Source: Kitasatospora sp. NBC_00374 | GTDB lineage: Bacteria > Actinomycetota > Actinomycetes > Streptomycetales > Streptomycetaceae | Reading direction: 5' to 3' | Length of the DNA stretch: 64,000 nt | NCBI RefSeq assembly: GCF_041434935.1 | Contig: NZ_CP107964.1 | Location: forward strand, 2,232,001 to 2,296,000 | In this document: positions 1 to 64,000 of the stretch, piece by piece | How positions within the stretch are numbered: the first letter of the stretch is position 1 | Layout: every line of letters starts with the position of its first letter | The notes under the pieces: generated by a model | Databases searched by the model: none | What the model was told of the DNA's origin: nothing | What the model saw: only the letters and a program-made list of their open reading frames with translations | Position numbers and translations under genes: made by a program

Positions 1-285
1 GGACCTGAGCCGGTCGCGGACCAGCACCACCTCGATCCGGTCCATCGGCAGCTGCCGGGCGATCGAGCCGGTGCCGCTCGACGAGGCCGCCAGCAGCTCC
101 GTCCGGGAGAGGCTGAGCACACCGACGTCCGGCCGGCAGTAAGGCCTGGCGCCGAGCGCGCAGGCCTCGAAGGTGACCACCCGGCCGGCCTCGAAATCGC
201 GCCACTGCCGTCGGCGGCGGCGCCCCCCGATGCCGGGCACCGGCAGCAGCGCGCCCAGCAGCCCGGCCAGCAGATCCTCGATCAA
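1..285 (-). CDS. Hypothetical protein, N-terminal 95 residues only
   Basis: An uninterrupted reading frame runs leftwards from a TTG at 283-285 off the window edge. The visible part begins with a short hydrophobic stretch (IEDLLAGLLGALLPVPGIG), then a basic run (GRRRRRQWRDFEAG), then a beta-rich segment ending in VEVVLVRDRLRS-like sequence. No in-frame ATG or GTG lies at the head of the frame, so TTG is the only start I can propose, and the ribosome site is weak. I do not recognise the family. Streptomycete proteins of unknown function with a DUF2550-like membrane anchor look similar, but that is only an impression. Confidence 0.5.
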   Translation of the reverse strand, partial: MIEDLLAGLLGALLPVPGIGGRRRRRQWRDFEAGRVVTFEACALGARPYCRPDVGVLSLSRTELLAASSSGTGSIARQLPMDRIEVVLVRDRLRS

Positions 286-506
286 GGCACGTCCCAGGTC
301 GCTCGGAGGTCGGATCCGCCGGCCGCGGATGCGCTCGGCTGCACGATGCTACGCATCCGAGCGACCCGGCACCATCGCGGGTCGGTGAATACGGTGATGG
401 TGCGTCATCTGGGGCGCGGTTGAACGGATCTGTCGTATCGCCGACCGGTCCGGCGGGGGTCCCCGCGTACGCGGGGCGCCCCGCCGGACCGGCGCGTACG
501 GCCCGC

Positions 507-2114
<1,608 letters not shown>

Positions 2115-2499
2115 GCAGGCCTCCTGCGGTTGCCGTGGGTGATCGGAGCAACACGGGAGACACCGCTGGTGCGGCACGACGGCACAGAGGGGAGGGGCCC
2201 GCGGATCCGGGGCCGGCTCAGCCGAGGTCGCACGCTCACGCCGCACGCCGGGGTCTTCAGGCGCGGGGGGCGGTGTCTCGTGACCTCAGACGAGCAAGGG
2301 CCTTCTCCAGACGTGTGGGGCGGAACCGGGCGGACCTCCGCCCGGCGGTTCCACGGTAGGCCGGGGGCTCGGAGCGCCGCAACGGATTAATCCGCGACCC
2401 GCCGACCCGTGGCGGCCCCGGGCCGCCCGGAGCCGGACCGCCCGGACCTGGACCGCCCCGACCTGGGCCGGCCGTGGCGCCGACTAGGATCGGGCCATC
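2115..2499. promoter_or_regulatory. Divergent promoter region between two ABC-F genes, with hairpin and palindrome
   Basis: This 385-base gap serves both ABC-F genes. It contains a hairpin in which GGAACC-GGGCGG (2322-2333) pairs with CCGCCC and GGTTCC (2338-2352) around a 4-base loop with a 3-base bulge, and a perfect 12-bp palindrome CGGATTAATCCG at 2383-2394. A TAGGAT hexamer at 2485-2490 sits 9 bases before the rightward ATG at 2500, so that gene may be transcribed as an almost leaderless message. The leftward gene has a long untranslated leader, the usual arrangement when ABC-F expression is controlled by attenuation, but no clear leader peptide is seen. Confidence 0.5.
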
Positions 2500-4137
2500 A
2501 TGAGTGCCACTCTCGTCGTCAAGGATCTCAGCGCCGGCCACGGCGACCGCACCCTCTTCTCCGGGCTGGACCTGGTGGTCGCCCCGGGCGAGGTGATCGG
2601 TCTGGTCGGGGTCAACGGTGCCGGCAAGTCCACCCTGCTGCGGCTGATGGCCGGCCTGGACACGCCCGAGGGCGGCTCGCTGCGGCTCAGCCCGGCGAGC
2701 GCCAACGTCGGGCACCTGCCGCAGGAGCCGGAGCGCCGGGAGGGTGAGTCGGTCCGCGACTTCCTGGCCCGCCGCACGGGCGTCGCGGCGGCGCAGGCCG
2801 CGCTGGACGAGGCGACCGAGGGCCTGGTCGAGGGCCGGGCGGGCGCCGACGACGCGTACGCGGAGAGCCTGGACCGCTGGCTGGAGCTCGGCGGCGCCGA
2901 CCTCGACGAGCGGGCCGAGGAGGTGGCCGCCACGCTCGGCCTCAAGGTCGGCCTGGACCTGCCGATGACCGCGCTGTCCGGCGGCCAGGCCGCCCGCGCG
3001 GGCCTGGCCTCGCTGCTGCTGTCGCGCTACGACGTCTTCCTCCTGGACGAGCCGACCAACGACCTGGACCTGGACGGCCTGGAGCGGTTGGAGTCCTTCG
3101 TCAAGGGCCTGCGCGCGGGCACCGTACTGATCAGCCACGACCGCGAGTTCCTGGCCCGTACGGTGACCCGGGTGGTCGAGCTGGACCTGCACCAGCAGAA
3201 GGTCAACGTGTACGGCGGCGGCTACGAGGCGTACCTGGAGGAGCGGGACATCGCCCGTCGGCACGCCCGCGAGGAGTACGACGAGTACGCCGACACCAAG
3301 GCCTCGCTGGAGGCCCGCGGCCGGATGCAGCGCAACTGGATGGAGCACGGCGTCCGCAACGCCCGCCGCAAGGGCCCGGACAACGACAAGATCGGCCGGG
3401 CGCAGCGGCAGGAGTCGACCGAGAAGCAGGCCTCCAAGGCGCGGCAGACCCAGCGGATGATCGAGCGTCTGGACGTGGTCGAGGAGCCGCGCAAGGAGTG
3501 GGAGCTGCGGATGGAGATCGCTTCCGCGCCGCGCTCCGGTTCGGTGGTGGCCACCCTGCGGGGCGCGTCGGTGCGGCGCGGGGAGTTCGCGCTCGGTCCG
3601 GTGGACCTGCAGATCGACTGGGCGGACCGGGTCGCGATCACCGGTGCCAACGGCGCGGGCAAGTCCACCCTGCTGGCGGCGCTGCTCGGCCGGCTCGACC
3701 TGGACGGCGGCAGCAGCGTGCTGGGCTCGGGCGTGGTGGTCGGCGAGGTCGACCAGGCGCGTGGGCTGTTCCTCGGCGAGGAGCCGCTGCTGGAGGCGTT
3801 CGCCGCCGCCGTGCCGGACACCGCCCCGGAGGAGGTCCGTACCCTGCTGGCCAAGTTCGGACTCAAGGCCGCCCATGTGATGCGCCCGGCCGCGACCCTG
3901 TCCCCCGGTGAGCGGACCAGGGCGGCGCTCGCCCTACTGCAGGGCCGCGGGGTCAACCTGCTGGTGCTGGACGAGCCGACCAACCACCTGGACCTGCCCG
4001 CGATCGAGCAGTTGGAGTCGGCGCTCGCCTCGTACACCGGCACCCTGCTGCTGGTCACCCACGACCGGCGGATGCTGGAGACGGTGACGGTGAACCGGCG
4101 GCTGACGGTGGAGAGTGGTCTGGTCCGCGAAGCCTGA
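2500..4137 (+). CDS. ABC-F family ATP-binding protein (second copy, divergent)
   Basis: The 545-residue soluble protein has two ABC cassettes: Walker A GVNGAGKST near residue 37-45, an LSGGQ signature followed by FLLDEPTNDLD, then a long charged helical linker, a second Walker A (GANGAGKST), LSPGE signature and LVLDEPTNHLD. The replacement of the canonical signature glycine by proline in LSPGE occurs in many actinobacterial ABC-F proteins. It resembles housekeeping-type streptomycete ABC-F proteins more than its divergent neighbour does, since the linker lacks the KKRS-rich tip. A TAGGAT box lies just upstream, so translation may start at the 5' end of the message. Role inferred: ribosome-associated ATPase. 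Confidence 0.9.
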   Translation: MSATLVVKDLSAGHGDRTLFSGLDLVVAPGEVIGLVGVNGAGKSTLLRLMAGLDTPEGGSLRLSPASANVGHLPQEPERREGESVRDFLARRTGVAAAQAALDEATEGLVEGRAGADDAYAESLDRWLELGGADLDERAEEVAATLGLKVGLDLPMTALSGGQAARAGLASLLLSRYDVFLLDEPTNDLDLDGLERLESFVKGLRAGTVLISHDREFLARTVTRVVELDLHQQKVNVYGGGYEAYLEERDIARRHAREEYDEYADTKASLEARGRMQRNWMEHGVRNARRKGPDNDKIGRAQRQESTEKQASKARQTQRMIERLDVVEEPRKEWELRMEIASAPRSGSVVATLRGASVRRGEFALGPVDLQIDWADRVAITGANGAGKSTLLAALLGRLDLDGGSSVLGSGVVVGEVDQARGLFLGEEPLLEAFAAAVPDTAPEEVRTLLAKFGLKAAHVMRPAATLSPGERTRAALALLQGRGVNLLVLDEPTNHLDLPAIEQLESALASYTGTLLLVTHDRRMLETVTVNRRLTVESGLVREA

Positions 4138-4187
4138 TTGGACTGGACCCTTTCATCAACGCACCGTCATGTGCTGTGCTGGCTCCC

Positions 4188-4859
4188 ATGGTTGACAGTG
4201 CATCGCCGACGGCATACCCGACCGTCGAGCTCCGGCCCATGACGGTGCCGGCCCACGAGGCCGAGGCCCGCGCCAGGTCCTTCCACGACGTGATGGCACA
4301 GCGCCGGACCGTCCGCGACTACTCGACCCGACCGATTCCGGACGGGGTGGTGGAGTGGGCGGTCCGGACCGCCTCCACCGCCCCGAGCGGCGCCCATGTG
4401 CAGCCCTGGCGGTTCGTCGTGATCACCGATCCGGATCGCAAGCGGCGGCTGCGCGAGGCCGCCGAGGCGGAGGAACGCGAGTTCTACGCCCACCGTGCCT
4501 CCGAGGAGTGGCTGGCGGCCCTGGCGCCGATCGGCACCGACTGGCGCAAGCCCTTCCTGGCGGACGCGCCGGCCGTGATCGTGGTCTTCGAGGTGCACAA
4601 GGGCCCCGGCTCGCCGCGGCCCTACTACACCAAGGAGTCGGTCGGCATCGCCGTCGGCCTGCTGCTCGCCACCCTGCACCAGGCCGGGCTGGCCACCCTC
4701 ACCCACACCCCGAGCCCGATGCGCTTCCTCAACGAGGTCTGCGACCGGCCCGCCGAGGAACGCGCCGCGTACGTCATCCCGGTCGGCTATCCGGCGGACG
4801 ACGCCCGGGTGCCCGACCTCCGTCGCAAGGACCTCGGCGAGGTGCTGGTGAGGCTCTGA
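4188..4859 (+). CDS. Nitroreductase-family flavoprotein
   Basis: About 223 residues with the nitroreductase fold: an N-terminal RRTVRDY FMN-binding motif, PSGAHVQPWRF, and the later GIAVGLLLATLHQAGLATL helix plus PSPMRFL segment typical of the BluB/iodotyrosine-deiodinase-like branch. Such proteins bind FMN and reduce or dehalogenate small aromatic substrates with NAD(P)H. No clear Shine-Dalgarno marks the start: I take ATG 4188, but GTG 4176 and ATG 4239 are in frame. It stands alone between the ABC-F gene and an acetyltransferase. The substrate cannot be read from the sequence. Confidence 0.82.
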   Translation: MVDSASPTAYPTVELRPMTVPAHEAEARARSFHDVMAQRRTVRDYSTRPIPDGVVEWAVRTASTAPSGAHVQPWRFVVITDPDRKRRLREAAEAEEREFYAHRASEEWLAALAPIGTDWRKPFLADAPAVIVVFEVHKGPGSPRPYYTKESVGIAVGLLLATLHQAGLATLTHTPSPMRFLNEVCDRPAEERAAYVIPVGYPADDARVPDLRRKDLGEVLVRL

Positions 4860-4923
4860 AGCCGTCGGGCGCTCTGATTAAATGCGCTGGTCGGAGCAGG
4901 TGCGGCCAGGAGATAATCCGGCC

Positions 4924-5517
4924 ATGAGCCGTACCGCCGACACACCTTCACCGTTGCCCACACCCATCACGGACGGCCGTCCGCCCGAGCTGATCCCGCT
5001 CCCCGGCGGTGTCTCGCTGCGCCGCCGGCGCGAGGCGGACGGGCCCGGGCTGAACGCGGCCGTCCGCACCAACCTGGCGCACCTGCGCCCGTGGATGCCC
5101 TGGGCGAACGAGGCACCGACCCTCCAGCACAGCAACGAGATGTGCCGCGCCGGCGAGGAGGTCTGGGACCAGGGCACCGACTTCATGTTCGTCGCCGGTC
5201 TGGACGACCGACCCGGGAGTGTGGTCGGCGCCTTCGGCCTGCACGGGCGGATCGGCCCGGGCGCCCTGGAGATCGGCTACTGGGTCCACGTGGACCACGT
5301 CGGCCGGGGTCTGGCCACCGCCGCGGCGCGCGCCCTGACCACGGCCGCCCTGGCCCTTCCCGGCGTCGACCGGGTCGAGATCCACTGCGACCGGTCCAAC
5401 GCCGCCAGCGCCGCCATCCCGCGCAAGCTCGGCTACCGGCTGGACCGCGTCCAGGACGCCGAGATCACCGCTCCGGCGGAGACCGGCCACAACCTGGTCT
5501 GGGTCATGGATCGCTGA
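4924..5517 (+). CDS. GNAT acetyltransferase, RimJ/RimL type
   Basis: A 197-residue protein of the ribosomal-protein N-acetyltransferase branch. It shows the opening LRRRREADGPGLNAAV strand-helix, HLRPWMPWANE (typical of RimJ/L proteins), EIGYWVHVDHVGRGLATAAA for the acetyl-CoA loop, and VEIHCDRSNAASAAIPRKLGY. It would transfer acetyl from acetyl-CoA to an amino group on a protein or small molecule. ATG 4924 follows an AGGAG about 11 bases away. The gene ends just before a strong hairpin shared with the convergent aldo/keto reductase. Confidence 0.88.
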   Translation: MSRTADTPSPLPTPITDGRPPELIPLPGGVSLRRRREADGPGLNAAVRTNLAHLRPWMPWANEAPTLQHSNEMCRAGEEVWDQGTDFMFVAGLDDRPGSVVGAFGLHGRIGPGALEIGYWVHVDHVGRGLATAAARALTTAALALPGVDRVEIHCDRSNAASAAIPRKLGYRLDRVQDAEITAPAETGHNLVWVMDR

Positions 5518-5522
5518 CCGCA

Positions 5523-5558
5523 CGGCAGGGCTGCCCGGTAGGCCGGGCAGCCCTGCCG
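5523..5558. terminator. Bidirectional terminator hairpin
   Basis: A perfect 16-bp stem (5523-5538 with 5543-5558) closes a TAGG loop between two convergent genes. There is no T tract, as usual in streptomycetes. Confidence 0.85.
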
Positions 5559-5574
5559 CCGGTACGGCCCGCGG

Positions 5575-6531
5575 TCAGTACCGGTCGCCGACCGGGGCCG
5601 GGAGGGCGTCGAGCGCCGCCAGGTCCTCGGCGCCGAGCACCAGGTCCGCGGCGGCCGCGTTGTCGGCCAGGTACCGCGGTGTCTTGGTGCCGGGGATCGG
5701 GACCACGTACCGGCCCCGGGCCAGCACCCACGCCAGCGCGACCTGCGCCGGGGTCGCGCCGAGCCGCTCGGCGATCTCCCGGACCTTCTCCACCAGCGCC
5801 AGGTTGGCCGCCAGCGCCTCGGGCTGGAAGCGCGGCAGGGTGGCGCGCCAGTCGTCGGCCGGCAGGTCGGCGGCGGAGCCGAAGCGGCCGGCCAGGAAAC
5901 CGCGGCCGAGCGGGGAGAACGGCAGGAAGGCGATGCCCTGCTCCTCGGTGTACGGCAGCACCTCGGCGAGCGCGTCCCTGGTCCACAGCGAGAGTTCGGA
6001 CTGTACGGACGCCACCGGGTGGACCGCCTGGGCGCGCCTGATCTCCTCCACCGTCACCTCGGAGAGCCCGATCGCCCGGGCCTTGCCGGCGGCGACGGCC
6101 TCGGCGAGGGCGCCCCAGGTCTCCTCGATCGGCACCTCGGGGTCGACCCGGTGCAGCTGGTACAGGTCGACGTGGTCGGTGCCCAGCCGGCGCAGGCTCG
6201 CGTCGATCGCCTGCCGGACGTGCTCGGGCCGCCCGTCGCGCCCGACCCTGACGTCCCCGGTGCCGGGCACCAGGCCGACCTTGGTGGCCAGCACGGCCCG
6301 CTCGCGGTACTCGCCGGCCAGTGCCTTTCCGACCAGTTCCTCGTTGTCGTACGGCCCGTAGATGTCGGCCGTGTCGATCAGGGTGACCCCGAGGTCGAGC
6401 GCCGAGCGGATCACCTCGACCGAGGTCGCGTCGTCGCGCCCGCTCGGGTCGTACGCCCAGGTCATTCCCATGCAGCCGAGGCCGATCGCGCCGATCTGCG
6501 GGCCGTCGCTGCCGAGTGTCGTGGTGCGCAT
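5575..6531 (-). CDS. Aldo/keto reductase
   Basis: A 318-residue TIM-barrel NADPH-dependent reductase. It starts MRTTTLGSDGPQIGAIGLG, with the catalytic tetrad visible as D and Y in TLIDTADIYG, K in VLATKVG and H in YQLHRVD. SPLGRGFLAG and VPIPGTKTPRYL near the C-terminus are typical of the AKR11/13-like group that includes pyridoxal and general carbonyl reductases. ATG 6531 has AAGGAG eight bases upstream; a longer frame to 6591 has no such support. It probably reduces an aldehyde or ketone, but no neighbour suggests which. Confidence 0.92.
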   Translation of the reverse strand: MRTTTLGSDGPQIGAIGLGCMGMTWAYDPSGRDDATSVEVIRSALDLGVTLIDTADIYGPYDNEELVGKALAGEYRERAVLATKVGLVPGTGDVRVGRDGRPEHVRQAIDASLRRLGTDHVDLYQLHRVDPEVPIEETWGALAEAVAAGKARAIGLSEVTVEEIRRAQAVHPVASVQSELSLWTRDALAEVLPYTEEQGIAFLPFSPLGRGFLAGRFGSAADLPADDWRATLPRFQPEALAANLALVEKVREIAERLGATPAQVALAWVLARGRYVVPIPGTKTPRYLADNAAAADLVLGAEDLAALDALPAPVGDRY

Positions 6532-6887
6532 CGCTGGAACTCCTTCGGACGGGTCGTCAGTGCGGTTCCCAGCCTGCCCCTTGGAGTGCACTCGAGGTCA
6601 AGCCCGGCGTCGTCGGCCGGGGCCACCCGCCCGTGGACTGTGCGGGCCGAGCCGGCCGGTCAGGGGCGCGGGGCTTGAGCAGCATCCGATCGGCCAGTGG
6701 CGTCAGCGAGCCGTCGGAGTTCGGGCTCCGTGCCATTGGCCGGTCGGATGCAGGTGGCGTGGTCGGGCCTCGCCTTCGTTCACAAGGACTCGCACAGTCT
6801 CGACGAGGGCGACCATGGCCAGTACCGGGTCGAGCAGATGTCTGATCGCGGCGGCCCGGGTCGGCGGCAGCTTCTAGGATCTGTGGC
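6532..6887. other. Gene-free stretch with promoter for the VOC gene and a possible decayed fragment
   Basis: No intact gene. At the right end TAGGAT (6875-6880) lies 7 bases before the ATG of the next gene, the geometry of a leaderless actinobacterial promoter. On the minus strand two short frames, LLDPVLAMVALVETVRVLVNEGE and an out-of-register EPELRRLADATG, read like broken protein, but they are too short to assign. Confidence 0.4.
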
Positions 6888-7625
6888 ATGGCAACAAGAC
6901 TCGTGCAGATCAATATGAAGGCCCAGGACGACTCGGTGCTCGGCCGGTTCTGGGCGGAGGCACTGGGCTGGGGTGTCGACAGCGAGGGACCCGGCGTGAC
7001 CAACCTCGAACCCGTGGGCTTCGCCTACCCCGACCCCGTGGCCGTCTGCATCGACATCATCGCCCGCCCGGAACTCAAGACGGTGAAGAACCGGGTGCAC
7101 CTTGATCTGGCCACCACCTCGACCGCCCATCAGGCGGAGTTGGTCGCGCGCCTGAAGGATCTCGGCGCGACGCTCGCCGACGTGGGTCAGGGCGACGTCC
7201 CCTGGACGGTCATGGCCGACCCGGAGGGCAACGAGTTCTGCGTCCTGGAGCCCCGTCCGATCTACCAGGACACCGGACCGATCGCCGCGGTGGTGGTCGA
7301 CTGCACCGACCCACGAGGGATGGCCCGGTTCTGGGACGAGGCGATGGACTGGACGCTGCACGAGGTCACCGACGACCACGCGACCATGCGTTCCGCCGTA
7401 GGCGTCGGCCCCTACCTGGAGTTCGTCCGCACCCCCGACACCAAGAGCGTGTGGAACCGCGTCCACCTCGACGTCCGCCCCTACCCCGGTGACGACCTGG
7501 CAGCAGAGGAAGCCCGACTGCGCGCCCTGGGCGCCACCGACCCCGGTATCGACCAGTCCGCAATCTCCTGGACGGTTCTGGCCGACCCGGAAGGCAACGA
7601 GTTCTGCCTCCTGGCCCCTCGCTGA
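6888..7625 (+). CDS. VOC-family (glyoxalase-fold) protein with two repeats
   Basis: The 245-residue protein contains two copies of a glyoxalase/bleomycin-resistance-like module of about 120 residues. Each ends in SWTV/PWTV-x-ADPEGNEFC followed by a short tail, and each has an NRVHLD core (residues near 64-69 and 189-194). Actinobacterial members of this subgroup are usually annotated only as VOC proteins, without a known substrate. A TAGGAT box 7 bases before the ATG suggests a leaderless message, which supports this start. No metal-ligand set typical of glyoxalase I is evident. Confidence 0.88.
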   Translation: MATRLVQINMKAQDDSVLGRFWAEALGWGVDSEGPGVTNLEPVGFAYPDPVAVCIDIIARPELKTVKNRVHLDLATTSTAHQAELVARLKDLGATLADVGQGDVPWTVMADPEGNEFCVLEPRPIYQDTGPIAAVVVDCTDPRGMARFWDEAMDWTLHEVTDDHATMRSAVGVGPYLEFVRTPDTKSVWNRVHLDVRPYPGDDLAAEEARLRALGATDPGIDQSAISWTVLADPEGNEFCLLAPR

Positions 7626-7683
7626 CCTTGGGCAATCGCTCCGGCCGAGCCGGTTTCGGGTCGGCGGCGCAGACCAGGTGGCG

Positions 7684-7800
7684 TCAGTGCGTGGCGCCGG
7701 GGACGGGGATGGTGTCCCGGTGATCCAGCGCGCGTCATCGGGCTGCAGAAAGGCCAGGATCGGGCCGTAGTCGTCGCCGGTGCCGGTACGGCCCCGGCGC
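7684..7800 (-). pseudogene. Relic: C-terminal end of a short-chain dehydrogenase
   Basis: On the minus strand a short frame reads GTGDDYGPILAFLQPDDARWITG, and a one-base shift then continues as DTIPVPGATH and a TGA at 7684-7686. FLxxDDARWITGxTIxVxG is the characteristic end of classical SDR enzymes. The frame is broken, and nothing upstream belongs to an SDR, so this is a decayed fragment. Nearby transposase remains support past rearrangement here. Confidence 0.5.
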
Positions 7801-7826
7801 CTACGGCGGCGCTGCGCGCCGGCCCT

Positions 7827-7880
7827 CGGCCACCATGGACAGTCAGCCCCGCCCCTGGAACTGGCTGTCCATGGTGGCCG
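7827..7880. repeat. Perfect 16-bp inverted repeat with 22-base spacer
   Basis: CGGCCACCATGGACAG (7827-7842) is exactly complementary to 7865-7880. It lies between the SDR relic and the transposase relic, and the right arm falls inside the transposase-like frame. It may be an insertion scar, a foldback product or a terminator for leftward transcription. Confidence 0.75.
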
Positions 7881-8016
7881 CCCTTGTGGCGCCCGGTCGC
7901 AGGTAGTCGCGCGCCAGGCAGTGCACGCAGCCGGGTTCGCGGAACCAGCGCAGGACCAGGACCGCCCGGCGGAACGGGCCGAGTGCCCGGCTGCCGCGCG
8001 GGGTGCCGATCCTGTC
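7843..8016 (-). pseudogene. Relic: N-terminal part of an IS5-type transposase
   Basis: Between stop codons at 8017-8019 and 7843-7845 the minus strand encodes about 57 residues, including RGSRALGPFRRAVLVLRWF and GCVHCLARD. This matches my memory of the helix-turn-helix lead-in of streptomycete IS5-family (DDE_Tnp_4) transposases, where RGTRALTxxxQAVLxLxWFRD is followed by LARDxGxSxATxYRYL. The expected helix is lost after LARD, and no DDE catalytic region follows. I infer a truncated insertion-sequence remnant. Confidence 0.45.
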
Positions 8017-8167
8017 CTACGAGGGGCTTCACGTGCGTCTGCGGTCGGGTGTGGTCCGTCCGACTCGCCTTCGCCAGGCGGTAGTTCACACCGCCTCGCG
8101 CAGATCATTTCCCTGAGAGAACGTCACTGGCCGGCCCGTTCTTCGGAGGGCTCGGCGGACGAGCCGG

Positions 8168-8731
8168 CTAACGCGCCACGCGGTAGCGGAGGTAGACGAC
8201 TCTCGAGCTGAAGGTGCGGGTCTCGACGAGTTCGAGATCCACCCGGCGCTCGCGTTGGGGAAAGAACGGAATGCCACCGCCGACCAGCACCGGGTGGACC
8301 ATGGCCCGGTACTCGTCGATCAGACCCAACGCGGCCGCCTCGGCGGCGAGAGTCGCGCCGCCGATCGCGATGTCGCCCTCCCCCGGCTCGGCTCGCAACC
8401 GCTCGATCTCCTCCGCCAGGCCGCCGGAGGCCAGGCGGGCATGGCCCTGCACCGCCGACAGCGTGGTCGAGAACACCACCTTCGGGAGCGGCTTCCAGAG
8501 CGCGGCCCACTCGAGCATTGAGTCGTCAAGCGATGGATCCTGGTCGGCGGTCTCCCAGTACAGCATCGTCTCGTACAGCCGTCGTCCCAACAGGTGGACG
8601 CCGACCTCTCGAATCTCGTCGATCCAGAAGCGAAAGACCTCCTCGTCTGGCACCGTCCAGTCGAAGCCGCCGTCCGGCCCGACGATGTAGCCGTCAAGTG
8701 AGACGCCCATCGAATAGGTCACGCTGCGCAT
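8168..8731 (-). CDS. Dihydrofolate reductase-like (RibD C-terminal domain) protein
   Basis: A 187-residue single-domain protein of the RibD_C/DHFR-like family. It starts SVTYSMGVSLDGYIVGPDGG, with the conserved GVHLLGRRLYETM segment, a KVVFSTTL strand, GDIAIGGATLAA (dinucleotide-binding loop) and VHPVLVGGGIPFF. Family members reduce pterin-, pyrimidine- or flavin-like substrates with NAD(P)H, and many have no known substrate. ATG 8731 has GGAGG seven bases upstream; the longer frame to 9205 lacks support and would run through the chitinase promoter. Confidence 0.9.
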   Translation of the reverse strand: MRSVTYSMGVSLDGYIVGPDGGFDWTVPDEEVFRFWIDEIREVGVHLLGRRLYETMLYWETADQDPSLDDSMLEWAALWKPLPKVVFSTTLSAVQGHARLASGGLAEEIERLRAEPGEGDIAIGGATLAAEAAALGLIDEYRAMVHPVLVGGGIPFFPQRERRVDLELVETRTFSSRVVYLRYRVAR

Positions 8732-8861
8732 CAGAAGTCCTCCTCGGTAACGAGTTCCACGGTACGACCGCCGGACGCCGCAGACCCATCGCGGCTCGCG
8801 GGACCCCCTGGGCCGAGTCGGCACGGCGACCTTAAAACGGGCGTAAACGCTCCCCGGGTTC

Positions 8862-8890
8862 TTGACGTGCCCACATGGTCTAGTCCACAT
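8862..8890 (+). promoter_or_regulatory. Chitinase promoter with DasR-type dre site
   Basis: ACATGGTCTAGTCCACAT (8873-8890) differs by one base in its 12-bp core from the DasR consensus TGGTCTAGACCA. It sits directly downstream of TTGACG (8862-8867), so a bound repressor would overlap the promoter. DasR is the GntR-type repressor that couples N-acetylglucosamine and chitin use to development and antibiotics in Streptomyces. The coding gene downstream is a chitinase, as expected for a DasR target. Confidence 0.8.
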
Positions 8891-9039
8891 TTCCTCAGGA
8901 CGGCACCGCCCGACCCGGCTCCGCGCACACCGCACCCGCCGCCCCACGGCGGGTGGTTCAGGACCCCCACGCCGCCAGCGCACCCGCGCCTCCCCACGAC
9001 CGGCGCGGGCGCCCTGGCACCGTCCCGAAAGGCACCCCC

Positions 9040-10548
9040 ATGCCACGCGCCGCGCTCCCCCGCCACGCCGCCGGCCGGCGGTCCAGACTCGTCCCCCTGC
9101 TGTGTGCCGCCGCCCTCGCGGGCGGCGCCGTGGCCGGCCTCGCCGGCGGCGCCGACGCCGCCGACACCAACCTGCTGGCCGACCCCGGCCTGGAGAGCGG
9201 CGCACTGGGCGCCTGGACCTGCACCGGCGGCACCGCAGCGGTGGTCGACTCGCCGGTGCACAGCGGCTCGCACGCCCTGCGCGGCACGCCCGGCAACAGC
9301 ACCACCGCGCAGTGCAGCCAGACCGTCGCCGTCAGGCCCAACACCAGGTACGCACTGAGCGCCTGGGTCCAGGGCCAGTACGTCTACCTCGGCGCGACCG
9401 GCAGCGGGGTCACCGACCCGGCGGTCTGGACCCCCGGCGGCAGCAGCTGGCAGCAGCTCTCCACCAGCTTCACCACCGGCGCGGCCACCACCAGCGTGAC
9501 CGTCTACCTGCACGGCTGGTACGGGCTGGGCGCCTATCTGGCCGACGACGTGGCGCTCAGCGGCCCCGGCGGCACCCCGACCCCGACCCCGACCCCGACG
9601 CCCACAGCCACAGCCACACCCACGCCCACACCCACCACGAGCCCGACCCAGAGCACACCGCCACCCGGCGTCGCGGTGCCCGTCGCGCCGTACGTGGACC
9701 TCGGCGCCTGGCCCACGCCGGTGCTCACCGACATGGCGGCGGCCGGCCGGCTCAAGTCCTTCACGCTGGCCTTCGTCACCTCGGTCGGCTGCAAGGCGAG
9801 CTGGTTCAACGCCTACGACCCGAAGGCCGGTTGGGGCAAGGATCAGATCGACGCGATCCGGGCCGCCGGCGGCGACGTCAAGCTCTCCTTCGGCGGTGCG
9901 TCCGGCACCGAGCTCGCCCAGGCCTGCACGACGGTGGACTCGCTCTTCAACGAGTACGACGCCGTGGTCAGGGCCTACAACCTCGGCTACGTCGACTTCG
10001 ACATCGAGGGCGCGGCCGTGGTCGACACCGCCGCCAACGACCGCCGTTCGGCCGCCCTGGCCAAGCTGCAGAAGGCCCACCCCGGCCTGAAGGTCTCGCT
10101 GACCCTGCCGGTCCTCCCGGAGGGCCTGACCGCCGACGGCGTGGCCGTGGTGCGCTCCGCCCGGGACGCCGGGGTGGCCGTGGACGTGGTCAATGTGATG
10201 GCGATGGACTACAACCGGCCGTCCACCGACTACGGGGACGACGCCGTCCAGGCCGCGCAGAGCACCCACGACCAGCTGAAGGCGCTCTACCCGGCCAGGA
10301 CCGACGCCCAGCTGTGGGCGATGACCGCCGTCACCCCGATGCTCGGCGAGAACGACGACCACGGCGTCTACAACCAGGGCGACGCCCAGCAGTTGGTGGC
10401 CTTCGCCAAACAGCACCACCTGGGCATGCTGGGCTTCTGGGAGATGACCCGGGACGCCGCCGCCTGCACCGGCCCGCTCTACAAGTGCACCAACATCGCC
10501 CAGACGCCGTACGAGTTCTCGAAGATCTTCGCCGGCTACACCGGCTGA
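9040..10548 (+). CDS. Secreted GH18 chitinase with N-terminal carbohydrate-binding module
   Basis: The 502-residue precursor has a signal peptide (basic start, hydrophobic core 17-38, cleavage near ADA40), a beta-sandwich carbohydrate-binding module (about 42-175, opening NLLADPGLESG), a Pro-Thr linker (180-209) and a GH18 catalytic domain (about 212-502). The catalytic DxDxE motif is YVDFDIE with E323 as acid/base, and SFGG (283-286) is the companion strand motif. It hydrolyses chitin outside the cell. GAAAGG seven bases before ATG 9040 supports this start over a longer frame at 8953. A dre operator precedes it, and a terminator hairpin follows. Confidence 0.93.
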   Translation: MPRAALPRHAAGRRSRLVPLLCAAALAGGAVAGLAGGADAADTNLLADPGLESGALGAWTCTGGTAAVVDSPVHSGSHALRGTPGNSTTAQCSQTVAVRPNTRYALSAWVQGQYVYLGATGSGVTDPAVWTPGGSSWQQLSTSFTTGAATTSVTVYLHGWYGLGAYLADDVALSGPGGTPTPTPTPTPTATATPTPTPTTSPTQSTPPPGVAVPVAPYVDLGAWPTPVLTDMAAAGRLKSFTLAFVTSVGCKASWFNAYDPKAGWGKDQIDAIRAAGGDVKLSFGGASGTELAQACTTVDSLFNEYDAVVRAYNLGYVDFDIEGAAVVDTAANDRRSAALAKLQKAHPGLKVSLTLPVLPEGLTADGVAVVRSARDAGVAVDVVNVMAMDYNRPSTDYGDDAVQAAQSTHDQLKALYPARTDAQLWAMTAVTPMLGENDDHGVYNQGDAQQLVAFAKQHHLGMLGFWEMTRDAAACTGPLYKCTNIAQTPYEFSKIFAGYTG

Positions 10549-10565
10549 CGCCGCCCCGCAGACCC

Positions 10566-10598
10566 CCGTCCGGTGGATCCCCACGCTCCACCGGACGG
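10566..10598 (+). terminator. Terminator hairpin after the chitinase gene
   Basis: A perfect 12-bp stem (10566-10577 with 10587-10598) around a 9-base loop, 18 bases after the stop codon. Confidence 0.8.
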
Positions 10599-10620
10599 AC
10601 CCTCCCCCGCCGGAGCCCGG

Positions 10621-10740
10621 ATCGCCCTAAAGGACGTCCGCGGCAAGCAGTGGTTCACCAGCAGGACCGACGACTTCCCCAACCTCGCGCTGTTCCGCGC
10701 CCTGGTCGGCCGGCTGCACACCGAGTACGCGCCCGGCTGA
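10621..10740 (+). pseudogene. Relic: C-terminal fragment of an unidentified protein
   Basis: The frame ending at TGA 10738-10740 reads IALKDVRGKQWFTSRTDD then FPNLALFRALVGRLHTEYAPG. It has no start codon or ribosome site and begins right after the chitinase terminator. Its composition is protein-like; the NLALFRALV ending recalls PH-like membrane-protein tails such as DUF6585, but that is uncertain. I read it as the surviving end of a deleted gene. Confidence 0.35.
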
Positions 10741-10799
10741 TCCCCGGCCGCGGCCTCGGCCGGCTCCGGCGGCCGCAGCCGCCTCGGTCCGGAGCCCCC

Positions 10800-11444
10800 T
10801 CAGTCCGCGGCGATCCGGACCGCGAAGCCGGCCAGCGCCGTGCCCATCGCGTACCGGTGCAGGCGCTGCCAGAGCGGGCGGCGGTCGAAGAAGCCCGACA
10901 CCGAGGCGGCGGTCACCACGAAGAAGGCGTTGCCGAGCAGGCCGACCACGATCTGGGTCAGCCCCAGCACCAGGCTCTGCAGCGCGACATGGCCGCGCTG
11001 CGGGTCGACGAACTGCGGCAGCAACGACACGTAGAGGATCGCGAGCTTGGGATTGAGCAGGCAGGTGAGCAGGCCCATCAGGAACAGCCTGCGCGGCCGG
11101 TCGGGCGCCAGCTCCCGGGTCGCGAACACGGACCGGCCGGACGGCCGCACAGCCTTCCAGGCCAGCCAGAGCAGGTAGCCGGCGCCCGCGACCTTGAGCG
11201 CGACGTACAGCTCGGGCACCAGCGCGAACACGGCGGAGATCCCGGCGGTGGCCGCCAGCAGGTAGAACAGGAAGCCGGCTCCGACCCCGCAGAGCGAGAT
11301 CAGCCCGGCCCGGCGGCCCTGGGACACCGAGCGGGACACCAGGTAGATCATGTTCGGTCCGGGGGTGAGCACCATGCCGGTCGCCACCGCCGCCATACCC
11401 GCTATCGCCGCCGGATCCAGCACACCCGCCCCGTTCCTGATCAT
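10800..11444 (-). CDS. LysE-family amino-acid exporter
   Basis: About 214 residues with six predicted membrane segments and the LysE/RhtB signature TPGPNMIYLVSRSVSQGRRAG near the N-terminus, followed by GLLTCLLNPKLAIL, also highly typical. Family members export amino acids or their analogues using the proton gradient. The start is uncertain: ATG 11444 is used here, ATG 11480 lies further out, and GTG 11423 has a GGGGCGGG just upstream and gives the usual family N-terminus. The gene reads away from the tRNA group. Confidence 0.9.
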   Translation of the reverse strand: MIRNGAGVLDPAAIAGMAAVATGMVLTPGPNMIYLVSRSVSQGRRAGLISLCGVGAGFLFYLLAATAGISAVFALVPELYVALKVAGAGYLLWLAWKAVRPSGRSVFATRELAPDRPRRLFLMGLLTCLLNPKLAILYVSLLPQFVDPQRGHVALQSLVLGLTQIVVGLLGNAFFVVTAASVSGFFDRRPLWQRLHRYAMGTALAGFAVRIAAD

Positions 11445-11544
11445 TCGCCCACGCAACGCCCAGACGGTAGCACCCGGCATCGGGAAGGGCCGCGATTATC
11501 CGCTTCCCGGCCTCGCGATCAGGGCGTTAGCATCCCTGTCAGCC

Positions 11545-11620
11545 CCCGGGCGTGGGCGCAGAGGCAGACGCCGCCGCGACGGCATCGCGGAGCACGCCGG
11601 TTCGAATCCGGCCCCCGGGA
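11545..11620 (+). tRNA. tRNA-like gene, anticodon GGC (Ala-like, atypical)
   Basis: A complete cloverleaf can be drawn: D arm 555-572 (GGCG/CGCC), anticodon arm 11574-11590 (CCGCG / loop ACGGCAT / CGCGG), 5-base variable loop, T arm 11596-11612 with canonical TTCGAAT loop, and discriminator A620. The acceptor is odd: eight bases 5' (CCCGGGCG) face CCCCGGG, giving either 7 bp with one bulged C or an 8/4 acceptor/T-stem with a C-C mismatch. Position 33 is C, not the near-universal U, and the G3:U70 pair required by alanyl-tRNA synthetase is absent. A TAGCAT box (11528-11533) sits correctly for a promoter. It may be a special-purpose or decaying tRNA. Confidence 0.6.
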
Positions 11621-11628
11621 GGCACCAT

Positions 11629-11702
11629 GGGCCTCGTAGCACAGCGGCAGGCGCACCGCCCCGCACGGGCGGGACACGCCGGCTGGACTCCGGCCGGGCC
11701 CG
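11629..11702 (+). tRNA. tRNA-like gene, anticodon GCA (Cys-like, degenerate)
   Basis: It begins 8 bases after the first tRNA-like gene and is related to it. Anticodon arm 11656-11672 is CCGCC / loop CCGCACG / GGCGG, giving GCA. The D arm GCAC-AGCGGCAG-GCGC has one A-C mismatch. The T stem GCCGG/CCGGC is perfect, but the loop is CTGGACT, so T54 and the C56 that pairs with G19 are lost. The acceptor 5' strand GGGCCTCG faces CGGGCCC with a bulge, the same defect as its neighbour, and C again occupies position 33. It ends just before the SDR gene's ribosome site. I doubt it decodes normally. Confidence 0.4.
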
Positions 11703-11727
11703 CACCAGGACGACGGTCGGAGGGGTT

Positions 11728-13101
11728 GTGCCGCAGTACCCGGCGCCGGACGAGGCGGAACTCGAGGCGTACGCCGAGACGGTGGGGCGGCTGCGCCGGC
11801 TTGCCGCGGACCACCCCGTGCGGCTGCACGCCGAGAAGATCGCCGAGTCCTTCGTCCGGGAGGGCCGCCGCAGCCGCCGTCAGACCGGCCGTGACGCCCG
11901 CACCCGGGGCGATGCCGAACTGCTCGCCGCCACCGCGACCGGCGCGATCGACCGGCGCGAGGACGCCCCGCTCGTCCGGCCCGCGCGGGCGGCACCGCTC
12001 GGCGAACTCAGCCGGGCCCGTCGCTGCTATGTCTGCAAGTCGACATACCGTCAGGTGGACGGTTTCTACCACATGCTCTGCCCCGGCTGCTCGGCCGACA
12101 ACACCGCCCGGCGGGGGCTGGCCACCGATCTGCGGGGCCGGCGGGCCCTGGTCACCGGCGGCCGGGTCAAGATCGGCTTCCAGCTCGCCCTGATGATGCT
12201 CCGGGACGGCGCCGAACTGATCGTCACCAGCCGTTTCCCGCACGACACCGTGCGCCGGTTCCGGGCCACCCTCGGCAGCGAGCGCTGGCTGGACCGGCTC
12301 ACCGTGGTCGGCATCGACCTGCGCGACCCGCGGCAGGTGCTCGGCCTGTGCGAACGGCTGCGCGCCGACGGCCGGCCGCTGGACATCCTGGTCAACAACG
12401 CCGCCCAGACCCTGCGCCGCCCACCCGAGTCGTACGCCCTGCTGGCGGCCGGCGAGCACGGGGAACTCCCGCGCGGCTGCACGGTCGCGCATGCCCCGGG
12501 CTTCCGGCCGATGCCGGCCCTCACCGCCGCCTGGCCGGTCACCGGGCTGGCCCCGACCCTGCCGTCCGGCGAGGTGCTGGCGCTGGCCGACGAGGCCGGG
12601 CTGCTGCCCGACACCGCCGCCGACAACTCCTGGTCCGCCACGCTCGGCGGCCTCGACCCGGCCGAGGTGCTGGAGACCCAGCTGGTCAACGCGCTCGCCC
12701 CGGCGCTGCTCTGCGACCGTCTGCTGCCGCTGCTGCTGGCCTCGCCGCACGCCGCCCGCTACATCGTCAACGTCACCGCCGTGGAGGGGCGGTTCGCCGT
12801 CCGCAACAAGACCGCGGGCCACCCGCACACCAACATGGCCAAGGCCGCGCTGAACATGCTGACCCGCACCAGCGCCACCGAACTGGCCCGTCAGGGCGTG
12901 CACATGTGCGCGGTCGACACCGGCTGGGTGACCGACGAGAACCCGGCCCCGAAGAAGTCCCGGATCGCCGGCACCGGCTTCCGCACCCCGCTCGACATCG
13001 TCGACGGCGCGGCCCGGGTCTACGACCCGATCGTCCGCGGCGAGGCCGGATCCCCCGTCTCCGGCGTCTTCCTGAAGGACTACCGGGAAGCCGCCTGGTG
13101 A
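11728..13101 (+). CDS. Zinc-ribbon short-chain dehydrogenase-like protein between tRNA genes
   Basis: The 457-residue protein has a helical N-terminal part (1-90), a Cys4 ribbon (CYVCK ... LCPGC, about residues 99-119) and a Rossmann domain (about 130-457) with VTGGRVKIG and the NNAAQ strand. In place of the catalytic YxxxK it has HTNMAKAALNM, so Thr occupies the Tyr position; in my memory this HTNMAK form is conserved in the family, found in bacteria and plants with no established role. The GTG at 11728 has GGAGG four bases upstream. It is bracketed by two tRNA-like genes upstream and tRNA-Trp 23 bases downstream, on the same strand, suggesting one transcript. Confidence 0.85.
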   Translation: MPQYPAPDEAELEAYAETVGRLRRLAADHPVRLHAEKIAESFVREGRRSRRQTGRDARTRGDAELLAATATGAIDRREDAPLVRPARAAPLGELSRARRCYVCKSTYRQVDGFYHMLCPGCSADNTARRGLATDLRGRRALVTGGRVKIGFQLALMMLRDGAELIVTSRFPHDTVRRFRATLGSERWLDRLTVVGIDLRDPRQVLGLCERLRADGRPLDILVNNAAQTLRRPPESYALLAAGEHGELPRGCTVAHAPGFRPMPALTAAWPVTGLAPTLPSGEVLALADEAGLLPDTAADNSWSATLGGLDPAEVLETQLVNALAPALLCDRLLPLLLASPHAARYIVNVTAVEGRFAVRNKTAGHPHTNMAKAALNMLTRTSATELARQGVHMCAVDTGWVTDENPAPKKSRIAGTGFRTPLDIVDGAARVYDPIVRGEAGSPVSGVFLKDYREAAW

Positions 13102-13124
13102 CCCGGTAGAGTCGCCCTCCGGGC

Positions 13125-13196
13125 GGGGCCGTAGCGCAGAGGCAGGCGCAGCGGTCTCCAGAACCGCGAACGCCGGTTCGAATCCGGTCGGCCCCG
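13125..13196 (+). tRNA. tRNA-Trp (CCA), non-standard body
   Basis: A clean 72-base cloverleaf: perfect 7-bp acceptor GGGGCCG/CGGCCCC, D arm GCGC-AGAGGCAG-GCGC, anticodon arm GCGGT / CTCCAGA / ACCGC (anticodon CCA, U33 present), 4-base variable loop and T arm with TTCGAAT. Discriminator G73 agrees with bacterial tRNA-Trp identity; CCA is not encoded. The body does not look like the usual streptomycete tRNA-Trp that I know near secE, and its D and T arms closely match the two tRNA-like genes upstream of the SDR gene. It starts 23 bases after that gene's stop codon. Confidence 0.85.
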
Positions 13197-13215
13197 CCTC
13201 CGGCTCCGGGCCCGC

Positions 13216-14211
13216 TCACCGGCGGGAGGCGGCGAAGACCTCCATCCAGTACCGCTGGTGGTCCTCCGAGGCCCCGACCAGGTAGGTGGAGCGGAGCTTG
13301 GGCGGAAGCAGTGCCACCAGCCGGGTGACCGCCGCCCGGTGCCTGCGCAGCTGGGAGAGTTCGGCGTTGGCGATGGCCTGGTGGACCAGGTCGGTGTCGT
13401 TGGCCCCCTCGGTGGACTGCTCGGCCGCGCTCCGCAGCCGGGCCTCCCAGGCGGGAAGTTCCCGGGCGATCTCCCGCAGACCGGTGGCCCGGCGGCCGGC
13501 GAGGCGGTCGAGCTGGGCGGTGAGCGGCACCGGGGCGTACTCCCCGTCGCCGAGGTAGACCGTGCCCATCTCCAGGGGCAGGCCGCGCCCGTGGAGTTTG
13601 ATGAGGCGTTCCATGGTGCGCTTGCTGATCCAGGCCCGGCCGTCCTCGTCGAGGTCGTTCTTCCACCACTCCAGGACGGTCTCCGCGACGGTGCCGTAGC
13701 GGGCGATCAGCCACTCGTTGGCCGGGATGTCGGCCGGGTCGATCCGGAGGGAGACGGTGAACCGGGTGGCCTGGGCGATGTTGTTGCGGGCGACCTGGAG
13801 CTTGCGGCCGAGGTGGTAGGGCGGATTCTGGAGGCGACGGCCGCCCGGGCAGGCTGCGCACCCGCTCCGGCGACGGACCGGTGAGGGCGCGCCGCACCCT
13901 CCGGTCGGCGGGGCCACCGAACCGCAGGCCCTCCGCCACGTCCCACTTCAGTCCGGCCAGCAGCTCCGCCATCCCGTACAGGATCCGGTTGACCTCGGGG
14001 TCGTCGGCCTGGAGCAGCCAGTACCGGACGGACGCCGGGGCCTCCCGGACGGCCTGCCGGAAGCGGCCGTCCGGTGTGCTGGGCGGCCACGGTCCGACCG
14101 GGCCGCCCGCGGGTCGATCCCCAGCCGCGCGCAGACCCGCTCCCGGGCCCCCGGTCCCGTCCGGCGCAGCAGGAACCGGACCGCCTCGGCGGTCGCCTCG
14201 TCCAGTGCCAT
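13216..14211 (-). pseudogene. Unidentified gene with two apparent frameshifts
   Basis: Protein-like sequence continues leftwards through three frames. It begins MALDEATAEAVRFLLRR at 14211, shifts near 14090-14130 into ASVRYWLLQADDPEVNRILY..., and shifts again near 13830-13850 into RLQNPPYHLGRKLQVARNN, ending MEVFAASRR at 13216. The joined product would be about 330 residues, soluble, helical, rich in Leu and Arg. I do not recognise the family. Either the gene is recently broken or the assembly has two indels in GC-rich runs. The last 230 residues form a long intact frame, which favours a recent event. Confidence 0.6.
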
Positions 14212-14384
14212 GATCCGCCCCACCCCTGTCGCTGCGGCACATGATGCCAGGTCGTCCCGGGTCGGCCGGACGATTATCGGGGCCGGCCGGCCGCGGGCTC
14301 ACCGGCCCTCGGCGGAATGAGTCGCACACATCCGTGGGCATGAATTCCACCGTGGAACGCGCACGGGAGGATTACGATCAATCG

Positions 14385-14954
14385 ATGACGGACACAACCG
14401 ACAGAGCAGGGGAACTCGCGGACCTCGCGGCCCGGTTCCCGAACCTGCACGCGCCCCAGCGCTGGGCCTGGGGCGGGATCGACGCCCAGTTCTCGGCGGA
14501 GCTGCCGCCCGATCAGTTGATCACCAACATCCACCTGGTGGGCTTCGCCGACGGCGGGGTGGTGCTCTGCCGCGACGTGCGCGGCCACTGGTTCCTGCCC
14601 GGCGGTACCCGGGAGGCAGCCGAGAGCATCGAGTGCTGCCTGGTCCGCGAGTTGCGCGAGGAGGCGGGCGCGCGGCTGGTCGGACCGCCGGTGTGGATCG
14701 GTGCGCACCGGGCCGTCACGGACACCCCGGAGCCGTACCGCCCGTGGCAGCCGCACCCGGAGAAGGCCTGGCTGTGGGGCTGGGCCGAGGTGGAGGTGGA
14801 CTCCTCCCCGACCAACCCGGACGACGGCGAGCAGGTCGTCGAGGTCCGGGCGGTGCCGCCGGCCGAGGCGCGGCTGCTGCTGGAGCACGGCCGGGAGGCG
14901 TGGTGGGGCGAACTGGTCGACCTGGCCGTGGAGTCCCGCACCCGGGCCGCCTGA
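14385..14954 (+). CDS. Nudix hydrolase
   Basis: A 189-residue protein with a complete Nudix box, GGTREAAES...RELREEAGA, matching Gx5Ex7REUxEExGU. Such enzymes cleave nucleoside diphosphates linked to another moiety using Mg2+. Unlike compact Nudix proteins it has an extra N-terminal helix (ELADLAARFPNLHAPQRW) and a tryptophan-rich HPEKAWLWGW strand after the box. ATG 14385 has GGGAGG about 12 bases upstream; ATG 14340 is an alternative start. The substrate is unknown. Confidence 0.88.
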   Translation: MTDTTDRAGELADLAARFPNLHAPQRWAWGGIDAQFSAELPPDQLITNIHLVGFADGGVVLCRDVRGHWFLPGGTREAAESIECCLVRELREEAGARLVGPPVWIGAHRAVTDTPEPYRPWQPHPEKAWLWGWAEVEVDSSPTNPDDGEQVVEVRAVPPAEARLLLEHGREAWWGELVDLAVESRTRAA

Positions 14955-15280
14955 ACCGCTCCGGGGCCGGTCCGGACGGGGCGCCCCGGGCCGGCAGCGA
15001 AGGAACGCCCCGAAGGAGCCGGAGAAGGTCCTGCGGTCCCGGGGCCCGCGCCTGACGCATCGAGAGATCCGGGCCCCCTCCGCTCATCCGGTACGCGGTC
15101 ATCCCCCGATCTGCCGGACGGCGCGACCCGAGCCCCGGGGCCCCCGGCCGGCCCACACTGCGAGCCTGCCCGCCCGGAAGCCTGCGGCGCCGTCCCGGGC
15201 CGGGCGTACCTCCCGCCATGGTCCAACGGCCGGCTCCGGAACGGGCCCAGGGGGGCCGGAGCGCCGCCGGACGAACCGAT
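14955..15280. other. Gene-free stretch, no clear content
   Basis: About 326 bases between a rightward and a leftward gene. Several GC-rich inverted repeats such as CCGGGGCCCCCGGCC are present and may terminate transcription from either side. I see no credible coding frame or RNA gene. Confidence 0.4.
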
Positions 15281-15790
15281 CTACGGGAGTGCGAAGCCGA
15301 GCGCCCGGTCGAAGACCGGGATCAGGCAGCGCCCCTCGCTGCAGGCGCCGTAGCTGACCACCGCCTCGGCCCGGGCCTCGCCGGTCCGGTGCACGGGCAG
15401 GGTGAGCGTCACCGGGCCGTCGGGGTAGACCGGCAGTTCGACGTCGAGCCCGGCCGGGCTGACGGTGCGCAGCGGCCGGTCGGCCGTCGGCGCCCCGTCC
15501 GCGGCCAGTCCGCCGCGGACGGCGAGCCGGGTCGGGATGCCGAGCCCCGAGACGCCGCCGGCCGGCAGGTCGACGCTGTAGAGGTGGAAACCGGACTCCT
15601 GCGGGCGGAAGGTGACGCGCAGTCGCTCCGCTCCGCCGGTGTCCCGGTCCAGCCGGACCGCGACGCTGACACCGTTGCCCTCGAACTCGGCGGCGGGCGG
15701 GGCCCCGACGTCGCCCTGCCCCGCGCAGCCGGCCGCGGCGACCAGCAGCAGGGCCACCGCGCCGGCGGCCCGCCGCGGCCGGTGGGTCAC
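15281..15790 (-). CDS. Lipoprotein with DsbD alpha-like domain
   Basis: 169 residues beginning with a lipoprotein signal (hydrophobic AVALLLVAAAGC, lipidated Cys22). The mature part is a beta-sandwich-like domain ending in YGACSEGRCLIP, close to the Cys pair of the DsbD N-terminal domain (YxxCxxxxCLPP), which passes electrons to periplasmic disulphide partners. The GTG start (15788-15790) overlaps the stop of the upstream thioredoxin-like lipoprotein gene by four bases (GTGA), so the two are translationally coupled. Together they look like an extracytoplasmic thiol-reducing pair. Confidence 0.8.
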   Translation of the reverse strand: MTHRPRRAAGAVALLLVAAAGCAGQGDVGAPPAAEFEGNGVSVAVRLDRDTGGAERLRVTFRPQESGFHLYSVDLPAGGVSGLGIPTRLAVRGGLAADGAPTADRPLRTVSPAGLDVELPVYPDGPVTLTLPVHRTGEARAEAVVSYGACSEGRCLIPVFDRALGFALP

Positions 15791-16368
15791 TTGGCGGCCC
15801 AGCGGTTCAGGAACTGGGCGACGGCGGGCGGCTTCATCGTCCGCGCGTTGGCGAACGCCCCGTCGTCGGTGGCGGTCAGGACCGTTCCGTCCGGATCGAG
15901 CACCACCAGGGCGGGGATGCCGCTGGTCTGCAGATCGACGTACTGGCGGGCGAGTTCGAGGTTGTGGTCGAACTTCCCGAGGTCGACGGCGACGACGCGG
16001 TACTTCTCCCGCAGCACCGGCTCCACCTCGGGCGAGCGGAACAGCCTCTCCAGCACCTTGCAGTCGGGGCACCAGTCCGCGCCGAAGTCGACGAGCACCC
16101 GGCGGTGGTCCCCGGCGGACAGTGCGAGCGCTGCCTTGATGTCGGCCGCCGCGTCACGGCTCGGGTCGTAGCCGGCGGGGAGCGCCGGACCGGTCGGGGT
16201 ACCGGACGCGGACGGAGCCGCTGCGGGCGCGGACGCGGCGGGCCCGGAGGCGGCCGGGGACGCCGTGGCCGTCCCGCTCGACGCGTCGACGCCACCGGTC
16301 GAGGCGCACCCCGCAGTCAGCAGGGCGCCGATGAGCGTCGTGGTGAACAGGGCACGGCTGCGCCGCAT
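15787..16368 (-). CDS. Thioredoxin-like lipoprotein
   Basis: 193 residues with lipobox LTAGC (lipidated Cys21), an Ala/Ser/Pro spacer (22-65) and a thioredoxin fold whose active site is WCPDC (99-103) in VDFGADWCPDCKVLERLF. A cis-proline loop SGIPALVVLDPDG follows. It should act on the outer face of the membrane in disulphide exchange. ATG 16368 has GGGAGG six bases upstream. It is the first gene of a two-gene operon with the DsbD alpha-like lipoprotein. Confidence 0.9.
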   Translation of the reverse strand: MRRSRALFTTTLIGALLTAGCASTGGVDASSGTATASPAASGPAASAPAAAPSASGTPTGPALPAGYDPSRDAAADIKAALALSAGDHRRVLVDFGADWCPDCKVLERLFRSPEVEPVLREKYRVVAVDLGKFDHNLELARQYVDLQTSGIPALVVLDPDGTVLTATDDGAFANARTMKPPAVAQFLNRWAAK

Positions 16369-16432
16369 GTGGTTCCTCCCCGGGAGCGACTTGATCAACG
16401 GAGGATAGCCCAGGTCAGCGGTGGTGCTTCGG

Positions 16433-16473
16433 GCACCCCCGCGGCGCGGGCCCGCAGCGGCCGGGGTGCTTTT
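16433..16473 (-). terminator. Hairpin downstream of tex
   Basis: GCACCCC (16433-16439) pairs with GGGGTGC (16463-16469) around a GC-rich interior that can fold further. TTTT follows on the plus strand, but the nearest gene reading into it is tex on the minus strand. Confidence 0.5.
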
Positions 16474-16638
16474 CGCCCGCGCGGGAACGGAGGGCCGCCG
16501 GGACCACCGACGCCCCGTACGGCTGCCCCAGAGCCGTCGGGGACCGGGCGAGCGGGCCGGGCAGGCCGTCCGGACACGCCTGCGGGCCGCGGTGGGAGCA
16601 ACAGGTGCGTTGCCCCCCCCGCGGCCCGGAGGTGTTCG

Positions 16639-18981
<2,343 letters not shown>

Positions 18982-19298
18982 GGTCACGAAGCCGGTCACC
19001 TTCTCCTGAGTTCCCTCGCGGGAGTTCCCTCGCGGGTTTCGCCCTGCGTTCTGTTCGCCCTGCATTCTGGCAGGTGCGCGCCCGGAATCAGGCCCGTCCG
19101 GGCCCGGTCGCGGGTGCGTGGCGCGCGGGTTCGGCGGCTGCGGACGGGCCGCCTCCGGGCTCTCGGCGGAAAAAATACGGTCGGACGATGCGACCGGACC
19201 GGCCGCCCGTCCCGTATGGAGTGGGCGGGACCCGTACCGAAGCGGGTCGCGCCAGGACCGTGCACGAGAGCCGCGCGGGGACACCGGAGGAAGCAGCT
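18982..19298. promoter_or_regulatory. Divergent promoter region of tex and the membrane protein gene
   Basis: This 317-base gap contains an A-rich patch with TACGGT six bases before an in-frame ATG at 19188, and a GTCCCG...CGGGAC inverted repeat. No gene is seen other than the possible N-terminal extension of the next gene. Confidence 0.4.
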
Positions 19299-20162
19299 GT
19301 GATCGAGGACTTCCGCGACAGCCTGAACGAGGAGCTGTCCGGGCTCGCCGAACCGCCGCTGGGAGACCTGGTGGGTACGGCCGCGCGCCGCGGCCGCAGC
19401 AGGGTCCGCCGGAACAGAGTGGTCGGTGCGGCCGCCGGGTCGGTCGTCGCCGTCGCCGCCGTCACCGCCCTGCTGCTCGGCCCGCTGGGAGCGGGGCGGG
19501 TGCACACCCCGCCGGTCGCGGCCGGCGGGACGTCCACCGGCCCGACGGTTGCACCGCCGACCGCCCCCGCGACCGCCCCTCCGACCGGAGCGGCAGCCGG
19601 ACCGGACGCCGACGCGTCCGGCGGCCCGCCGACCGAGGAGCCCGTCGTCCAGCCGGTGAACGTCACCGCCACCGCCGTACTCGCCGCCGTCCTCGACGCG
19701 CTGCCGGTCGGGAAGACCGACCACTACGCGGTGAACCCTCCGGTCCTGGGCGCCCAGGTCTATCTGAACACCGGCCGCGGCGCCGGTCTGATCCGGGTCT
19801 TCGTCGGCACCTCGCCCGCCGACCTCTCGGCCTGCGGCAGCCCGTCCAAGCCGGGCTCCGCCGAGCGGCGCACCTGCTTCGCCGACCGCCGCGGCCAGTC
19901 GACGATCGTGGACACCGACGTCGAGGGCAACTGCCTCTCCAGCACCTCGGTGATCAGCGCGCGTGAGGACGGCACGACCGTCCACGTCGTCCTCGGCACC
20001 TGCCTCGCCTGGGACGGCACCGCCAACCCGCCCGGCGTCCCGGCGCTGACCGTCGACCAGGCGGTGGAACTGGCCGGCGACCCGTCGATCGGCGCCCGGA
20101 TGGACCCGGACTTCGTCCAGGTGGCCGACAAGCGCTTCCCCGCGCTGCCGTCCTTCCGCTGA
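19299..20162 (+). CDS. Single-pass membrane protein upstream of a sigma factor
   Basis: 287 residues: a short cytoplasmic N-terminus (MIEDFRDSLNEELSGLAEPP) with a basic RRGRSRVRRNRV stop, one transmembrane helix (about 42-61, VVGAAAGSVVAVAAVTALLL), a Pro/Thr/Ala linker and an extracytoplasmic domain with four cysteines. This layout is common for membrane partners of SigE-family sigma factors in actinobacteria, though no zinc anti-sigma motif is present. GTG 19299 has GGAGG eight bases upstream; a leaderless start at ATG 19188 is possible and would add 37 residues. Placement before the sigma gene suggests co-function. Confidence 0.75.
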   Translation: MIEDFRDSLNEELSGLAEPPLGDLVGTAARRGRSRVRRNRVVGAAAGSVVAVAAVTALLLGPLGAGRVHTPPVAAGGTSTGPTVAPPTAPATAPPTGAAAGPDADASGGPPTEEPVVQPVNVTATAVLAAVLDALPVGKTDHYAVNPPVLGAQVYLNTGRGAGLIRVFVGTSPADLSACGSPSKPGSAERRTCFADRRGQSTIVDTDVEGNCLSSTSVISAREDGTTVHVVLGTCLAWDGTANPPGVPALTVDQAVELAGDPSIGARMDPDFVQVADKRFPALPSFR

Positions 20163-20251
20163 CGCACCGCCACGGCCACCGCCGCCCCGCGCCGCGCGCG
20201 GACCGCGGCACCAGATCTCAGGAACCAACACCCGACCGGGGGGACCGAACG

Positions 20252-20749
20252 GTGCGCGACGACGCCGAGTTCACCGCATTCGCCGAGGCAGCCGCGCTGC
20301 GCCTGCGCCAGATCGCCTACCTGATGTGCCGCGACTGGCACCTCGCCCAGGACCTGACGCAGACCACGCTCACCAAGATGTACGTCGCCTGGAACCGGGT
20401 CAACCGCGGGGACGGCGACCCGTTCATCTACGCCCGCAAGATCCTGCTCAACGCACTGATCGACCACCGGCGCCGGCGCAGCAGCAGCGAACTGACGGCC
20501 GACCAGCTGCCCGAGGCCGCCCGGGCGGCGGACCCGACCGACGTCCGGCTGACGCTGCTCGGCGCGCTCGCCCTGCTGCCCCGCCGCAGCCGTGCGATCG
20601 TCCTGCTGCGCTACTGGGAGGACCACAGCGTGGCGGTCACCGCGGAGATCCTCGGCGTCAAGCCCTCGGTGGTGAAGTCCCAGAGCATGCGCGCGCTCGC
20701 CACACTCCGGGAACACCTCGGCGAGGACCGGGAGTTGCTCTTCGGCTGA
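20252..20749 (+). CDS. SigE-family RNA polymerase sigma factor
   Basis: 165 residues with region 2 (ALRLRQIAYLMCRDWHLAQDLTQ, then YVAWNRV) and region 4 (LPRRSRAIVLLRYWEDHSVAVTAEILG then VKSQSMRALATLREHL), the short ECF layout of actinobacterial SigE-like factors (the TIGR02983 group). It directs RNA polymerase to a small, unidentified promoter set. GTG 20252 follows a GGGGGGACC purine run. It lies 90 bases after the membrane-protein gene and is probably in the same operon. Confidence 0.92.
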   Translation: MRDDAEFTAFAEAAALRLRQIAYLMCRDWHLAQDLTQTTLTKMYVAWNRVNRGDGDPFIYARKILLNALIDHRRRRSSSELTADQLPEAARAADPTDVRLTLLGALALLPRRSRAIVLLRYWEDHSVAVTAEILGVKPSVVKSQSMRALATLREHLGEDRELLFG

Positions 20750-20861
20750 GGGTCCGCCGTGCAGCTTCCCGGAGCGCGTGGCGCCCCGGTCCCACGGCGC
20801 CGGAGTCCGGTCCCGGAATTCCCCTCGTCCGTACCCACCCCGGCGGACTACGGTCGGGCGC

Positions 20862-21584
20862 ATGAACCGATCCGACTACGTGTCCGCCCTCCGTTCCGAG
20901 GGCGCCCGGCTGGCCTCGGCCGCGGCCGGCTCGCTCGCCCGGCCCGTGCCCAGCTGCCCGGGCTGGAACGTCGCCGACCTGCTCGTCCACACCGGCGAGG
21001 TGTACGCGTTCTGGTCCCTGATCGCCTCCGGCGAGCTGACCGACCCGGAGAAGTACGAGGAGCCCGCGCGGCCCGCCGACGACCGGCTGGAGTCCTGGTT
21101 CGGCGAACGGCTGGAGCAGCTCGCGGCCGTCCTGGAACAGCTGGAGCCGACCGAGCCGCGCTGGAGCTGGGCACCGCGCCGGGACGCCGGCTTCATCCAG
21201 CGCCGGATGGCCCAGGAGACGGCCGTGCACTGCCAGGACGCGCTGCTCGCGGCGGGGCGGACCGAGCCGGTCGACCGGGCCCTGGCGGTGGACGGCATCG
21301 ACGAGTTCCTCACGCTGTTCGGCGCGCGGACCGTCCCCGCCGGGCTGCCGGCGGCCGGGGTGCACCTGCACGCCACGGACGGGGACGGCGAGTGGACGGT
21401 CCGCCCGGCCGACGACGGCGCCTGGCAGGTGGTGGCGGAGCACGGCAAGGGCGCAGCCGCCGTCCGCGGCACCGCCTCCGACCTGCTGCTGTGGCTGTGG
21501 AACCGGCGCGGCCAGGAGAGCCTGGAAGTCTTCGGCGACGCCGAGGTGCTGGCGCTGTTCCGCTCCGGGTACGTCCGCGGCTGA
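20862..21584 (+). CDS. Maleylpyruvate isomerase-like mycothiol-dependent protein
   Basis: 240 residues with the DinB/MDMPI-like four-helix N-terminal domain (VPSCPGWNVADLLVHTGEVY, with a putative metal-ligand His, and ETAVHCQDAL carrying another) and a small C-terminal domain ending ASDLLLWLWNRR, typical of actinobacterial family members. Such proteins bind a metal and use or detoxify with mycothiol; most substrates are unknown. TACGGT lies seven bases before ATG 20862, which suggests a leaderless message. Confidence 0.88.
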   Translation: MNRSDYVSALRSEGARLASAAAGSLARPVPSCPGWNVADLLVHTGEVYAFWSLIASGELTDPEKYEEPARPADDRLESWFGERLEQLAAVLEQLEPTEPRWSWAPRRDAGFIQRRMAQETAVHCQDALLAAGRTEPVDRALAVDGIDEFLTLFGARTVPAGLPAAGVHLHATDGDGEWTVRPADDGAWQVVAEHGKGAAAVRGTASDLLLWLWNRRGQESLEVFGDAEVLALFRSGYVRG

Positions 21585-21609
21585 TCCCCCGCCCGCCGCG
21601 GCCGGGCGG

Positions 21610-22056
21610 CTACCAGACCGGCCGCAGCCGCCCGGACGGCGCCAGCCTCAGCAGGTCGTCGCGCAGCTCGCGCAGGCGCTGCTCGCCGAGCACACCGGCC
21701 CACGGCCGGACGGCCTCGGCCGAGGCCTCTTCGGCCGCGCGGGTGCAGGCCCGGCCGCGCTCGGTCAGCACGACGAGCCGGGCCCGGGCGTCGTCCGGAT
21801 GCGGCCGCCGTTCCACGTACCCCTTGCGGACCAGTTCCTCCACCATCTGGCTGGCCGCCTGCTTGGTCACGCCCAGGTGCTCGGCCAGCTCGCCGACGCT
21901 CGCCCCGGCCGGGGCGAGCCGGGCGAAGGCGTAGCCGTGCGCGGGCCGCAGGTCCTCGAAGCCACGGGCCCGGACGCCCTCGTCGATGCTGCGCACGAGG
22001 TCGGCCGCGAGGCCCAGGAGCAGCGGCGGAAGGCTGAGGGCGACGGTCTGGTCCAT
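21610..22056 (-). CDS. MarR-family transcriptional regulator
   Basis: 148 residues with a winged helix (ASVGELAEHLGVTKQAASQMVEELVRKGYVERRPHPDDARARLVVLTERG), the MarR hallmark including the DDARAR wing. It normally binds a palindrome as a dimer and releases it on binding a phenolic or other ligand. The start at 22056 (MDQTVALSL) is chosen because the longer frame to 22125 would run through the palindromic operators. It is divergent from a small cupin gene that it probably controls. Confidence 0.9.
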   Translation of the reverse strand: MDQTVALSLPPLLLGLAADLVRSIDEGVRARGFEDLRPAHGYAFARLAPAGASVGELAEHLGVTKQAASQMVEELVRKGYVERRPHPDDARARLVVLTERGRACTRAAEEASAEAVRPWAGVLGEQRLRELRDDLLRLAPSGRLRPVW

Positions 22057-22088
22057 GGCAGAAGTCTGCCAGTCGGGATTCCACCGGG

Positions 22089-22126
22089 TTGACATATTCG
22101 TCAATCCGCTTGACCATATAGTCAAG
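22089..22126. promoter_or_regulatory. Two tandem MarR-type operator palindromes
   Basis: TTGAC-n6-GTCAA (22089-22104) and CTTGAC-n6-GTCAAG (22109-22126) are perfect palindromes whose centres are 21 bp apart, two helical turns. They lie between the MarR gene and the cupin gene, so one regulator could repress both. Confidence 0.85.
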
Positions 22127-22158
22127 TTACTTGTCTTTCATGTCGCGAGGAGACCGCC

Positions 22159-22530
22159 GTGCCGATCATCCGATCCACCGAGCCCACCATCCACGAGACC
22201 CACGGGGCCCGCTTCGTCTCGTACGCGTCCACCGCCACCGGGAGCACCGAACTCAGCGCCTGGCGCGTGGAACTGGACGCCGGAACCACCGGGGTGGAGC
22301 ACACCGTCTCCCGGGAGGAGGTGTTCCTCGTCCTCACCGGCGCACCGGTCCTCGCCCTCGACGGCGCGCAGGCCGTCCTCACCCCCGGCGACACCGCCGT
22401 CGCCCCCGCGGGCACCCGGCTGTGCATCCACACCACCGACCACCCCGCCACCCTCTGGGTCACCACCAGCACCGGCCTGACGGCCACCCTGCCCGACGGC
22501 TCGGTGATCGCCCCACCGTGGGCCTCCTGA
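22159..22530 (+). CDS. Small cupin-fold protein
   Basis: 123 residues forming one cupin barrel: GVEHTVSREEVFLVLTGAPVLALDG is cupin motif 1 (with H and E ligands) and LTPGDTAVAPAGTRLCIHTTD is motif 2. Function unknown; small cupins of this type are often enzymes or sensors for small molecules. GTG 22159 has GAGGAGA eight bases upstream. Two palindromic operators sit directly before it, so regulation by the divergent MarR protein is likely. Confidence 0.85.
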   Translation: MPIIRSTEPTIHETHGARFVSYASTATGSTELSAWRVELDAGTTGVEHTVSREEVFLVLTGAPVLALDGAQAVLTPGDTAVAPAGTRLCIHTTDHPATLWVTTSTGLTATLPDGSVIAPPWAS

Positions 22531-22586
22531 CACCCACCGCCCGGGGTGTCGTCGCTCCGGCCTCCGGCCCGACCTGGGCGGCAGGC

Positions 22587-23420
22587 TCATCCGGCGAGTT
22601 CTCCGAGCCGGGTCCGCAGGGCTCCCTCCAGTTCGAGGTTGTCGCCCCGGGTGGTGGACTGCAGCAGCTCGGTGATGACAACCAGCTCGGCGAACCGTCC
22701 GCTGCGGCTGTCGAGGAGGTACCCGAGACGCTCGCGGATCCGGGCGGCGGTTTCGGGGACGAGGAGGCTGTAGGCGTACAGGAGGGCGGCGTCGTAGCCG
22801 GCGGGTGCGGCGCCCCAGCCTTCCCAGTCGAGGATGGCGAGCCGGGGACGGGTGAGGTTGGCCCAGTGCAGGTCACCGTGGGCGGTGGACCAGGCGGGGG
22901 CGGCGGTGTCGACGGCGATGCCCAGGTACTTCGGCATGGCTCTGTCCAGGTATGCCTGGCGGACGGCCACCCGGTCACTGGGCACGGCGGCGATGGCGTC
23001 GAGTGCGGTGCTGAGGCCGTCCCACCAGGCGTCGTCCAGGTCCGGCGCCGCCTGCAGGACGGGCTCGTGACTGGTGACGGTGGGGTGGGTGGCCTTGTCG
23101 TACAGCTCCGCCAGGTAGCCGTACTCGCCCTCGGTCCAGGTCCGCCGCCCCCGAAGGCGTGGGCGGGGCACCGCAGAAGGCATCGAGCGCTCGGCCTCCT
23201 GCGGTCCGGTCCAGAGCCTGCCGCCGGCCCTGTGAGCCGGGGCGGACACCACCCGGAGCCAGCCGTCACCGGACGACGTGGCAACCGGGCGGCCGAGCGT
23301 ACGTCCGCGCCAGCCCCATGCTTCACGCGAGCCGATCGGCGTCGCGTCGAGCGCCACTGCCGCGAAGATGTGCATCCCGCGCATCCGCCCGGCAATCTCC
23401 GGCTCAGGTTCCGAGTACAT
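22587..23420 (-). CDS. APH-like phosphotransferase
   Basis: 277 residues. The C-terminal half has the aminoglycoside-phosphotransferase catalytic core: STAHGDLHWANL (catalytic HGDLHxxN) and LAILDWEGWGAAPAGYDAALL (metal-binding DWE). The N-terminal lobe is short and diverged. The natural substrate may be a sugar, amine or peptide side chain. It overlaps the stop of the aldo/keto reductase gene by 17 bases and is the last gene of the peptide/JmjC/AKR/APH operon, so a role in modifying the same product is plausible. Confidence 0.82.
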   Translation of the reverse strand: MYSEPEPEIAGRMRGMHIFAAVALDATPIGSREAWGWRGRTLGRPVATSSGDGWLRVVSAPAHRAGGRLWTGPQEAERSMPSAVPRPRLRGRRTWTEGEYGYLAELYDKATHPTVTSHEPVLQAAPDLDDAWWDGLSTALDAIAAVPSDRVAVRQAYLDRAMPKYLGIAVDTAAPAWSTAHGDLHWANLTRPRLAILDWEGWGAAPAGYDAALLYAYSLLVPETAARIRERLGYLLDSRSGRFAELVVITELLQSTTRGDNLELEGALRTRLGELAG

Positions 23421-24300
23421 CCGTGATCCTTTGCAGCGCGTCCGGAGACAATGGGGGCCGAGCGAGGGCGGCGGCGGCCTGCCTCCAGTGTTCCGGGTTT
23501 CCCGTCGACAGGAGTACGCGCTTGACCCCGGGGGCTGAGGCGACGACGGCCAGGGCTGCCTGTGCGGGTGTGATGCCAGGGCTGATCAGGTCGGACAGCT
23601 CGCGGCTGACCATTCCGGGGAGCTCGCCCCCGTGCAGTGGGGCGGAGGCGAACACCTCCAGTCCTGCTTGCGGGGCCTCGGTCAGCACGCCGTGCCCGTT
23701 GAGGGCTTGGGCGACCGGTGCGAGGTGGACGAGGGAAACGGGGAGCTGGACGGCTCGCAGGTGGTGCTGCCGGCCGCCGGCCTTGGTCGCGAGTTCGAGC
23801 AGGGCTGGCACGTCGAAGAGACGACTGCTGAAGCCCCGCCAGGTCGCCACCCCGTAGGCCCTGACGGCGCGTTGGTTGCACGCCTCCTCGAGGGCCAGGA
23901 AGGCGGTGTAGAGCCGGTCGGCGATCTCGCTCTCGTGGCAGCCGTGTTCCGGGTTGTGCAGGAACACCAGATCGGGTGTGCGGTCGAGCATGCGCTTGCT
24001 GCGCGCGACCTGCCAGGAGATGTAGTCCGGAGCGAGGCAGTGTCCGCGCTCGGCATCATCGGCGGACAGTGCCCTGGCACGCACGCCGGTGCGCTTGGCG
24101 CTGGGCGGGACGAAACCGACCTTGGTGGAGACCCGTAGGTACTGGTAGGCGGCCAGGACGGGGGCGAGCGACGTCTCAGCCCGGCCGCTCTCGTAGTTGG
24201 GTGCTGTGTCCACCCAGTCGGCGCCGTTGGAGGCGGCCATCAATGCGGCCTCGGCCACGTCGAGACAGCGGTAGGTGCCGAGAGCAAGCCGAGCGGTCAT
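23404..24300 (-). CDS. Aldo/keto reductase in small-peptide operon
   Basis: 298 residues with a complete AKR tetrad: D31 and Y36 (WVDTAPNYESG), K60 (VSTKVGF) and H115 (LVFLHNPEHG). It lacks the usual GTK-like C-terminal coenzyme loop and instead ends GVKRVLLSTGNPEHW, so it belongs to a divergent branch. Its ATG overlaps the stop of the JmjC gene by four bases (ATGA), which means coupled translation. Probably it reduces a carbonyl on the product of this operon or on an intermediate; the substrate is not known. Confidence 0.85.
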   Translation of the reverse strand: MTARLALGTYRCLDVAEAALMAASNGADWVDTAPNYESGRAETSLAPVLAAYQYLRVSTKVGFVPPSAKRTGVRARALSADDAERGHCLAPDYISWQVARSKRMLDRTPDLVFLHNPEHGCHESEIADRLYTAFLALEEACNQRAVRAYGVATWRGFSSRLFDVPALLELATKAGGRQHHLRAVQLPVSLVHLAPVAQALNGHGVLTEAPQAGLEVFASAPLHGGELPGMVSRELSDLISPGITPAQAALAVVASAPGVKRVLLSTGNPEHWRQAAAALARPPLSPDALQRITDVLGT

Positions 24301-25484
24301 TGCCAACCCCCGATCGCGGCGACCTGGCCGTCGACCAGCTCCGTTACGAGGCCGGCCACCTGCGCGAGGGTGATGTCTGCGGCCTGCGCGAGATCGGCGA
24401 GCCGGTGGCTTCTCCCGTCGGCGAGGAGCGCGAGGAGTGGCTCGGCCTTGGCCGCGAACGTCCACTGCTCGCCGCCGGCGGTCAACCGGACGGCGCCCTC
24501 TGGTCCAGCCGCGAGCGAGGGCCGCGTGGTGACGAGACGCACCCGCAGGTCCGCTTCTGGCGGAGCCGCCGTGATGTGCGGCAGAGACGGAACGAGCCTG
24601 GCCCGCTCAGTGGCGTCGCGGGCTGAGGAGAACCGTGTGATCAGGTCCGCGCTCTCCAACTCGGCGGCGACGAGTTTGCCGATGGTGTCGAGGAAGGCCC
24701 GCTGCTCCTCGGCGGTGCCGAAGCGCGGGATGTCCGCCCGGACGGCCTCGTGAGCGCGCAGGATCTCCGACAGCCAGGTGACCAGGTCGGCACCCGTGGT
24801 GCTCTGCAGTCCGCACGTGACGTGCAGCGAGTGCTGGCCCTCCGAGGCAGCGACGGCGTGCCACCAGCCCCGAGGCAGGTAGAGCACGTCGCCGGCGGTC
24901 AGCACCAGGTCGGCGACGGGCTTCTCCTGCGGCGGCGCGGGCATGTCGACATCGCGGTGCATGGGCGCGGTACGGGTCGGTCCATAGATGCGCCAGCGCT
25001 TCGCGCCGTCGAGCTGGACGACCACCACGTCGTGATCGTCCCAGTGGACGCCGAATCCCTCGGTACTGGTCCAGGAGGCGTACAGGTTGACCTGCACGCC
25101 GGTTCGCAGCCAGCGCTCCAGTTGACCGGCCAGAGCGCCGATTCCGGGGTGGAGTTCGTCGACGGCGTCCAGGACCAGCGTGGCTCCTTCGGCGAGCCGC
25201 TTGTGCAGCTCGGCGGGCTGGAGCTGGTTCCAGACTGTGCTTCGCCGGGTGACGATGGGGCGCGAGTACATGTGCGCCGGCACCTGCTCCCCACCGGCGG
25301 CGAGTCGGAAGCGAGGGGGTTCGAACCGGTGATGGGTCAGGATGGCGTTGAGGTCATCCCAGTTCATCAGTTCGGTGAGTGACACGGCATCGCCGCGTGC
25401 GACCTTGAAGCTGCGGCCGAGCGTCCGGGCGAGGAAGTCATCCCCGCCCAGACGCTCAACCACCGAGAACTGCTCGGCGGTCAT
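24297..25484 (-). CDS. JmjC/Cupin_4-type 2-oxoglutarate oxygenase
   Basis: 395 residues. The JmjC barrel has the iron triad HWD (H147, D149) and distal H209 in LYLPRGWWHAV, plus the dimerisation and winged-helix region seen in ribosomal oxygenases (YcfD, MINA53 type). Known relatives hydroxylate Arg or His side chains of ribosomal proteins, and some act on peptide natural products. It starts 11 bases after the stop of a 46-codon peptide gene and is coupled to the AKR downstream, so the adjacent peptide is a candidate substrate. The start ATG 25484 has only a weak ribosome site. Confidence 0.88.
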   Translation of the reverse strand: MTAEQFSVVERLGGDDFLARTLGRSFKVARGDAVSLTELMNWDDLNAILTHHRFEPPRFRLAAGGEQVPAHMYSRPIVTRRSTVWNQLQPAELHKRLAEGATLVLDAVDELHPGIGALAGQLERWLRTGVQVNLYASWTSTEGFGVHWDDHDVVVVQLDGAKRWRIYGPTRTAPMHRDVDMPAPPQEKPVADLVLTAGDVLYLPRGWWHAVAASEGQHSLHVTCGLQSTTGADLVTWLSEILRAHEAVRADIPRFGTAEEQRAFLDTIGKLVAAELESADLITRFSSARDATERARLVPSLPHITAAPPEADLRVRLVTTRPSLAAGPEGAVRLTAGGEQWTFAAKAEPLLALLADGRSHRLADLAQAADITLAQVAGLVTELVDGQVAAIGGWQ

Positions 25485-25495
25485 TGGGGCAGCCG

Positions 25496-25636
25496 TCAGT
25501 CGTTGGTGTCGGTACGGCCGGTGGAGCCGCCGTCCGAGGGCTGCTCGCCGCGCGAGCGGGCCGCGGCGACCTTGGTGCGGGAGACGAGCAGGCCGTCGCC
25601 CTCCAGCTCGGTGCTGGTGCTGAGGTTCTCGGGCAT
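25496..25636 (-). CDS. 46-residue peptide heading the JmjC operon (candidate RiPP precursor)
   Basis: The peptide reads MPENLSTSTELEGDGLLVSR at its start, continues through TKVAAARSRGEQ, and ends in a Gly/Ser/Thr/Asp-rich tail. It has no Cys or Trp. AAGGAGGG four bases before the ATG is one of the strongest ribosome sites in the window, so it is translated. It has no signal peptide or membrane segment. Position at the head of an oxygenase/reductase/kinase-like operon fits a modified-peptide precursor, with Arg, Lys, Ser and Thr as possible sites. A small regulatory or binding protein is the alternative. Confidence 0.65.
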   Translation of the reverse strand: MPENLSTSTELEGDGLLVSRTKVAAARSRGEQPSDGGSTGRTDTND

Positions 25637-25832
25637 TGCGCCCTCCTTCGGGTACGTGGAGCCTGGCCGGTTGCCGGGCTCCGGTGGTATTTGCGGCACG
25701 AGTTGCCCAGTGGGAACGGGCGCCATCACCGCGCCTGCAGGTGCCTGCGCCGCTCGTCTGGAGATCGGCGTGAGCTGTGCTGCAGGGGTCCCCGACACCA
25801 CGGGCCAGTCTCGTCGGAGCCAGCGGCGTCGA

Positions 25833-25863
25833 TCCCTCCCCGGCCTCGGTCGGGCGGGAGGGA
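25833..25863. terminator. Hairpin between the HATPase and peptide genes
   Basis: TCCCTCCC (25833-25840) pairs with GGGAGGGA (25856-25863). It is 26 bases beyond the HATPase stop, so it probably ends that leftward transcript. GTTTTGTT follows on the other strand. Confidence 0.6.
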
Positions 25864-25888
25864 CGTTTTGTTCGGTTGGATTGCCCGA

Positions 25889-26353
25889 TCAGATCGTGCG
25901 GGCCAGACCGGCGCGGCGATGTTCGGCCGTGAGCGCAGGCTCAGACGGCCCGCCGCTCGGCGCCGGCCGCGGGCTGATGTTCAGCTCGGCCCAGGCCTTC
26001 TTGCCGCGCGGGGTGGGGCTGCTGCCATGGCATCGGGCGAGCGCCTCCACCAGGAAGAGACCGCGCCCGCTGGTGTCCTCCCTGTCGGCGACACCAGGTG
26101 CCGGGACTTGAGGACTGGCGTCGTACACCTCGATGAGCAGACGGTCGCGGCTGGCGTGAACCGCGATGGTCACGAGATCCCCACCAGCGTGGATCACCGA
26201 GTTCGTTACCAACTCGGAGACCACTACCGCGACATCGCCCGCCGTCTCCTCGTCGAGCCGTATCCCCCAAGCACGGAGGGCGGCCAACACCCTGCGGCGT
26301 AGGGGAGCGACGATCGAGGGACTGGCGGGAACAACGAACCATGCGGCAGGCAT
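25889..26353 (-). CDS. ATP-binding protein of the anti-sigma-factor kinase fold
   Basis: 154 residues with one HATPase_c_2 domain: VVVSELVTNSVIHAG is the N box, LLIEVYDASP the G1 box, and GRGLFLVEALA the G2 box. Streptomycetes carry dozens of such RsbW-like proteins, usually beside an XRE regulator. ATG 26353 follows GAGGAG six bases upstream. The gene is divergent from the XRE-TPR regulator, with a short palindrome between them. Confidence 0.88.
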   Translation of the reverse strand: MPAAWFVVPASPSIVAPLRRRVLAALRAWGIRLDEETAGDVAVVVSELVTNSVIHAGGDLVTIAVHASRDRLLIEVYDASPQVPAPGVADREDTSGRGLFLVEALARCHGSSPTPRGKKAWAELNISPRPAPSGGPSEPALTAEHRRAGLARTI

Positions 26354-26513
26354 AGCGGTCTCCTCGGCGTGTGGGTGTGGTTCCGTGACGCACAGGAAGC
26401 TGAGCCCCGGATCTGAAGCCACCCAGGCGCAGGAAGAGGCATCTGCAGCCGAGTTGTCCCGGCGCTTGGGCGACTGATGATTAGTCAACCGCGAAGCGCT
26501 CACCAACGGTACG

Positions 26514-26524
26514 GTGGTGACCAC
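26514..26524. promoter_or_regulatory. Short palindrome in front of the XRE-TPR gene
   Basis: GTGGT-G-ACCAC is an 11-bp inverted repeat just upstream of TATACG (26533-26538), a possible -10 element. It may be an operator for the regulator it precedes. Confidence 0.4.
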
Positions 26525-26565
26525 ACAGAGTGGTATACGAGGTTTACAGCCCGGATCGGGGGATC

Positions 26566-27918
26566 GTGGCCGCGCAGAAGGAACCCAATGACAGGCTTCG
26601 GGATGCGATCTCAGCAACCAACTGGACCTACGAGGCCCTCGCGTCCGCCGTCCGCCGGGTAGCTGCCGAGAACGGCGAGACTCTGCGTACCAACAAGTCG
26701 GCCGTCGCCCACTGGATCGACGGAGCCCGCCCCTCAGGCCAGGTCGGCCAATACCTTGCTGAAGCCCTGTCCCGCCGGGCGGGACGATCGGTCACCCTCG
26801 TCGAGATCGGCCTCGCGGCAGCCGAGGAGTCCCTTGCCGCCAGCGCCGACCCAGTGCTCGCCGCCACAAACCTGGGCCGCGCCGACGTCGACCGCCGGCG
26901 CTTCCTCGCCGTCGCGGCGTTCACCGCCGCCGGGGTTGCGATGCCCCTGAGCTACGACCACGAAGCCGTCTCCCGCCTCCTGCGAGCGCGCGCAGGTGTG
27001 AGCCTGGCGGGTGAGGCAGAGGTCGAGGTTGTCCGTCAGATCACCGCCGTCTTCAGCGCGGCAGACGAACGCCTTGGGGGCGGCCACGGTCTCACCACCG
27101 TGACTGCTTATCTTGCCGACACCGCCGCGCCGATGCTCAGCGGGCGCTTTCCGAGTGAGAAGGTCCGGCGACAAGCCTTCGGCGCGGTCGCCGAACTCGC
27201 CTACCTCGCAGGTTGGAAACACCACGACCTAGGCCAGGAAGGCGCTGCCCAGCACTACTACCAGGTGGGTTACCAGCTCGCTTGCGAGGCGGATCCGAAG
27301 GGCCATGCCGGCTGGATGATGCGGGCACTTGCCCACCAAGCCCTGAGCCTGAAGCAGCCTCACCACTGCGTCGATCTCATCGAAAACGCACTCGGCCGGA
27401 GCCTCGGCCACGTCGACGGCCAGACCGAAGCCCTGCTGCACATCACCCACGCTCGCGCGTACGCAGCCACCGGAGAAAAGACAGCCGCCGCGAAAGCCCT
27501 CCTTGCCGCCGAAGATGCCCTGACGAGGCACACCGAACCGCAGCCCAGCTTCTCCCTGGTCAGCGGACCCGCCGCCGGTACCGTCGCCAGCCACACCGCC
27601 AGGACCCTCACGGACCTCTCCGATCACGTCGGCACCGAGCAACAACACCGGGCCGCTCTCGTCCGCTGGGACGCCGAGAAATACCGACGCGTCCACGTGC
27701 TCACGTACGCCGACCTCGGAGACAGCCTCGCTGCGCAGACGCGCGCCGACGAGGCCATTGCGACCTGGAGCCAGGCCATGGACCTCATGGAAGGTATGTC
27801 CTCGGACCGCACCAGAAAGGCCGTCTCCTCCATCAGACCCAGCCTGGCGATCTACCGTGGACGCGGAGTTCCAGGGGCGGCCGAGCTGGAACGTCGAGCC
27901 CGAGACGCCCTGATCTGA
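26566..27918 (+). CDS. XRE-type regulator with TPR domain
   Basis: About 450 residues. The N-terminal helix-turn-helix reads NWTYEALASAVRRVAAENG then TNKSAVAHWIDGARP; the rest is helical repeats (QEGAAQHYYQVGYQLA, QPHHCVDLIENALGR and others), the layout of streptomycete regulators that bind a ligand or peptide in a TPR groove. A FLAVAAFTAAGVAMP stretch near residues 112-127 resembles a buried hydrophobic helix of this group. GTG 26566 has a GGGGGA site; GTG 26530 is in frame upstream. It is 27 bases from a Nudix gene that it may be co-transcribed with. Confidence 0.85.
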   Translation: MAAQKEPNDRLRDAISATNWTYEALASAVRRVAAENGETLRTNKSAVAHWIDGARPSGQVGQYLAEALSRRAGRSVTLVEIGLAAAEESLAASADPVLAATNLGRADVDRRRFLAVAAFTAAGVAMPLSYDHEAVSRLLRARAGVSLAGEAEVEVVRQITAVFSAADERLGGGHGLTTVTAYLADTAAPMLSGRFPSEKVRRQAFGAVAELAYLAGWKHHDLGQEGAAQHYYQVGYQLACEADPKGHAGWMMRALAHQALSLKQPHHCVDLIENALGRSLGHVDGQTEALLHITHARAYAATGEKTAAAKALLAAEDALTRHTEPQPSFSLVSGPAAGTVASHTARTLTDLSDHVGTEQQHRAALVRWDAEKYRRVHVLTYADLGDSLAAQTRADEAIATWSQAMDLMEGMSSDRTRKAVSSIRPSLAIYRGRGVPGAAELERRARDALI

Positions 27919-27945
27919 CATCACCTCGTCCATGAAGGGACTGCC

Positions 27946-28446
27946 ATGGCAGAGCCGGAGACCGTCGACGCAACCGAAGCCCCCGAACCCGCTACCGACG
28001 CGATGACCCTCCTGGTCGCGGCAGTGATCCTGCACGACCGCGAGACGAACCGCGTCGTCCTCCTGCAGCGTGGTCCGCAGGCCAAGTTCGCCCAAGGCAT
28101 GTGGGATCTCCCCGTCGGCAAGAACGAGCCCGGAGAGCCCATCACAGAGACCGCAGTCCGAGAGCTCAAGGAGGAGACCGGCCTGACCGTCGCCCCTGAA
28201 GCCCTCCGACTGGCTCACGTCATCCACGGCGCACGAGGTGTGGAGGCCCCGAACGGATTCTTGACGGTCGTCTTCGCCGCCCACACCTGGTCGGGTGACC
28301 CTGTCAACGCCGAGCCGGAGAAACACGCCCAGGTCAGGTGGGTCTCCACCGATGCCGTCCCCGAAGACTTCGTCCCCACGACTGCGAGCGCGCTCTCCCG
28401 TTATCTTGCAGGCGGTCCTGACGTGTCACTGGACTCCTGGGCATAG
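27946..28446 (+). CDS. Nudix hydrolase
   Basis: 166 residues with a complete Nudix box (GKNEPGEPITETAVRELKEE followed by TGL) in a mutT-like fold. The motif RGPQAKFAQGMWDLPVGK precedes it. GAAGGGA lies before ATG 27946. In streptomycetes such Nudix genes often follow XRE-TPR regulators, a pairing whose function is unknown to me. Confidence 0.92.
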   Translation: MAEPETVDATEAPEPATDAMTLLVAAVILHDRETNRVVLLQRGPQAKFAQGMWDLPVGKNEPGEPITETAVRELKEETGLTVAPEALRLAHVIHGARGVEAPNGFLTVVFAAHTWSGDPVNAEPEKHAQVRWVSTDAVPEDFVPTTASALSRYLAGGPDVSLDSWA

Positions 28447-28453
28447 TTCACCG

Positions 28454-28476
28454 GCCCGCCACAGCCCCCGGCGGGC
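28454..28476. terminator. Bidirectional hairpin
   Basis: GCCCGCC pairs with GGCGGGC (7 bp, 9-base loop) between the convergent Nudix and SGNH hydrolase genes. Confidence 0.55.
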
Positions 28477-28488
28477 GGGAGAGCGGCT

Positions 28489-29292
28489 CTACCGGCCCCG
28501 GTAGGGCAGCAGTTCGGGCCGCTTCGGGGCGCGGCCGTCGCCGGAGGAGCGGCCGGTGAGGCGGCGGCCGATCCACGGGCCCAGGTGCAGGCGCAGCCAG
28601 CGCAGGTCGGTGCGGAGCTTCTCGGTGCGGCCGCGCGGGGCGGCCGGGGGCAGGGGGGAGCGCCAGTCGTGGTCGGCGGGGCGGCCGAGGGCTTCCAGGA
28701 CGGCGGTGGCGACCCGGCGGTGGCCCTCCGGGGAGAGGTGGAGGCGGTCCTCGTCCCAGAGCCGGCGGTCGTCGAAGCAGGGGGCGGAGAAGAGGTCCAC
28801 CACGGCGACCCGGCCCGGGTGCTCGGCCGCGATCGACTCGACGAAGGCCTTCATCCGCAGGATCGCCGGGAGCAGCCGGGCGCCGCCCGCCAGCCGGCGG
28901 ACCGGGTCGGTGCTGGTGAACATCACCACCGTGCCGCCCCCGGCCAGCAGTTCGCGGGCCGCCCGGCCGAGCTGCCGTTCGACCTCGGCGATGTCGCAGC
29001 CGGGGCGCAGCACGTCGTTCAGTCCGCCGGCCAGGGTGACCAGGTCGGCGCCGGCCGCGGCGGCCGGGCCGATCTGGTCGGCGCAGATCTGGCCGATCAG
29101 CTTGCCCCGGACGGCGAGGTTGGCGTAGTGGAACTCCTCGTCCGGCCGTTCTGCGGCCAGGGCGTCGGCGACCCGGTCGGCCCAGCCCCGGAAGTGGCCG
29201 TCGGGGAGCAGCTCGTCGCACATGCCTTCGGTGAAGGAGTCCCCGACGGCGACGTAGCTGCGGTACACGGTGGCGGTGGCGTAGTTCTCCAT
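28489..29292 (-). CDS. SGNH/GDSL hydrolase
   Basis: 267 residues with the SGNH blocks in order: GDSFTEG (catalytic Ser), LAVRGKLIGQI (Gly), GGLNDVLR (Asn), and DRLHLSPEGHRRVA (Asp and His). Without a signal peptide it is an intracellular esterase or lipase. The C-terminal 50 residues are basic and Arg/Leu-rich, an extension common in streptomycete members. TAGCAT lies nine bases before the ATG. The substrate is unknown. Confidence 0.9.
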   Translation of the reverse strand: MENYATATVYRSYVAVGDSFTEGMCDELLPDGHFRGWADRVADALAAERPDEEFHYANLAVRGKLIGQICADQIGPAAAAGADLVTLAGGLNDVLRPGCDIAEVERQLGRAARELLAGGGTVVMFTSTDPVRRLAGGARLLPAILRMKAFVESIAAEHPGRVAVVDLFSAPCFDDRRLWDEDRLHLSPEGHRRVATAVLEALGRPADHDWRSPLPPAAPRGRTEKLRTDLRWLRLHLGPWIGRRLTGRSSGDGRAPKRPELLPYRGR

Positions 29293-29337
29293 GGCCCGTC
29301 GATGCTACGCGCACGCCCGGCCGCCCCCGCAGGCGGC

Positions 29338-30120
29338 CTACCGGTCGGTAGCGGCGGGGTGGAGGCGGGCGCCGCCGCCCGTGGCGGCCTCGGTCAGGGC
29401 GTCGGTCAGGGCGGTCGGGTCCTCCAGCATCGGGTAGTGGCCGGTGGCGAGCTCGAAGAAGGTGGTGTCGGGCTCGGCGAGCTTGGCGAAGCGCGGGTCG
29501 CCGGTGCCGTGCAGCATCCGGGCCACGTCGAGGCTGAGGCCGTTGCGGAGGCAGAAGATCCCGGTGGTGGGCACGGTCCGCCAGGCCCCGGTGAGTCGGA
29601 CCCGGCCGGTGAAGGCGGCGACCGGGTGCGGGGTGGCCAGCCGCAGGTAGCGCTCGATCTGCGGTTCGGTCAGCGTGGCGATCGAGCCCCAGCCGGGCCG
29701 CATCAGCCGGTCGCGGTCCGGTACCGGGCAGCGGCCGTCCGGGTCGAGGCCGGCCAGCGCGGCCCGGTAGTCCTCGTCGGGGAAGGTGGTGGCCAGCGAC
29801 TCCCCGTCCTCGGGGATGCCCGTGTCGAGGAAGACCAGCCGCGCCACCCGGCCGGGAGCGGCGTCGACCGCGCCGATCGCCGGGAAGATCCCGTAGCTGT
29901 GCGCGACCAGCACCACCTCCGGGCCCTCGGCGGCGAGCACCGCCGAGAGGTCCGCGGTGTGCGCGTCGAGGTCCACCCCGCCGTCCTCGCCGGCCCGCTC
30001 GGCCAGGCCCGGCAGCGTGACCGGTACCGCCCGGTGCCCCCGTGCCGCCAGCTCCGCGGCCACCTCCTCCCACACCCAGGCCCCGCCCCAGCCGCCCGGC
30101 ACCAGTACGAACGTCGTCAT
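29338..30120 (-). CDS. Alpha/beta hydrolase
   Basis: 260 residues with the alpha/beta fold opening TTFVLVPGGWGGAWVWEEVA (oxyanion loop), nucleophile elbow VAHSYG, and catalytic His in ELATGHYPMLEDP. It resembles plant salicylate-esterase/hydroxynitrile-lyase-like enzymes widespread in Streptomyces. It is divergent from a MerR gene, and the gap contains a perfect operator-like inverted repeat, so the MerR protein probably controls it. Confidence 0.9.
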   Translation of the reverse strand: MTTFVLVPGGWGGAWVWEEVAAELAARGHRAVPVTLPGLAERAGEDGGVDLDAHTADLSAVLAAEGPEVVLVAHSYGIFPAIGAVDAAPGRVARLVFLDTGIPEDGESLATTFPDEDYRAALAGLDPDGRCPVPDRDRLMRPGWGSIATLTEPQIERYLRLATPHPVAAFTGRVRLTGAWRTVPTTGIFCLRNGLSLDVARMLHGTGDPRFAKLAEPDTTFFELATGHYPMLEDPTALTDALTEAATGGGARLHPAATDR

Positions 30121-30171
30121 CGTCGAACCACCTTCCGATCGTGCGCCGCGGTCGGCGCCGCACGCACCGTA

Positions 30172-30194
30172 GAACCTCCCGCGGGGGGAGGTTC
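30172..30194. promoter_or_regulatory. MerR-type operator, 9-5-9 inverted repeat
   Basis: GAACCTCCC (30172-30180) and GGGAGGTTC (30186-30194) are perfect arms around GCGGG. On the minus strand TACGGT follows directly, as in MerR-controlled promoters whose spacer carries the palindrome. It serves the divergent hydrolase and MerR genes. Confidence 0.85.
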
Positions 30195-30253
30195 CAGTCC
30201 GGGCCGGCCACCCCGGGCACGTCCTAGGCTGGGGGAGGCAAGGGGGTGCGCGG

Positions 30254-31162
30254 ATGGTGGACGAGGACGGCCGGGGCTACGGCATCGGCGAGCTGGCCGA
30301 GGCGGCCGGGGTCAGTGTGAAGACGGTGCGCTTCTACTCCGACTCGGGGCTGCTGCCGGAGTCCGGGCGCAGTCCGGGCGGGCACCGCCGGTACGGCGCG
30401 TCGGCGCTGGAGCGGCTGCGGACGGTACGGCGGCTGCGGGCGCTGGGTCTCCCGCTGCCCGCCGTCGCCGAGGTGCTGCGCGGGGACGCGGAGGCGGCTG
30501 CGGCGCTGGCCGTGCACCGGGCCGAGGTGGAGCGGCAACTGACCGACCTGCGCTGGCGGCAGGCCGCGCTGGAGGCCGTCGCCGAGCAGCCGGGCGCGCT
30601 CGACCTGGTCGGTGACGCGCTGCGGACGCCGCCGGCCACCGACGCGCTGGCCGCGTTCTGGCGCCGGGTCCTGCCGCTGCGGCTGCCGCCCCGGCTGGTG
30701 GCGGCGATCATCGACGCGGCGGTGCCGGACCTGCCCGGGTCGCCGACCCCGGCGCAGGCGCTCGCGTACGCCCGGCTGCACGCGGTGGCCACCGACCGTG
30801 CGGCCGCCGCGGCGATCCGGACGGCCGACGGCGGTAGCTGCGACGACGCCCATCTGCTGTACGAAGGGCTGGGCGAGGCCTACGAGTTGGCGCGGCTCGG
30901 CGCCCCGGACGCGCTGGACTGCTTCGTCGGCGCCCACGCCCGCGCCGGGCGCGCCGCCGACTCCCCCGCCTTCCGCCGGGCGCTGGTCACCCGTCTGACC
31001 CGGCCCAACCCGCACATGGCGGCGTACTGGACCCACTCGGGTGCGCTGCGCGCTGATCCCGCCCCGGACATGGGCACCACCCACGCGGTGCTGACGGCGG
31101 AGCTGGTCCGGTCCGTCCACGCGGCGGCGACGGTCAGTGGGACTCGGCCGGCTCCCCGGTGA
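30254..31162 (+). CDS. MerR-family transcriptional regulator
   Basis: 302 residues. The N-terminus is a MerR winged helix (GYGIGELAEAAGVSVKTVRFYSDSGLLPESGR, then GGHRRYGASALERL), followed by a coiled dimerisation helix and a long helical C-terminal domain of about 200 residues, larger than metal-sensing MerR proteins and closer to the group that senses organic ligands. It lies divergently from the alpha/beta hydrolase with a perfect operator between. Its 3' end overlaps the convergent HxlR gene by 29 bases. Confidence 0.92.
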   Translation: MVDEDGRGYGIGELAEAAGVSVKTVRFYSDSGLLPESGRSPGGHRRYGASALERLRTVRRLRALGLPLPAVAEVLRGDAEAAAALAVHRAEVERQLTDLRWRQAALEAVAEQPGALDLVGDALRTPPATDALAAFWRRVLPLRLPPRLVAAIIDAAVPDLPGSPTPAQALAYARLHAVATDRAAAAAIRTADGGSCDDAHLLYEGLGEAYELARLGAPDALDCFVGAHARAGRAADSPAFRRALVTRLTRPNPHMAAYWTHSGALRADPAPDMGTTHAVLTAELVRSVHAAATVSGTRPAPR

Positions 31163-31514
31163 ACCAGTGGCCGCGGACGGCGTCGGTGGGGCGGCGTTCG
31201 CCGAGCTCCGGCAGGCCCCAGGCGGCGAGTGACTCGACCACCTGGCGCAGCGCCAGGCCGCGTTCGGTGAGCTGGTAGACCGTCGCGTTGGCGGGCCGTT
31301 CCAGCTTGCGCCGGACCGCCAGGCCCTCGCTCTCCAGCTGCTTGAGGCGGGCGGCCAGGATGTCGGTGGAGACGCCGGGCAGGTCGGCGTGCAGGTCCGT
31401 GTAGCGGCGCGGGCCGCCGAGGAGCTCGCGGACGATCAGGAGACTCCAGCGCTCGCCCACCGCATCCAGGGCGCGGGCGACGGCGCAGTACTGGTCGTAG
31501 CTTCGGCGTGACAT
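31134..31514 (-). CDS. HxlR-family transcriptional regulator
   Basis: 126 residues, a single winged helix with the HxlR pattern: YCAVARALDAVGERWSLLIV, RELLGGPRRYTDLHADLPGVS, then LAARLKQLESEGLAVR. The start MSRRSYDQYC at 31514 is supported by TATGCT ending exactly seven bases upstream, i.e. a leaderless message; the longer frame to 31532 would overlap that box. Overlapping inverted repeats lie in its promoter, suggesting autoregulation and possible control of the divergent aminotransferase. Confidence 0.9.
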   Translation of the reverse strand: MSRRSYDQYCAVARALDAVGERWSLLIVRELLGGPRRYTDLHADLPGVSTDILAARLKQLESEGLAVRRKLERPANATVYQLTERGLALRQVVESLAAWGLPELGERRPTDAVRGHWFTGEPAESH

Positions 31515-31521
31515 GTGGATC

Positions 31522-31561
31522 AGCATAGCCAATAGGTTGGACTTTCCAAGTGCTTACTTGG
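31522..31561. promoter_or_regulatory. HxlR promoter with overlapping inverted repeats
   Basis: On the minus strand TTGGAA (31549-31544) and TATGCT (31527-31522) are 16 bp apart. Across them lie CCAA-tagg-TTGG (31529-31540), TTGGA-ctt-TCCAA (31537-31549) and CCAAGT-gctt-ACTTGG (31546-31561), a cluster of perfect repeats likely to bind the HxlR dimer. Confidence 0.75.
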
Positions 31562-31611
31562 TAGAACAAAGCATGCCGCCGGCGCGGCGGTGACGGTTCG
31601 GGAGGCCGCTG

Positions 31612-32823
31612 ATGGAGTTTCGCCAGTCCAGCAAGCTGAAGGACGTGTGCTACGAGATCCGTGGCCCGGTCGTCGACCACGCCAACGCACTGGAGGAGGC
31701 CGGGCACACGGTGCTGCGGCTGAACACCGGCAACCCGGCGCCGTTCGGCTTCGAGGCGCCCGAGGAGATCATCCAGGACATCGTCCGCAACCTGCGGAGC
31801 GCGCACGGCTACAGCGACTCGCGGGGCATCCTGCCGGCCCGCCGCGCGGTGGTGCAGTACTACCAGCAGCGCGGGGTCGCCGGGGTGACGGTGGACGACG
31901 TCTACCTCGGCAACGGCGCCTCCGAGCTGATCCAGATGGCGGTCCAGGCGCTGGTCGACGACGGCGACGAAGTCCTGGTCCCCGCACCGGACTTCCCGCT
32001 CTGGACGGCGGTGGTCCGGCTGGCCGGCGGCAAGGCGGTGCACTACCTGTGCGACGAGGAGGCGGAGTGGTACCCGGACCTCGCCGACATCGCCTCGAAG
32101 ATCAACCACCGCACCAAGGCCATCGTGGTCATCAACCCGAACAACCCGACCGGCGCGGTCTATCCGAAGGAGCTCCTGGAGGGCATCCTCGAACTGGCCC
32201 GCCGGCACAACCTGATGGTGCTGGCCGACGAGATCTACGACAAGATCCTCTACGACGGCGTCGAGCACCACTGCCTGGCCGCGCTCGCCGACGACGTGGT
32301 CACCCTGACCTTCAACGGCCTGTCCAAGGCCTACCGGGTGGCCGGGTTCCGCAGCGGCTGGCTGGTGGTGTCCGGGCCCAAGCAGCACGCCAGGGACTAC
32401 CTGGAGGGCCTCACCATGCTGGCCGGCATGCGGCTGTGCCCCAACGTGCCGGCCCAGTACGCCGTCCAGGCCGCCCTCGGCGGCCACCAGTCGATCCACG
32501 ACCTCACCCTGCCGAACGGCCGCCTCACCGAGCAGCGGGACGTCACCTGGCGCGCCCTCAACGAACTGCCCGGTGTCAGCTGCGTCAAGCCCAAGGGGGC
32601 GCTGTACGCCTTCGCCAAGCTGGACCCGGCGGTCCACCGGATCGTCGACGACGAGCGGTTCGTGCTGGACCTGCTGCTCCGCGAGAAGATCCACATCGTG
32701 CAGGGCACCGGCTTCAACTGGCCCCGCCCGGACCACTTCCGCTTCGTCACGCTGCCCCGCGCGGACGACCTGGAGACGGCGATCAGCCGGATCGGCCGCT
32801 TCCTGGCCACCTACCGCCAGTAG
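31612..32823 (+). CDS. alaA: Pyridoxal-phosphate aminotransferase, AlaA type
   Basis: 403 residues of the class I aminotransferase fold. N-terminal RLNTGNPAPFGFEAPEEI, YSDSRGILPARRAVV, and NPNNPTGAVYP are typical of AlaA-type glutamate:pyruvate aminotransferases. The PLP lysine is in NGLSKAYRVAGFRSGW, and ADEIYDKILYDG supplies the Asp and Tyr contacts. It makes alanine from pyruvate and glutamate. GGGAGG six bases before ATG 31612 fixes the start. Confidence 0.92.
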   Translation: MEFRQSSKLKDVCYEIRGPVVDHANALEEAGHTVLRLNTGNPAPFGFEAPEEIIQDIVRNLRSAHGYSDSRGILPARRAVVQYYQQRGVAGVTVDDVYLGNGASELIQMAVQALVDDGDEVLVPAPDFPLWTAVVRLAGGKAVHYLCDEEAEWYPDLADIASKINHRTKAIVVINPNNPTGAVYPKELLEGILELARRHNLMVLADEIYDKILYDGVEHHCLAALADDVVTLTFNGLSKAYRVAGFRSGWLVVSGPKQHARDYLEGLTMLAGMRLCPNVPAQYAVQAALGGHQSIHDLTLPNGRLTEQRDVTWRALNELPGVSCVKPKGALYAFAKLDPAVHRIVDDERFVLDLLLREKIHIVQGTGFNWPRPDHFRFVTLPRADDLETAISRIGRFLATYRQ

Positions 32824-32828
32824 GGCTA

Positions 32829-32862
32829 CCTGCGGGGCCCGGCCGGCCCGGGCCCCCGCAGG
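32829..32862. terminator. Bidirectional terminator hairpin
   Basis: CCTGCGGGGCCCGG pairs with CCGGGCCCCCGCAGG (one bulged C) between convergent genes. Confidence 0.8.
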
Positions 32863-32902
32863 CTTCGGACCGGCCGGACGACTCAGCCGGCGTCCGGCCG
32901 GG

Positions 32903-33724
32903 TCACAGCCGCTGCCACAGGGCCGGGACGTTCGGCGGCTCCCAGCCGGTGAACGCGGTGTGCCCCTGGAGGCAGCGGTAGGCGGCGCCGCCGTAGGTGA
33001 CCTGGTCACCGGCCCGGTACGTGGTGCCCGCCCGCCAGGTGCCGCCGGCGGGGCCGGTGGGGGTCGGCGAAGGCGAGGGGGTCTGGGCGACGTCGAGGAC
33101 GAAGTCGAAGCTGCCCTCCTTGGCCGGGCCGACCTGGCGGACGTTCATCAGCAGCGCCGGGTCGTAGATGCCGTCCGTGCTGTTGCGCGGCTCGCCCGGG
33201 AAGTAGAGCTGGGTGGTGAGCACCGGGCGTCCGGGGGCCTGGGCCTTGACGTGGATGTGCCGGGTGCGGCCCGGGTAGAGGCCGGGCACGATGGTGGTCA
33301 GGCTGAACGCGCCCTGGGCGTCGGTGAACTGGTGGCCACGGAAGGCGAAGCCGGCGTTGTCGTAGGCGCCGTTGGTGTCCGCCTGCCAGAAGTCAAGCAG
33401 CACACCGGGGATCGGCCGGCAGGCCCGCCCGAAGACGTACCCGGTGACGGTCAGCCGGGTGCCGGGGGTGCTCGCGGTCACCAGTGAGCTGCGCAGCGGG
33501 GAGTCGGGCTTGAAGTACGGGCCCTCGGTCTGCTCGATGGTGGGGTGGTCGCCGTCGTCGCAGGTGGGGGTGAGGGCGGGCGGGTTGGCTCCGCCGTCCC
33601 GGGCGAGGGCGACACCGCCGCCGATCAGCAGTGGTGCGGCGCCGGCCAGCACGGCCGCCCTGAGCAGCGTCTTGCGGCTCAACTGGCGGTCGGCCGACGG
33701 GTCGTGGGGGGTCGAGGCGTTCAC
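32903..33724 (-). CDS. Secreted intradiol dioxygenase fused to a carbohydrate-binding module
   Basis: 273 residues: an export signal (basic SRKTLLR then hydrophobic AAVLAGAAPLLIGGG), an intradiol ring-cleavage domain with the iron ligands Y121, Y150, H156 and H158 (DFWQADTNGAYDN and GLYPGRTRHIH), a Pro/Thr/Ser linker and a C-terminal CBM5/12 module (TWRAGTTYRAGDQVTYGGAA ... GWEP). This matches a published architecture, a secreted catechol dioxygenase with a lignin-binding module from a cellulolytic Streptomyces. It would cleave catechols from plant aromatic polymers outside the cell. GTG 33724 has AAGGAGA nine bases upstream. Confidence 0.9.
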   Translation of the reverse strand: MNASTPHDPSADRQLSRKTLLRAAVLAGAAPLLIGGGVALARDGGANPPALTPTCDDGDHPTIEQTEGPYFKPDSPLRSSLVTASTPGTRLTVTGYVFGRACRPIPGVLLDFWQADTNGAYDNAGFAFRGHQFTDAQGAFSLTTIVPGLYPGRTRHIHVKAQAPGRPVLTTQLYFPGEPRNSTDGIYDPALLMNVRQVGPAKEGSFDFVLDVAQTPSPSPTPTGPAGGTWRAGTTYRAGDQVTYGGAAYRCLQGHTAFTGWEPPNVPALWQRL

Positions 33725-33828
33725 GGTCGATGCTCTCCTTCGGTACGGGCCGGACCGCCCTGCCAGGGTCATGACATATGGAGAGCCATGGTGGGGGCCC
33801 GGCAGGGCGGCGTTGTGGGGGGGGTCGG

Positions 33829-34767
33829 CTACGAAGGTACGGGCCCGGCCGGACACCCGTCGATGGACCTGACCCCGGGATCGTGGTGATTTCCTCCGGC
33901 CCTGGCACGGAACTCCCCCGGCGTCACACCCACTTCACGACGGAAGAACCGGCAGAAGTAGGACGGGTCCGGGAAACCCGCCTGCGCCGCGACCTGGCGG
34001 ACCGTCAACTCGGTTGCCACCAGCAGCCGTTTGGCCTCCAGCGTCTGCTGCTGGCGGATCAGCAGCGCCGGGGTCCGGCCGGTCGCCTCCTTGACCAGCT
34101 CGTGCAGCCGCCCGGTCGAGACGCCGAGCTCGCGGGCGAAGGACCCGACGGTGCGGTCGGCCCGGCCCGGGTCCGTGATCAGCCGGCCGAACCGGGTGGC
34201 CAGCTCCGCCGCCCGCGGCGGCGCCGGGCGCCCCGACGGCCCCGGGGCGGAGGCCCGCAGGGCCCGGACCAGCAGCACGTGCAGGTAGGCCTGCAGCACG
34301 CCGGGGAAGCCGGCCTCGCCTGCCCGGTGCTCGCGCTGCATCTCGCCGAGCAGCCCGGTGAGCGCCCGGTCCTGCGCCCGGTCGGGGCGCAGCCACGGCC
34401 GGGCGGCCAGCAGCCGCAGCAGGTCGACGTCCTCGGGGTGCCTGAGCAGGAAGTCCTCGTTGAAGAGCAGCACCCAGCCGCTCAGCCCGGAGACGTCCGC
34501 CCAGTGGTGCACCTGGCCGGGCAGCAGCACCCACAGGTGCGGCGGGTCCAGCGGCCACTCGACCAGGTCGAGGACGTGCGAGCCGCGGCCCCCGGTCACG
34601 TAGACCAGCTCGTAGAAGGAGTGGCGGTGCGCAAAGCCCGCCCGGGAGAGTGGGCCGATGGTGTCGAAGGAGCCCAGGGCGAAGGGCAGCACACCTGGCG
34701 CGGGGACCTCCAGGTTGTGCAGCGGCACCTGGCTCCTGGGCTGCCGAAGGGTCCTCAGGTCGGTCAC
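33829..34767 (-). CDS. AraC-family transcriptional regulator
   Basis: 312 residues with an N-terminal cupin-like sensor (HRHSFYELVYVTGGRGSHVL, LLPGQVHHWA) and a C-terminal double helix-turn-helix (SFARELGVSTGRLHELVKEA and TVRQVAAQAGFPDPSYFCRFFRREVGVTPGEFR). Its 3' end lies close to the dioxygenase gene, which is read in the same direction, and it is divergent from the peroxiredoxin. The ligand is unknown; a sugar or aromatic compound would suit the sensor. Confidence 0.9.
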   Translation of the reverse strand: MTDLRTLRQPRSQVPLHNLEVPAPGVLPFALGSFDTIGPLSRAGFAHRHSFYELVYVTGGRGSHVLDLVEWPLDPPHLWVLLPGQVHHWADVSGLSGWVLLFNEDFLLRHPEDVDLLRLLAARPWLRPDRAQDRALTGLLGEMQREHRAGEAGFPGVLQAYLHVLLVRALRASAPGPSGRPAPPRAAELATRFGRLITDPGRADRTVGSFARELGVSTGRLHELVKEATGRTPALLIRQQQTLEAKRLLVATELTVRQVAAQAGFPDPSYFCRFFRREVGVTPGEFRARAGGNHHDPGVRSIDGCPAGPVPS

Positions 34768-34899
34768 CGCGCCAGTCTCACCCGGCGGCCGGGCGCCGTC
34801 CAGAGCGGCCCCGGCCGGGACGCCCTTCCGCTCCGACTACGGACGGGTAACATCGCCGACGGACGCAGCTCCCCCGCCCCCCACGACGAAGGACCTCCG

Positions 34900-35379
34900 A
34901 TGGCCAAGCAGCCCGAGATCGGTTCCGCCGCACCCGAGTTCACCCTGCCCGGACTGCTGCTCGACGGGGACGTGGCCGAGCGCCGCGACTACCGCCTCGG
35001 CGAGGCCAAGGGCAGCCCGCTGGTGCTGGTCTTCTACCCGGGCGACGACACCGCCGTGTGCACCAAGCAGCTCTGCTCGTACACCTCGGACCTCGACCGC
35101 TTCAAGGGTCTGGGCGCCACCGTCTGGGGCATCAGCCCGCAGGGCCTGGACAGCCACGAGGCGTTCGCCCGCAAGCACCGGCTGGCCTTCCCGCTGCTGG
35201 CCGACACCGAGCGCACCGTCGCCACCGCGTTCGGCATCGCGGTGCCGGGGCTCGGCCTGCGCCGTTCCGTCTTCATCCTGGACGGGGACGGCTCCGTGCG
35301 CTGGAAGCACGTGGCCCTGATGGGGCTGACCTTCCAGAACAGCGACACCCTCGCCGAGCAGCTCGCCGCGCTGGGCTGA
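34900..35379 (+). CDS. Peroxiredoxin, BCP/AhpC-TSA type
   Basis: 159 residues of the thioredoxin fold with the peroxiredoxin motif FYPGDDTAVCTKQLC. The peroxidatic Cys54 is followed by Cys59, as in BCP-type two-Cys enzymes with an intrahelical-distance resolving Cys. It reduces hydrogen peroxide and organic peroxides using thioredoxin or mycothiol systems. GAAGGA six bases before ATG 34900 supports this start; a much longer frame upstream is spurious. Confidence 0.92.
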   Translation: MAKQPEIGSAAPEFTLPGLLLDGDVAERRDYRLGEAKGSPLVLVFYPGDDTAVCTKQLCSYTSDLDRFKGLGATVWGISPQGLDSHEAFARKHRLAFPLLADTERTVATAFGIAVPGLGLRRSVFILDGDGSVRWKHVALMGLTFQNSDTLAEQLAALG

Positions 35380-35399
35380 CCGGGCCCCCGGCCGGCGGC

Positions 35400-36302
35400 T
35401 CAGACGCGGTCCTCCGGCAGCCGGGCGGCGGTGCGGACGGTGCGCCCGGGCGAGGCCTCCGGGGCCGCCGTCCAGGCGAGCAGCAGCCGCAGGGCGTCCT
35501 CGGAGGGGCTGCCGGGCTCGGCGGCGTAGGTGATCAGTGCCTGGGTCGGGTCGTCGGCGGCCCGCAGGGTCTCGTAGGTCAGTTCGAGGCCGCCGACCAC
35601 CGGGTGGTGGAACCGCTTCAGCCCGGAGGTCTTGTCCTGCACCGGGTGTTCGGCCCACCAGCTGCGGAACTCCCGGCTCTTCACGACGAGTTCGCCGATC
35701 AGCTCGCGCAGCCCGGGATCGTCGGGGTGGCGGCCGGCCTCCAGGCTCAGGTAGGCGACGTTCTCCCGTGCGCAGGTCCCCCAGTCGGCGTACAGGGAGC
35801 GGGATTCGGGGCGCAGGAAGGTGATCCTGGCGATGTTGCGCGCCGCCGGGTCCATCGCGTCGAAGTCGCCGAGCAGGGCGCTCGCCGCCCGGTTCCAGGC
35901 CAGCACCTCCATCCGCCGTCCCATCACCAGCGAGGGCAGGTCCGGGAGCGACCGCAGAAGGGTCCGGAGCATCGGCCGCACGCGCTGCGGGCGTTCCGCG
36001 CCCGGCCGCGGCCCGCGGGGGGTGCCGGCGGGGCGGGCGATCCGGTGCAGATGCCGGGTCTCGTCCTCGTCCAGGCGCAGCGCGCGGGCGAGTGCGCCGA
36101 GCACCGCGGGCGAGGCGTTGCGGACGCGGCCCTGTTCCATCCGCGTGTAGTAGTCGACGCTGACGCCGGCGAGTTCGGCGATCTCCTCGCGACGCAGGCC
36201 CGCCACCCTGCGCCGGCCGACGACGGGCAGGCCCAGGTCCTGGGGCAGGAGCCGGGCGCGGCGGGAACGCAGGAAGTCGCTCAGCGCGGTGGTGGCGGTC
36301 AT
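35400..36302 (-). CDS. XRE regulator with MmyB-like ligand domain
   Basis: 300 residues: an N-terminal helix-turn-helix (GLRREEIAELAGVSVDYYTRMEQGRVRNAS) and a C-terminal PAS-like domain of the MmyB type (RMEVLAWNRAASALLGDF, ARENVAYLSLEAGRHPDDP, EHPVQDKTSGLKRFHHPVVG). Streptomycetes have many such regulators, often controlling an adjacent short-chain dehydrogenase; here none is adjacent. The start is MTATTALS at 36302. Confidence 0.92.
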   Translation of the reverse strand: MTATTALSDFLRSRRARLLPQDLGLPVVGRRRVAGLRREEIAELAGVSVDYYTRMEQGRVRNASPAVLGALARALRLDEDETRHLHRIARPAGTPRGPRPGAERPQRVRPMLRTLLRSLPDLPSLVMGRRMEVLAWNRAASALLGDFDAMDPAARNIARITFLRPESRSLYADWGTCARENVAYLSLEAGRHPDDPGLRELIGELVVKSREFRSWWAEHPVQDKTSGLKRFHHPVVGGLELTYETLRAADDPTQALITYAAEPGSPSEDALRLLLAWTAAPEASPGRTVRTAARLPEDRV

Positions 36303-36430
36303 GGCCCGATTCTCGCCGATCCGCCGGTGCGGTGCCTGGCCCTGCCAGGACCAGGCACCGCACCGCACCGGCCCGCCCGGCGGACGGAAATCGCACGGCC
36401 GCCGCCCCACCCGTGGGCTAACATCACCCC

Positions 36431-36478
36431 ATGACCACGTACCGGTTCCCCATGATGCCCCGCGACAGGGGCTGCTGA
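36431..36478 (+). CDS. 15-residue leader peptide with tandem Met codons
   Basis: The peptide is MTTYRFPMMPRDRGC, stop 36476-36478. TAACAT (36419-36424) is placed so that transcription would start on the A of the ATG, giving a leaderless message. Two consecutive Met codons (36452-36457) precede a hairpin and a methionyl-tRNA synthetase gene. This is the layout of ribosome-mediated attenuation: stalling at Met codons when charged tRNA-Met is low would alter folding downstream. No protein role is likely. Confidence 0.7.
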   Translation: MTTYRFPMMPRDRGC

Positions 36479-36499
36479 CACCGGACGTACCCACGTTTC

Positions 36500-36522
36500 C
36501 GAGGCCCCGAGTCGGGGCCTCG
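36500..36522 (+). terminator. Attenuator hairpin before the MetRS gene
   Basis: A perfect 10-bp stem (36500-36509 with 36513-36522) with a 3-base loop, no T tract. GCCCC in its 5' arm can alternatively pair with GGGGC at about 36468-36472 in the leader peptide's coding sequence, offering an antiterminator. Confidence 0.65.
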
Positions 36523-36567
36523 TCCGCGTTCGTGACCGGAGCCCCGCCGCACGGCAGGAGGTTTCCG

Positions 36568-38088
36568 ATGACCCGCCCGCGCTACTACGTCACCACCACC
36601 ATCCCGTACGTCAACGCCCGTCCCCATCTCGGCTTCGCGCTGGAGCTGGTGCAGGCGGACGTGCTGGCACGGCACCGCCGCGGCCGCGGCGACGAGGTCC
36701 GCTTCCTCAGTGGGACGGACGACAACTCGCTCAAGAACGTGCTGGCCGCCGAGGCCGAGGGAACGGACGTCCAGAGCTTCGTGGACCGCAACGCGGACGC
36801 CTTCGCCGCGCTGCGCGAGCCGCTGGCGCTCTCCTTCGACGACTTCGTCCGCACCAGCCGCGACCCCCGGCACCGGGCCGGGGTGGAGGAGCTCTGGCGC
36901 CGCTGCGAGGCCTCCGGCGACCTCTACCGCAAGCACTACGAGGGCCTGTACTGCGTCGGCTGCGAGCAGTTCTACACGCCTGCCGAACTGGTCGACGGCC
37001 GGTGCGCCGAGCACGGCACCGAGCCCCGGGCCGTCGCGGAGGAGAACTGGTTCTTCCGGCTGTCCCGGTACGCCGACACGCTGCGCGAACTGATCGCCGA
37101 CGGCCGGCTGCGGATCGAACCGGCCGCCCGGCGCAACGAGGTGCTCGGCCTGATCGACGGCGGTCTGCACGACTTCTCGATCTCCCGCTCGCACACCCGG
37201 GCCCGCGGCTGGGGCATCCCCGTCCCGGGCGATCCGGAGCAGGTGGTCTACGTCTGGTGGGACGCCCTGGGCAACTACGTCACCAGCCTCGGACTCGGCT
37301 CGGGCGCACCGGAGTTCGAGCGCTGGTGGGGCGGCGACGGGCAGCGGGTGCACCTGGTGGGCAAGGGCGTGCTGCGCTTCCACGCGGTGTACTGGCCGGC
37401 CATGCTGCTGTCCGCCGGGCTCCCGCTGCCGACCGATGTGCTGGTGCACGACTACCTGACCGTGGACGGCCGCAAGATCAGCAAGTCGGCGGGCACCACC
37501 GTCGACCCGACCGGGCTGGTCGCCGCGTACGGCACCGACGCGGTGCGCTGGTGGCTGCTGCGCGAGGTGCCCCGGGTCGGCGACGCGGACTTCACCGCCG
37601 ACCGGCTGGTCGCCCGGGCCGACGCCGACCTGGCGGGCGGCTTCGGCAACCTGGTCAACCGGGTGGTGACGATGGTCCACCGCTTCCGGGACGGGCGGGA
37701 GCCGGCCGGCGGTGCGGGCGGCGCCACGGCCGGCGGGCGGCTGTCCGAGGTGTGCCGGCGCGCGCCCGGGCTGGTCGACGCCGCCCTGGCCGGGCACGAC
37801 TTCCGCCGGGCCGCCGCCGCGGTGTGGACGGTGGTCGAGGAGGCCAACCGGACCATCGACGAGACCCGGCCCTGGGAACTCGCCCGGGCCGAACGGGCCG
37901 GTGACCCGGCGGCCGGCGCGCGGCTGGACACCGCCCTCGGCGAACTGCTGCACGCCTGCCGGACGCTGGGCCGGGAGCTGGCGCCGTTCCTGCCGGACGC
38001 CGCCGCCCTGATCGCCGGGCGCTGCACCGCGGTGGACGGCCTGCTGCCCGCCCCCGGGCCGCTGTTCCCCCGGATCGCGGGCGACTGA
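36568..38088 (+). CDS. metG: Methionyl-tRNA synthetase (short, stand-alone type)
   Basis: 506 residues with class I signatures: HIGH-type PYVNARPHLGF near the start, a zinc knuckle with Cys pairs (YCVGCEQFYTP ... GRC), KMSKS-type VDGRKISKSAGT, and a C-terminal helical anticodon-binding domain. It lacks the EMAP/oligomerisation tail. It charges tRNA-Met, or it may be a second copy used under stress, such as resistance to an inhibitor of the main enzyme. GCAGGAGG before ATG 36568 sets the start. It is preceded by a Met-codon leader peptide and hairpin, so expression is probably tuned by charged tRNA-Met. Confidence 0.9.
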   Translation: MTRPRYYVTTTIPYVNARPHLGFALELVQADVLARHRRGRGDEVRFLSGTDDNSLKNVLAAEAEGTDVQSFVDRNADAFAALREPLALSFDDFVRTSRDPRHRAGVEELWRRCEASGDLYRKHYEGLYCVGCEQFYTPAELVDGRCAEHGTEPRAVAEENWFFRLSRYADTLRELIADGRLRIEPAARRNEVLGLIDGGLHDFSISRSHTRARGWGIPVPGDPEQVVYVWWDALGNYVTSLGLGSGAPEFERWWGGDGQRVHLVGKGVLRFHAVYWPAMLLSAGLPLPTDVLVHDYLTVDGRKISKSAGTTVDPTGLVAAYGTDAVRWWLLREVPRVGDADFTADRLVARADADLAGGFGNLVNRVVTMVHRFRDGREPAGGAGGATAGGRLSEVCRRAPGLVDAALAGHDFRRAAAAVWTVVEEANRTIDETRPWELARAERAGDPAAGARLDTALGELLHACRTLGRELAPFLPDAAALIAGRCTAVDGLLPAPGPLFPRIAGD

Positions 38089-38099
38089 CCACCCGGCCC

Positions 38100-38121
38100 G
38101 CGCCCCGTGGCGGCGGGGCGC
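38100..38121. terminator. Bidirectional terminator hairpin
   Basis: GCGCCCCG (38100-38107) pairs with CGGGGCGC (38114-38121); an outer CCCGGCCCG/CGGGCCGGG pair (38092-38140) competes or extends the structure. It lies between convergent genes. Confidence 0.7.
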
Positions 38122-38140
38122 GGACCGCCGGCGGGCCGGG

Positions 38141-39760
38141 TCAGTGGCCGCCGCACTCCCCCGCCCGGCGGGCGATGGTGTAGTGGTCGACCTGGGTGCC
38201 GTCCTCGGCCAGCGCGGTGACCTTCATGGTCGCGGTGCGGCCCGGGTGGGCGGGCACCACGTCCACCTTGATGAAGGAGTAGCCGGTGTAGCGGACCCGG
38301 GACCACTCGACGGTCTCGGCGACCTTGGTGCCGCCCTTGGCGAAGTGGTACGTGGCGATCGAGTCGACCCGCTTCTCGTGGCCCTCGTAGCTGTCGGGCG
38401 CGTCGAAGAAGTACAGGCTGCGGCCGGCCGCGCCGGCCGTCACGTAGACCACGCCGTCCTTGGCGGGCTCGACGGTGGCGCCGCTGGGCACCGCCTTGGA
38501 GACCTTGTTGCCGAGGATCGCGTCGGTCCGCTCGTAGACGTGGTTGTGACCGTTGATCACCAGGTCCACCCGGTACTTCTCGAACAGCGGTACCCAGGCC
38601 TCCCGGACACCGCCCTCGGAGGCGTGCTGGTGGGTGGTGGAGAAGGCGCAGTGGTGGAAGAAGACCACGACGAAGTCGACGGTGTCGTCCTGGCGCAGCT
38701 CGTGCAGTCTGCGGTCCAGCCAGGCGGTCTGCCGGCCCGCGGTGATGCCGAGGTTGGCGGGGATCTCGTACGAGACGTCGTTGGCGTCCAGCGAGATGAC
38801 GCCGACGTTGCCGTACGTGAAGGAGTAGACGCCGGGGGCGGTACGCGGGTCCGGGCCGTTGCGCGGGAGGAGGAAGCGGGAGGACTCGCCGCCGTAGCCG
38901 TTGGGCGAGTACCAGGCCTCCATGTCGTGGTTGCCGTACGAGACCATCCACGGGACCTTGGCGGCGACCGTCTCGGTCTGGGCCAGGAAGCGGTCCCAGG
39001 TGGTGGCGTCGTAGACGGCCTTGTCGGAGTCCTGGCCGGAACCGGCCGGGTCGGCGTAGCAGATGTCGCCGGCGTGCAGGTGGAAGGCCGGCTTCTGGGC
39101 CAGGATGATGTGGTCGTTGCCGGCCGCGTGGGCGCTGACGCCCTGGTCGCCGAAGGCGGTGAAGGTGAACGGCGCGAACGGGCGGCCGCGCCGCCAGGAC
39201 CGGGCCGGGGCGGTGCGGAAGGTGCTCAGGGTCGAGACGGCCTGGTGCGAGGCCGGGTCGAAGCCCTGGTGGCCGACGCCGTAGTAGTAGGTGGTGTCGG
39301 CGTCCAGGTGGTCCAGCTCGACGTGCAGGTAGTACTGGTCGACGGGCGTGCCGGTCGGGGTGAGGGCGGGGGTGTGCAGCGCCCGCACCTCGGCCTCGAC
39401 CTTGTGCCCGAGGTCCCACGGGTGCCGGCCGTACCGCAGGAACGGCTTCTTCACCGGGGCCGGGACCTGCCAGGAGATCCGGAACTGGCGGTCCGGCTCG
39501 GCGCCGAAGGCGAGGTGACGGCCGATCGGCGCCACCAGGGCGCCGTCGATGCCGTCGGTGGTGCTGCGGACCGGCGCGGCCGGATCGGCGTACGCCGTGC
39601 CGGAGCCGAGCGCACCGCCGACGGCGAGCACGCCGACCGTGACGGCGCTGGAACGCAGCAGCTTGCGGCGGGAGAGCGTGCTGCGCAGGTACTCGTGCTG
39701 CTCGGCCATGCTCATCCGGTCGGCGAGCTTCTCGGGCACGCCCATGCGGGGGATATCCAT
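38141..39760 (-). CDS. Tat-exported purple acid phosphatase-like metallophosphoesterase
   Basis: 539 residues with a twin-arginine signal (SRRKLLRSSAVTVGVLAVGG), an N-terminal fibronectin-like domain (ISWQVPAPVKKPFLRYG) and a metallophosphoesterase domain with all five motifs: FGDQG, HAGDICYAD, GNHDMEAW, FFHHCAF and NGHNHVYER. It hydrolyses phosphomonoesters outside the cytoplasm in folded form. One GTTCACC heptamer lies upstream at 39805-39811 on the minus strand, but a full PHO box is not seen. The start MDIPRMGVPEK at 39760 has no clear ribosome site. Confidence 0.9.
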   Translation of the reverse strand: MDIPRMGVPEKLADRMSMAEQHEYLRSTLSRRKLLRSSAVTVGVLAVGGALGSGTAYADPAAPVRSTTDGIDGALVAPIGRHLAFGAEPDRQFRISWQVPAPVKKPFLRYGRHPWDLGHKVEAEVRALHTPALTPTGTPVDQYYLHVELDHLDADTTYYYGVGHQGFDPASHQAVSTLSTFRTAPARSWRRGRPFAPFTFTAFGDQGVSAHAAGNDHIILAQKPAFHLHAGDICYADPAGSGQDSDKAVYDATTWDRFLAQTETVAAKVPWMVSYGNHDMEAWYSPNGYGGESSRFLLPRNGPDPRTAPGVYSFTYGNVGVISLDANDVSYEIPANLGITAGRQTAWLDRRLHELRQDDTVDFVVVFFHHCAFSTTHQHASEGGVREAWVPLFEKYRVDLVINGHNHVYERTDAILGNKVSKAVPSGATVEPAKDGVVYVTAGAAGRSLYFFDAPDSYEGHEKRVDSIATYHFAKGGTKVAETVEWSRVRYTGYSFIKVDVVPAHPGRTATMKVTALAEDGTQVDHYTIARRAGECGGH

Positions 39761-39874
39761 GGCGGAGAGATTCGCACCGCGCGGTGGCGCGTGCACGGAC
39801 GTTCGGTGAACGAGCGACTGACGGCGAGTCTGCCGGTGCGCAAGATTGCGCCATGGGTTCGCAAAGTGCGGCAC

Positions 39875-41197
39875 CTACGACTCCTCGACGGGTTCGGCCG
39901 GCCGCAGGCGGCGGGCCGCCCAGACCCCGCCGGCGATCATGAACAGACCGCCGACCGCGAGGACCGTGTCGATCCGGCCGAAGTGCACCCCCGCGACCTC
40001 GGTGTCCAGCCCGCGCAGCGCGGTACTGGCCAGGAATCCCGCCAGCGCCATCGTGGAGATCGCGGCGAGCTGCTGCACCGGGCCGATCACCGTGACCACC
40101 CGGCCGAGCAGGTGCTGCGGGGTGACGCCCAGCAGCAACGGGCCCACCACCACGTTCACCGCGCCCACCGGCAGGCCGATCAGGGCGAGCACCACCAGGG
40201 CGAGCGGCAGTGCGGTGAGCCGGGAGTAGAGGACGACCCCGGCGCCGGTCAGCACCAGGCAGAGCCAGTAGATCCGGTGGTCGCTCAGCTTGCCGGAGAC
40301 CGCGCCCGCCAGCAGCCCGCCGAGCAGCGTCCCGACCGCGAACCCGGCGCCCAGGGTGCCCAGCCAGGAGGCCGCGGAGTGCAGGTTGTCGGTGACGAAG
40401 AAGACGTCCAGCACATTGAGCGCGCCGACACCGAGGGTGTACACGCACACCGAGCCGAGCAGGGCCATCAGGACGCGGTTGTGCACGAAGAAGCTGATGC
40501 CCTCCCGGAAGTCGGCCCGGAAGGTGGACGGCCCCCGGTCCGCCGGGCGCTCGGTGGGCGCCACCACCAGCGACCTGATCAGCAGGAAGGACAGCACGAA
40601 CGAGCAGGCGTTGGCCACCAGGGCCCACTGCACTCCGGCGGTGAACAGCAGCGGCGCCGCCAGCGGCGGGCCGATGATGCCCGCCGCGCTGCCGGTCGCG
40701 GAGGTGAGGCTGAACGCCCGGGTGCGGTCCGCCTTGGGGACGGTCGCGCCGATCACCGCCAGCCGGGCCGGGTTGAAGAACTGCCCGGCGCCCGCGCAGA
40801 CCGCGACCGCGGCGTAGACCAGGGCGAGGGCGACTCCGGTGGGCAGCCGGTCGCCCGCGAGCGGCACCAGCAGCAGGGCCAGGATCACGGTGGCCCGCAG
40901 CGCGTCGGTGGCGAGCATCAGCCGCCGCCGGTCCCACCGGTCCACGAACACCCCGGCCACCGGCCCGACCAGCAGGGTCGGCACGGCCGCCGCCAGCAGC
41001 ACACCGCTGACCGCCGCCGGCGCCCAGCTCTGCCCCTTGGCGAGCACCGTGCCGACCCAGAGCACGACAGTGGTGTCGAAGACGAAGTCGCCGACCACCG
41101 AGACCGCCTGGCCGAGCCAGAGCCGATGCCAGTTGCGGTTGTGCCGCAGGCCGTCGGCCTGCTTCGGTGGAGCCTGGGCCGGCACGGTGTCGGTCAT
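39875..41197 (-). CDS. MFS transporter, last gene of the RiPP cluster
   Basis: 440 residues with about twelve hydrophobic segments and the MFS_3-type signatures GPVAGVFVDRWDRRRLML and GQFFNPARLAVIG typical of enterobactin-exporter-like (EntS) drug transporters. Its ATG overlaps the stop of the JmjC gene by four bases (ATGA) and GGGAGG lies five bases upstream, so it is coupled to that gene. It is the likely exporter of the cluster product or a self-protection pump. Confidence 0.9.
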   Translation of the reverse strand: MTDTVPAQAPPKQADGLRHNRNWHRLWLGQAVSVVGDFVFDTTVVLWVGTVLAKGQSWAPAAVSGVLLAAAVPTLLVGPVAGVFVDRWDRRRLMLATDALRATVILALLLVPLAGDRLPTGVALALVYAAVAVCAGAGQFFNPARLAVIGATVPKADRTRAFSLTSATGSAAGIIGPPLAAPLLFTAGVQWALVANACSFVLSFLLIRSLVVAPTERPADRGPSTFRADFREGISFFVHNRVLMALLGSVCVYTLGVGALNVLDVFFVTDNLHSAASWLGTLGAGFAVGTLLGGLLAGAVSGKLSDHRIYWLCLVLTGAGVVLYSRLTALPLALVVLALIGLPVGAVNVVVGPLLLGVTPQHLLGRVVTVIGPVQQLAAISTMALAGFLASTALRGLDTEVAGVHFGRIDTVLAVGGLFMIAGGVWAARRLRPAEPVEES

Positions 41198-42183
41198 CTC
41201 GCCTCCCTCGGGCGGTGCGGGGCCGGGCGGGGCGGCCCCGAGTGGGTGAGGGCGCGCAGCAGGGAGCCGCCGCCGGTGGGGACGGACCGCGGCCGGGCCG
41301 GCCGGATCCGGTCGGCCGTCTCCTTGGCGTCGGCCGCGGCCGGCGCCGCCGCCAGCCGTCTCCTGAGCTCGGCCGCCCGCTCGGTCAACTGCCGCTCGAA
41401 CTCCTCTGGTTCGAGCCGGTGGAAGCCGTACGGCAGGCACTCGCGGAACGCCTCGGCGGCCAGCACCCGGTCCACCAGCGGGCGCAGCACCGCGCCCCAG
41501 GTGACCGGGCGCAGCGCCACCGACAGATGGACGGACGCCTCCTCGGTGGCGTCCCCGACGTGGACGAAGCCGCGCGGGATGTACAGGCACTCGCCCGCCC
41601 GCAGGACCACGTCCAGCAGTGGATCGGGCTCCGGGCCGGGCCGGGCCGCCGACCACTCGCGGACCGGCCAGCGCTCCGGCGGCCGGGAGACCCGCCAGCG
41701 TTTGGAACCGTGCACCTGGCGCACCAGCACGCCGGCCGTGTCGTAGTGCGGGGCGACGCCGCGCGCACCGGCCGGGGTGAGGAAGGCCGCGCAGTAGGTG
41801 GCGAAGCCGGTCTCGTCCGTCAACTCCCGGCAGAACGCGGCGACCTGGGGGCAGTAGGTCTGCAACTCCTCCAGGACGAGCGTGGCACCGGCGGCGACCT
41901 CGCGCTCCACCGCGCGGCCGTCCACCAGCAGCTCGCGGCGGCCGGCGGACCGTTCCCGGCCGCGGCCGACCCGGGCGGCGGGCACCTCCTCGCCGTCCCG
42001 GAAGAGCCGGACCGACGGCACCGGCAGACCGGTGGTGTGGATCAGCCGCTCGGCGGTGCGGGCGTCGAAGACGTCGGAGAAGGAGCCCAGGGCCACGGCG
42101 ACGAACGGTTCGTCCTCCCAGTGCTCCCTGAGCCGGTCGGGGTCGCCGACCAGGCGGGCCACGCTGCCGGCCACCGTCCTCAC
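41194..42183 (-). CDS. JmjC/Cupin_4-type oxygenase in the RiPP cluster
   Basis: 329 residues. The iron triad is PHYD (H146, D148) and H208 in CLYIPRGFVHVG; HGSKRWRVSRPPERWPV follows the first motif as in YcfD-type ribosomal oxygenases. The GTG start overlaps the upstream stop (GTGA) and its stop overlaps the MFS start. It probably hydroxylates a side chain of a cluster peptide or a protein. Only 10-12 short stretches match the JmjC enzyme at 24.3-25.5 kb, so the two are distant relatives rather than a recent duplication. Confidence 0.85.
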   Translation of the reverse strand: MRTVAGSVARLVGDPDRLREHWEDEPFVAVALGSFSDVFDARTAERLIHTTGLPVPSVRLFRDGEEVPAARVGRGRERSAGRRELLVDGRAVEREVAAGATLVLEELQTYCPQVAAFCRELTDETGFATYCAAFLTPAGARGVAPHYDTAGVLVRQVHGSKRWRVSRPPERWPVREWSAARPGPEPDPLLDVVLRAGECLYIPRGFVHVGDATEEASVHLSVALRPVTWGAVLRPLVDRVLAAEAFRECLPYGFHRLEPEEFERQLTERAAELRRRLAAAPAAADAKETADRIRPARPRSVPTGGGSLLRALTHSGPPRPAPHRPREAR

Positions 42184-43241
42184 ACCCCCGCCCGGCTGCG
42201 GCTGGAGGCCAGCGCGGCGTGCAGCCGATGGGTGACCTCGGCCAGCCGCGCGGGCTCCCCCGGGCGGGGCGGGGCCGGTTCGCCGAGCCGGAGCAGGACA
42301 CCGCGGACCAGCGGCGCGTCGCCCCGGGCCTCGGCGAGCGCGGCGCGCAGCAGGATCCGGCCCTGCCGCTCCCGGCCGGCCCGCTGCAGGGTGGCGCCGA
42401 GGACGGCCCACCAGCGCGGCACCGTCAGCGGGGAGGCCCAGGGGCCGGGCAGGCTGCCGACCGGTTCGACCAGGGACTCGGCGAGTTCGGCCGCCTGCTG
42501 CGGCCGGCCGTGCTCGGCCGCGTGCGCGGCCAGGTGCAGGGTGCGGACCACCGCGAGGCGGCGGGCCATCGGGTCCGGGTCGGTGAGGGCGGCCGGCCCG
42601 GGGGGCCCGGCGGTCTCGGCGCCGAGCAGCCAGGGGGTCTCGGCGGCGTGCTGGATGCCGTGCGCGACCAGGGTGGGCCAGCGTTCGGCGAACCGGGCGG
42701 CGGCGGGCGCCAACAGGTCGGGCCGGGCCCGGCGGTGCAGGATCCGGCAGGTGTCGCTGACCCGGATGTTGCGGGCCAGCGCCCTGATCCGGCGGGCCAG
42801 GGCCGGGTCGTCCGCGAGGTCCTCGGGCCACCAGTCGATGTCCTGGGTCTGCACCCGCTGGCCGTCGGCGATCCGCTCCAGGGCGGCCAGCCCGGCCAGC
42901 GCCCGGTCGAGCCCGCCGGCGTACCCCTCGATCCGGACCAGGTTGACCTGCGGCTGAAGGGCGAGCGCGGCGACCTTGGCGGTGTGCGGGCCGCGGCCGT
43001 CGTGGACGCGGCTGCGCGCGTACGCGGTCTCCGCCCGGCACAGGGCCCGGGCGTGTTCGGGACGGCCGAGCCGGAAGTGCACCAGGGCGATCAGGTTGGC
43101 CGCCACGAAGAGCGGTTCGGGGTCGTCGTCGGCGGGCCGGGACAGCAGCCCGAGGGCCCGGTCGACGGCGGCGGACTCGTTCTGGGGGACTCGTTCCTCG
43201 TCGGAGAGGAAGCCGAGCCAGTTCGGTGCCGGTGCTGTCAC
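42180..43241 (-). CDS. Helical repeat protein of unknown function in the RiPP cluster
   Basis: 353 residues, soluble, mostly helical, with TPR-like pairs (FVAANLIALVHFRLGRPEHARALCRAE and QQAAELAESLVEPVG) and a WWPEDL motif in the middle. I do not recognise the family. The GTG start overlaps the LanB stop (GTGA) and its stop overlaps the JmjC start, so it is expressed with them. A scaffold or peptide-presenting role is possible but is a guess. Confidence 0.75.
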   Translation of the reverse strand: MTAPAPNWLGFLSDEERVPQNESAAVDRALGLLSRPADDDPEPLFVAANLIALVHFRLGRPEHARALCRAETAYARSRVHDGRGPHTAKVAALALQPQVNLVRIEGYAGGLDRALAGLAALERIADGQRVQTQDIDWWPEDLADDPALARRIRALARNIRVSDTCRILHRRARPDLLAPAAARFAERWPTLVAHGIQHAAETPWLLGAETAGPPGPAALTDPDPMARRLAVVRTLHLAAHAAEHGRPQQAAELAESLVEPVGSLPGPWASPLTVPRWWAVLGATLQRAGRERQGRILLRAALAEARGDAPLVRGVLLRLGEPAPPRPGEPARLAEVTHRLHAALASSRSRAGV

Positions 43242-46222
43242 AGCGCGGCCTCCTTCGGGGTTCCTGACGGGCGGTCGAGGGTCGTGCCGGTTCGGGCGGT
43301 GGCAGTCGTGCGGGTGGTGGCAGTCGTGCGGGTGGTGGCCGTGGTGGCGCTCTGGCGGTCGAGCAGGCGGCGCCACAGGCCGAGGGCGGTGCGCTCACGG
43401 GCCCGGTCCAGGCCCAGCCGGTTGGCGTGCAGGTGGAGCAGGGAGGCCACGGCGTGTCGGCGGCGCTGCGCACCCTCCGGGCCCGGCCAGTGCTCGGCCA
43501 GCAGGCGCCGGTACTCGGCCGCGGGCGGCGCCCAGTGGGCGGCGACCAGGTCCGGCCCGGGGCTGCCCCCGGCGCGCAGCCGCCACAGGTCCCGGCCGTG
43601 GGCGCGGTGCTCGTGGGAGCCGTCGCGGGTGTCGGCCACGGCGGCCGCGAGGGCCCGCCGCTCGCGGAGGTCGGGCAGGAGCAGGGCGGCGATCCGGTCG
43701 AGGGTGAGGGCCGCGAGCGCGGCCGGCGGCAGGCCGGGCGGGGGCCGGCGGGCCGGCTCGGTGGTGAGCAGGGCGGCGACGGCCGCGGAGTCGGCGCAGA
43801 ACAACCGCTCGGCGGCGCCGATCAGTTCGGGGCCGCCGTAGCGGTCGGTCTCCGGCCGGTAGCCGCGGACGACGACCTCGTGCAGAGGCAGCCGGTGGGC
43901 GCACTCCCGGGCCCAGTCGAGCAGTTCGTCCAGCCGGCCGGGCTCTCGGCGGACCCTGACCCGCAGGTGCTCGACCGGGTCGGCGTAGCGGACGAAGAAC
44001 AGGTGCGACCGGGGCAGGCGGGCCGTCAGGTCGGCCAGCAGGGCGTCCTGCCAGGGTGCGCGGAGGTGGAGGTGGAGGGAGAGCCAGTCCGGCGCGGGCC
44101 GGCCGGGCCGGACGGACGGCGCGGCGGCGGGTGCGGGTGCGGTTGCGGCGGCAGTCACGGCGGCGGGCAGCAGGGTCACGGGGACCACCGCTTCGAGGGC
44201 GTGGCGCCCGCCGTCGGCGCCGGTGACGGGTTCGCCGCCGGGGGCGGGGACGGCTTCCTCCAGCAGCAGCCGGGCGTCGCCGGCGCGGTCCAGGGCGTGC
44301 CGCAGGTGGGCGAGCGAGACGGCGCTGTCCAGGTCCAGCAGCAACTGCCGTCCCGTGCGCACCAGGTGGAGGTGGCGAGGGGCCAGCCAGCGGTCGGCCC
44401 AGGCCCGGACCTGCCGGGCCGAGCAGTCTCCCAGCTCGCGGCGGTCGGGACGCCAGCGGGCCGGGGAGACCACCAGGCCGCGGTGTTCGAGCCGGGGCTG
44501 GAACGGCCCGCGCCCGGCCGCCCCCCAGTCGAACGGCGCCGGGTGGCGGAACTGGTTGGCGGAGGCGTCCAGCAGGAAGCGGCAGACCGGCGGGGCCAGC
44601 CGCAGGTCCAGCCCGCTGGCCTGGGTGAGGTGCAGCAGGTGACCGGTGGCGGCCTCGCGCAGCTCGAAGCGGCCGTCGCTCACGGCGACCAGGACCTCGG
44701 CGAGGGCGAGTTGCGGCGCCTTGCCCGCGGGCGGCAGGTCGACCGCGAGCTGCCGGGCGCGCCAGACCTCCCGGGCGGCCACGTTCGCCGCCGCGGCCTC
44801 CTCGGGCCGGTAGCGCAGTTCGACGAAGCGGTGTCCGGGGGCGGCGCCCTCCTCCGCCGTGAAGGCGGCCCGCAGGGCGGCCCGGGCGGGCTCGTCCAGC
44901 AGGTCGGTCGCCCTGCCGTAGGCGACCCCGGCGGGGACGGCGCCCGGTCCGGCGAGTGCGGCCCGGATCCCGCCGCCAGGCGTGCGGGCGATCCGCAGGC
45001 AGATGTCGGCGCCGGGCAGGGCCGGACGCCGCAGGTCGATCGGGCGCTCGGCGCCGAGGCGGGCGAGCAGGTCGTCGTCGAGTTCGCGGACCGGCCGGCG
45101 GTGGGCGAGGGCCTCGACGACCAGGGTGGCGAGCAGGGTCTCGCGGTGGTCGGGCGCGACCGGCCCGCCGGCGTCCAGGGCCCGCAGGTCGGTGAGGGTG
45201 TGGACGGCTTCGAGCGCCGGCACCCGGGCATGGTCACCGTAGTGCTCGGCGAAGGCGGCCGCCGCCCGGGCGAGGTACGCCGGGTAGCGGCTGCCGCGGC
45301 CGATCAGGACGAGCACGGCGGCGGCCTGTTCGGCGTAGCGGGCCACCGCCCGGTCGAGGGCGAGCGGCCCGGCCGGGCGGGCGACGGCGTCCAGGTGCAG
45401 GGCGGGCCGGGGGCGGGTGCGCAGGGCCGTCCGGAGCCGGTCGAGGGCCTCGGCGGGGTCGGCGGTGTTGAGCCGCTCGCACAGGCCCAGCAGCGGCCCG
45501 GGGGCGGCGGGTTCGGGCCCCGCGGTGCGCAGGAAGCCCCGGCGGAGCAGTTCGCGGACCAGGCGGTGGGCCGGCCCGGGATCGGAGGTGCCGTAGCGGC
45601 GGCCCAGTCCGGCGACGAGCTCGGCGAGCGGGACGGGGCGGGCGGCGGCGCGCAGCACCGCCAGGGCCGGCCCGCTGCCGCGCAGCCAGTGGGCGGCGCC
45701 CGGCCCGGCGGGCTCCCGCCAGGGATGTCCGTCGGGGGCGTGTACCAGGTCGGAGACCTGGACCAGGGTCCGGCCGTCGGGCTCGGCGCCGCCGGGCCGG
45801 GGTCGGCGCAGGGCGGCGTCCGGGCGCGCCACCGGGCGGGCGGGGCCGGCCAGGTGCAGCCGGGGGCGGGGCCCGAAGGGCGCGGCGGTGACGGCGGCGG
45901 CCAGCCCGAAGGGGGTGGGGCGGGTGCTGAGCCGGTTGAGGCAGCGGTCCAGCGCGAGGGCCGTCCGCGGATCGGCCGGCCCGCCGGGGCCGGTGAGCGC
46001 CTGGGCCAGGGCCGGTGCCGCGTGCTCGACGGCGGTGGCCACCAGGGAGGTCCGCCAGGCCTCGGCCAGCAGGGCGCGGTGCGTGACGGGCCAGTGCGGG
46101 TCGTCCGCCGGGCAGGCGGCGAGCAGGTCGGAATACCGGTCCGCGGGCAGTGCCGGAATGCGCAGCACGGCCACCTCGGCGGCCCGGTAGCGGGGGGCAT
46201 CGGGGTGTTTCCGGTCGACCAT
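43238..46222 (-). CDS. lanB: Full-length LanB-type lantibiotic dehydratase
   Basis: 994 residues containing both halves of class I dehydratases: the glutamylation domain (about 1-650; LNRLSTRPTPFGLAAAVTA is the LanB signature RMSTRPTPFGL) and the C-terminal elimination domain (about 715-960; DWLSLHLHLRAPWQDALLAD, FFVRYADPVEHLRVRVRRE). Such enzymes use Glu-tRNA to glutamylate and dehydrate Ser/Thr of a precursor peptide. A 50-codon precursor gene with Thr and Ser near its end lies directly upstream. The C-terminal tail holds an 18-bp tandem repeat giving Thr-rich TATTRT repeats. No LanC is in the window. ATG 46222 follows GGGAAAGGG. Confidence 0.9.
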   Translation of the reverse strand: MVDRKHPDAPRYRAAEVAVLRIPALPADRYSDLLAACPADDPHWPVTHRALLAEAWRTSLVATAVEHAAPALAQALTGPGGPADPRTALALDRCLNRLSTRPTPFGLAAAVTAAPFGPRPRLHLAGPARPVARPDAALRRPRPGGAEPDGRTLVQVSDLVHAPDGHPWREPAGPGAAHWLRGSGPALAVLRAAARPVPLAELVAGLGRRYGTSDPGPAHRLVRELLRRGFLRTAGPEPAAPGPLLGLCERLNTADPAEALDRLRTALRTRPRPALHLDAVARPAGPLALDRAVARYAEQAAAVLVLIGRGSRYPAYLARAAAAFAEHYGDHARVPALEAVHTLTDLRALDAGGPVAPDHRETLLATLVVEALAHRRPVRELDDDLLARLGAERPIDLRRPALPGADICLRIARTPGGGIRAALAGPGAVPAGVAYGRATDLLDEPARAALRAAFTAEEGAAPGHRFVELRYRPEEAAAANVAAREVWRARQLAVDLPPAGKAPQLALAEVLVAVSDGRFELREAATGHLLHLTQASGLDLRLAPPVCRFLLDASANQFRHPAPFDWGAAGRGPFQPRLEHRGLVVSPARWRPDRRELGDCSARQVRAWADRWLAPRHLHLVRTGRQLLLDLDSAVSLAHLRHALDRAGDARLLLEEAVPAPGGEPVTGADGGRHALEAVVPVTLLPAAVTAAATAPAPAAAPSVRPGRPAPDWLSLHLHLRAPWQDALLADLTARLPRSHLFFVRYADPVEHLRVRVRREPGRLDELLDWARECAHRLPLHEVVVRGYRPETDRYGGPELIGAAERLFCADSAAVAALLTTEPARRPPPGLPPAALAALTLDRIAALLLPDLRERRALAAAVADTRDGSHEHRAHGRDLWRLRAGGSPGPDLVAAHWAPPAAEYRRLLAEHWPGPEGAQRRRHAVASLLHLHANRLGLDRARERTALGLWRRLLDRQSATTATTRTTATTRTTATARTGTTLDRPSGTPKEAAL
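43301..43336. repeat. Tandem 18-bp repeat in the lanB 3' end
   Basis: Two perfect copies of GGCAGTCGTGCGGGTGGT (43301-43318 and 43319-43336), with a partial third copy to about 43347. In frame they encode alternating Thr-Ala-Thr-Thr-Arg-Thr. It looks like slippage-generated low-complexity tail. Confidence 0.8.
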
Positions 46223-46320
46223 GCGCCCTTTCCCACCCCTCGGTCTGACATTCGACTGTCGGCCATTCGGCGCGCGGGCACCGGAATAGCACGGGCTTTC
46301 CGCGCCGCGCGGCCCACGCC

Positions 46321-46351
46321 TTGCCGGCGGCACCTGACGGACCGTCGGCAA
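46321..46351 (-). terminator. Hairpin between precursor peptide gene and lanB
   Basis: TTGCCGGCGG (46321-46330) pairs with CCGTCGGCAA (46342-46351) with one G-T wobble, 24 bases after the precursor stop. A leaky terminator here would give more precursor than enzyme message, a common RiPP arrangement. Confidence 0.6.
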
Positions 46352-46374
46352 GGGGGGTCAGCGGTCGGCCGGTG

Positions 46375-46527
46375 TCAGTTGGCCGAGCAGCCGAAGTTGA
46401 TGTTGGTGAAGCCGGCCTCGTCCTCGACGTCCGCCGCGTGGCCCTCGACGTCGCTCTCGGCGAGTTCGGCCTCGCGGGCGGCGGCGGCCAGCTCCTCGGC
46501 CTCGTTCCGGTCGAATTCGTTGGACAT
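46375..46527 (-). CDS. Candidate RiPP precursor peptide 1 (50 aa)
   Basis: The peptide begins MSNEFDRNEAEELAAAAREA, an acidic helical leader, then SDVEGH (DVEGH 26-30), and ends GFTNINFGCSAN (39-50) with Thr41, Cys47 and Ser48. A GGGAGGG ribosome site precedes ATG 46527, and a TTGACG-17-AACAAT promoter lies upstream. The gene is directly before lanB. Dehydration of Thr/Ser followed by Cys addition would give a thioether ring, but no cyclase is visible, so the fate is open. The DVEGH motif is shared with precursor 2. Role inferred from position and composition. Confidence 0.8.
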   Translation of the reverse strand: MSNEFDRNEAEELAAAAREAELAESDVEGHAADVEDEAGFTNINFGCSAN

Positions 46528-46582
46528 GAGCCCTCCCAGGGGTCCTTGACGGTACCTCGGCCCGCTTCTGCGGCCCGTTCGA

Positions 46583-46611
46583 ATTGTTCTCACCGGCCGG
46601 ACCGGCGTCAA
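46583..46611 (-). promoter_or_regulatory. Promoter for precursor 1 / lanB unit
   Basis: On the minus strand TTGACG (46611-46606), a 17-base spacer, and AACAAT (46588-46583), about 56 bases before the precursor ATG. It is the best sigma-70-type match in this part of the window and sits in an AT-richer gap. Confidence 0.65.
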
Positions 46612-46709
46612 CAGTCGCGGCAATACCGGGAATTAATTCCGGCGTCCCGAAAATGGCAGGCGGAAACAGCCCTCCGGACACACGGTGAAACCGACTGAGG
46701 AATTCCCGC

Positions 46710-49700
46710 TCACGAATGTCGAAGCGGGCCCGGGCCCGCGCCCTTCGCCTCGCGTGCGGCCCGCAGGGCGCGGTCGGCACGCCCGGCGAGGTCCGCGCCG
46801 TCGGGCACCGCCCGGGCGATCCGGGCGGCGGCCGTCAGCGGCAGCAGCAGCGCGCCCGCACCACGGACGGTGTCGAGCACCGCCAGCGACCGGCCGAGCT
46901 GCGCACGGGCCCCGGGATCGCCCCGGGCCGCCGACCGGACGGCCTCGACCTGGTGGTGCAGCACCCGCGCCTCCCAGCCCGCTCCGGGCGGCGGCGGGCC
47001 CTCGGCCGGGGCCGGGTCGCGCCGGTCCAGCAGCCAGGCCGAGGCGAGGCAGCGGTCGGCCGCCGGTCCGGCCCCGGCCTCGGTGAAGCACGCGGCCGCG
47101 GCACGCTGCCAGTGCGCGGCACCCACCGGGTCGCCGGCCCACTCCTCGACCGCACTGCGGAACTGGTACAGCCCCGCCAGGGCGGCCCGGTGCCCGACCC
47201 CGGCGAACACCTCACGGGCCTGGTCGAGCTGGTCGCGGGCCGGGCCGGGCTCGCCGGCGAAGGCGTGCAGCAGCGCGGCCGAGCAGCCGACCAGCGCGTG
47301 CAGCACCGGCGCCCCCGCCGCGCTCTCCCGGAGCTCGGCGCAGCGGGCCAGCGCGACCCGGACCGGACTGTCCCCGAACGCCAGGCAGAGCGACAGGTTG
47401 GCGTAGATCTCCGCGGTGCCGAGCCCGACGTCCGCCGCGACCGCCCTGCCGGACCCGGCCACCCCGTCGTACCCTGCCACCGCGCCGTTCGCGGCCACCC
47501 CGCCGTACGCGTCCGCCAGCAGCCGCTCGCCCTGCCGGTAGTCGCCGGAGCCGATCGCGTCGAGCGCTTCTAGCAGCAGCAGCCGGGCCCGTGCCGGTCC
47601 GTCACCGGACCGCTCGGCCAGCCGACGCGCCGCCCGGACGGCCTCCGGTCCCGCCGGGCGCAGGGCCAGCTCGTTGGCCCTGAGCTGGAAGGCCGCCGCC
47701 GGGTTGGCCGAGGCCGGCCCGAGGCCGGCCGTCCGGTCGATCAGGGCGAGGGCCTGTGCGGTGTGCCCGCAGGCCGCCAGCGCGTAGCTCTCGATCGAGG
47801 CGGCCTCCAGCCCGAGTCCGACGTCTGCCACCTGCTCGGCCAACTCTCGTGCCCTGGTTGCGAGTTCGACGGCCGTCCGGACGTCGGAGCGGCTCACCGC
47901 ACGGCGGGCCGCCGCCGCCAGGCAGCCCGCCGCCAGGGCGGCCGCCTCGGCCTCCTGCCGCGAGCCGGGGCGCAGCTCCCGGACGCACTCCAGCGCCCGT
48001 TCGGCCTGGACGGCGGCCTGCTCCAGCGCCCCGGGCCCACGGGCGGCCCGCCGGCGCAGCTCCCCGGCCACCGCCGTGTGCAGCTCGGCCCGGTCCGCCA
48101 GCGTCAGGTGCGCGTACGCCACCTGGGCCGGGCTGCGGCAGTCGAGGCGCAGTCGCCCGTCCTCGCCCGGCTGTCCGGCGGCCAGCCCGCGCAGCTCCAA
48201 CTCGGCCAGGCCGTCAGCGAGTTCGGACGCCTCCAGGCCGACGGTGGCGGCCAGCTCCCGGGTGTCCACCGGCGCACCCCAGGCCCCGACGCAGCCGAGT
48301 ACCCGGCGGGCCGGGCGGCCGAGCCGCTCGATCCGGGCACCCAGGGCCGCGCTGGCCGAGGGGGCCACCAGGTCCTCGATCCCGTCCGCGGCGAGCGCCG
48401 CCAGCTGTTCGAGGAAGAGCGGGTTGCCGCCGCTGCGCGCGACGAGCGCGCCGGCGCCGGCCCAGTGCAGCTCCAGATCGCCGCCAGCGGCGGCGCCCGG
48501 GCGCAGCAGGTGGAGCAGCCGGTGGCTGTGTTCGGCGGACAGCGCGGGCACCGAGAAGGCGGCGGGCGCCCGGACGAGGCCGGACGGCACCTCCCGGCCG
48601 GCGAGTACGAAGAGCACCGGGCCGCAGCCGGGCGGCACCTCGTCGATCACCTGGAGCAGGTCGTCGGGCGCCCACTGGACGTTGTCGACCAGGAGCAGCA
48701 GTGGCCGGTCCGCGCTCAGCCCGGCCAGCCGCCGGCCGATCCGCCAGCGCAGTTCGGCGGTGGACGGCGCGATCGCCCCGGGGGTTGCGGTCGGTGCGGG
48801 CGCGGTCGGTGCGGGGCCAGGCGGTGCGGGGGCGGGCGGTCCCGCGGCGGCCGCGGTGAGTTCGGCGTCCAGGCGCAGCAGCCGGCCGGGCCCCTGTGCG
48901 CGGTCGTCGCGGGTGCAGTCCAGCCGGACCACCCGCGCGCCGGCGGCCGGCGCCGAGTGCGCCAACTGCCTCAGCAGGGCGGTCTTCCCGCTGCCGACCT
49001 CGCCGTCCACCGCGAGCACCGAGCCACCGGGCCGGCCGAGCCGGACGGCCAGCTCGGCGGTCAGCTCGTCCAGCAGCCGGCGCTGGTTGACGAACGGCGG
49101 CGGCACGGCTGCGGGACGCCCGCCCGGTTCGACCGTCCAGGCCTGCAGCGCGGTGTCGAAGCCCTTGGCCACCACCGGCTCGACCGGGGTGCAGCGCACC
49201 TGGTCGCGGACCAGCAGCCAGGTCCGGACGTCCGCCAGCGCACCGTCCTGCGGGGCCGCACCCTGCAGCCGGGCGGCCCGGTTCATCACCGCGCCGATCG
49301 CGAACGAGGAGTCCCGGTCGGCCAGCACGACCTGGCCGGAGGCGATGCCGAACCTGACGGCCAGGGCGATCGAGTCCGCGTCCGTCTCCCGGGCGAGCCG
49401 CCGCATGGACTCGTGCGCGGCCCGCACCGCCCGTACCGCGTCGTCGTCGGCCGGACGGTCGGCGCCGAACACACCGACCACGGCGTCCCCGATGAACTTC
49501 TCCACCCGGCCGCCGTGCGCCTCGACGGCGCCGCGCAGCGCCCCGAAGTACCGCTCCAGCACCCGGTGCCAGAGCTCGGGGCTGAGACGGGTCGCCAGCC
49601 GGGTGGAGCCGGAGATGTCGCAGAAGGTCACCGTGACGAACCGCAGGCCGGCCGGTCCGGCGGCGGCCGGCCGGCCGACGGGGCTGCCGCAGGCCATGCA

Positions 49701-49781
49701 GAACCGGGCCGCCGGCGGATTGCCGGCGCCGCAGCCGGGACAGTCGCCGCCGGGCGGCGGGACCGGTTCGGGGACGCTCAC
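46710..49781 (-). CDS. Class III nucleotide cyclase/AAA ATPase/TPR regulator
   Basis: 1023 residues: an N-terminal zinc ribbon (C14, C17, C28, C31), a class III cyclase domain (VTVTFCDISGSTRLA with a metal Asp, GDAVVGVFG with the second, NRAARLQGAA), an ATPase domain with Walker A GEVGSGKT and LLLLVDNVQWAPDD as Walker B, and a long TPR-rich C-terminal half. Proteins of this layout are regulators that couple a ligand to ATP hydrolysis and transcription or signalling; cyclase activity is not assured. Its GTG start overlaps the stop of precursor 2 by four bases. A DNA-binding domain is not obvious. Confidence 0.85.
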   Translation of the reverse strand: MSVPEPVPPPGGDCPGCGAGNPPAARFCMACGSPVGRPAAAGPAGLRFVTVTFCDISGSTRLATRLSPELWHRVLERYFGALRGAVEAHGGRVEKFIGDAVVGVFGADRPADDDAVRAVRAAHESMRRLARETDADSIALAVRFGIASGQVVLADRDSSFAIGAVMNRAARLQGAAPQDGALADVRTWLLVRDQVRCTPVEPVVAKGFDTALQAWTVEPGGRPAAVPPPFVNQRRLLDELTAELAVRLGRPGGSVLAVDGEVGSGKTALLRQLAHSAPAAGARVVRLDCTRDDRAQGPGRLLRLDAELTAAAAGPPAPAPPGPAPTAPAPTATPGAIAPSTAELRWRIGRRLAGLSADRPLLLLVDNVQWAPDDLLQVIDEVPPGCGPVLFVLAGREVPSGLVRAPAAFSVPALSAEHSHRLLHLLRPGAAAGGDLELHWAGAGALVARSGGNPLFLEQLAALAADGIEDLVAPSASAALGARIERLGRPARRVLGCVGAWGAPVDTRELAATVGLEASELADGLAELELRGLAAGQPGEDGRLRLDCRSPAQVAYAHLTLADRAELHTAVAGELRRRAARGPGALEQAAVQAERALECVRELRPGSRQEAEAAALAAGCLAAAARRAVSRSDVRTAVELATRARELAEQVADVGLGLEAASIESYALAACGHTAQALALIDRTAGLGPASANPAAAFQLRANELALRPAGPEAVRAARRLAERSGDGPARARLLLLEALDAIGSGDYRQGERLLADAYGGVAANGAVAGYDGVAGSGRAVAADVGLGTAEIYANLSLCLAFGDSPVRVALARCAELRESAAGAPVLHALVGCSAALLHAFAGEPGPARDQLDQAREVFAGVGHRAALAGLYQFRSAVEEWAGDPVGAAHWQRAAAACFTEAGAGPAADRCLASAWLLDRRDPAPAEGPPPPGAGWEARVLHHQVEAVRSAARGDPGARAQLGRSLAVLDTVRGAGALLLPLTAAARIARAVPDGADLAGRADRALRAAREAKGAGPGPLRHS

Positions 49782-49966
49782 CACAGCAGGGCACCCCCCT
49801 CGATCCCGTGGCCCTCGACGTCCGCGCCGGCCGCGTCCAGCCGCCGCTTGACGTCCAGCAGCAGTTGGATCTCCTCGTCGGTCAGGGCGTCGAGGACGGC
49901 CAGCTGCTCGTCGCTGGCGTAGTCGAGGTCGAAGCCGAGCTCGGTGAGCCGGTGCGGGTCGGCCAT
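49778..49966 (-). CDS. Candidate RiPP precursor peptide 2 (62 aa)
   Basis: The peptide begins MADPHRLTELGFDLDYASDE, runs through an acidic/helical region LTDEEIQLLLDVKRRLDAAG, then ADVEGHGIEGGALLW, with DVEGH at 49-53 and a 9-residue Gly-rich tail ending in Trp62. A GGAGGA site lies four bases before ATG 49966. It has no Cys. The DVEGH motif is shared with precursor 1. It follows two radical SAM genes and the diiron-like gene, and the start of the regulator overlaps its stop. Modification of the GIEGGALLW tail (Glu, Gly, Trp) is the natural hypothesis. The leader/core border is unproven. Confidence 0.8.
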   Translation of the reverse strand: MADPHRLTELGFDLDYASDEQLAVLDALTDEEIQLLLDVKRRLDAAGADVEGHGIEGGALLW

Positions 49967-50667
49967 GATTCCTCCGTGGGGTGTCGGCGGGCGGGTCGGA
50001 CCAGCGGGGCGAGGACGTCGACCAGGCCGTCCGCACTGGTCGCGGCGGCGGTGAGCAGCAGCCGGTGCTGCGCCCCGGTGAGCACGAGCGAGTCGAGGAA
50101 GGCCCGCAGCGCACCGCCGTGGCCGGTGTCCAGGGCGGCGTGCGCGGCCAGCGTGCGGAACGCCGCGGCGGGCAGCCCGGTGCGGGCGGCCAGCCGGTCG
50201 GCGACCCCGGCCGGGGGCGGGTACCACTCCAGCAGGGCGATGTGGCCGAGCAGGGCGAGCGGATGGACGTGCCGGATCCAGTACCCGGGCGCCCCGGCGA
50301 ACCGGGCCACGGCCGGGGTCGGCGGAGCGGCCAGCAGCTCGGCGGGGTCGGCGCCGGTGGCCGCGTAGTCGTCGAGCAGCCAGCGGTCGTGGCCGTGCTC
50401 CTCGGTCAGCTGGACGGCGAAGTACGGGGCCAGTTCGGCCGAGAGCGGGTCCTCGCGGCGCAGGCACTCCTGGACGGCCTCGGCGAGCAGCGGTGTGGTG
50501 GCGCGGACCACCTGGTGGCTGGTGCGCAGCCAGGCCCGGTACCGGTCCACCTGGCAGCCCTCGTCCCAGAGCCCGGCCGCGACCGCCGCGAGGGCGGGCG
50601 CCAGCCGGTCCAGCAGCAGCCGCAGCCGCAGTCCGGCCGGTACGGGGGTCAGGGTTTCGGCCGGCAT
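49882..50667 (-). CDS. Haem-oxygenase-fold (TENA/diiron-like) enzyme
   Basis: 261 residues, helical, with motifs of iron-containing redox enzymes of the TENA/haem-oxygenase fold: SHQVVRATTPLLAEAVQ, QLTEEHGHDRWLLDDYAA (E89, E90, H91, H93), HVHPLALLGHIALLEWY, and HAALDTGHGGALRAFL. Such enzymes oxidise peptides or fatty acids with a diiron centre. ATG 50667 follows AGGAGG eight bases away and overlaps the upstream rSAM gene by 19 bases. The last 28 residues (Ser/Thr/Pro-rich) overlap precursor 2 in another frame for 85 bases, so the natural stop may have been lost. Confidence 0.8.
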   Translation of the reverse strand: MPAETLTPVPAGLRLRLLLDRLAPALAAVAAGLWDEGCQVDRYRAWLRTSHQVVRATTPLLAEAVQECLRREDPLSAELAPYFAVQLTEEHGHDRWLLDDYAATGADPAELLAAPPTPAVARFAGAPGYWIRHVHPLALLGHIALLEWYPPPAGVADRLAARTGLPAAAFRTLAAHAALDTGHGGALRAFLDSLVLTGAQHRLLLTAAATSADGLVDVLAPLVRPARRHPTEESWPTRTGSPSSASTSTTPATSSWPSSTP

Positions 50668-51668
50668 CGGGCCACCTCCTCGCCGTCGGCGGCAGCAGGA
50701 CGCTCGCCGGGGGCCAGCAGGCCGAGCAGGGCCGCCGTCCGGGGCTCGGCCTCGACCGTCCGGTGGGCGGCCCAGCAGGCGTCGCACACGGTGCGGTGGC
50801 CGGTGCCGGCGAGGTGGGCGAAGCCGGGCAGCGGGGCCAGGGCGGCCGGTCCGGCAGTGGCGAGGATCCGCAGCAGCGGGTCGTGGGCGTAACCGTCCAG
50901 GGCGGCGGCGAGCCCGGCGGCGTCGACGGCCCGGCGGCGCAGTGCGCGGGGGCCGCCGCCGGTGATGACCGTCTCGTTGCAGCAGCCGGTGACCGTCCCG
51001 TCGTAGCGGACGGTCGGCGCCCGGGCGGGCAGGCAGGGGCCGAACTCGCCCAGCGGGCGGGGCTCGGGCGCCGGGAACAGTCCGGCGCCGCGGCCGGCGG
51101 CCAGCGGCCGGGTCGGGTACAGCTCGGCGCGCGCGGACCAGTCGGGGCCGAGTTCCTCGGTCAGCAGCCGGCGGGCCGCGTCGAGCCGTCCGGGCTGGTC
51201 GATGACCTGGAGCACCGGGTGGCCGCCGGCCCCGAGCACGGCGGCGATCGCGCGCCGCAGCCGGACCTGGCCGAGCCGGGCCAGGTGGTAGCCGTCGACG
51301 CCGAGGAAGACGGTGTCGGCCTTCGCCAGCACGCCGGTGATCCAGCGCGGGGTCCGGGGCCCGGCCCAGTGGCCGGCGGTGAACAGCACCACGGCCCGGC
51401 CGGCGCCGTGCAGCCGGTCGACGGCGAGCGTCAACGCCCGTCGCTCGGCGAAGGGTTCGCCGCCGGAGACGGCGACCGCCCGCAGCCCGGGGCGGTCGGC
51501 CAGCGCGTCCAGGAGCTCGCCGAGCAGCGTCAGGTCCGCCGGGCCGGGGCTGTCGGGGCGGGCGGAGACGGAGCAGTGGGCGCAGCCGACCGGGCAGCGG
51601 TCGGTCAGGTAGAGCAGCACGCTCGCGCCGGGGGTCCGGCGCAGCGCGAGAACCTGGTCGAGTCTCAT
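50649..51668 (-). CDS. Radical SAM enzyme (paralogue A)
   Basis: 339 residues with the cluster motif CPVGCAHC (C25, C29, C32) in LYLTDRCPVGCAHCSV, the GGEP motif (VSGGEPFA), and a C-terminal region with further Cys (FGPCLPAR, TGCCNE, CDACWA) that may bind auxiliary clusters. Radical SAM enzymes of this kind install C-C, C-S or C-O bonds in RiPPs. Its ATG overlaps the stop of the next paralogue by four bases (ATGA). The N-terminal organisation matches paralogue B closely, so these two arose by duplication. Confidence 0.87.
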   Translation of the reverse strand: MRLDQVLALRRTPGASVLLYLTDRCPVGCAHCSVSARPDSPGPADLTLLGELLDALADRPGLRAVAVSGGEPFAERRALTLAVDRLHGAGRAVVLFTAGHWAGPRTPRWITGVLAKADTVFLGVDGYHLARLGQVRLRRAIAAVLGAGGHPVLQVIDQPGRLDAARRLLTEELGPDWSARAELYPTRPLAAGRGAGLFPAPEPRPLGEFGPCLPARAPTVRYDGTVTGCCNETVITGGGPRALRRRAVDAAGLAAALDGYAHDPLLRILATAGPAALAPLPGFAHLAGTGHRTVCDACWAAHRTVEAEPRTAALLGLLAPGERPAAADGEEVARCRPKP

Positions 51669-52738
51669 CCGGCCCACCCCAGTTCGACCAGGTCCGCGTA
51701 GCCGGGGAGCGCGCCGCGGGCGACCGCGAGCCGTCGGGGCGCCCGGGCGGCGGTCAGTGCCAGGACGGCCCGTTCCATCCGCCGGCCCTCGGGGGTGCCG
51801 AGGCCCTCGGCGGCGCGCGCGGCGGTGGCGGGGGTGAGTGCGAGGCAGTTGCGGCAGGCGTCCGGGGCGCAGCCGGGTTCGGCGGGCGGGCCGTGCCGGC
51901 GGCGGGTGCCGATCGGGCCGAGGGTCCGGACGGACCGCAGCAGCGGGTCGCCGAGGGTGCGTCCGCTGAGCGTCCGCCAGGGGTCGCGGGCGGCATGGCC
52001 GAGCACCAGGTGGGCCGGGCCGCCGCCGCGCAGCAGGCTCTGCCGGGTGCAGGCGAGGACGGTGCCGTCCTGGTCGACCAGTGGCCAGTGGGCGAACTCG
52101 CACGGCCCCGGGTCTCCCCCGCCGGGCGTCGGCGCGGGCAGCAGGCCGCGGGCCCGGCCGGTCGGCCGGACGGCGCTGACCAGCATCGGCACCCGCGCGC
52201 CGAACCGCCGCCGGACCTCGGCCACCAGGCCGTCGACGTACGGGTCGGGCCCGGCGCCGGGCAGCGCGGTGATGTGCAGGCTGACCGCGGGGACGAGGTC
52301 CAGGACGGCGGCGAGCGCGCCGAACACCTCCGCCCGGCCGACCTCGCGTTCGTGCTGGGCGTCCAGGCTGGCCGCGAAGTGCGCGAGGCCGGCCACGGCC
52401 CGCCGGACCGCCGGGGGCAGGCCGGCGCCGCCGCGGGCGAAGAACATCCCGGACAGCAGCGCTGCGCCGGTGCCGACCCGGGCCGCCGAGGCCGTCAGCT
52501 CGGCGACCAGCCCGGGGCGCAGCAGCGGTTCGCCGCCGGACATCAGGATCAGCTCGGGCCGGCAGTCGGGCTCGAAGGAGTCGACCAGCCGCCGGAACGG
52601 CTCGCCGGGCGACTGGGCGGCGGCCATCGTGGAGGCGGTGGAGCAGTGGGCGCAGGCGAGCGGGCAGCGGTCGGTGAGCGCGAGCAGCAGCCCGGCGGCC
52701 GGCCGGGCGCCGAGGGTGAGGAGGTCCGCCAGGTGCAC
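51665..52738 (-). CDS. Radical SAM enzyme (paralogue B)
   Basis: 357 residues with CPLACAHC (C25, C29, C32) in LALTDRCPLACAHCST, GGEP (MSGGEPLL), and later Cys (GPCEFAHW, ACTRQ, GCAPDACRNCLAL) suggesting auxiliary clusters. The position of the three Cys and the LTDRC context are the same as in paralogue A. GTG 52738 has GGGAG nine bases upstream and follows the GAF gene by 14 bases. One of the two may act on precursor 2; sequence alone does not assign them. Confidence 0.87.
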   Translation of the reverse strand: MHLADLLTLGARPAAGLLLALTDRCPLACAHCSTASTMAAAQSPGEPFRRLVDSFEPDCRPELILMSGGEPLLRPGLVAELTASAARVGTGAALLSGMFFARGGAGLPPAVRRAVAGLAHFAASLDAQHEREVGRAEVFGALAAVLDLVPAVSLHITALPGAGPDPYVDGLVAEVRRRFGARVPMLVSAVRPTGRARGLLPAPTPGGGDPGPCEFAHWPLVDQDGTVLACTRQSLLRGGGPAHLVLGHAARDPWRTLSGRTLGDPLLRSVRTLGPIGTRRRHGPPAEPGCAPDACRNCLALTPATAARAAEGLGTPEGRRMERAVLALTAARAPRRLAVARGALPGYADLVELGWAG

Positions 52739-52752
52739 GCCGCCGCTCCCGT

Positions 52753-53343
52753 CTACCGGTCCGTGCGGAGCAGGTCGGCGACGGCCGCCAGCAGCGCCCG
52801 GACGGCTTCGCCGCGTGGCCCCCCGGCCTCGCGGGCGGCGGCCGCGATCCGGGCGAGCGGGTCGCCGTCGGCCCGGCCGGGCGGGCGGTGGCGTTCGGCG
52901 AGGGTGAGGGCGAGCACCGCGGCGCTCTGGTTGGCCAGTTCGGTGAGCAGGTCCATCGCGTCCAGGTCGCCGATGCCCTCGACCTTCGGGTCGAGCACCT
53001 CCAGCACGCCGAGGATCTCGCCGCGGTGCTCCATCGGGACGGCCATGATCACTTCGGGTACCAGTCCGGTGCTCTCGGCGAAGCCCTTGTCGAAGCGGGC
53101 GTCCTCGGCGACGCCGCGCACCACCATCGGCTCGCCGGTGTTGGCCACCCAGCCGGCGATGCCGTGGTCGCCGGGGATGGCCACGCCGACCAGCCGGTCC
53201 TCGCCCACGCCGGAGGAGGCCTCGAAGACCAGGGTGCCGTTCTCCTCGTCGCGGACGAAGACGGAGGCCGCGGCCGCGGCGAAGGACAGCCGGGCCAGCC
53301 GCACGGTGGAGCGCAGGATCTCGTCGAGCTGGTCGGACGTCAC
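52753..53343 (-). CDS. GAF-domain protein
   Basis: 196 residues, mostly one GAF domain (AAASVFVRDEENGTLVFEASSG, GIAGWVANTGEPMVVRGV, VPMEHRGEILGVLEV). GAF domains bind cyclic nucleotides, haem or small molecules. Since the cluster also contains a class III cyclase-like regulator, a cyclic-nucleotide link is conceivable but not shown. GTG 53343 overlaps the subtilisin stop by four bases (GTGA), so it is coupled to that gene. Confidence 0.85.
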   Translation of the reverse strand: MTSDQLDEILRSTVRLARLSFAAAAASVFVRDEENGTLVFEASSGVGEDRLVGVAIPGDHGIAGWVANTGEPMVVRGVAEDARFDKGFAESTGLVPEVIMAVPMEHRGEILGVLEVLDPKVEGIGDLDAMDLLTELANQSAAVLALTLAERHRPPGRADGDPLARIAAAAREAGGPRGEAVRALLAAVADLLRTDR

Positions 53344-54197
53344 TCCGGTCTCCTCGGGGCGATGTTGTCGGCGGTGGCCGTCAGGACGTGCCGCAGCTGC
53401 GGGGTGCGGAAGCCCGGGTGGCGTTGCAGGATGCGTGCGCAGAGCCCGGTGATGTGCGGGGCGGCGAAGCTGTTGCCGGAGACCCGCCGGGTGGCGCCGC
53501 CGAGCCAGGGCGCGGGCACGTCGACGCCGAGGGCGAAGAAGTCCACCGGCGGGCGGGGGTTGGACTCCACCCGCTCGGGGTCGGCGACGGCGTGCGCGCC
53601 GACCGAGATGACCGAGGGGAAGCGCCACGGGTAGCTGTCGACGGGGCTGTTGTGGGCGGCGGAGATCAGGGTCACGCCGGCGAACCAGGCCTCGTCGGCG
53701 AGGTCGTGCAGCCGTTCCTTGAAGTGCTCGCGCCGGGTGGAGAGACTGACGTTGATCAGGGCGAAGCGCTCGGCCACGGCCCACTCCAGGGCGGTCAGCA
53801 GGGCGTCCCCGTTGCCCTGGAGGTTCCCGCCGAGGACGCGGACGCTGGTGAGCTCGCAGTCCGGGGCGAGCGAGCGGACGATCCCCGCACACGCGGTGCC
53901 GTGGCCGGCCACGTCGCCGCCGGTGTCCTCGGCCACCGACCAGGGGCGGGTGCCGTCGGGGGCCGGCTCGGCCGCCCGGACGGCGGCCAACTGCCGTACG
54001 TCGCCGCCGATCTGCGGGTGTCCGGCGGTGACCCCGCTGTCCACGACGCAGACCCGTACGCCGCGTCCGGTGGCCCCGCCCCAGGCCCAGGACCGGCTGA
54101 CCGGCGCCGGGGCGGCCAGCTCGGCCGGGTCGCACAGCTCGCCGGCCGAGGTGTGCGCGAAGCGGATGGTCCGGCGGGCCGGTGCGGCGCCGCTCAC
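53340..54197 (-). CDS. Cytoplasmic subtilisin-family protease
   Basis: 285 residues with the S8 triad: D53 (VCVVDSGVTAGHP), H99 (GGDVAGHGTACAG) and S243 (VSGNSFAAPHITGL), with oxyanion Asn183 in SAAHNS. There is no signal peptide and no pro-domain, so it works in the cytoplasm. In RiPP clusters such proteases release the core peptide from its leader, and the DVEGH motif in both precursors is a candidate site. It is coupled to the SPASM rSAM upstream and the GAF gene downstream. Confidence 0.9.
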   Translation of the reverse strand: MSGAAPARRTIRFAHTSAGELCDPAELAAPAPVSRSWAWGGATGRGVRVCVVDSGVTAGHPQIGGDVRQLAAVRAAEPAPDGTRPWSVAEDTGGDVAGHGTACAGIVRSLAPDCELTSVRVLGGNLQGNGDALLTALEWAVAERFALINVSLSTRREHFKERLHDLADEAWFAGVTLISAAHNSPVDSYPWRFPSVISVGAHAVADPERVESNPRPPVDFFALGVDVPAPWLGGATRRVSGNSFAAPHITGLCARILQRHPGFRTPQLRHVLTATADNIAPRRPE

Positions 54198-55582
54198 CGG
54201 GCGCCGCCGCCGTCCGCGTCGAACGGGGTGAAGCCGCGCCGCCGGACGGCCAGGTCCAGGCGCTCGGCCCAGTTGAACTTCACGCTGGGGCAGGGCAGAT
54301 GGCCCTCCCGCCAGAGTTTGGGGCAGGAGCCGCCGCAGACCGGCAGGATCGGACAGCGCGAGCACTGCGCGCCGCCGTCGCCCACCTGGTCGTACCAGTC
54401 GTCGAAGGCGCCGGCGGGCCGCCGGGCGGAGCCGGCCAGGTCGGCGACCCGGGCGACCACGCCGGTGTCCCGGGCGCCGGGGACGAGCGGGTGCTCGGAG
54501 CAGGAGTAGACCCGGCCCTCGGTGTCGACGATCTCGCCGGAGCGGGTGGTGGCGGTGCAGGTGGTGCGGACGGTCGCGGCGGGCAGCGGCGCGAAGTGCA
54601 GGCCGAGCGCCTCGGCGGTGCGCAGCCAGCCGGCCTCCCGCAGCGCGTAGGCGCGGGCCGCCAGTTCCACCTCGGACACGTCGTTGCCCCAGGAGTGGAC
54701 GGCGATCAGGTGCAGGGTGACCTGCGGGTGGGCCAGGCCGAGGCAGGCCAGGTCGTTGAGCAGGTCGGTGACGGAGTCCTCGTTGTCGCGGTCGATGTTG
54801 ACCCGGATGCCGATCCGCAGGCCGGGAGCGGCGCCCCGGGCCAGGGTCTCGGCGAGCACGGTGACGGTCCGGTGGAAGCTGCCGCGGCCGTTGCGCCTGA
54901 GCCGGCGGCGGTCGTGCACCTCCTCGGGGCCGTCGACGGTCAGCTCCATCTCGTCGAGCGCGCAGTCCCGGTGGAGTTCGGCGAGGGTGCGGACGGTGAG
55001 CAGGCTGCCGTTGGTGGCCATCCGGGCGCGGTACGTCTTGCCGTGCCGGGCGGCGGCGGCGGTGAAGCGGGCGCTCAGCTCGCGGATCACCCGCAGGGCC
55101 AGCAGCGGCTCGCCGCCGAACCAGGTGACGGACACCGTGTCGACCCCGGGGTCGGCCAGCATCGCCTCGACCCGGCGGGCGGTCCGGTCGGCCCGCACCC
55201 GGTCGTGCGCGGCCTTGACGTGCTCCTGGCCGCAGTAGCTGCACGCCATGTTGCAGTACGAGGTGGGCATGATGGTCACCGACCGGGACGACGTGCGGGC
55301 AGACCCCTCCCGCAGTCCGCCGGTCACCGCGGCGAGTTCGTCCTCGCCCCGGCCGACCAGCGCCCGGAGCCGGGCCAGCCGCCGGTGCTCGGCGGGGTCG
55401 AGGCCGGCCAGCGCGTCCGGGTCGCCGGAGCGCAGCGCCGCCGCCGTCGCACGGTCCAGCCGGATCAGTGCGGCCGAGCGGGTCGCGTAGCCGAACCAGG
55501 CCTCGCCGCCGTCGGCGTCCCGGTAGGGCCGCTCCCCGATCAGCAGGTAGCGGCTGGGGACCAGGGCGGTCATGGCGCTCAC
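54194..55582 (-). CDS. Radical SAM/SPASM enzyme
   Basis: 462 residues. CNMACSYC (C110, C114, C117) binds the catalytic cluster, FGGEPLL follows, and a C-terminal SPASM-like region (VYSCSEHP, QCSRCPILPVCGGSCPK, CPSVKF) holds auxiliary clusters. This layout is shared with peptide-modifying maturases such as those making sactipeptides, streptide and ranthipeptides. GTG 55582 overlaps the upstream stop (GTGA) and has GGGAGG five bases upstream. It lies 5.6 kb from the precursor 2 gene but in the same transcription unit. Confidence 0.92.
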   Translation of the reverse strand: MSAMTALVPSRYLLIGERPYRDADGGEAWFGYATRSAALIRLDRATAAALRSGDPDALAGLDPAEHRRLARLRALVGRGEDELAAVTGGLREGSARTSSRSVTIMPTSYCNMACSYCGQEHVKAAHDRVRADRTARRVEAMLADPGVDTVSVTWFGGEPLLALRVIRELSARFTAAAARHGKTYRARMATNGSLLTVRTLAELHRDCALDEMELTVDGPEEVHDRRRLRRNGRGSFHRTVTVLAETLARGAAPGLRIGIRVNIDRDNEDSVTDLLNDLACLGLAHPQVTLHLIAVHSWGNDVSEVELAARAYALREAGWLRTAEALGLHFAPLPAATVRTTCTATTRSGEIVDTEGRVYSCSEHPLVPGARDTGVVARVADLAGSARRPAGAFDDWYDQVGDGGAQCSRCPILPVCGGSCPKLWREGHLPCPSVKFNWAERLDLAVRRRGFTPFDADGGGAR

Positions 55583-56505
55583 GGTGCCTCCCGGTGCTCG
55601 GGTTCCGTCGTCCAGGACGCGGCCGCGCCCAGGGAGATGCGCAGGCCGGCCGAGGCCGTCGAGTACGGGTGCCCGGGGTCGACCGACAGCCGCAGGGTGA
55701 CCTGCGGCGGTCCGCCCACCGGGCGGCAGCGCACCGCCGTCAGCCGGTCCAGCCGGTGCACGGTGACGGCACGTTCCAGCAGGCCCAGCAGGACGGGGTC
55801 GGCGCAGCGCACCCGGGTCACCCGGCCGGCCGAGAGCTCCACCGTGACGGGCCGCTCCCGCAGTGAACCGCCCAGCCGGGTGGGCCGGTTGATCCGGATC
55901 AGGCCGTCCGCGCGGAACTCCCCGTCGGCCGCCCCGACCGGGCAGTGCAGGTGGCCGCCGGGCAGCTGGCGGACCCGGCCGGGCTCGGCCGGGCCGTCCT
56001 CGACCCGCGGGGGCCGGTCGGCGCACGGCCGCAGCAGCAGCTCGGCGCCGTCGCCGGTGCCCACCCGGACGGCCGCCGCGGCCGTGGTGCGGGCGCACAG
56101 GCCGGCCAGCCGGGCGGCCCGCAGCGTGGGCTCCTCCCAGTCGGGGACGGGGAGTTGGACCGCCACCAGGGAGGCCGGCAGCCGGAGCACGGCGTGGTCG
56201 AGCGGTTCGGCGCACAGGAAGAAGGCGGCCTCACGCGCCGCCGGCCCGTCGCCCCGCAGCCCGGCCAGCGCGGCGAGCACCTGCCGGCCGGTGCGCACCG
56301 GGCTCCACCCGTCCGCGGCCAGCAGCCGGACCGCGACCCCGCCGGCCCTGGCGGTGGCCGCCAGCCAGGCCGCCTCGGGCGCCCGGCCGCGGTCGAGGAC
56401 GACGGCCAGCCGGTCTCCGGCGGCGAGCCGCAGCCGGTCGAAGAGCGCGGACCGCACGGCGAGCCGCTCGGCGGGGTCGGGTGCCAGGATCTGGGCAGAG
56501 GGCAT
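55579..56505 (-). CDS. Unidentified protein, possibly degenerate M29-like
   Basis: 308 residues, first gene of the leftward unit. The C-terminal half (RQLPGGHLHCPVGAADG, RINRPTRLGG, RPVTVELSAGRVTRVRCADP) recalls the aminopeptidase M29/NicX fold (LPxGEVxxAPV...GVxxxD), but the metal-ligand Glu and His residues are not evident. An inactive relative or a recruited scaffold would fit. Alternatively the family is new. ATG 56505 has GAAGG seven bases upstream. Confidence 0.55.
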   Translation of the reverse strand: MPSAQILAPDPAERLAVRSALFDRLRLAAGDRLAVVLDRGRAPEAAWLAATARAGGVAVRLLAADGWSPVRTGRQVLAALAGLRGDGPAAREAAFFLCAEPLDHAVLRLPASLVAVQLPVPDWEEPTLRAARLAGLCARTTAAAAVRVGTGDGAELLLRPCADRPPRVEDGPAEPGRVRQLPGGHLHCPVGAADGEFRADGLIRINRPTRLGGSLRERPVTVELSAGRVTRVRCADPVLLGLLERAVTVHRLDRLTAVRCRPVGGPPQVTLRLSVDPGHPYSTASAGLRISLGAAASWTTEPEHREAP

Positions 56506-56898
56506 ACGGGCAGCCTTCGCGAGGTCGGTGGCGCCGTCCGCGGGCGCGGATCGGCCGGGGTGGGTCGGTCCCGGTGGTGCAGGGCTCCTCGGCGCTCCGG
56601 TCGCTCCCGGACTCCGAGCGGCGGACCGGCCGACCGGCCGGTCGGGTGTCCGGAAAACGGCGGTCGCACGACCGGCCCTCTGGCCGGGCACCTCACCATG
56701 TGGCAGGTTCTGCGCAGGCCCGCTCTCCCCACGGAGCCGGGCCCGGCCTACGGTCAGCTGCTGTGACGGACTGTCAACTCTCTTGAAGATCAGCGCACAT
56801 GACAGTCTCCCGGCCGGGCCACCGACCGTCCAGCACGCGGATCTGGCAGCAACCTGCATGTCCCCAACGTGCAGCGACCATGACCGGGGGGTACCTCG
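56506..56898. promoter_or_regulatory. Divergent promoter region of the RiPP unit and LuxR gene, with inverted repeat
   Basis: This 393-base gap separates leftward and rightward transcription. GACTGTCA (56769-56776) and TGACAGTC (56800-56807) are perfect inverted repeats 23 bases apart. TTGACA (56777-56772, minus strand) overlaps the left arm and could be the -35 of the leftward unit. No gene is seen. The right end has GGGGGG before the TTG start. Confidence 0.55.
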
Positions 56899-57924
56899 TT
56901 GCCGGACGTCACGGCTCCCGATCCCGTACCGCGGCTGGACCCCGCCGCCGTCCGGCTCTTCGACCTCGCGCTGGCCAGGGGCCGGATCGACCGCTCGCGG
57001 CACGGCCTGGAGGCGCCCGAGCTGGACCGCGAGCAGTTCGACCGGGCCTGCGAGGTGCTGCTGCGGCTGCGGCTGCTCCGCCCGGTCCCCCAGCTGCCGG
57101 ACCAACTCGTCCCGATGAGTCCGGAGCTGGCCGCGGCCGGGGTGACCGCTCCGCTGGAGGAGGGGATCGCCCGGGCGGCGGAGCAGGTGCGGGCGATCCG
57201 TGAGGAGTTCGGGGCGCTGATGCCCCGGTACCGCTCCGCCCGGCACGGCTCCGCCCGGCGGGATCCGGTCGAACTGCTGACCGACCCGGTGGTGGCCGCC
57301 GCGCTCTTCGCCGAGGAGGCCGGGCACTGCCGGGAGGAGCTGTTCACGGTGGCGCCGGGCGGGCTCCCGCAGGACGGCCCCGCGGACGCCACCGGCACCG
57401 GCCTCGCCGCACTCGCCCGCGGCGCCCGGCTGCGCACCCTGTGCCGGGCCGCACCCGCGACGCCGGGTCCGCGGCGCGAACAGATCAACCGGCTGATCGC
57501 CGCCGGCGCCGACTACCGCGCCCTGCCCGAACTCCCCGAGCCCGCCACGGTGATCGACCGCAGCACCGCCTTCCTCACCCGGCGCGAACCGGACGGCAGC
57601 GCGAGCACGGTCCTGCTCCGCGACCACGGCGCGGTGGCCTACCTCTGCCAGGCGCTCGACCTGCTCTGGGCCACCGCCACCCCCTGCCGGGCCCAGCACC
57701 GCACCGCCCCCCGCGACCCGGCCGGCAGCGGGGTGCACCGGGCGGTGGTCCGGATGCTGGCCGAGGGCGCCAAGGACGAGGTGATCGCCCGCCGGCTCGG
57801 GGTCTCCCTGCGCACCTGCCGCCGCCACATCGCCGACATCCTGGAGAGCCTGCGGGCCGACAGCCGCTTCCAGGCCGGCGTCCTGGCCGAGCGCACCGGA
57901 CTCACCACCGGGGGGCCGCCGTAG
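56899..57924 (+). CDS. LuxR-type regulator flanking the RiPP cluster
   Basis: 341 residues. The C-terminal helix-turn-helix (VRMLAEGAKDEVIARRLGVSLRTCRRHIADILESLRADSR) is of the LuxR/NarL type with the typical ARRLGVSxRTxRRH core. The N-terminal part is a winged-helix-like region (ELDREQFDRACEVLLRLRLL) and a larger helical domain of unknown ligand, the layout of streptomycete cluster regulators. It starts with TTG 56899 after GGGGGG and is divergent from the cluster, so it is a likely cluster regulator. Confidence 0.85.
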   Translation: MPDVTAPDPVPRLDPAAVRLFDLALARGRIDRSRHGLEAPELDREQFDRACEVLLRLRLLRPVPQLPDQLVPMSPELAAAGVTAPLEEGIARAAEQVRAIREEFGALMPRYRSARHGSARRDPVELLTDPVVAAALFAEEAGHCREELFTVAPGGLPQDGPADATGTGLAALARGARLRTLCRAAPATPGPRREQINRLIAAGADYRALPELPEPATVIDRSTAFLTRREPDGSASTVLLRDHGAVAYLCQALDLLWATATPCRAQHRTAPRDPAGSGVHRAVVRMLAEGAKDEVIARRLGVSLRTCRRHIADILESLRADSRFQAGVLAERTGLTTGGPP

Positions 57925-58031
57925 GGCCCCCTCTAGCACCAACGGGCCTGCCGAGGCGGCGAATCCACACTGTCCCCACCACGGCCCCGACCCGGCCGGT
58001 AGCATCCGGTGAGCCGAGCCGAGGGGACGTC

Positions 58032-58544
58032 ATGACGGTGATCGCGGTGACCGGGCACCTGGATCTCAGCGGACCCACCGTCCGCCTGGTCCGCACCGCC
58101 CTGCGCCGCCTGCTGGCCCACCACCCGGCCGCCGGACTGACCGGCGTCTCCTGCCTGGCCCGGGGAGCCGACGCGCTGTTCGCCGAAGCGGTGCTGGAGG
58201 CCGGCGGGCGGCTGGTGGCGGTGATCCCCTCACCGGCCTACCGGGCGTCGGTCGGCGAGGACTACGCACCGGAGTTCGACCGGCTGCGGGAGGCCGCCGC
58301 CGAGGTGGTCGTGCTGCCGTTCGCCGTCCCCGGCGCCGCGGCCTACGAAGCGGCCAACGCCGAACTGCTGTGCCGCGCCGAGCTGTTGGTCGCGGTCTGG
58401 GACGGTCTGCCCGGCAACGGACGCGGCGGCACGGCCCACATGGTCGCCGCCGCGCGGCGGGCCGGCGTCCCCGTCGAGGTGGTCTGGCCGGCGGGCTCGC
58501 AGCGCGGCGCCGCGCCGCGGCGCGCCCCGGGCGGGGCACCCTGA
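58032..58544 (+). CDS. SLOG/DprA-like Rossmann protein
   Basis: 170 residues with a Rossmann-like fold, TVIAVTGHLDLSG, TGVSCLARGADALFAEAVLEAGG and LLVAVWDGLPGNGRGGTAHMV, resembling SLOG-family nucleotide-binding proteins linked to nucleotide-derived signals or DNA uptake. The last 25 residues are basic and low-complexity. The motif GADALFAEAVLEAG matches the ligand loop of the family. GAGGGGA precedes ATG 58032. Function unknown. Confidence 0.72.
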   Translation: MTVIAVTGHLDLSGPTVRLVRTALRRLLAHHPAAGLTGVSCLARGADALFAEAVLEAGGRLVAVIPSPAYRASVGEDYAPEFDRLREAAAEVVVLPFAVPGAAAYEAANAELLCRAELLVAVWDGLPGNGRGGTAHMVAAARRAGVPVEVVWPAGSQRGAAPRRAPGGAP

Positions 58545-58590
58545 CCCGACGCGCCCGGGGCACCGCCGCCCGCCACCGCCCGGTGCGGTC

Positions 58591-59487
58591 CTACCGCTTG
58601 GTGCCGTCCACGATCAGCGGTGCGCCGCCGGCGGCCGAACCGCCACACGGGCTGGCGTAGACCGGGTTCTTCTCGGCGGCGGCCTTGAACGCCTCGATGC
58701 ACTGGCTCATCAGGATCCTGTCGGTGAGCGAGCTGGCGATCAGCGAGTTGGCCTGGGCCGTGCTCTCGGCCTCGATCCTGCGCTGCTCGGCCTGCGCCTT
58801 GGCGGTCAGCACGGCCGCCGCGGCCTGCTCGGTGGCCTGGTCCTGCTGGATCTTCTGGTCGATCGCCTTCTGCAGGACCTCGCTCGGCTTGACGTTGCGC
58901 AGGTTCACGCCGTTCACGATGATCCCGCGGGGGGCCATCCGCTCGGTGATCAGCCGGCCCATCTCGGCGTTGATGACCTCGCGCTGGCTCGCGTAGCCCT
59001 CGACGCTGGTGTGCTTGGCGAAGACGTTGCGGACGATCTCGCGGGCGTCCGGATACACCAGCCGCTGCTGGACGTTCTCGGAGCTGCCGGACAGCCGGTA
59101 GAGCGCGAGGGTGTGCTCCGGGTCGATCGACCACTTCACGGTCAGGTCGACGTAGAGCACCCCGCCCTCGGACGAACGCACCTCGACGGTGTCGTTCCCG
59201 GTGAGGTTGAGGTCGGTGGGCCGGGTCGAGAACGTGGTGACCTCGGTCAGCGGGGACTTCAGGTGCAACCCGGGCTTCCAGGTGCTGCCCACGGAGCCGA
59301 GCGAGGTCGGTACCGCGACCTCGTACGGCTCGACCACGTGGGTGAAGGTGCTCAGCCCGAGCAGCAGTCCGACGACGGCGACCAGCAGGCCGGCGAGCGT
59401 CGCGAAACGGAACTCGACGACGGCCCGGCGCCTGAGGACGACCAGCGCGACACCGAGGGCGAGCAGCAGGATCGAGAGGAGGAACAT
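58591..59487 (-). CDS. SPFH/prohibitin-family membrane protein
   Basis: 298 residues with two N-terminal hydrophobic helices (3-19, 26-46) and an SPFH domain (EPYEVAVPTSLGSVGSTWKPGLHLKSP, YVDLTVKWSIDPEHTLALY, ITERMAPRGIIVNGVNLRNV), then a coiled coil (KAQAEQRRIEAESTAQAN). Prohibitin-like proteins form rings that organise membrane proteins and proteases such as FtsH. It stands alone, with a 32-base spacer before the next rightward start on the opposite side. Start ATG 59487. Confidence 0.9.
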   Translation of the reverse strand: MFLLSILLLALGVALVVLRRRAVVEFRFATLAGLLVAVVGLLLGLSTFTHVVEPYEVAVPTSLGSVGSTWKPGLHLKSPLTEVTTFSTRPTDLNLTGNDTVEVRSSEGGVLYVDLTVKWSIDPEHTLALYRLSGSSENVQQRLVYPDAREIVRNVFAKHTSVEGYASQREVINAEMGRLITERMAPRGIIVNGVNLRNVKPSEVLQKAIDQKIQQDQATEQAAAAVLTAKAQAEQRRIEAESTAQANSLIASSLTDRILMSQCIEAFKAAAEKNPVYASPCGGSAAGGAPLIVDGTKR

Positions 59488-59626
59488 CGTCGCATCTCCT
59501 GCGGGCAGACGTCATGACCTCTGCAGCGTAAGGAGGTTGACACCCGATCGACAGCTGAATCGGCAAGGCCGACGTCAACTGGTATGAATCGTGATGTCGC
59601 GCGGGCCCGGTGTCCGCGGCTTCGGA

Positions 59627-60040
59627 TCAGCCGGTCTGCTCCGGCAGTCCCGCGCGGACCCGGCGGGACACCGCGAAGGCCTGGAGGTCGAGGGTGCCCG
59701 GGGGTTCGACGACGCCCGGGCCGCCGTCCCGCACCCAGGCGGTGATGTCGTCCAGCATGTCGTCCTGGAAGACCCAGCCCAGCCAGACCGGCCGGCCGCC
59801 CGCCCGGCGGCCCTCCGCCGAGGGGCTGACCACGACGACGTTGGCGTGGTCGCAGACGTCCAGGCAGTCCACCACGCGCACCTTCCCGGCCGCCCCGATC
59901 CCGGCGTTCAGCTTGTCCAACTGGCCCCGGTGGTCCACCCCCGGGTACTTCGCGGCGTCTCCGCAGCAGCACCCCCGGCAGACCGTCACCGTCACCGGCG
60001 CGGCCGGGGCGGCGGATTCCTTACGGGGCGAGCGGGGCAT
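59627..60040 (-). CDS. 2Fe-2S thioredoxin-like ferredoxin
   Basis: 137 residues with VTVCRGCCCG (C21, C24-C26) and DCLDVCDH (C59, C63), the Cys spacing of thioredoxin-fold 2Fe-2S ferredoxins. Electron carrier, partner unknown. It stands alone. Confidence 0.82.
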   Translation of the reverse strand: MPRSPRKESAAPAAPVTVTVCRGCCCGDAAKYPGVDHRGQLDKLNAGIGAAGKVRVVDCLDVCDHANVVVVSPSAEGRRAGGRPVWLGWVFQDDMLDDITAWVRDGGPGVVEPPGTLDLQAFAVSRRVRAGLPEQTG

Positions 60041-60201
60041 CGGCTTCCTTCCACGGACCTCGGGAGGCCGTCGCGATGATCACCACCACGGCCTCCAGGA
60101 TTCTGCCCCACGCGCCTCCCCGGTCCACACCCGGCCTCCCCCTGCCCTGGCCTCCCTCCGCCTTGTGTCTCCCGCGGCGCCGGACCCGGCCCGACCCGGC
60201 G

Positions 60202-61872
60202 TCAGGCCGTCGCCGCGGCCGCCGCCCGTCCGGCGGCCCGGCCGGAGAAGAGGCAGCCGCCGAGGAAGGTGCCTTCCAGTGAGCGGTAGCCGTGGACGCC
60301 GCCGCCGCCGAAGCCGGCCGCCTCGCCGGCCGCGTAGAGGCCGTCCAGGACGGAGCCGTCGGCCCGCAGCACCCGCGAGGACAGGTCGGTCTGCAGCCCG
60401 CCGAGCGACTTGCGGGTGAGGATGTTGAGCCGCACCGCGATCAGCGGACCGGCCTTGGGGTCGAGCAGGCGGTGCGGCGTCGCGGTGCGGATCAGCCGGT
60501 CGCCGAGGTAGCGACGGGCGCCGTGGACGGCGGTGACCTGGAGGTCCTTGCTGAACGGGTTGGCCATCTCGCGGTCCCTGGCCTCGATCTCGCGGCGCAG
60601 CGCGGCCTCGTCGATCAGCGTCTCGGTGCTCGCCGTCCGGCCTCCCAGCGCGTTCATCCCGCGGACCAGTTCGGTGAGCGAGTCGGCGACCACGAAGTCC
60701 GCGCCGTGCCGCTTGAACGCCTCGACCGGTTCGGTGGCGCCCGGCAGCGCCCGGCCGAGCACGCCCCTGACGGACTTCCCGGTCAGGTCGGGGTTCTGCT
60801 CGGAGCCGGAGAGGGCGAACTCCTTCTCGATGATCTTCTGGGTGAGGACGAACCAGGTGTGGTCGTACCCGGTGGTCATGATGTGTTCGAGGGTCCCGAG
60901 CGTGTCGAAGCCGGGGAACAGCGGGACGGGCAGCCGGTTGCCGCGGGCGTCCAGCCAGAGCGAGGACGGGCCGGGCAGGATGCGGATGCCGTGCCGGGGC
61001 CAGATCGGGTCCCAGTTCTCGATGCCCTCGGTGTAGTGCCACATCCGGTCGCCGTTGATCAGGTGGCCGCCGGCCGCGCCGGCGATGCCCAGCATCAGCC
61101 CGTCGACGTGGGCCGGCACCCCGGACAGCAGCCGCTCCGGCGGGGTGCCGAGGCGGGCCGGCCAGGCCTTGCGGACCAGTTCGTGGTTGCCGCCGATGCC
61201 GCCGGAGGAGACGATCACCGCCTGCGCCCGCAGCTCGAAGGTGTCGGCGACCTCGCGCGAACTGGGCTCCCCACGCCCGACGGTGCTGGGCACCAGCACC
61301 TCGCCGGCGACGGTGTCCACCGCGCCCGCGGTGGCGCCCAGCGAGGTGACCCGGTGCCGGAACCTCAGCTCCACCCGTCCGGCGGCGACCGCCGCCATGA
61401 CCCGGCGGGCGAACGGCTCGACCAGGCCGGGGCCGGTACCCCAGGTGATGTGGAAGCGCGGCACCGAGTTCCCGGGGCCGGTGGCGAGCAGGCCGCCGCG
61501 CTCGGCCCAGCCGACCACCGGGAAGAACCGGACGCCCTGGCCGTGCAGCCAGGCGCGCTTCTCACCGGCCGCGAAGTCCACGTACGCCTCGGCCCACCGG
61601 CGGGGCCACGCGTCCTCGGGGCGGTCGAAGCCCGCCGTGCCGAGCCAGTCCTGCCAGGCGAGGTCGTGGGAGTCGCGGATCCGCATCCGGCGCTGCTCGG
61701 GCGAGTCCACCAGGAAGAGGCCGCCGAAGGACCAGTGTGCCTGGCCACCGAGGTTGGCCGCGGGCTCCTGGTCGAGCAGGATCACCTTCCGTCCCGCGTC
61801 GGCGAGTTCGGCGGTGGCGACCAGGCCCGCGAGGCCGGCTCCGATCACGATGACGTCGGCGTCCAGTGCCAT
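60202..61872 (-). CDS. FAD-dependent dehydrogenase (3-ketosteroid dehydrogenase-like)
   Basis: 556 residues opening VIVIGAGLAGLVATAELADAG (FAD-binding), then GGQAHWSFGGLFLVDSPEQRR and the FAD-binding C-terminal GGVHGYRSLEGTFLGGCLFSGRAAGR typical of KSTD/fumarate reductase-like flavoproteins. It catalyses a 1,2-desaturation or related redox step on an unknown substrate. GGAGGA precedes ATG 61872 by seven bases. Homologues in streptomycetes are annotated as FAD-binding dehydrogenase. Confidence 0.88.
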   Translation of the reverse strand: MALDADVIVIGAGLAGLVATAELADAGRKVILLDQEPAANLGGQAHWSFGGLFLVDSPEQRRMRIRDSHDLAWQDWLGTAGFDRPEDAWPRRWAEAYVDFAAGEKRAWLHGQGVRFFPVVGWAERGGLLATGPGNSVPRFHITWGTGPGLVEPFARRVMAAVAAGRVELRFRHRVTSLGATAGAVDTVAGEVLVPSTVGRGEPSSREVADTFELRAQAVIVSSGGIGGNHELVRKAWPARLGTPPERLLSGVPAHVDGLMLGIAGAAGGHLINGDRMWHYTEGIENWDPIWPRHGIRILPGPSSLWLDARGNRLPVPLFPGFDTLGTLEHIMTTGYDHTWFVLTQKIIEKEFALSGSEQNPDLTGKSVRGVLGRALPGATEPVEAFKRHGADFVVADSLTELVRGMNALGGRTASTETLIDEAALRREIEARDREMANPFSKDLQVTAVHGARRYLGDRLIRTATPHRLLDPKAGPLIAVRLNILTRKSLGGLQTDLSSRVLRADGSVLDGLYAAGEAAGFGGGGVHGYRSLEGTFLGGCLFSGRAAGRAAAAATA

Positions 61873-62009
61873 GCGAACGGTCCTCCAGGGCTCGGTGGGT
61901 GCCCCGATACTGCGGCCTGCGGGCCGGTCGGTCAACCGGCCGGTAACCACCGCCCGCACCGCACCGCACCGCCCGCCGCCGGCAGCCCCGGCCCGGCGGC
62001 CGACGCGCA

Positions 62010-62047
62010 TCGGCCCGGGACACCGACGGTGCGGCGTCCCGGGCCGA
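62010..62047 (-). terminator. Terminator hairpin after the CopC-like gene
   Basis: A perfect 12-bp stem (62010-62021 with 62036-62047), 14-base loop, 23 bases past the stop codon. Confidence 0.8.
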
Positions 62048-62069
62048 CGGCCGGGCGGGGTGGTGCGGG

Positions 62070-62660
62070 TCAGCCGGCCGCGCGGCGGCGGCGCAGCAGC
62101 GCGGTGGCGACCATCACCGCGGCGATCGCGACGACGGTCGCCGTCACGGCGATGATCCAACTGGGGCCCGAATCGGACGAGGAGGCGGCCGGTGCGGCGA
62201 CCGGGTCGTTCACCGACGGGGGCGGGGTGGACGGCGCCGCGGACGGCGCGACCGGTTCGACGACGGTGCCCTGGCTCGGGGACGTCCCCGGTACCGCGGT
62301 GACGGTCAGGTCCGCCTGGCCCCGGCCGAGGGCCGGGAAGCCGGACTCGACGGTCACGGCCCAGTGGCCGGGCGGCAGGGCGAGCGCCGTGGTGAAGGTG
62401 CCGGGGGCGTCGGCCACCGGCTCCAGCTTCCACGGGCCGACCGACCGTCCGTCGTCCGCGACGGCGCTGAGCGTGGCGGCCACCTTCTCGGTGACCGGGT
62501 CGTTGTCGTTCGCCCAGAGAGCGGCCGCCCGGGTGTGCCCGTCCCCCAGTGCGGTGACCTTGAAGACGATGGTGTCGCCGTGGGCGCCGGCCTGGCCGGC
62601 CCCGCCCACGAGGGCGGCACCGGCGAGCACCGCGGCGGCGGCGAGGGTACGGATGCGCAT
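62070..62660 (-). CDS. Surface-anchored CopC-like protein
   Basis: 196 residues: a signal peptide (MRIRTLAAAAVLAGAALVGG, cleavage near AGA), an immunoglobulin-like domain (TIVFKVTALGDGHTRAAALW, FTTALALPPGHWAVTVESG) similar to CopC/DUF4198 domains, a Pro/Ser/Ala spacer and a C-terminal transmembrane helix followed by RRRRAAG. It is exposed on the outer face of the membrane. Copper binding is not evident (no Met/His cluster). GAGGAG lies upstream of ATG 62660. Confidence 0.78.
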   Translation of the reverse strand: MRIRTLAAAAVLAGAALVGGAGQAGAHGDTIVFKVTALGDGHTRAAALWANDNDPVTEKVAATLSAVADDGRSVGPWKLEPVADAPGTFTTALALPPGHWAVTVESGFPALGRGQADLTVTAVPGTSPSQGTVVEPVAPSAAPSTPPPSVNDPVAAPAASSSDSGPSWIIAVTATVVAIAAVMVATALLRRRRAAG

Positions 62661-62731
62661 CTGCGGTGACTCCTCGTACGAGCGGTGGGGCGGGAGGGGG
62701 TCGGTTCCCGCCCCACCGGCTTGGGTCGGCC

Positions 62732-64000
62732 TCAGGAGACCGGCTGGATGGTCCAGTTCTGGTACGTCTGGTTGTTCGGCTGCTGCAGTTCGAGCAGCCA
62801 GCCACCGTAGTACCAGCGCTTGCTGGCGCCGAGCACCAGCGAGGAGCCCTTCGCGGTCAGCGTGTTACCGCTGCCGCTCGCGGTGATCTTCCACTGCTGG
62901 GTGTCCGCGGAGCTGCACGGCTGCTGCATGACGTACTGGCCGGCCACCGGCGAGCCGCCGATCTGCAGGCACTTGTCCGAGCGGACGGAGCGGACCCGCA
63001 GGTTGCCGTCGCCCTGGTCCTCGAACGTCCACTGCTGGTTGGCGTAGCCGGTGCGCTGGTAGCCGATCAGCACGGCGCCGTCACGGGTCGAGCCACCCCA
63101 CATGTCGGCGGCCTGGCCGGTCAGGCTGTTGGTCATCGTGTACTTGGTGCCGGGCTTGGTCGGGCCGTCCGGGCCCGCGGCCTTCGGGGTGCGGAAGGAG
63201 GTCTCACGGCCGGGCTTGGTGACCTTGCCGGACTGGTCGCGCACGGCGACGGCCACCTTGTAGGCGGTGTCGGGGCGCAGGTTGACCAGGCTGACGACGG
63301 TGGAGCGGACGGTGCCGAGGGTCCGGCCGTCGAGCACGAGGTCGTAGCCGGCCGCGTTCGCGACCTGACCCCAGCTCAGCATGACCGAGTTCTGGGTGAG
63401 CTGGCCGATCGCCACCTCGGGCGAGACCGGACCGCCGGTCGAGGTCGGGCTCGGGCTCGGGTTGGGAGTGGGGGTCGTCGAGGTCTTGGTGGGGCTCGGC
63501 GAGGGGTTCGGGGTCGGGGTGCCGGTGCCGGTCTTGGTCGGGCTCGGCGTGGGGGTCGGGGTCGGCGTCGGGTTGGGCCCGGTGCCGCCGCCGGAGATCA
63601 GGAACTGGTTGTTGGCCACGTTCCAGTGGGTGGTGAGGTAGCTGCCCGACGCCGGGTTGGTGTTGTAGTAGTCGTCGTGGTTGCAGTCCAGCCGCTCGTC
63701 ACTGGCGCGGTTGGGGCACTTGGTGATCATCTTGGGGTAGTACGGCGCGTCCGAGTAGCACATGAGGTCCCACTCGTCGACGCAGTGGCCGGCCTTGCTG
63801 CTGTTCGGCGCGCTGTTGTTCACGGCGCCGAGGTTGTGGCCGAGCTCGTGCGCGGCGGTCGAGCCGCCCCAGCAGCCGCCGTCGGTGCGGCCGTAGGAGG
63901 GGCCGAAGTTGCTCTGGTTGTCCTTGCCCGGACGCTCGTCACCGGCGAAGGTGCCGATGCCGCAGTAGACCTGGGCCTCCGCGAAGATCATGTACTTGCG
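62732..64000 (-). CDS. Secreted metzincin protease with FnIII and ricin-type lectin domains (N-terminus missing)
   Basis: The visible 420 or so residues begin inside a zinc peptidase: AAHELGHNLGAVNN is the HExxHxxGxxN/H site, followed by CVDEWDLMCYSD, the Met-turn region of reprolysin-like enzymes. Two Pro-Thr-Ser linkers, a fibronectin type III domain (VMLSWGQVANAAGYDLVLDG) and a C-terminal ricin-B lectin (CLQIGG, QQWKITASGSGNTL, with QxW repeats) follow. It digests protein in the medium while bound to carbohydrate. The gene runs off the right edge, so its start and signal are unseen. Confidence 0.9.
   Translation of the reverse strand, partial: RKYMIFAEAQVYCGIGTFAGDERPGKDNQSNFGPSYGRTDGGCWGGSTAAHELGHNLGAVNNSAPNSSKAGHCVDEWDLMCYSDAPYYPKMITKCPNRASDERLDCNHDDYYNTNPASGSYLTTHWNVANNQFLISGGGTGPNPTPTPTPTPSPTKTGTGTPTPNPSPSPTKTSTTPTPNPSPSPTSTGGPVSPEVAIGQLTQNSVMLSWGQVANAAGYDLVLDGRTLGTVRSTVVSLVNLRPDTAYKVAVAVRDQSGKVTKPGRETSFRTPKAAGPDGPTKPGTKYTMTNSLTGQAADMWGGSTRDGAVLIGYQRTGYANQQWTFEDQGDGNLRVRSVRSDKCLQIGGSPVAGQYVMQQPCSSADTQQWKITASGSGNTLTAKGSSLVLGASKRWYYGGWLLELQQPNNQTYQNWTIQPVS

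Follow-up and report, generated by a model that had tools for sequence, protein, structure and literature searches.

tRNA-like genes with a constant body and exchangeable anticodon arms at a conserved SDR locus of Actinomycetota: candidate tRNA mimics

The window analysed here is a stretch of 64,000 nucleotides from Kitasatospora sp. NBC_00374, in which ARAGORN predicts exactly three tRNA-type genes, all on the plus strand. A sequence-only reading of this DNA had described three related tRNA-shaped genes with the anticodons GGC, GCA and CCA bracketing a zinc-ribbon SDR gene between positions 11545 and 13198, and the ARAGORN predictions confirm that description. The D-arm and T-arm letters said to be common to the three genes are indeed shared, the genes are paralogues as proposed, two of them precede the SDR gene, the third starts 23 bases past its stop codon, and the arrangement is as unusual as had been claimed. 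The features of the locus are given in the table below.

Features of the tRNA-like/SDR locus, in coordinates of the window
Feature	Position	Strand	Evidence
Promoter-like site before the array	11504..11533	+	-35 TTCCCG 11504-11509; -10 TAGCAT 11528-11533
tRNA-like 1, anticodon GGC (Ala)	11545..11620	+	ARAGORN; family model 66.7 bits at 11544-11622; fold
tRNA-like 2, anticodon GCA (Cys)	11630..11703	+	ARAGORN; family model 58.8 bits at 11628-11704
SDR-fold protein, 457 aa	11728..13101	+	Pfam PF00106/PF13561; alignment of 17; predicted fold and PDB matches
tRNA-like 3, anticodon CCA (Trp)	13125..13198	+	ARAGORN; Rfam RF00005 60.7 bits; family model 80.3 bits
MoxR-like ATPase remnant	13219..13833	-	residues 424-628 of 628; tblastn E=1e-97

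In the GGC copy the anticodon loop reads ACGGCAT, with C in place of U at position 33, and the acceptor helix has one mismatch, its outer pairs being GCC/GGC. The GCA copy also carries C33 and has an aberrant T loop (CTGGACT), which makes it the most degenerate copy in the window, and the CCA copy forms a clean cloverleaf with an acceptor helix of about 11 bp. The comparison with Rfam by Infernal, which the sequence-only reading had suggested, upheld the tRNA assignment for the Trp copy alone, as this is the only copy in the window that passes the RF00005 threshold; cmscan did not report the Ala and Cys copies even at E<=1. The three copies were also scored with a family model built from 50 relatives and are among its best seven matches in their own genome; the other high matches checked there (Val and Arg) are ordinary tRNAs. 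The promoter-like site before the array has a predicted start at about 11541; such sites were called by the -35/-10 consensus.

The SDR gene reads from a GTG codon at 11728 to a TGA codon at 13099-13101, and its product has N-terminal helices and a CxxC...CxxC zinc-ribbon-like motif. The structure model and the PDB matches confirm the SDR fold and nothing beyond it. The usual catalytic motif of SDRs is YxxxK. At this site (residues 368-372, window 12829-12843) the protein reads TNMAK, as do 16/17 aligned relatives, the remaining one (L077) having TSVSK; judging from this motif, the protein may therefore not be a standard reductase.

The MoxR remnant, which is all that is left of the ATPase and corresponds to its C-terminus, is 74% identical to a Streptomyces copy, and the LRR and vWA genes found at related loci are lost. 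Since these genes and most of MoxR have disappeared while the SDR gene and the RNAs have been kept, the window probably holds a local, partly decayed form of a wider locus, and the system here is probably reduced or decaying. A probable remnant of a protein of about 300 residues, which flanks the vWA gene in Streptomyces, lies on the minus strand at 13976-14170 (35% identity, E=3e-4). The locus is flanked by a LysE-type transporter gene (10803-11480, minus) and a NUDIX gene (14334-14954, plus), and no link between either of these and the locus was found.

Across Actinomycetota the wider locus consists of one or more tRNA-like genes, the SDR gene, an LRR gene, a convergent pair encoding a MoxR-like ATPase and a vWA/DUF2201 protein, and a further tRNA-like gene beyond. 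The third gene of the window is part of this larger locus, which the sequence-only reading had missed. The Pfam results for five locus proteins are DUF2201, AAA, LRR, desaturase and none. All parsed copies share the strand of the SDR gene; the downstream copy is typically about 2.8 kb away (median of 30 copies), and the first downstream copy has the anticodon CCA in 26/30 parsed cases. ARAGORN predicts tRNA-type genes at 21/30 SDR loci of the genus (the own genome counted among them), and 20 loci carry a family copy, the predictions L016 at 3665 and L027 at 588 having been excluded by inspection as non-family. Decayed copies occur within the genus as well (L010, L018 and L020). The anticodons at these loci differ between species, and SDR orthologues that are 70-82% identical adjoin copies with different anticodons. 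Because the anticodons vary in this way while the SDR remains similar, we rejected the suggestion of the sequence-only reading that the genes are a dedicated tRNA supply for the product of the SDR; the own genome, moreover, already has ordinary tRNAs for GGC, GCA and CCA.

When named genomes were scanned for the pattern, 81 stretches were positive, belonging to Streptomyces, Kitasatospora, Streptacidiphilus, Actinacidiphila, Actinospica, Amycolatopsis, Lentzea, Saccharothrix, Kutzneria, Kibdelosporangium, Allokutzneria, Actinoplanes, Murinocardiopsis and a record named Streptosporangium. The tRNA-SDR-tRNA arrangement is thus found in many genera and is not confined to one strain. An SDR relative is present in 76/81 of these stretches; the other five are the far end of the same locus (L118), a stretch with only the flanking desaturase gene (L134) and three orphans (L083, L099 and L107). 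LRR genes occur in at least 44 of the 81 stretches, MoxR genes in at least 37 and vWA genes in at least 29, these being lower bounds because each stretch spans at most 8 kb. Kitasatospora paracochleata DSM 41656 (L078) has a complete locus, with six copies.

The distribution is nevertheless patchy, since the family model matches 81/297 genomes of the host's taxonomic family and 15/296 of the class at E<=1e-11. Within the genus, tRNA-like genes scoring above 55 bits were found at 25/50 SDR loci. They are present at all 14 loci with a trace of LRR, MoxR or vWA and at 11/36 others (Fisher p=1e-5, uncorrected for shared ancestry). A strong vWA match was found in 27/200 genomes of the taxonomic family, with 18 matches at 72% identity or more. 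Of the latter genomes, 17/18 appear in the family-model search, and the 18th (G033) has a copy of 61.5 bits. The genomes of nine diverged vWA homologues (64-69% identity) have no family-model match, which indicates that the MoxR-vWA pair also exists without tRNA-like genes; SDR and LRR genes were sought at eight of these nine loci and were absent from all eight.

Conversely, strict exclusivity of the tRNA-like genes to the SDR locus had to be rejected, as there are orphans that lack the protein genes (L083, L099, L107, L243-L250, L252, L254 and L255). Those at L243-L250 (at about position 2000) are Trp(CCA) family copies from several Streptomycetaceae, in which the core is very constant and no neighbouring genes are shared. 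The orphan of Streptomyces piniterrae (L099:1773) lies about 1.2 kb from a gene whose product, judged by eye, resembles a caspase-type conflict protein. A link to the SDR paralogue of about 51% identity was likewise rejected, as no tRNA-like gene was found near L035, L036 and L268, nor, with ARAGORN, near L186, L270 and L271.

Few genes are as conserved as those for tRNAs, whose anticodon arms differ very little from one related species to the next. In the slot nearest to the SDR gene (U1, 70 copies), the D and T arms have pairwise identities of 0.95 and 0.96, compared with 0.68 in the anticodon stem and 0.46 in the anticodon itself. A cloverleaf with conserved D and T loops is present in the family, the Cys copy of the window with its aberrant T loop aside. 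Covariation of the cloverleaf amounts to 0.460 vs 0.137 in shuffles (0/500) in an alignment fitted to the model, and to 0.378 vs 0.133 (0/500) in a separate calculation, which indicates that the cloverleaf, anticodon stem included, has been kept by compensatory changes. Given this strong covariation and the recurrence of the arrangement in many genera, the trio in the window is, on these comparisons, not a product of chance.

The anticodons themselves are restricted. C35 or C36 is present in 152/152 parsed copies at 77 loci vs 19/37 ordinary anticodons of the own genome, the parsers behind the copy counts dropping any copy with fewer than 4/5 anticodon-stem pairs or a poorly paired acceptor. 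The anticodons stand for Ala, Gly, Ser, Glu, Asp, Cys, Val and Trp, apart from a few calls that are Arg-type or odd. The anticodon arm also resembles the arm of the host tRNA that shares its anticodon: 9.27/14 positions are alike vs 7.77 after permutation (0/2000), and 8.72 vs 7.75 without Trp (0/2000), although the copies are related by descent, so that the permutation figures overstate their independence, and all hosts are represented by the ordinary tRNAs of a single Kitasatospora genome. In nine copies the whole 17-base arm is identical to that of an own-genome tRNA, and the common loop of Ala GGC copies, ATGGCAT, equals that of the host tRNA.

In several respects the copies depart from ordinary tRNAs. 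When several registers were tried for both copies and ordinary tRNAs, the acceptor helix was at least 3 pairs too long in 99/175 scored copies vs 0/44 ordinary own-genome tRNAs, and 47 copies had no extension; over half of the copies thus lack the usual 7-bp acceptor stem with a free 3' end. Position 37 is a pyrimidine in 39/149 copies (C in 36, T in 3) vs 0/43 ordinary arms, and a purine in the other 110/149, and U33 is present in 127/149. With respect to the identity-element rules for tRNAs, G3:U70 occurs in 1/38 Ala copies, a long variable arm is missing from the 17 Ser copies (region lengths 22-23), and Gly and Cys copies do not have the U73 of host tRNAs. Among strict 7-bp copies, on the other hand, Asp copies have G73 in 4/4 cases and Glu copies A73 in 3/4, like host tRNAs. 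In this strict set the discriminator follows the anticodon in 14/26 unique copies vs 8.4 after permutation (48/5000), and looser definitions give 355/5000 and 706/5000, which are not significant. Since the discriminators of 7-bp copies agree with those of host tRNAs, the copies nearest to the SDR gene may be chargeable, and the copies with long acceptors look closed.

Most array-leading copies have a promoter-like site of their own, which lies 5-12 bases upstream of the helix in 35/39 such copies (U2) at named loci vs 3% of shuffles, and one was seen before 16/30 downstream copies. In two stretches (L057:5174-5280 and L118:7666-7742) a run of eight T comes after the downstream Trp-type copy, and because of this the long acceptor helix of the copy may double as a terminator.

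Judging from primer sequences, one member of the family has been described before under another heading. The tRNA-Asp-AUC of Streptomyces violaceusniger SPC6 is reported to be expressed constitutively in two species, to let GAU repeats be translated in an eGFP test and to raise the output of several antibiotics (Chen et al. 2022, PMC9262613). Its neighbours are genes for a gala leucine-rich protein and for a MoxR-like ATPase, and, according to the same report, it was found in 32/4649 streptomycete genomes with no homologues elsewhere. Its qPCR primers, compared by eye, contain the family D arm GTAGCGCAGAGGT and T arm GTTCGAATCCGACC; because they do, tRNA-Asp-AUC is, by its primer sequences, a member of the family, and its anticodon obeys the restriction described above as well (C36). 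The LRR and MoxR genes beside the tRNA are a further likeness, the window keeping only the MoxR remnant. In the accessible sections PMC9262613 treats the gene as a single decoding tRNA and does not recognise a wider family; other anticodons, other genera, the SDR gene and long acceptors go unmentioned there. Literature searches, judged mostly from titles and abstract openings, turned up no paper that we recognised as describing the family.

The explanation that we favour, tentatively and with less than even confidence, is that these RNAs would be trans-acting tRNA mimics, serving as bait, decoy or sensor of anticodon arms and working with the SDR, LRR, MoxR and vWA proteins. On this view each member of the family is a small RNA shaped like a tRNA, whose D and T arms make up an unvarying body and whose anticodon arm, open to exchange, would imitate the arm of a cellular tRNA. 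Such RNAs would act in trans, their constant elbow being gripped by a locus protein, probably the LRR, SDR or vWA protein, while the exchangeable arm would be presented as bait, decoy or sensor to an attacker or reader of such arms in tRNAs, an anticodon nuclease being one candidate; the MoxR/vWA pair would then act on the resulting complex. In support of mimics are the covarying cloverleaf, the promoter-like sites, the restricted anticodons, the host-like arms, the constant D and T arms, the long acceptors, the pyrimidines at position 37, the strand shared with the SDR gene, the conserved locus and the co-retention of tRNA-like genes with LRR, MoxR and vWA genes in the genus, and the RNA of one member is made constitutively by others' report (PMC9262613). 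As far as sequence can tell, the constant elbow, host-like exchangeable arms, closed acceptors and co-retention fit mimics better than ordinary tRNAs. Against this explanation, the reported decoding of GAU by tRNA-Asp-AUC needs no decoy (PMC9262613), the discriminator follows the anticodon in strict 7-bp copies, and both orphan RNAs and vWA homologues in genomes without a model match exist. Neither a nuclease nor any known defence gene could be identified at the locus, where PADLOC gave no full-length match and only short, weak matches to ATPase domains.

The main rival, that the copies are supplementary decoding tRNAs, comes close behind the mimics because decoding by one member has been reported and the discriminator tends to follow the anticodon, and we regard it as somewhat unlikely. 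Here the RNAs would be trimmed, CCA-tailed and charged according to their anticodons, boosting particular codons, and the protein genes would be unrelated or regulatory. The reported expression of tRNA-Asp-AUC in two species, its reported efficient reading of GAU repeats and the match of its primers to the family D and T arms (PMC9262613) argue for decoding, as do the many loops with U33 and purine 37, the host-identical Ala loop and the discriminators of strict 7-bp Asp and Glu copies. It is harder to reconcile with the ordinary tRNAs that the host already has for the three anticodons of the window, with the missing identity elements of Ala, Ser, Gly and Cys copies, with pyrimidine 37 in about a quarter of the copies and with an acceptor helix that is closed and too long in more than half. 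A split of roles is possible, in which 7-bp copies are charged and long-acceptor copies are uncharged. If mimicry is true, antibiotic-producing bacteria would have an RNA-based means of surveying or protecting their tRNA pool that had not been recognised before; if decoding is true, the family would be a large, lineage-specific set of supplementary tRNAs able to retune translation. Under either reading a published tRNA becomes part of a system whose partners can be named, and of a family that exchanges its anticodon arm yet keeps its body, within a restricted anticodon set and beside a conserved protein locus.

Three further explanations seem less probable. The array lies directly upstream of the SDR gene in the same orientation, and a promoter-like site immediately precedes its first copy. 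This would suit cis-acting leader elements, in which tandem tRNA shapes at the 5' end control the SDR-LRR transcript via RNase P/Z or synthetase binding; we consider this unlikely, given the further copy far downstream, often with its own promoter-like site, the orphans with no adjoining SDR gene, and interchangeable anticodon arms for which a leader has no obvious need. That the copies are selfish or decaying paralogues, spread by duplication or marking an integration site without a function in the cell, is quite unlikely: the patchy distribution, the decayed copies, the orphans and the ancestral integrative element suggested in PMC9262613 are in line with it, but compensatory changes in the anticodon stem, D and T arms constant across many genera, co-retention with protein genes and the restricted anticodon set argue otherwise. 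Programmed mistranslation, whereby a constant body charged with one amino acid would insert it at different codons through a variable anticodon, is very unlikely. It would account for the constant body and variable anticodon and for the few copies that carry the identity elements of the amino acid named by their anticodon, but the acceptor stems and discriminators are not constant, the acceptor helices are long, and the published AUC member is interpreted as inserting Asp (PMC9262613). 

As for the tRNA mimics, the fuller proposal that the locus is a new RNA-protein surveillance or defence system seems rather doubtful to us; a small set of rapidly re-armed mimics would be held at the elbow by SDR/LRR, together with MoxR/vWA, their arms would serve as bait or sensor, and the anticodon set would track the tRNAs attacked in each lineage.

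Ro60 contains a vWA domain. The bacterial Y RNA (YrlA) with its partner Ro60/Rsr resembles the present locus in that a tRNA-like module is part of a noncoding RNA encoded beside the protein, and a possible inhibition of an anticodon nuclease has been suggested for YrlA (PMC7790460). Unlike that system, the vWA protein here is DUF2201-like, Pfam shows no TROVE domain among the five locus proteins, no RtcA/RtcB was seen at the locus, and the copies are multiple with exchanged anticodon arms. The pairing of MoxR-like ATPase and vWA genes is also seen in vWA-MoxR conflict systems of multicellular actinobacteria, for which the portion of the source available mentions no tRNA-like RNA, SDR or LRR (Kaur et al. 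2020, PMC7159879). With respect to the vWA-MoxR ternary system described there, the MoxR-like and vWA/DUF2201 components are present at our locus and no evident counterpart of the named third core component was recognised. Phage tRNAs that evade anticodon-cleaving defences are similar in being additional tRNAs that are useful on account of their anticodon region (PMC11555353, as far as its accessible text goes), but they are viral, whereas the exact family pattern is absent from IMG/VR.

A phage origin was rejected, as the exact pattern has no occurrence in IMG/VR and the SDR and MoxR proteins have no match in the phage collection. PHROG profiles did match the SDR, vWA and ATPase proteins, and the predicted structure of the vWA protein (pLDDT 53) was too poor for use. 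An SDR-LRR tandem was seen at a probable prophage edge on a possibly cyanobacterial IMG/VR contig (IMGVR_UViG_2687453458_000001, L269:1-2460), which looks like host DNA beside an integrase.

The SDR-LRR combination seems to occur in Deinococcota and Cyanobacteria as well. On a plasmid of Deinococcus sp. KNUC1210 (NZ_CP092194.1, L267) a tRNA-Ala(TGC)-like gene (47.4 bits) comes before an SDR gene whose product is 52% identical, and after the SDR gene comes an LRR fragment, identified by eye. A search for plain anticodon-arm hairpins upstream of the SDR gene at 57 loci gave none, the searched stretch being misplaced where the alignment starts late, as at the Deinococcus locus, for which it was redone. 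Two strong hairpins (z -5.2 and -4.7) lie there at L267:7583-7780, beside the tRNA-Ala-like gene and upstream of the SDR gene. In this one case the hairpin loops, CUGCUAA and CUCCAAC, are like the anticodon loops of Ser-GCU and Trp-CCA, and the hairpins might be minimal anticodon-arm mimics or just terminators.

Follow-up and report, generated by a model that had tools for sequence, protein, structure and literature searches.

A short acidic peptide gene conserved ahead of a JmjC oxygenase in Kitasatospora: a probable RiPP-like operon

Four tightly packed genes in Kitasatospora sp. NBC_00374, encoding a 46-residue peptide, a JmjC-domain oxygenase, an aldo/keto reductase (AKR) and a kinase-like protein, raise the question of whether the peptide is the substrate of the enzymes encoded behind it. 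The window analysed is a stretch of 64,000 nucleotides, and positions are counted from its first letter. We consider it probable that the operon is RiPP-like, with the JmjC protein hydroxylating the 46-aa precursor, the APH-fold kinase phosphorylating it and the AKR tailoring it. This peptide-maturation reading draws on how the genes are ordered and conserved, on the catalytic residues and predicted folds of the enzymes, and on the repeated occurrence of JmjC genes next to genes for acidic peptides.

The operon and its peptide

25642..25648, minus strand: ribosome-binding site (RBS) AAGGAGG, 5 nt 5' of the peptide ATG
25496..25636, minus strand: peptide gene, 46 aa, stop included, MPENLSTSTELEGDGLLVSRTKVAAARSRGEQPSDGGSTGRTDTND; ORF with a strong RBS, conserved before JmjC
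25544..25594, minus strand: putative leader/recognition segment, residues 15–31, GLLVSRTKVAAARSRGE, from the alignment
25499..25537, minus strand: conserved C-terminal core, residues 34–46, SDGGSTGRTDTND, from the alignment of 72 distinct peptides
24297..25484, minus strand: JmjC_2 Fe(II)/2-oxoglutarate oxygenase, 395 aa, PF08007 match
23404..24300, minus strand: AKR, 298 aa, PF00248 match
22587..23420, minus strand: APH-like kinase, 277 aa, weak PF01636 match and fold model

The ORFs of the window place the four genes on the minus strand in the order peptide, JmjC, AKR and APH kinase. The peptide stop is separated from the JmjC ATG by 11 bases, JmjC and AKR overlap by 4 bases, and AKR and the kinase by 17; an operon with these spacings had been proposed from the letters of the DNA, and the gap and both overlaps were reproduced. 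The strong ribosome site claimed for the peptide proved near-perfect, and an RBS motif also lies 5' of 68/69 homologous peptide genes. Third-position GC is 96% in the peptide gene and 84–87% in the three enzyme genes.

The peptide has a variable N-terminus, a middle segment of the form LL(V/I)xR...AARSR and an acidic core at, or adjoining, its C-terminus. Across 80 loci from Streptomycetaceae, Thermomonosporaceae and Nocardiopsidaceae, the C-terminal consensus SDGG(S/G)TGx(S/T)DxND is near-invariant. S34, D35, D43, N45 and D46 of the core are invariant in 72/72 distinct peptides, and G40 is kept in 71/72; L16 and R27 of the segment at residues 15–31 are invariant in the same set, and the invariant residues hold across at least three families. 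In the Kitasatospora-type set, pN/pS drops from 0.65 at the N-terminus to 0.38 in the middle segment and 0.22 in the core (the value across all 69 sequences was not used as evidence, synonymous sites being near saturation). Judged from these sequences, selection is acting at the level of the peptide's amino-acid sequence. In most natural-product RiPPs the N-terminus is more conserved than the core; the opposite is seen here, which counts against the RiPP-like reading. Such strict conservation of the core suggests a single conserved product, be it a signal, a cofactor or a metal ligand, and not a varied antibiotic. Neither the window peptide (E up to 1) nor its relatives (E up to 10) matched Pfam or NCBIfam, and RefSeq lists the peptide gene, on the two plasmids pSV2 and NZ_CP026654, as a CDS for a 'hypothetical protein'. 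GGSTGKS was considered as a Walker-A motif and rejected for its wrong spacing, as judged by eye.

A search for conserved peptide–JmjC pairs, suggested by the sequence-only reading, found the peptide kept: 61 genomes of the same genus hold 32 copies of it, and every one directly precedes this JmjC. The loss of conservation that would have counted against the sequence-only reading was thus not seen. The operon is therefore more than a chance grouping. Together with the 80-locus survey, this adjacency gives the short candidate precursor gene tied to modifying enzymes that is expected of a RiPP. The same genomes held only four JmjC matches without the peptide, all 34–42% relatives, and two of these carry another acidic peptide.

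Reductase and kinase

The AKR matches PF00248 (E=5.7e-14, 52 bits against a cut-off of 24), and its D-Y-K-H tetrad (D31/Y36/K60/H115) is at least 93% conserved. The reductase was rejected as an essential component because it is missing from one well-supported clade, where the kinase is retained; the constant core is thus peptide, JmjC and kinase. Of the peptide/oxygenase/reductase/phosphotransferase pathway put forward earlier, the peptide–JmjC linkage stands and catalytic residues are present in all three enzymes, but the reductase is dispensable.

The Pfam match of the kinase to PF01636 is weak (1.7e-4, just below the cut-off), and its predicted model, at pLDDT 96.2, shows a complete APH fold, with two lobes, an HGDxxxxN motif and a D-x-E/D metal site. 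H181 and D183 of HGDLHWAN are invariant and N188 is near-invariant; D198 and E200 of LDWEGWG are invariant. Fold matches reach Z of ~15–17 and include the small-molecule kinase APH(4)-Ia (16.6) and, from RiPP pathways, TvaE and the peptide kinase LxmK (15.1). Because small-molecule kinases match at least as well, the kinase could act on something else, for example in self-protection, phosphorylating and inactivating inside the cell a finished product made when the JmjC hydroxylates the peptide. Ranked by Z, the solved structures most like it are antibiotic phosphotransferases, with the corramycin phosphotransferase among the further matches, and its gene stands last in the operon. We regard such a role as unlikely, since the gene overlaps the preceding one and is kept in the clade without the reductase, and since the target core is nearly invariant, not like a diversifying antibiotic.

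Diverged relatives and neighbouring genes

Two features lie beyond what had been read from the DNA before: a linked regulator, and phylum-wide relatives of the Asp-rich peptide/JmjC pair. In a sister group (L096–L098) whose JmjC is ~33% identical, homologues of JmjC, AKR and APH are kept alongside an acidic peptide of another sequence, ...AAESDPTGTS(A/S)GDDGxNRDGLNLPQE. More distant JmjC_2 genes from 27 genera have an Asp-rich small ORF (14–38% Asp), often repetitive, upstream in 29/30 loci, and form one group in the tree; in the controls, a small ORF of at least 13.5% Asp occurred at 1.2% of random positions (n = 3000) and at 1.6% of gene starts (n = 1038). No adjoining acidic peptide was seen at the JmjC relatives L088, L094 and L095. 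The count of 29/30 suggests that, throughout the phylum, JmjC_2 oxygenases have acidic peptides as their paired substrates; the operon of the window would be a branch that has gained a kinase and, in most members, a reductase. We advance tentatively, as a serious possibility rather than a probable one, that these pairs form an undescribed phylum-wide peptide class. Each JmjC_2 enzyme would hydroxylate its paired Asp-rich peptide, of single-core SDGGSTG type or with many-core DGGADG / DADGTDGD repeats, to give hydroxy-Asp-rich products, and the product of the kinase/reductase branch in the window would be phosphorylated and conserved, serving as a signal or metal ligand.

Two genes lie on the other side of the peptide:

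25889..26617, minus strand: HATPase_c_2 (RsbW-like) protein, between regulator and peptide, PF13581, E=4.4e-13
26530..27918, plus strand: divergent regulator-like protein, 462 aa, grouped as HTH/TPR by custom profile search alone

The 462-aa protein has no Pfam match. An HTH/XRE-type gene lies near the operon in 79/80 loci, against a background of roughly one HTH_31 match in every 132 kb of the genome that holds the window, and the HATPase_c_2 gene is found in about half of the loci. Apart from these two, no further neighbours are common to the clades, and no conserved protease or exporter was found within about 6 kb of the surveyed loci; housekeeping enzymes may take these roles. PADLOC anti-phage defence models matched none of the four operon proteins, which leaves room for a defence system of an undescribed kind. 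Some loci have relaxase-, GntR- and integrase-like neighbours, assigned by eye, which suggest mobile elements.

The frequency of the regulator, which at several loci carries TPR-like, DUF5753 or SLOG-like domains, and the lack of an exporter or protease would also suit a peptide that serves as a regulatory or accessory subunit, or as a signal that the neighbouring regulator senses in unmodified form, while the enzymes make or modify something else. This appears distinctly unlikely. The regulator type changes between clades and the peptide–JmjC pair is constant, so that the peptide follows the oxygenase and not one regulator family; distant JmjC enzymes, moreover, keep acidic peptides of unlike sequence, often repeated, as substrates would be.

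The oxygenase, the proposed pathway and known systems

The JmjC protein matches JmjC_2 (PF08007) with E=1.3e-30 and 106 bits, against a cut-off of 22. The domain and the Fe-binding HxD...H motif place it in the JmjC_2/ROX group; H147-x-D149...H209 and K162 are invariant in the JmjC alignment. Its predicted model (pLDDT 90.7) has a NO66-like fold, and among solved structures the protein hydroxylases NO66, MINA and RoxA/YcfD stand closest to it in both sequence and fold, sharing its JmjC_2 domain, HxD...H site and overall fold. The model also has a C-terminal winged-helix domain (bbbb-aaa-b, residues 314–391), and the Pfam search gave no PqqD/RRE match in the protein. NO66/RoxA enzymes, which act on ribosomal proteins, have a similar C-terminal winged helix, so the domain is no specific proof of precursor binding.

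From these relatives, the JmjC protein might be taken for a ribosomal-protein hydroxylase that lies beside a conserved small ORF by chance. NO66, MINA and RoxA are conserved and ribosome-modifying, whereas this JmjC is coupled to a peptide gene, occurs in only ~41% of same-genus genomes, at times in 2–3 copies, and is found on plasmids too, which marks it as an accessory rather than a ribosome-maintenance gene; with JmjC_2 genes also paired with acidic peptides phylum-wide, the explanation is very improbable. Still harder to credit is that the small ORF, short and immediately 5' of JmjC as it is, is a translated leader only (an attenuator or coupling ORF) whose peptide has no function, given the amino-acid-level selection, the residues invariant in several families and a gap to JmjC that differs among clades.

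Returning to peptide maturation, we infer that the peptide is the substrate, and likewise which residues are modified, in what order the steps run and what the product does, as follows. The 46-aa product would be a precursor, its LL(V/I)xR...AARSR segment probably being recognised by the enzymes. It would be bound by the JmjC protein, probably aided by the winged-helix domain, and hydroxylated at one or more of the invariant Asp/Asn residues of the core, with the beta carbon as the likeliest site. The kinase would next phosphorylate the invariant Ser34 or the newly made hydroxyl, and the AKR, where present, may tailor a carbonyl/alcohol step. Given the unusually conserved core and the nearby regulator with no conserved protease or exporter, the product probably acts in or near the producer cell, as a conserved signal, a cofactor or a metal ligand.

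The closest precedent is biphenomycin, in which a JmjC-domain or cupin enzyme (BipG/BpmG/PbsQ) likewise performs Fe(II)/2OG hydroxylation of a residue in a ribosomal precursor (PMC12707348, PMC12257519), BipG acting on Orn (PMC12707348). The biphenomycin precursor, with its Phe-Arg-Phe core, requires an MNIO, a B12-rSAM and an arginase; the operon of the window has instead an acidic Asp/Gly/Asn core (SDGGSTGx(S/T)DxND, not of FRF type) with an AKR and an APH-fold kinase. LxmK, TvaE and RosX of class V lanthipeptide/thioamitide pathways are kinase-fold proteins acting on a RiPP precursor, as proposed here (PMC12291118), but the window kinase, unlike RosX and TvaE, keeps canonical catalytic residues. 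Lanthipeptides require Cys plus Ser/Thr; Cys occurs in 0/72 distinct peptides, which bears out the earlier expectation of no Cys chemistry and leaves no lanthionine or AviCys in this system. In its accessible part, a 2025 mSystems RRE survey describes RRE-like folds fused to PF08007, with bacterial homologues in RiPP-like contexts, and there the fusions are not assigned a precursor family, a set of genes or an acidic core (PMC12710340). The sequence-only reading had recognised no described family; none was found, and no paper in the open-access literature names this gene set or the peptide motifs. A JACS study of 2025 reportedly deals with 2OG-dioxygenase macrocyclization in RiPPs, and may overlap with the JmjC–peptide operon.

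If the proposed pathway is correct, it would provide a natural substrate for many bacterial JmjC_2 oxygenases annotated just as 'cupin domain-containing protein', and would define a RiPP-like class by an acidic core without Cys or aromatics, which current mining rules may miss. The system is small, one peptide and three enzymes, and its chemistry is readily testable in E. coli. The extreme conservation of the core points toward a defined biological role, not chemical warfare.

The peptide and JmjC genes form a conserved pair

Four genes on the minus strand make up the operon.

25636–25496, minus strand: peptide gene, with AAGGAGG five bases 5′ of the ATG
25484–24297, minus strand: JmjC gene (Pfam JmjC_2, PF08007)
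24300–23404, minus strand: aldo/keto reductase (AKR) gene (Pfam Aldo_ket_red)
23420–22587, minus strand: APH-like kinase gene (Pfam APH, weak)

Re-reading of the DNA confirmed the order and spacing proposed in the sequence-only reading (an 11-base gap, then overlaps of 4 and 17 bases) and the strong ribosome site claimed for the peptide. Third-position GC is 96% in the peptide gene, 86% in JmjC, 84% in AKR and 87% in the APH-like gene, and codon bias is normal for actinobacteria. The peptide has no family in the Pfam search that matched its three partners.

The reading had staked the pathway on conservation of the peptide in homologous operons, and the peptide is conserved there. Among 61 same-genus genomes, 25 contain the peptide and 25 a JmjC match at E ≤ 1e-50. 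Each of the 32 peptide copies has a same-strand JmjC gene immediately downstream, and the only four unpaired JmjC matches are relatives of 34–42% identity. A second full copy occurs in the same genome (C1, 6.167 Mb), with the peptide MESMTPAVQDNEGGGLLVAVRNIRAARSRADLPSDNTGGKSDQNDT and a JmjC 50% identical to that in the window. A GTDB genome scan yielded 80 loci in Kitasatospora, Streptomyces, Streptacidiphilus, Actinomadura/Spirillospora/Actinocorallia, and Nocardiopsis and relatives. By tblastn and ORF inspection, the peptide is directly 5′ of JmjC in nearly all of them, and most continue with AKR and APH. In two loci (L071 and L081) the peptide seems frame-disrupted, with a legible SDGGGTGKxDGND core and the leader in another frame, which could reflect decay or assembly error.

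Alignment of 72 distinct peptides gave the consensus G-L-(L/V)-V-A-R-x-x-I-x-A-A-R-S-R-x-x-Q-P-S-D-G-G-S-T-G-(R/K/V)-(S/T/G)-D-x-N-D. Numbered as in the window peptide, L16, R27, S34, D35, D43, N45 and D46 never vary and G40 almost never does. N-termini differ both in length and in sequence, and Thermomonosporaceae and Nocardiopsidaceae peptides carry 1–5 extra residues beyond ND. Cys is absent from every member, as expected of the proposed pathway without Cys chemistry. In the Kitasatospora-type set, pN/pS falls from 0.65 at the N-terminus to 0.38 in the middle and 0.22 in the acidic core (residues 34–46).

Intact enzymes and their predicted actions

JmjC residues H147, D149, H209 and K162 are invariant in 43 sequences. 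The AlphaFold model (pLDDT 90.7) has a bbbb-aaa-b domain at the C-terminus (314–391), and its top Foldseek matches are NO66, MINA and RoxA/YcfD, all protein hydroxylases. We infer that the JmjC enzyme acts on the adjacent peptide; a direct precedent for JmjC action on a ribosomal precursor is BipG, the gamma-ornithine hydroxylase of the biphenomycin pathway (PMC12707348). The gene set and peptide motifs were not found described in the open-access papers searched; one sentence of a 2025 survey places bacterial PF08007 homologues in RiPP-like contexts (PMC12710340).

The tetrad-like AKR residues D31/Y36/K60/H115 are at least 93% conserved. The 33-residue peptides of one clade, MDNLIVSKRTVKAARTQDRLSDGGGTGKGDGND, are followed by JmjC and directly by APH, and AKR was not found near these loci. 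Because the four sampled JmjC proteins of this clade form one group nested within AKR-bearing ones (support 100/97), a single loss of the reductase is probable. What stays constant in the operon is peptide, JmjC and kinase.

The kinase motifs HGDLHWAN and LDWEGWG are conserved, and the model is a complete APH fold (pLDDT 96.2). Its best Foldseek match is TvaE with leader peptide (E 4.5e-6); VIA-align ranks APH(4)-Ia best (Z 16.6, rmsd 3.6 over 244 residues) and gives Z 15.1 and rmsd 3.8 over 243 residues for LxmK. Since the model matches both APH(4)-Ia and the peptide-linked proteins, its fold is compatible with peptide phosphorylation but is no proof of it. The window kinase retains its kinase residues, unlike RosX and TvaE, in which they are missing (PMC12291118). 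S34, as the sole invariant hydroxyl residue, would be the natural first candidate target. That the kinase instead serves self-protection is a live rival reading.

JmjC relatives with other acidic peptides

The most informative result comes from JmjC relatives lacking the window peptide. Three loci (L096, L097 and L098; JmjC about 33% identical) encode a distinct acidic peptide, DLLIGVESLITVQDRF(T/S)AxAAESDPTGTS(A/S)GDDGxNRDGLNLPQE, together with AKR- and APH-like genes. A search with the JmjC of locus L104 brought out a broader JmjC_2 group, present in 35 of 396 genomes (27 of 237 genera), and 29 of 30 loci read (L106–L135) have an Asp-rich small ORF within about 100 bases upstream. These ORFs commonly show DDD(I/M) or (S/T)D(E/A)DI near the start and continue into repeats, for example EGPADGGSNPGGHDGGADGTA or DADGTDGDATDGD. 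Under the identical ORF rule, at least 13.5% Asp was reached at 1.2% of 3000 randomly drawn positions and at 1.6% of 1038 gene starts, and 25% Asp at none of either. Asp-rich, often repetitive peptides likewise lie directly upstream of JmjC_2 genes in L089, L090, L101, L102, L104 and L105. In the tree, JmjC proteins paired with Asp-rich ORFs group together with support 100/98; the window family makes up a separate group, with 85/84 at the node that also takes in three peptide-less relatives.

AKR or APH homologues were not found in the three Asp-rich loci with longer flanks (L101, L102 and L104). The repeat unit of this group is A-D-G-G, in contrast to S-D in kinase-bearing families, which fits S34 as the putative kinase target, although the groups compared are distant. 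In L101, a sucrase/ferredoxin-like gene (PF06999; 4720–5643) directly follows JmjC in the same direction, and a similar-looking ORF follows the L104 JmjC; its product is possibly an electron-carrier partner.

On the best overall reading, actinobacterial JmjC_2 enzymes would hydroxylate acidic peptides encoded alongside, most likely at Asp/Asn; the window operon would add phosphorylation and, in most family members, a reductive step. The data establish that the pair exists, that it is conserved and that the enzymes are intact; which substrate is used, at which sites, in what order and to what end is deduced from them.

The window holds a second RiPP-like cluster (38141–46351, minus strand), with an unusual combination of JmjC and LanB.

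43238–46351, minus strand: lantibiotic dehydratase (Pfam Lant_dehydr_N and _C)
about 41287–42024, minus strand: second, diverged JmjC_2 protein, 30% identical to P0002 (presumably the operon's JmjC)
within 38141–46351, minus strand: MFS-like transporter ORF
within 38141–46351, minus strand: TPR-like ORF

Regulation, spread and likely role

In 79 of the 80 loci, iterative profile searches detected a gene for an HTH/XRE-type regulator, which mostly lies upstream in divergent orientation; about half of the loci have an RsbW-like HATPase between regulator and peptide. The regulators differ in kind (DUF5753, TPR-like, SLOG-like); the regulator-like protein of the window, without a Pfam match, was assigned by our own profile. 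The linkage is not background, since HTH_31 matches number 70 across the 9.2-Mb genome, roughly one in every 132 kb, and the 64-kb window contains two profile matches in all. In Thermomonosporaceae loci L056, L058, L061, L062 and L072 the regulator combines a weak HTH and a SLOG-like domain (weak Pfam matches, L056), a composition that suggests sensing of a nucleotide-derived ligand. No protease or exporter in the locus flanks was shared between clades.

The spread is patchy: a convincing peptide was found in 3 of 396 genomes phylum-wide, and a genome has at most three copies. Relatives occur in 44 plasmid records, 39 from Streptomyces; 11 of the 44 are typed mobilizable, and cassette-bearing plasmids include pSV2 (L136) and NZ_CP026654 (L137), on both of which RefSeq annotates an unnamed CDS for the peptide. 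Strong conservation of the core across several families, the nearby regulator, patchy spread and plasmid carriage together suggest an accessory trait with a single conserved product, for example a signal, cofactor or metal ligand; the last would be plausible, since both hydroxy-Asp and phosphate bind metals well.

Follow-up and report, generated by a model that had tools for sequence, protein, structure and literature searches.

In the ermA and ermC translational attenuators, it is macrolide-stalled ribosomes that are sensed, and the stalled ribosome sets a chain of alternative hairpins that ends on the Shine-Dalgarno sequence. The locus described here, which lies upstream of a methionyl-tRNA synthetase (MetRS) gene, likewise has a hairpin chain ending on the Shine-Dalgarno sequence but would respond to a hungry codon rather than to a macrolide stall. 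An auxiliary, indolmycin-resistant TrpRS gene was reportedly shown by Vecchione and Sello in 2010 to be attenuated experimentally. The Streptomyces auxiliary TrpRS gene (trpS, SCO3334; leader trpL2) resembles the present one in being a second synthetase copy behind a leaderless leader with cognate codon (PMC8079986) and in belonging to the WblC regulon (PMC7157823), membership that is predicted for the MetRS gene from its box. It differs in the codon (Trp) and the synthetase, and drug resistance has been demonstrated for trpS (PMC9437257).

In Streptomyces lividans, leader peptides with cognate codons precede further synthetase genes (thrL-thrS, alaL-alaS, and leuL2-leuS). Leaders have been described for alaS, trpS, and thrS, those of thrS and alaS from RNA-seq, and thrL and leuL2 are stated to be leaderless (PMC8079986). 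The thrL, alaL, and leuL2 leaders concern other amino acids, however, and that paper lists no leader for a MetRS gene. The metL leader ahead of metNIQ is also leaderless and has several Met codons, but it controls a Met importer, and its peptide, MSTTSDRTPATEATTTPGARCMCRRMCAF, is dissimilar to the MetRS leaders (PMC8079986). Leader-peptide attenuation of trpS and leuS in Streptomyces was predicted in a comparative survey from 2005, which found no conserved RNA structures upstream of methionine operons (PMC1262725). The preliminary description of the locus knew of no published case for a MetRS gene, and we found none in open-access papers either. A MetRS member of the synthetase leader attenuators thus appears to be new, and leader-peptide control in actinobacteria would extend to methionine and to MetRS.

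The leader, its promoter, and the auxiliary MetRS gene

The window, a stretch of 64,000 nucleotides from Kitasatospora sp. NBC_00374, contains the following features of the transcription unit.

36387..36392, + strand: WblC/WhiB7 box GAAATC, an exact GAAAWY match (6/6), lying 3 nt ahead of the -35 position and 32 nt ahead of the -10
36396..36401, + strand: putative weak -35 element CGGCCG, with a 17-nt spacer
36419..36424, + strand: -10 element TAACAT, with a 6-nt spacer to the leader ATG at 36431
36431..36478, + strand: leader frame MTTYRFPMMPRDRGC, leaderless, 15 codons, stop codon TGA at 36476-36478 (from sequence and frame conservation)
36452..36457, + strand: tandem regulatory Met codons ATGATG, the ATG being invariant in A1, with Met runs also in the unrelated leaders of group IV
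36556..36561, + strand: Shine-Dalgarno sequence AGGAGG of the MetRS gene (from sequence)
36568..38088, + strand: auxiliary methionyl-tRNA synthetase, 506 aa (from TIGR00398 score, motifs, and paralogue comparison)

The elements named in the preliminary description were all found: a leaderless 15-codon frame with adjacent Met codons (36431-36478), a TAACAT placed to start transcription on its ATG (36419-36424, 6 nt before it), and a 10-bp hairpin (36500-36522, perfectly paired) followed by the MetRS gene, whose ATG at 36568 is 89 nt past the leader stop. Judging from the TANNNT spacing, transcription probably starts on the leader ATG itself. The reading given there, ribosome-mediated attenuation, is supported by what follows, while its picture was incomplete in that it missed the auxiliary nature of the MetRS, the arrangement of the RNA in six segments, and the WblC/WhiB7-type box.

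The MetRS product scores 401 bits on the TIGR00398 metG profile (cut-off, 336) and carries the HLG and KISKS motifs. The genome also encodes a housekeeping-type paralogue (G000:C1:4965230), 42% identical to it; the MetRS of the window is a second, non-housekeeping copy. Since a close orthologue occurs in only ~8 or 9 of 70 genomes of the genus, it is an accessory gene. Nothing is conserved in the gene neighborhood around the orthologues, where the MetRS alone recurs, and so there is no link to a biosynthetic cluster. Across the genus, some genomes apparently have only a 43%-identical type of MetRS, some only a 30%-identical type, and most both, which suggests that the housekeeping MetRS has been repeatedly displaced.

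The WblC box consensus GAAAWY and its spacing have been published for Streptomyces coelicolor, as has the -35 sequence TKGMNN of WblC promoters, and the regulon there includes the auxiliary synthetase genes alaS2, trpS, and thrS2 (PMC7157823). The promoter in the window has this layout (box 3 nt before the -35, spacer within 16 to 19 nt, and TANNNT), with a weak -35. The leader promoters share an A-run 29 to 32 bases upstream of the -10, in agreement with this box and its spacing. Of 72 promoters, 25 have a GAAAWY match of at least 5/6 at the spacing known for WblC, compared with a mean of 1.0 and a maximum of 4 at other positions. Among the proteins encoded in the genome is a WhiB protein whose AT-hook reads RGRPRK. 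The MetRS gene would fit a group of doubly controlled auxiliary synthetases, with a promoter layer and a leader layer; its dependence on WblC is predicted, and it is probably WblC-activated as well.

Conservation of the Met codons and covariation of the RNA

The orthologues compared comprise L004-L011 from the genus and L034-L113 from a wider set of genomes of bacteria and archaea. The actinobacterial MetRS clade has a Met-containing leader upstream in ~77 of its 82 rows (60 with MM), and a leaderless short frame with an internal MM lies upstream of 56 of 88 relatives. Such MM leaders were seen in none of 4,400 mononucleotide shuffles and upstream of none of 21 housekeeping metG genes; by these sequence comparisons, the Met leader ahead of the auxiliary MetRS is not due to chance. 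TANNNT occurs 5 to 8 nt ahead of a short leaderless frame in 74/88 relatives. With core and start picked regardless of frame, the start was in frame with the Met core, with no intervening stops, in 54 of the 55 loci with a recognizable core, at distances of 15, 18, 21, 24, 27, and 30 nt. In-frame starts at six distances are difficult to account for unless the frame is translated. In the set of 76 leaders, which by the rule of selection each have at least one internal Met, Met makes up 14% of internal codons; 60 have MM, and 14 a single internal Met. As in a ribosome-dependent attenuator, then, the short upstream frame is, judging from its conservation, under selection for translation and carries cognate codons.

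The Met codons and the hairpin are kept in Streptomycetaceae, the family in which the preliminary description would have looked for them, and far beyond it, in Micromonosporaceae, Streptosporangiaceae, and Thermomonosporaceae as well as in Frankia, Nocardiopsis, Crossiella, and one Acidimicrobiales MAG. Four leader types, strongly clustered on the MetRS tree, can be told apart: MMPR (the majority), MMRP, a short VMMAP (Nonomuraea and relatives), and RMMM...SGLL (Frankia, Crossiella, Nocardiopsis, and the Acidimicrobiales MAG). The Met codons are common to otherwise dissimilar leaders (MMPR, RMMMFSGLL, and SRMTMSSGL). On the tree, no leader was found in Kutzneria, two other Pseudonocardiaceae, and the non-actinobacterial outgroup, a distribution that would fit a single ancient gain in Actinomycetota and few losses. 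In Kutzneria (L105, L107, and L109), the MetRS gene itself is apparently leaderless, its ATG being preceded at ~7 nt by TAGCCT; loss of the leader may have brought the promoter directly onto the gene. In leaders of the Frankia/Crossiella/Nocardiopsis type (L095, L092, L098, and L086), the Met codons lie within the 5' arm or loop of the first hairpin (for example, GGCCGC:GCGGCC and CCGGAUGAC:GUCGUCCGG), another layout with the same logic.

The alignment resolves the RNA between the Met codons and the MetRS start into six segments, which can form 1:2, 3:4, and 5:6 or, alternatively, 2:3 and 4:5.

36457..36461, + strand: segment 1, GCCCC, which a ribosome stalling at the Met codons would mask (from the alignment)
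36468..36472, + strand: segment 2, GGGGC, pairing with 1 or 3, which a ribosome that has reached the leader stop would mask
36500..36509, + strand: segment 3, CGAGGCCCCG, pairing with 4 or 2
36513..36522, + strand: segment 4, CGGGGCCTCG, pairing with 3 or 5
36523..36534, + strand: tail after hairpin 3:4, TCCGCGTTCGTG, with weak U content in the window
36537..36545, + strand: segment 5, CGGAGCCCC, pairing with 4 or 6
36560..36567, + strand: segment 6, GGTTTCCG, overlapping the Shine-Dalgarno sequence, abutting the ATG, and pairing with 5

The hairpin of the preliminary description, CGAGGCCCCG-AGT-CGGGGCCTCG, is 3:4. In duplex energies, cognate segments paired better than segments swapped between loci for 3:4 (z -5.7), 4:5 (z -4.7), and 5:6 (z -5.1), and cognate was no better than swapped for the control pairs 2:5, 2:6, and 3:6. 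Pair counts also favor 3:4, 4:5, and 5:6. Representatives less than 75% identical were used, and relatedness between loci inflates such tests; within groups I to III, the values were z -5.5, -3.3, and -4.7, respectively. Support for 1:2 was obtained with the diverged Frankia/Nocardiopsis group included and was weak without that group. For 2:3, there was no covariation signal, and covariation is uninformative on this pair because both segments are nearly invariant; the pairing is proposed from complementarity only. A base pair flanking 4:5 also covaries: 33 of 53 loci retain it where 23 would be expected (P = 0.0004, all loci), as do 12 of 19 dereplicated loci (P = 0.04). Pairing of 5:6 is retained as CGGAGCC:GGUUCCG, CGAACCC:GGGUUCG, and CGUCUCCC:GGGAGACG, with compensatory changes between clades. 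By segments, spacing, and covariation, mutually exclusive structures are placed where a stall on the Met codons could select between them.

A proposed attenuator and its alternatives

We consider it highly probable that the element acts by ribosome-mediated attenuation, sensing charged Met-tRNA and controlling the auxiliary MetRS. Transcription would probably be raised by WblC/WhiB7 under translation stress. With Met-tRNA plentiful, the leading ribosome would reach the TGA and cover segment 2, so that 3:4 (a possible terminator) would form and 5:6 would pair over the Shine-Dalgarno sequence, leaving the gene off. With elongator Met-tRNA scarce, for instance under inhibition of the housekeeping MetRS, the ribosome would halt with an ATG in the A site, and its footprint, ~12 nt past the start of the A site, would cover segment 1 and leave 2 free. 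Because 1 and not 2 is covered, 2:3 would form before 4 is transcribed; 4:5 would then pair, freeing the Shine-Dalgarno sequence and turning the gene on. Ribosome footprint length is established, and the geometry can be read from it: with Met-8 (ATG at 36452) in the A site, cover extends to ~36463, which hides segment 1 and exposes segment 2, and segment 2 would be covered once the ribosome is at the leader stop codon. A classical attenuator has this layout.

Equilibrium folding did not reproduce the release. With the ribosome masked in, accessibility of the Shine-Dalgarno sequence did not differ (0.344 versus 0.339; P = 0.87), and forcing 2:3 cost a mean of 8.5 kcal/mol relative to 3:4; the switch would therefore need to be kinetic, occurring during transcription. 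Sequestration of the Shine-Dalgarno sequence by 5:6 is conserved, and its release was not seen in equilibrium folding. Also counting against the proposal are the 14 of 76 leaders with only one internal Met. Furthermore, the fMet of the leader itself comes from the same enzyme, so that severe starvation would block initiation on the leader too.

Given attenuation at Met codons, a translational output, alone or together with termination, is fairly probable, and output by termination only is quite possible. The latter, spelled out as a 3:4 terminator with 2:3 as antiterminator and 5:6 as a separate, constitutive hairpin, has a smaller but real chance as an account of the locus. Hairpin 3:4 is GC-rich, has a short loop, and is the strongest hairpin in most loci; across relatives, U is enriched in the 12 nt that follow it (0.30 versus 0.08 in the next 12 nt); and in Streptomyces, the attenuators of trp and leuS have been described as terminator based (PMC1262725). 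However, the tail in the window is U-poor, the hairpin there having no proper U-run and receiving no terminator call, and termination alone leaves unexplained both the compensating changes that keep 4:5 and the conserved 5:6 over the Shine-Dalgarno sequence. That the leader is a general sensor of antibiotic-stalled ribosomes, and not of Met-tRNA, is improbable. The WblC-type box would suit such a role, and wblC itself is reported to be under attenuation mediated by a uORF (PMC7157823), but Met codons recur in leaders sharing little other sequence and the strong matches to the element that were inspected lie only ahead of a MetRS gene. A metabolite riboswitch or T-box with an incidental frame is a very improbable reading: structured, conserved RNA does precede an aminoacyl-tRNA synthetase gene, yet the frame and its Met codons are conserved and no Rfam family reaches its gathering score.

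Attenuation at the Met codons has two unusual features, the 5:6 arm that covers the Shine-Dalgarno sequence and a sensor whose own initiation depends on Met-tRNA. We tentatively hypothesize, as a rather unlikely but specific version, a doubly gated emergency MetRS, in which WblC raises transcription under translation stress and the six-segment leader frees the Shine-Dalgarno sequence only on failed charging of Met-tRNA. If so, the gene would protect actinobacteria against natural MetRS inhibitors, and the sensor would be initiated by the very charging activity that it measures, so that it would respond only within a window of depletion. The combination of a WblC-type promoter with a codon-specific attenuator may be common to auxiliary synthetases. 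The element might serve as a reporter for inhibition of MetRS, a drug target, and it hints that soil may harbor natural inhibitors of MetRS.

Specificity of the element

A covariance model of the element gave strong matches, under strict filters, in ~2% of the 394 genomes sampled from the class, and all strong matches inspected precede this MetRS. A plain DNA search for relatives returned two weak matches only, the rest being too diverged. Rfam, at gathering and relaxed thresholds, gave nothing relevant, including no match to a T-box or SAM riboswitch model; the best weak match was on the opposite strand.

A second covariance match in the genome, considered as a second Met element, was rejected, being the Thr leader before thrS. 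This leader (L144, minus strand, ~1641-1590; G000:C1, ~5909.7-5909.8 kb) is a leaderless, Thr-rich frame, MKRAAVVTTTPESVPAR and stop, followed by a strong hairpin, and is a homologue of S. lividans thrL. Its promoter has a GAAATG at about the WblC position.

Follow-up and report, generated by a model that had tools for sequence, protein, structure and literature searches.

The genome of Kitasatospora sp. NBC_00374 contains, within the 64,000-nucleotide stretch analyzed here (the window), a gene cluster at about 39.9–57.9 kb that we interpret, with a probability of roughly 60%, as a two-precursor RiPP cluster: two cassettes with common regulation, protease and export, together with the chemistry proposed below. 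Most genes lie on the minus strand, in two neighboring blocks of the same orientation, each with one gene for a short acidic peptide. The first block starts with the peptide gene PrecL, followed by the genes for LanB, a TPR-like protein, a JmjC oxygenase and an MFS exporter. The order of the second block is CgnE-like protein, rSAM1, subtilase, GAF protein, rSAM2, rSAM3, diiron oxidase, PrecS (the second peptide) and cyclase/ATPase. Our explanation is based on these genes, on intact active-site motifs (LanB, JmjC, S8 and radical SAM proteins), on conserved synteny and on co-variation of enzymes and peptide motifs; from these we infer every chemical step, the order of steps, the cleavage site and any bioactivity. 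In this soil bacterium, a lantibiotic-type dehydrating enzyme thus occurs with radical enzymes and oxygenases, a company in which it is not usually seen; the gene set seems to yield one or two heavily modified peptides and to suggest a natural product of a new kind. To our knowledge, no ribosomal peptide has been described that undergoes both dehydration by LanB and SPASM radical chemistry.

Gene content and conservation

Profile searches of the open reading frames (ORFs) recovered every gene named in an earlier note on this DNA, at or near the positions proposed there (Table 1). LanB is indeed full-length, CxxxCxxC is present in all three radical SAM proteins, and the S8 subtilase, described as cytoplasmic, has no apparent signal peptide. 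The domains of the JmjC, GAF, cyclase/AAA ATPase, MFS and LuxR proteins are likewise present, the LuxR gene being divergent (divergent orthologues in MBT63 and, with 52% identity, in G103); the haem-oxygenase-fold enzyme and the 'diiron enzyme' of the note's title are one protein with a Haem_oxygenas_2 domain (HDO). Four-base overlaps connect LanB/TPR, TPR/JmjC, JmjC/MFS, CgnE-like/rSAM1, rSAM1/S8, S8/GAF, rSAM2/rSAM3 and PrecS/cyclase. Both precursor-like genes are real and under purifying selection relative to Kitasatospora MBT63: the changed codons are 6 synonymous and 2 non-synonymous in PrecL (96% identical) and 8 and 1 in PrecS. ORF 46358–46780 (140 aa), which had been counted among the small genes, is in the wrong frame; the true peptide gene at this site is PrecL. 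The genes of the CgnE-like and TPR-like proteins are additional to those noted before. No RNA elements were found by Rfam search.

Table 1. Features of the cluster, with positions in the window.
Feature	Position	Strand	Evidence or remark
MFS exporter	39875..41197	-	PF07690 98 bits; kept in all full clusters
JmjC_2 (ROX-type) Fe/2OG oxygenase	41194..42183	-	PF08007 77 bits
TPR-like helical protein, PrecL operon	42180..43241	-	weak TPR profile match
Full-length LanB dehydratase (glutamylation and elimination domains)	43238..46222	-	PF04738 228.6 bits, PF14028 123.1 bits
PrecL precursor peptide	46375..46527	-	MSNEF...DVEGHAADVEDEAGFTNINFGCSAN; SD GGGAGG
Sigma-70-type promoter-like site upstream of PrecL	46583..46611	-	TTGACG-17-AACAAT
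Adenylate/guanylate cyclase and AAA/STAND ATPase regulator, zinc ribbon	46710..49781	-	PF00211, PF13191
PrecS aroma-sacti-domain precursor	49778..49966	-	NF045560 65.6 bits, cutoff 30; tail ADVEGHGIEGGALLW
Haem-oxygenase-like diiron oxidase (HDO)	49882..50667	-	PF14518 46 bits
rSAM3	50649..51668	-	CPVGCAHC motif; paralogue of rSAM2
rSAM2 (twitch/SPASM-like), PrecS cassette	51665..52738	-	PF04055 weak; CPLACAHC motif
GAF-domain protein	52753..53343	-	PF01590; adjoins S8 in homologous clusters
S8 subtilase, cytoplasmic	53340..54197	-	PF00082 84 bits; predicted leader protease
rSAM1, radical SAM/SPASM peptide maturase	54194..55582	-	PF04055; predicted Asn-x-x-Cys thioether former
CgnE-like degenerate M29/PepS-fold protein	55579..56505	-	predicted leader-binding partner
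LuxR-type regulator, divergent (GerE HTH at C-terminus)	56899..57924	+	PF00196 27 bits

The linkage recurs in other actinomycetes, i.e. in Kitasatospora MBT63, a third Streptomycetaceae genome (G103), S. avicenniae and S. hoynatensis; reduced forms occur in Glycomyces, a MAG and Rhizobium etli. This conserved synteny shows that the ORFs have not come together by chance, and it supports the earlier claim of a RiPP cluster in which LanB is combined with radical SAM enzymes. Class- and phylum-wide sampling yielded no close rSAM1 beyond the known loci.

The two blocks could be functionally separate neighbors, an aroma-sacti-type cluster (55.6–46.7 kb) and a lanthipeptide-like operon (46.5–39.9 kb): PrecL has a promoter-like site of its own (one such motif found against 0.0 expected, with TTGACG kept in MBT63), and one cassette is present without the other in loci L019, L040 and L041. 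Yet the JmjC and MFS genes of S. avicenniae and S. hoynatensis sit upstream of the CgnE-like and rSAM1 genes, so that the parts have kept their linkage despite rearrangement, and the NxxC motif of PrecL matches rSAM1, which belongs to the other operon. We consider such independence unlikely.

The PrecS cassette

PrecS, kept in L017, L018, L025 and L038, carries the tail EGGALLW after its aroma-sacti leader domain. Since the tail GIEGGALLW is free of Ser, Thr and Cys, neither dehydroresidues nor thioethers are possible there. rSAM2 is syntenic in L017, L018 and L038; the nearest family of rSAM3 is the YydG peptide epimerase, a weak match (TIGR04078, 33.6 bits against a cutoff of 300). The ExxH, E and DxxH ligand-type residues of HDO are kept in four of five homologues and lost in S. 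hoynatensis. All three enzymes are present with a PrecS tail of the form EGG[AG][LV][LV]W and absent with the tail DLKLL. Because they track the PrecS tail, rSAM2 and rSAM3 probably serve PrecS rather than PrecL, as judged from sequence; a DVEGH motif common to both precursors makes cassette-specific targeting uncertain. The earlier note had suggested a single peptide bearing Ser/Thr dehydration and radical cross-links. This is plausible for PrecL only, with LanB, rSAM1 and JmjC; rSAM2, rSAM3 and HDO co-vary with the second peptide.

Rather than being a product precursor, PrecS might serve the cyclase/ATPase as a peptide for regulation or signalling. Its gene directly precedes the cyclase gene with a four-base overlap, and does so too in L040 and L041, related aroma-sacti clusters that combine rSAM1, S8, GAF and cyclase genes without rSAM2, rSAM3 or HDO. 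Against this, the NF045560 domain is also the leader of Cys-bearing NVVC precursors, and the GG-hydrophobic-Trp tail occurs exactly where rSAM2, rSAM3 and HDO occur; we give a purely regulatory role only about one chance in five.

The Asn-x-x-Cys motif and rSAM1

PrecL ends in ...GFTNINFGCSAN; its core includes Thr41, Asn44, Cys47 (in N-F-G-C) and Ser48, with one Thr and one Cys. Homologues end in [LV]D[IV]N-x-x-C (L017–L020) or TDINFGC (L038). PrecL, the peptide with the Cys, lacks the aroma_sacti domain NF045560. In 14 of 15 loci, the peptide encoded next to rSAM1 or to one of its relatives contains Asn-x-x-Cys (NFGC, NSGC, NGIC, NFIC, NVVC, NVLC, NTVC, NGSC, NGVC, NGNC), the exception being G359, a distant family member; the composition-based probability of this frequency is 4e-13, a value that ignores phylogeny. 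Some of the peptides adjoining rSAM1 were chosen by eye. The pairing extends to Rhizobium. CxxxCxxC and the SPASM Cys of rSAM1 are invariant, and its top NCBIfam match is TIGR04463 (190 bits, under the cutoff of that family). From the recurrence of NxxC beside rSAM1 relatives, rSAM1 is predicted to form an Asn-Cys thioether.

A C-C cyclophane, e.g. Phe45-Cys47, is another conceivable product, given that several NCBIfam neighbors of rSAM1 form cyclophanes (FxsB, GrrM, YhhB) and that F-G-C is a three-residue motif. What makes it quite improbable is that Asn and Cys are conserved while the aromatic position varies (NVVC, NGSC, NGNC, NSGC), and that PapB and QhpD, which are thioether formers, are among the better-scoring relatives of rSAM1.

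LanB, JmjC and TPR-like proteins

Aligned to MibB (5ehk), LanB contains the motifs TRPTPFGL, FFVRYxD..HLRVR and RYGG. Among the genomes compared, orthologues occur only in MBT63 and G103, and LanB has no plasmid match. LanB is found only where Thr replaces Leu at −6 in the core; LanB-less relatives have Leu. This confinement to the Thr-bearing clade suggests that LanB probably dehydrates that Thr, with the association representing one evolutionary event, as the window, G103 and the near-identical MBT63 form a single clade. A class I lanthipeptide, in which Cys47 would add to a LanB-derived Dhb at Thr41 to give methyllanthionine and the radical SAM enzymes would act on PrecS only, fits a full-length LanB with elimination domain directly 3' of PrecL and a core with one Thr and one Cys, but it is the least probable alternative: LanC is absent among the cluster ORFs scanned, rSAM1 relatives accompany NxxC peptides by themselves in other genomes, and Cys and N-x-x-C persist in orthologous clusters without LanB and without Thr, which implies a LanB-independent role of the Cys.

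All six loci with N-x-G-C have JmjC, and six compared loci without this motif lack it; the JmjC HxD...H ligands are invariant, and structural matches of the protein are NO66/MINA (E 3e-18). The TPR-like gene adjoins PrecL in L017 and L018 and lies close to it in L020 and L038. The AlphaFold model of its product is all-helical (pLDDT 83) and weakly matches a TPR-type fold; a relationship with a helical protein of Rhizobium was not demonstrable (E 0.08).

Common functions and proposed pathway

The CgnE-like protein matches no Pfam or NCBIfam family. Its AlphaFold model (pLDDT 80.5) is similar in Foldseek to NicX (7cn3, 4.7e-13), PepS and crocagin CgnE (6zsu, 7.5e-9), with metal-ligand positions that are unconserved by inspection. 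CgnE is a proven precursor-binding protein (PMC10070186). The CgnE-like protein has a basic pI (10.2), while the two precursors carry net charges of −12 and −11. The subtilase is QhpE-like (115 bits) with intact Asp/His/Ser triad motifs, and the cyclase/ATPase matches a TOMM kinase/cyclase family (54 bits).

In the two-precursor pathway that we propose, the CgnE-like and TPR-like proteins probably bind PrecL at its acidic leader. Next, rSAM1 would link Cys47 to Asn44 as a thioether, LanB would convert Thr41, and perhaps Ser48, to dehydro products (Dhb in the case of Thr41), and JmjC would hydroxylate a residue of the N-x-G-C segment. The GGALLW tail of PrecS would be modified by rSAM2 and rSAM3, one perhaps an epimerase, and by HDO. 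The subtilase would remove the leaders and the MFS protein export the product, under regulation by the cyclase/ATPase and LuxR proteins. More tentatively, the cluster may represent a new RiPP class. One short peptide would then combine an Asn-Cys thioether spanning four residues, installed by a new SPASM family specific for NxxC, with a LanB-derived Dhb and a JmjC hydroxylation, and would form a two-component agent together with the peptide matured by the paired-rSAM/diiron-oxidase cassette. We regard this reading as a whole as possible but doubtful.

The NxxC motif provides a simple handle for genome mining of an rSAM family with members in both Actinomycetota and Rhizobium. Sister clusters with LanB and Thr or without LanB and with Leu allow a direct test of how RiPP pathways evolve by modules. 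The CgnE-like protein brings into radical SAM pathways a type of peptide-binding partner that was discovered only recently.

Comparison with known systems

The earlier note knew of no described RiPP class with this gene set, and our search of the open-access literature found neither a description of the combination nor a matching characterized cluster. A thiopeptide was rejected because no YcaO is encoded among the cluster ORFs and LanB is one full-length protein, not split; a peptide aminoacyl-tRNA ligase (PEARL) was rejected because the elimination domain PF14028 is present (123 bits).

The fold of the M29-like protein, a predicted leader binder, is shared with crocagin CgnB/CgnE. The single copy found here has a degenerate metal site, whereas single copies in the crocagin survey kept it (PMC10070186). 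The cluster contains no other crocagin genes, and a crocagin was dismissed on the basis of one CgnE-like gene instead of two CgnB/CgnE copies and the lack of an Ile-Tyr-Trp-type core. QhpD/QhpE of quinohemoprotein amine dehydrogenase maturation likewise comprise a SPASM radical SAM enzyme followed by a cytoplasmic S8 protease (QhpD profile score here: 77 bits), but their substrate is an enzyme subunit and not a small RiPP peptide. A JmjC hydroxylase has also been proposed in the biphenomycin bpm pathway, which differs in its MNIO/B12-rSAM chemistry and has no LanB (PMC12257519).

Class I lanthipeptides (NisB, MibB) share the full-length LanB adjoining a short acidic Thr/Cys precursor; here, LanC is lacking, SPASM radical SAM, JmjC and CgnE-like proteins are added, and the Cys motif is kept without LanB, and on the features tested a plain lanthipeptide was rejected. 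With sactipeptides and ranthipeptides of short rings the cluster shares a SPASM maturase and a Cys-containing core, the Cys31-Gly34 S-Calpha bond of streptosactin having the same span as Asn-x-x-Cys (PMC8172795), but the order Asn-x-x-Cys, the invariant Asn and the predicted dehydration and oxygenation set it apart. Finally, aroma-sacti/StsA-related sactipeptide clusters (NF045560, NF045559) share the aroma_sacti domain of PrecS; compared with them, the cluster of Kitasatospora sp. NBC_00374 has a Cys-less PrecS tail, the additional rSAM2, rSAM3 and HDO, and PrecL with LanB, JmjC and the TPR-like protein.

Organization of the cluster

The cluster is best read as a two-precursor hybrid RiPP pathway, whose mechanism and product we infer; probably one peptide is both dehydrated and radically cross-linked. 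Domain assignments bear out the gene list of the earlier note, whose diiron enzyme and haem-oxygenase-fold enzyme are one single gene (HDO); it had overlooked two conserved proteins, one CgnE-like and one TPR-like. A gap with a promoter-like site separates the cyclase/ATPase gene from the gene of the candidate precursor PrecL.

Location of the features discussed
Feature	Position	Strand	Content
Whole cluster	~56.5-39.9 kb	minus	
First block, in transcription order		minus	CgnE-like, rSAM1, S8 subtilase, GAF, rSAM2, rSAM3, HDO, PrecS, cyclase/ATPase
Second block, in transcription order		minus	PrecL, LanB, TPR-like, JmjC_2, MFS exporter
LuxR gene	56899-57924		divergent from cluster
CgnE-like gene	55579-56505	minus	
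HDO/PrecS overlap	49882-49966		
Second small RiPP-like locus	23404-25801	minus	
JmjC_2 gene of second locus	24297-25484		
LanB genes L002, L003 (G000:C1)	50277-52178, 8921796-8923697		
S. hoynatensis region (L018)	13346-15627		
Streptomyces NBC_01281 plasmid locus (L042)	5516-10301		
Rhizobium etli plasmid CP007643 mini-cluster (L043)	4680-9982		

The two candidate precursors, PrecL (50 aa) and PrecS (62 aa), are strongly acidic, and in both a DVEGH motif separates the leader from the tail. PrecS carries the aroma_sacti domain, scoring 65.6 bits against NF045560, whose cutoff is 30. PrecL is 96% identical to its counterpart in Kitasatospora MBT63, with six synonymous and two non-synonymous codon changes, and PrecS differs by eight and one. 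Third positions hold at least 7/9 of the base changes in each gene, in PrecS despite its overlap with the HDO gene. In this overlap 85 bases of the HDO 3' end coincide, out of frame, with the start of PrecS; other genomes show a similar arrangement.

The second RiPP-like locus encodes a peptide beginning MPENLSTSTELEGDGLLVSRTKVAAARSRGEQPSDGG, aldo/keto-reductase-like and APH-like ORFs, and a JmjC_2 protein (106 bits) whose last ~90 residues resemble an RRE.

Conserved linkage

A scan of 84,980 species genomes with rSAM1 yielded six loci; G103, the third LanB-containing genome, came from sampling the family and has the complete set, LanB included, in the order of the window. MBT63 possesses the same genes (~70-98% identity), split across contig ends. 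In S. avicenniae and S. hoynatensis the order JmjC, MFS, CgnE-like, rSAM1, S8, GAF, rSAM2, rSAM3, HDO, PrecS, cyclase is kept, TPR and PrecL are divergent, and LanB was not found in the locus DNA examined. Glycomyces and a MAG have reduced sets with M16 peptidases. The linkage thus recurs in other actinomycetes, a check the earlier note had proposed; the cluster is real and evolutionarily conserved. In S. hoynatensis the rSAM2/HDO cassette may be decaying, because HDO has lost its DxxH ligands and the rSAM2 alignment covers the first half only.

rSAM1 and the N-x-x-C motif

Of 15 short peptides adjoining rSAM1 relatives, 14 contain N-x-x-C. In the PrecL group the motif reads NFGC, or NGIC in the MAG member; other Streptomycetaceae have NFIC, NVVC, NVLC, NTVC, NGSC and NGVC. 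Two plasmid loci add NGNC (Streptomyces) and NSGC (Rhizobium etli); the radical SAM protein of the latter is just 34% identical to rSAM1. Given each peptide's composition and ignoring relatedness, Asn at -3 has a probability of 4e-13 at the observed frequency; since relatedness is ignored and some peptides were picked by eye, the enrichment appears strong, not exact. The simplest reading of these sequences is that rSAM1 would join Asn to Cys by a thioether and so close a ring of four residues.

As a model system for the NxxC family, the Rhizobium mini-cluster is compact: it consists of a VDFNSGC peptide, an rSAM1 relative, an ORF with a HEAVH (HExxH) motif, JmjC_2 and a GNAT. The Streptomyces plasmid locus combines a 33-aa peptide ending in LDLNGNC with an rSAM1 relative, a methyltransferase, a SagB-type dehydrogenase and an MFS exporter.

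The PrecS tail

The genes rSAM2, rSAM3 and HDO accompany PrecS tails of the form EGG[AG][LV][LV]W; L040 and L041 lack all three, and their PrecS-like peptide ends in DLKLL. The PrecS tail contains no Ser, Thr or Cys, which leaves epimerisation, C-C/C-O chemistry or oxidation as its predicted modification; a weak resemblance of rSAM3 to YydG hints at epimerisation. L040 and L041 each encode two aroma-sacti-domain peptides, one ending in NVVC or NVLC and adjoining rSAM1, the other ending in VEGQDLKLL before the cyclase gene; L040 additionally has a weak ATP-grasp-like ORF.

JmjC_2 and LanB

JmjC_2, with HxD...H ligands and NO66 and MINA as nearest structures, is present in all six N-x-G-C loci (window, G103, S. 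avicenniae, S. hoynatensis, Glycomyces, Rhizobium) and absent from six loci that have sufficient flank and a motif other than N-x-G-C (L013, L019, L039, L040, L041, L042).

LanB is found in the window, in MBT63 and in G103, a distribution that coincides exactly with Thr at position -6 relative to Cys (TNINFGC, TDINFGC); LanB-less relatives have Leu there (LDINFGC, LDVNFGC). Because the window and G103 form one clade and MBT63 is a near relative, this co-occurrence counts as one event and is only suggestive. LanB aligns to MibB across the glutamylation and elimination regions, so that dehydration, not tRNA ligation, would be expected. The cluster contains no LanC, and free Dhb in the product is therefore likely. 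Elsewhere, the L002 and L003 LanB genes score identically and lie ~50 kb from either chromosome end, which suggests terminal inverted repeats of >50 kb carrying a lanthipeptide-type cluster.

Comparison with known systems

The searches of open-access literature turned up no described cluster that matches. Without LanC the cluster falls outside the lanthipeptides; it belongs neither to the thiopeptides nor to the PEARLs or crocagins, and agrees in part with both the sactipeptide and the aroma-sacti definitions. The S8 subtilase keeps its triad and is nearest to QhpE; fold matches of the TPR-like protein are weak. The CgnE-like gene gave no family match, and its predicted model (pLDDT 80.5) resembles the M29/PepS fold and crocagin CgnE, a demonstrated precursor-binding protein. 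The crocagin leader is basic, and CgnE is acidic on a patch close to where it binds (PMC10070186); in the window cluster the charges are reversed. The predicted Asn-Cys ring has the same span as the Cys31-Gly34 S-Calpha bond of streptosactin (PMC8172795).
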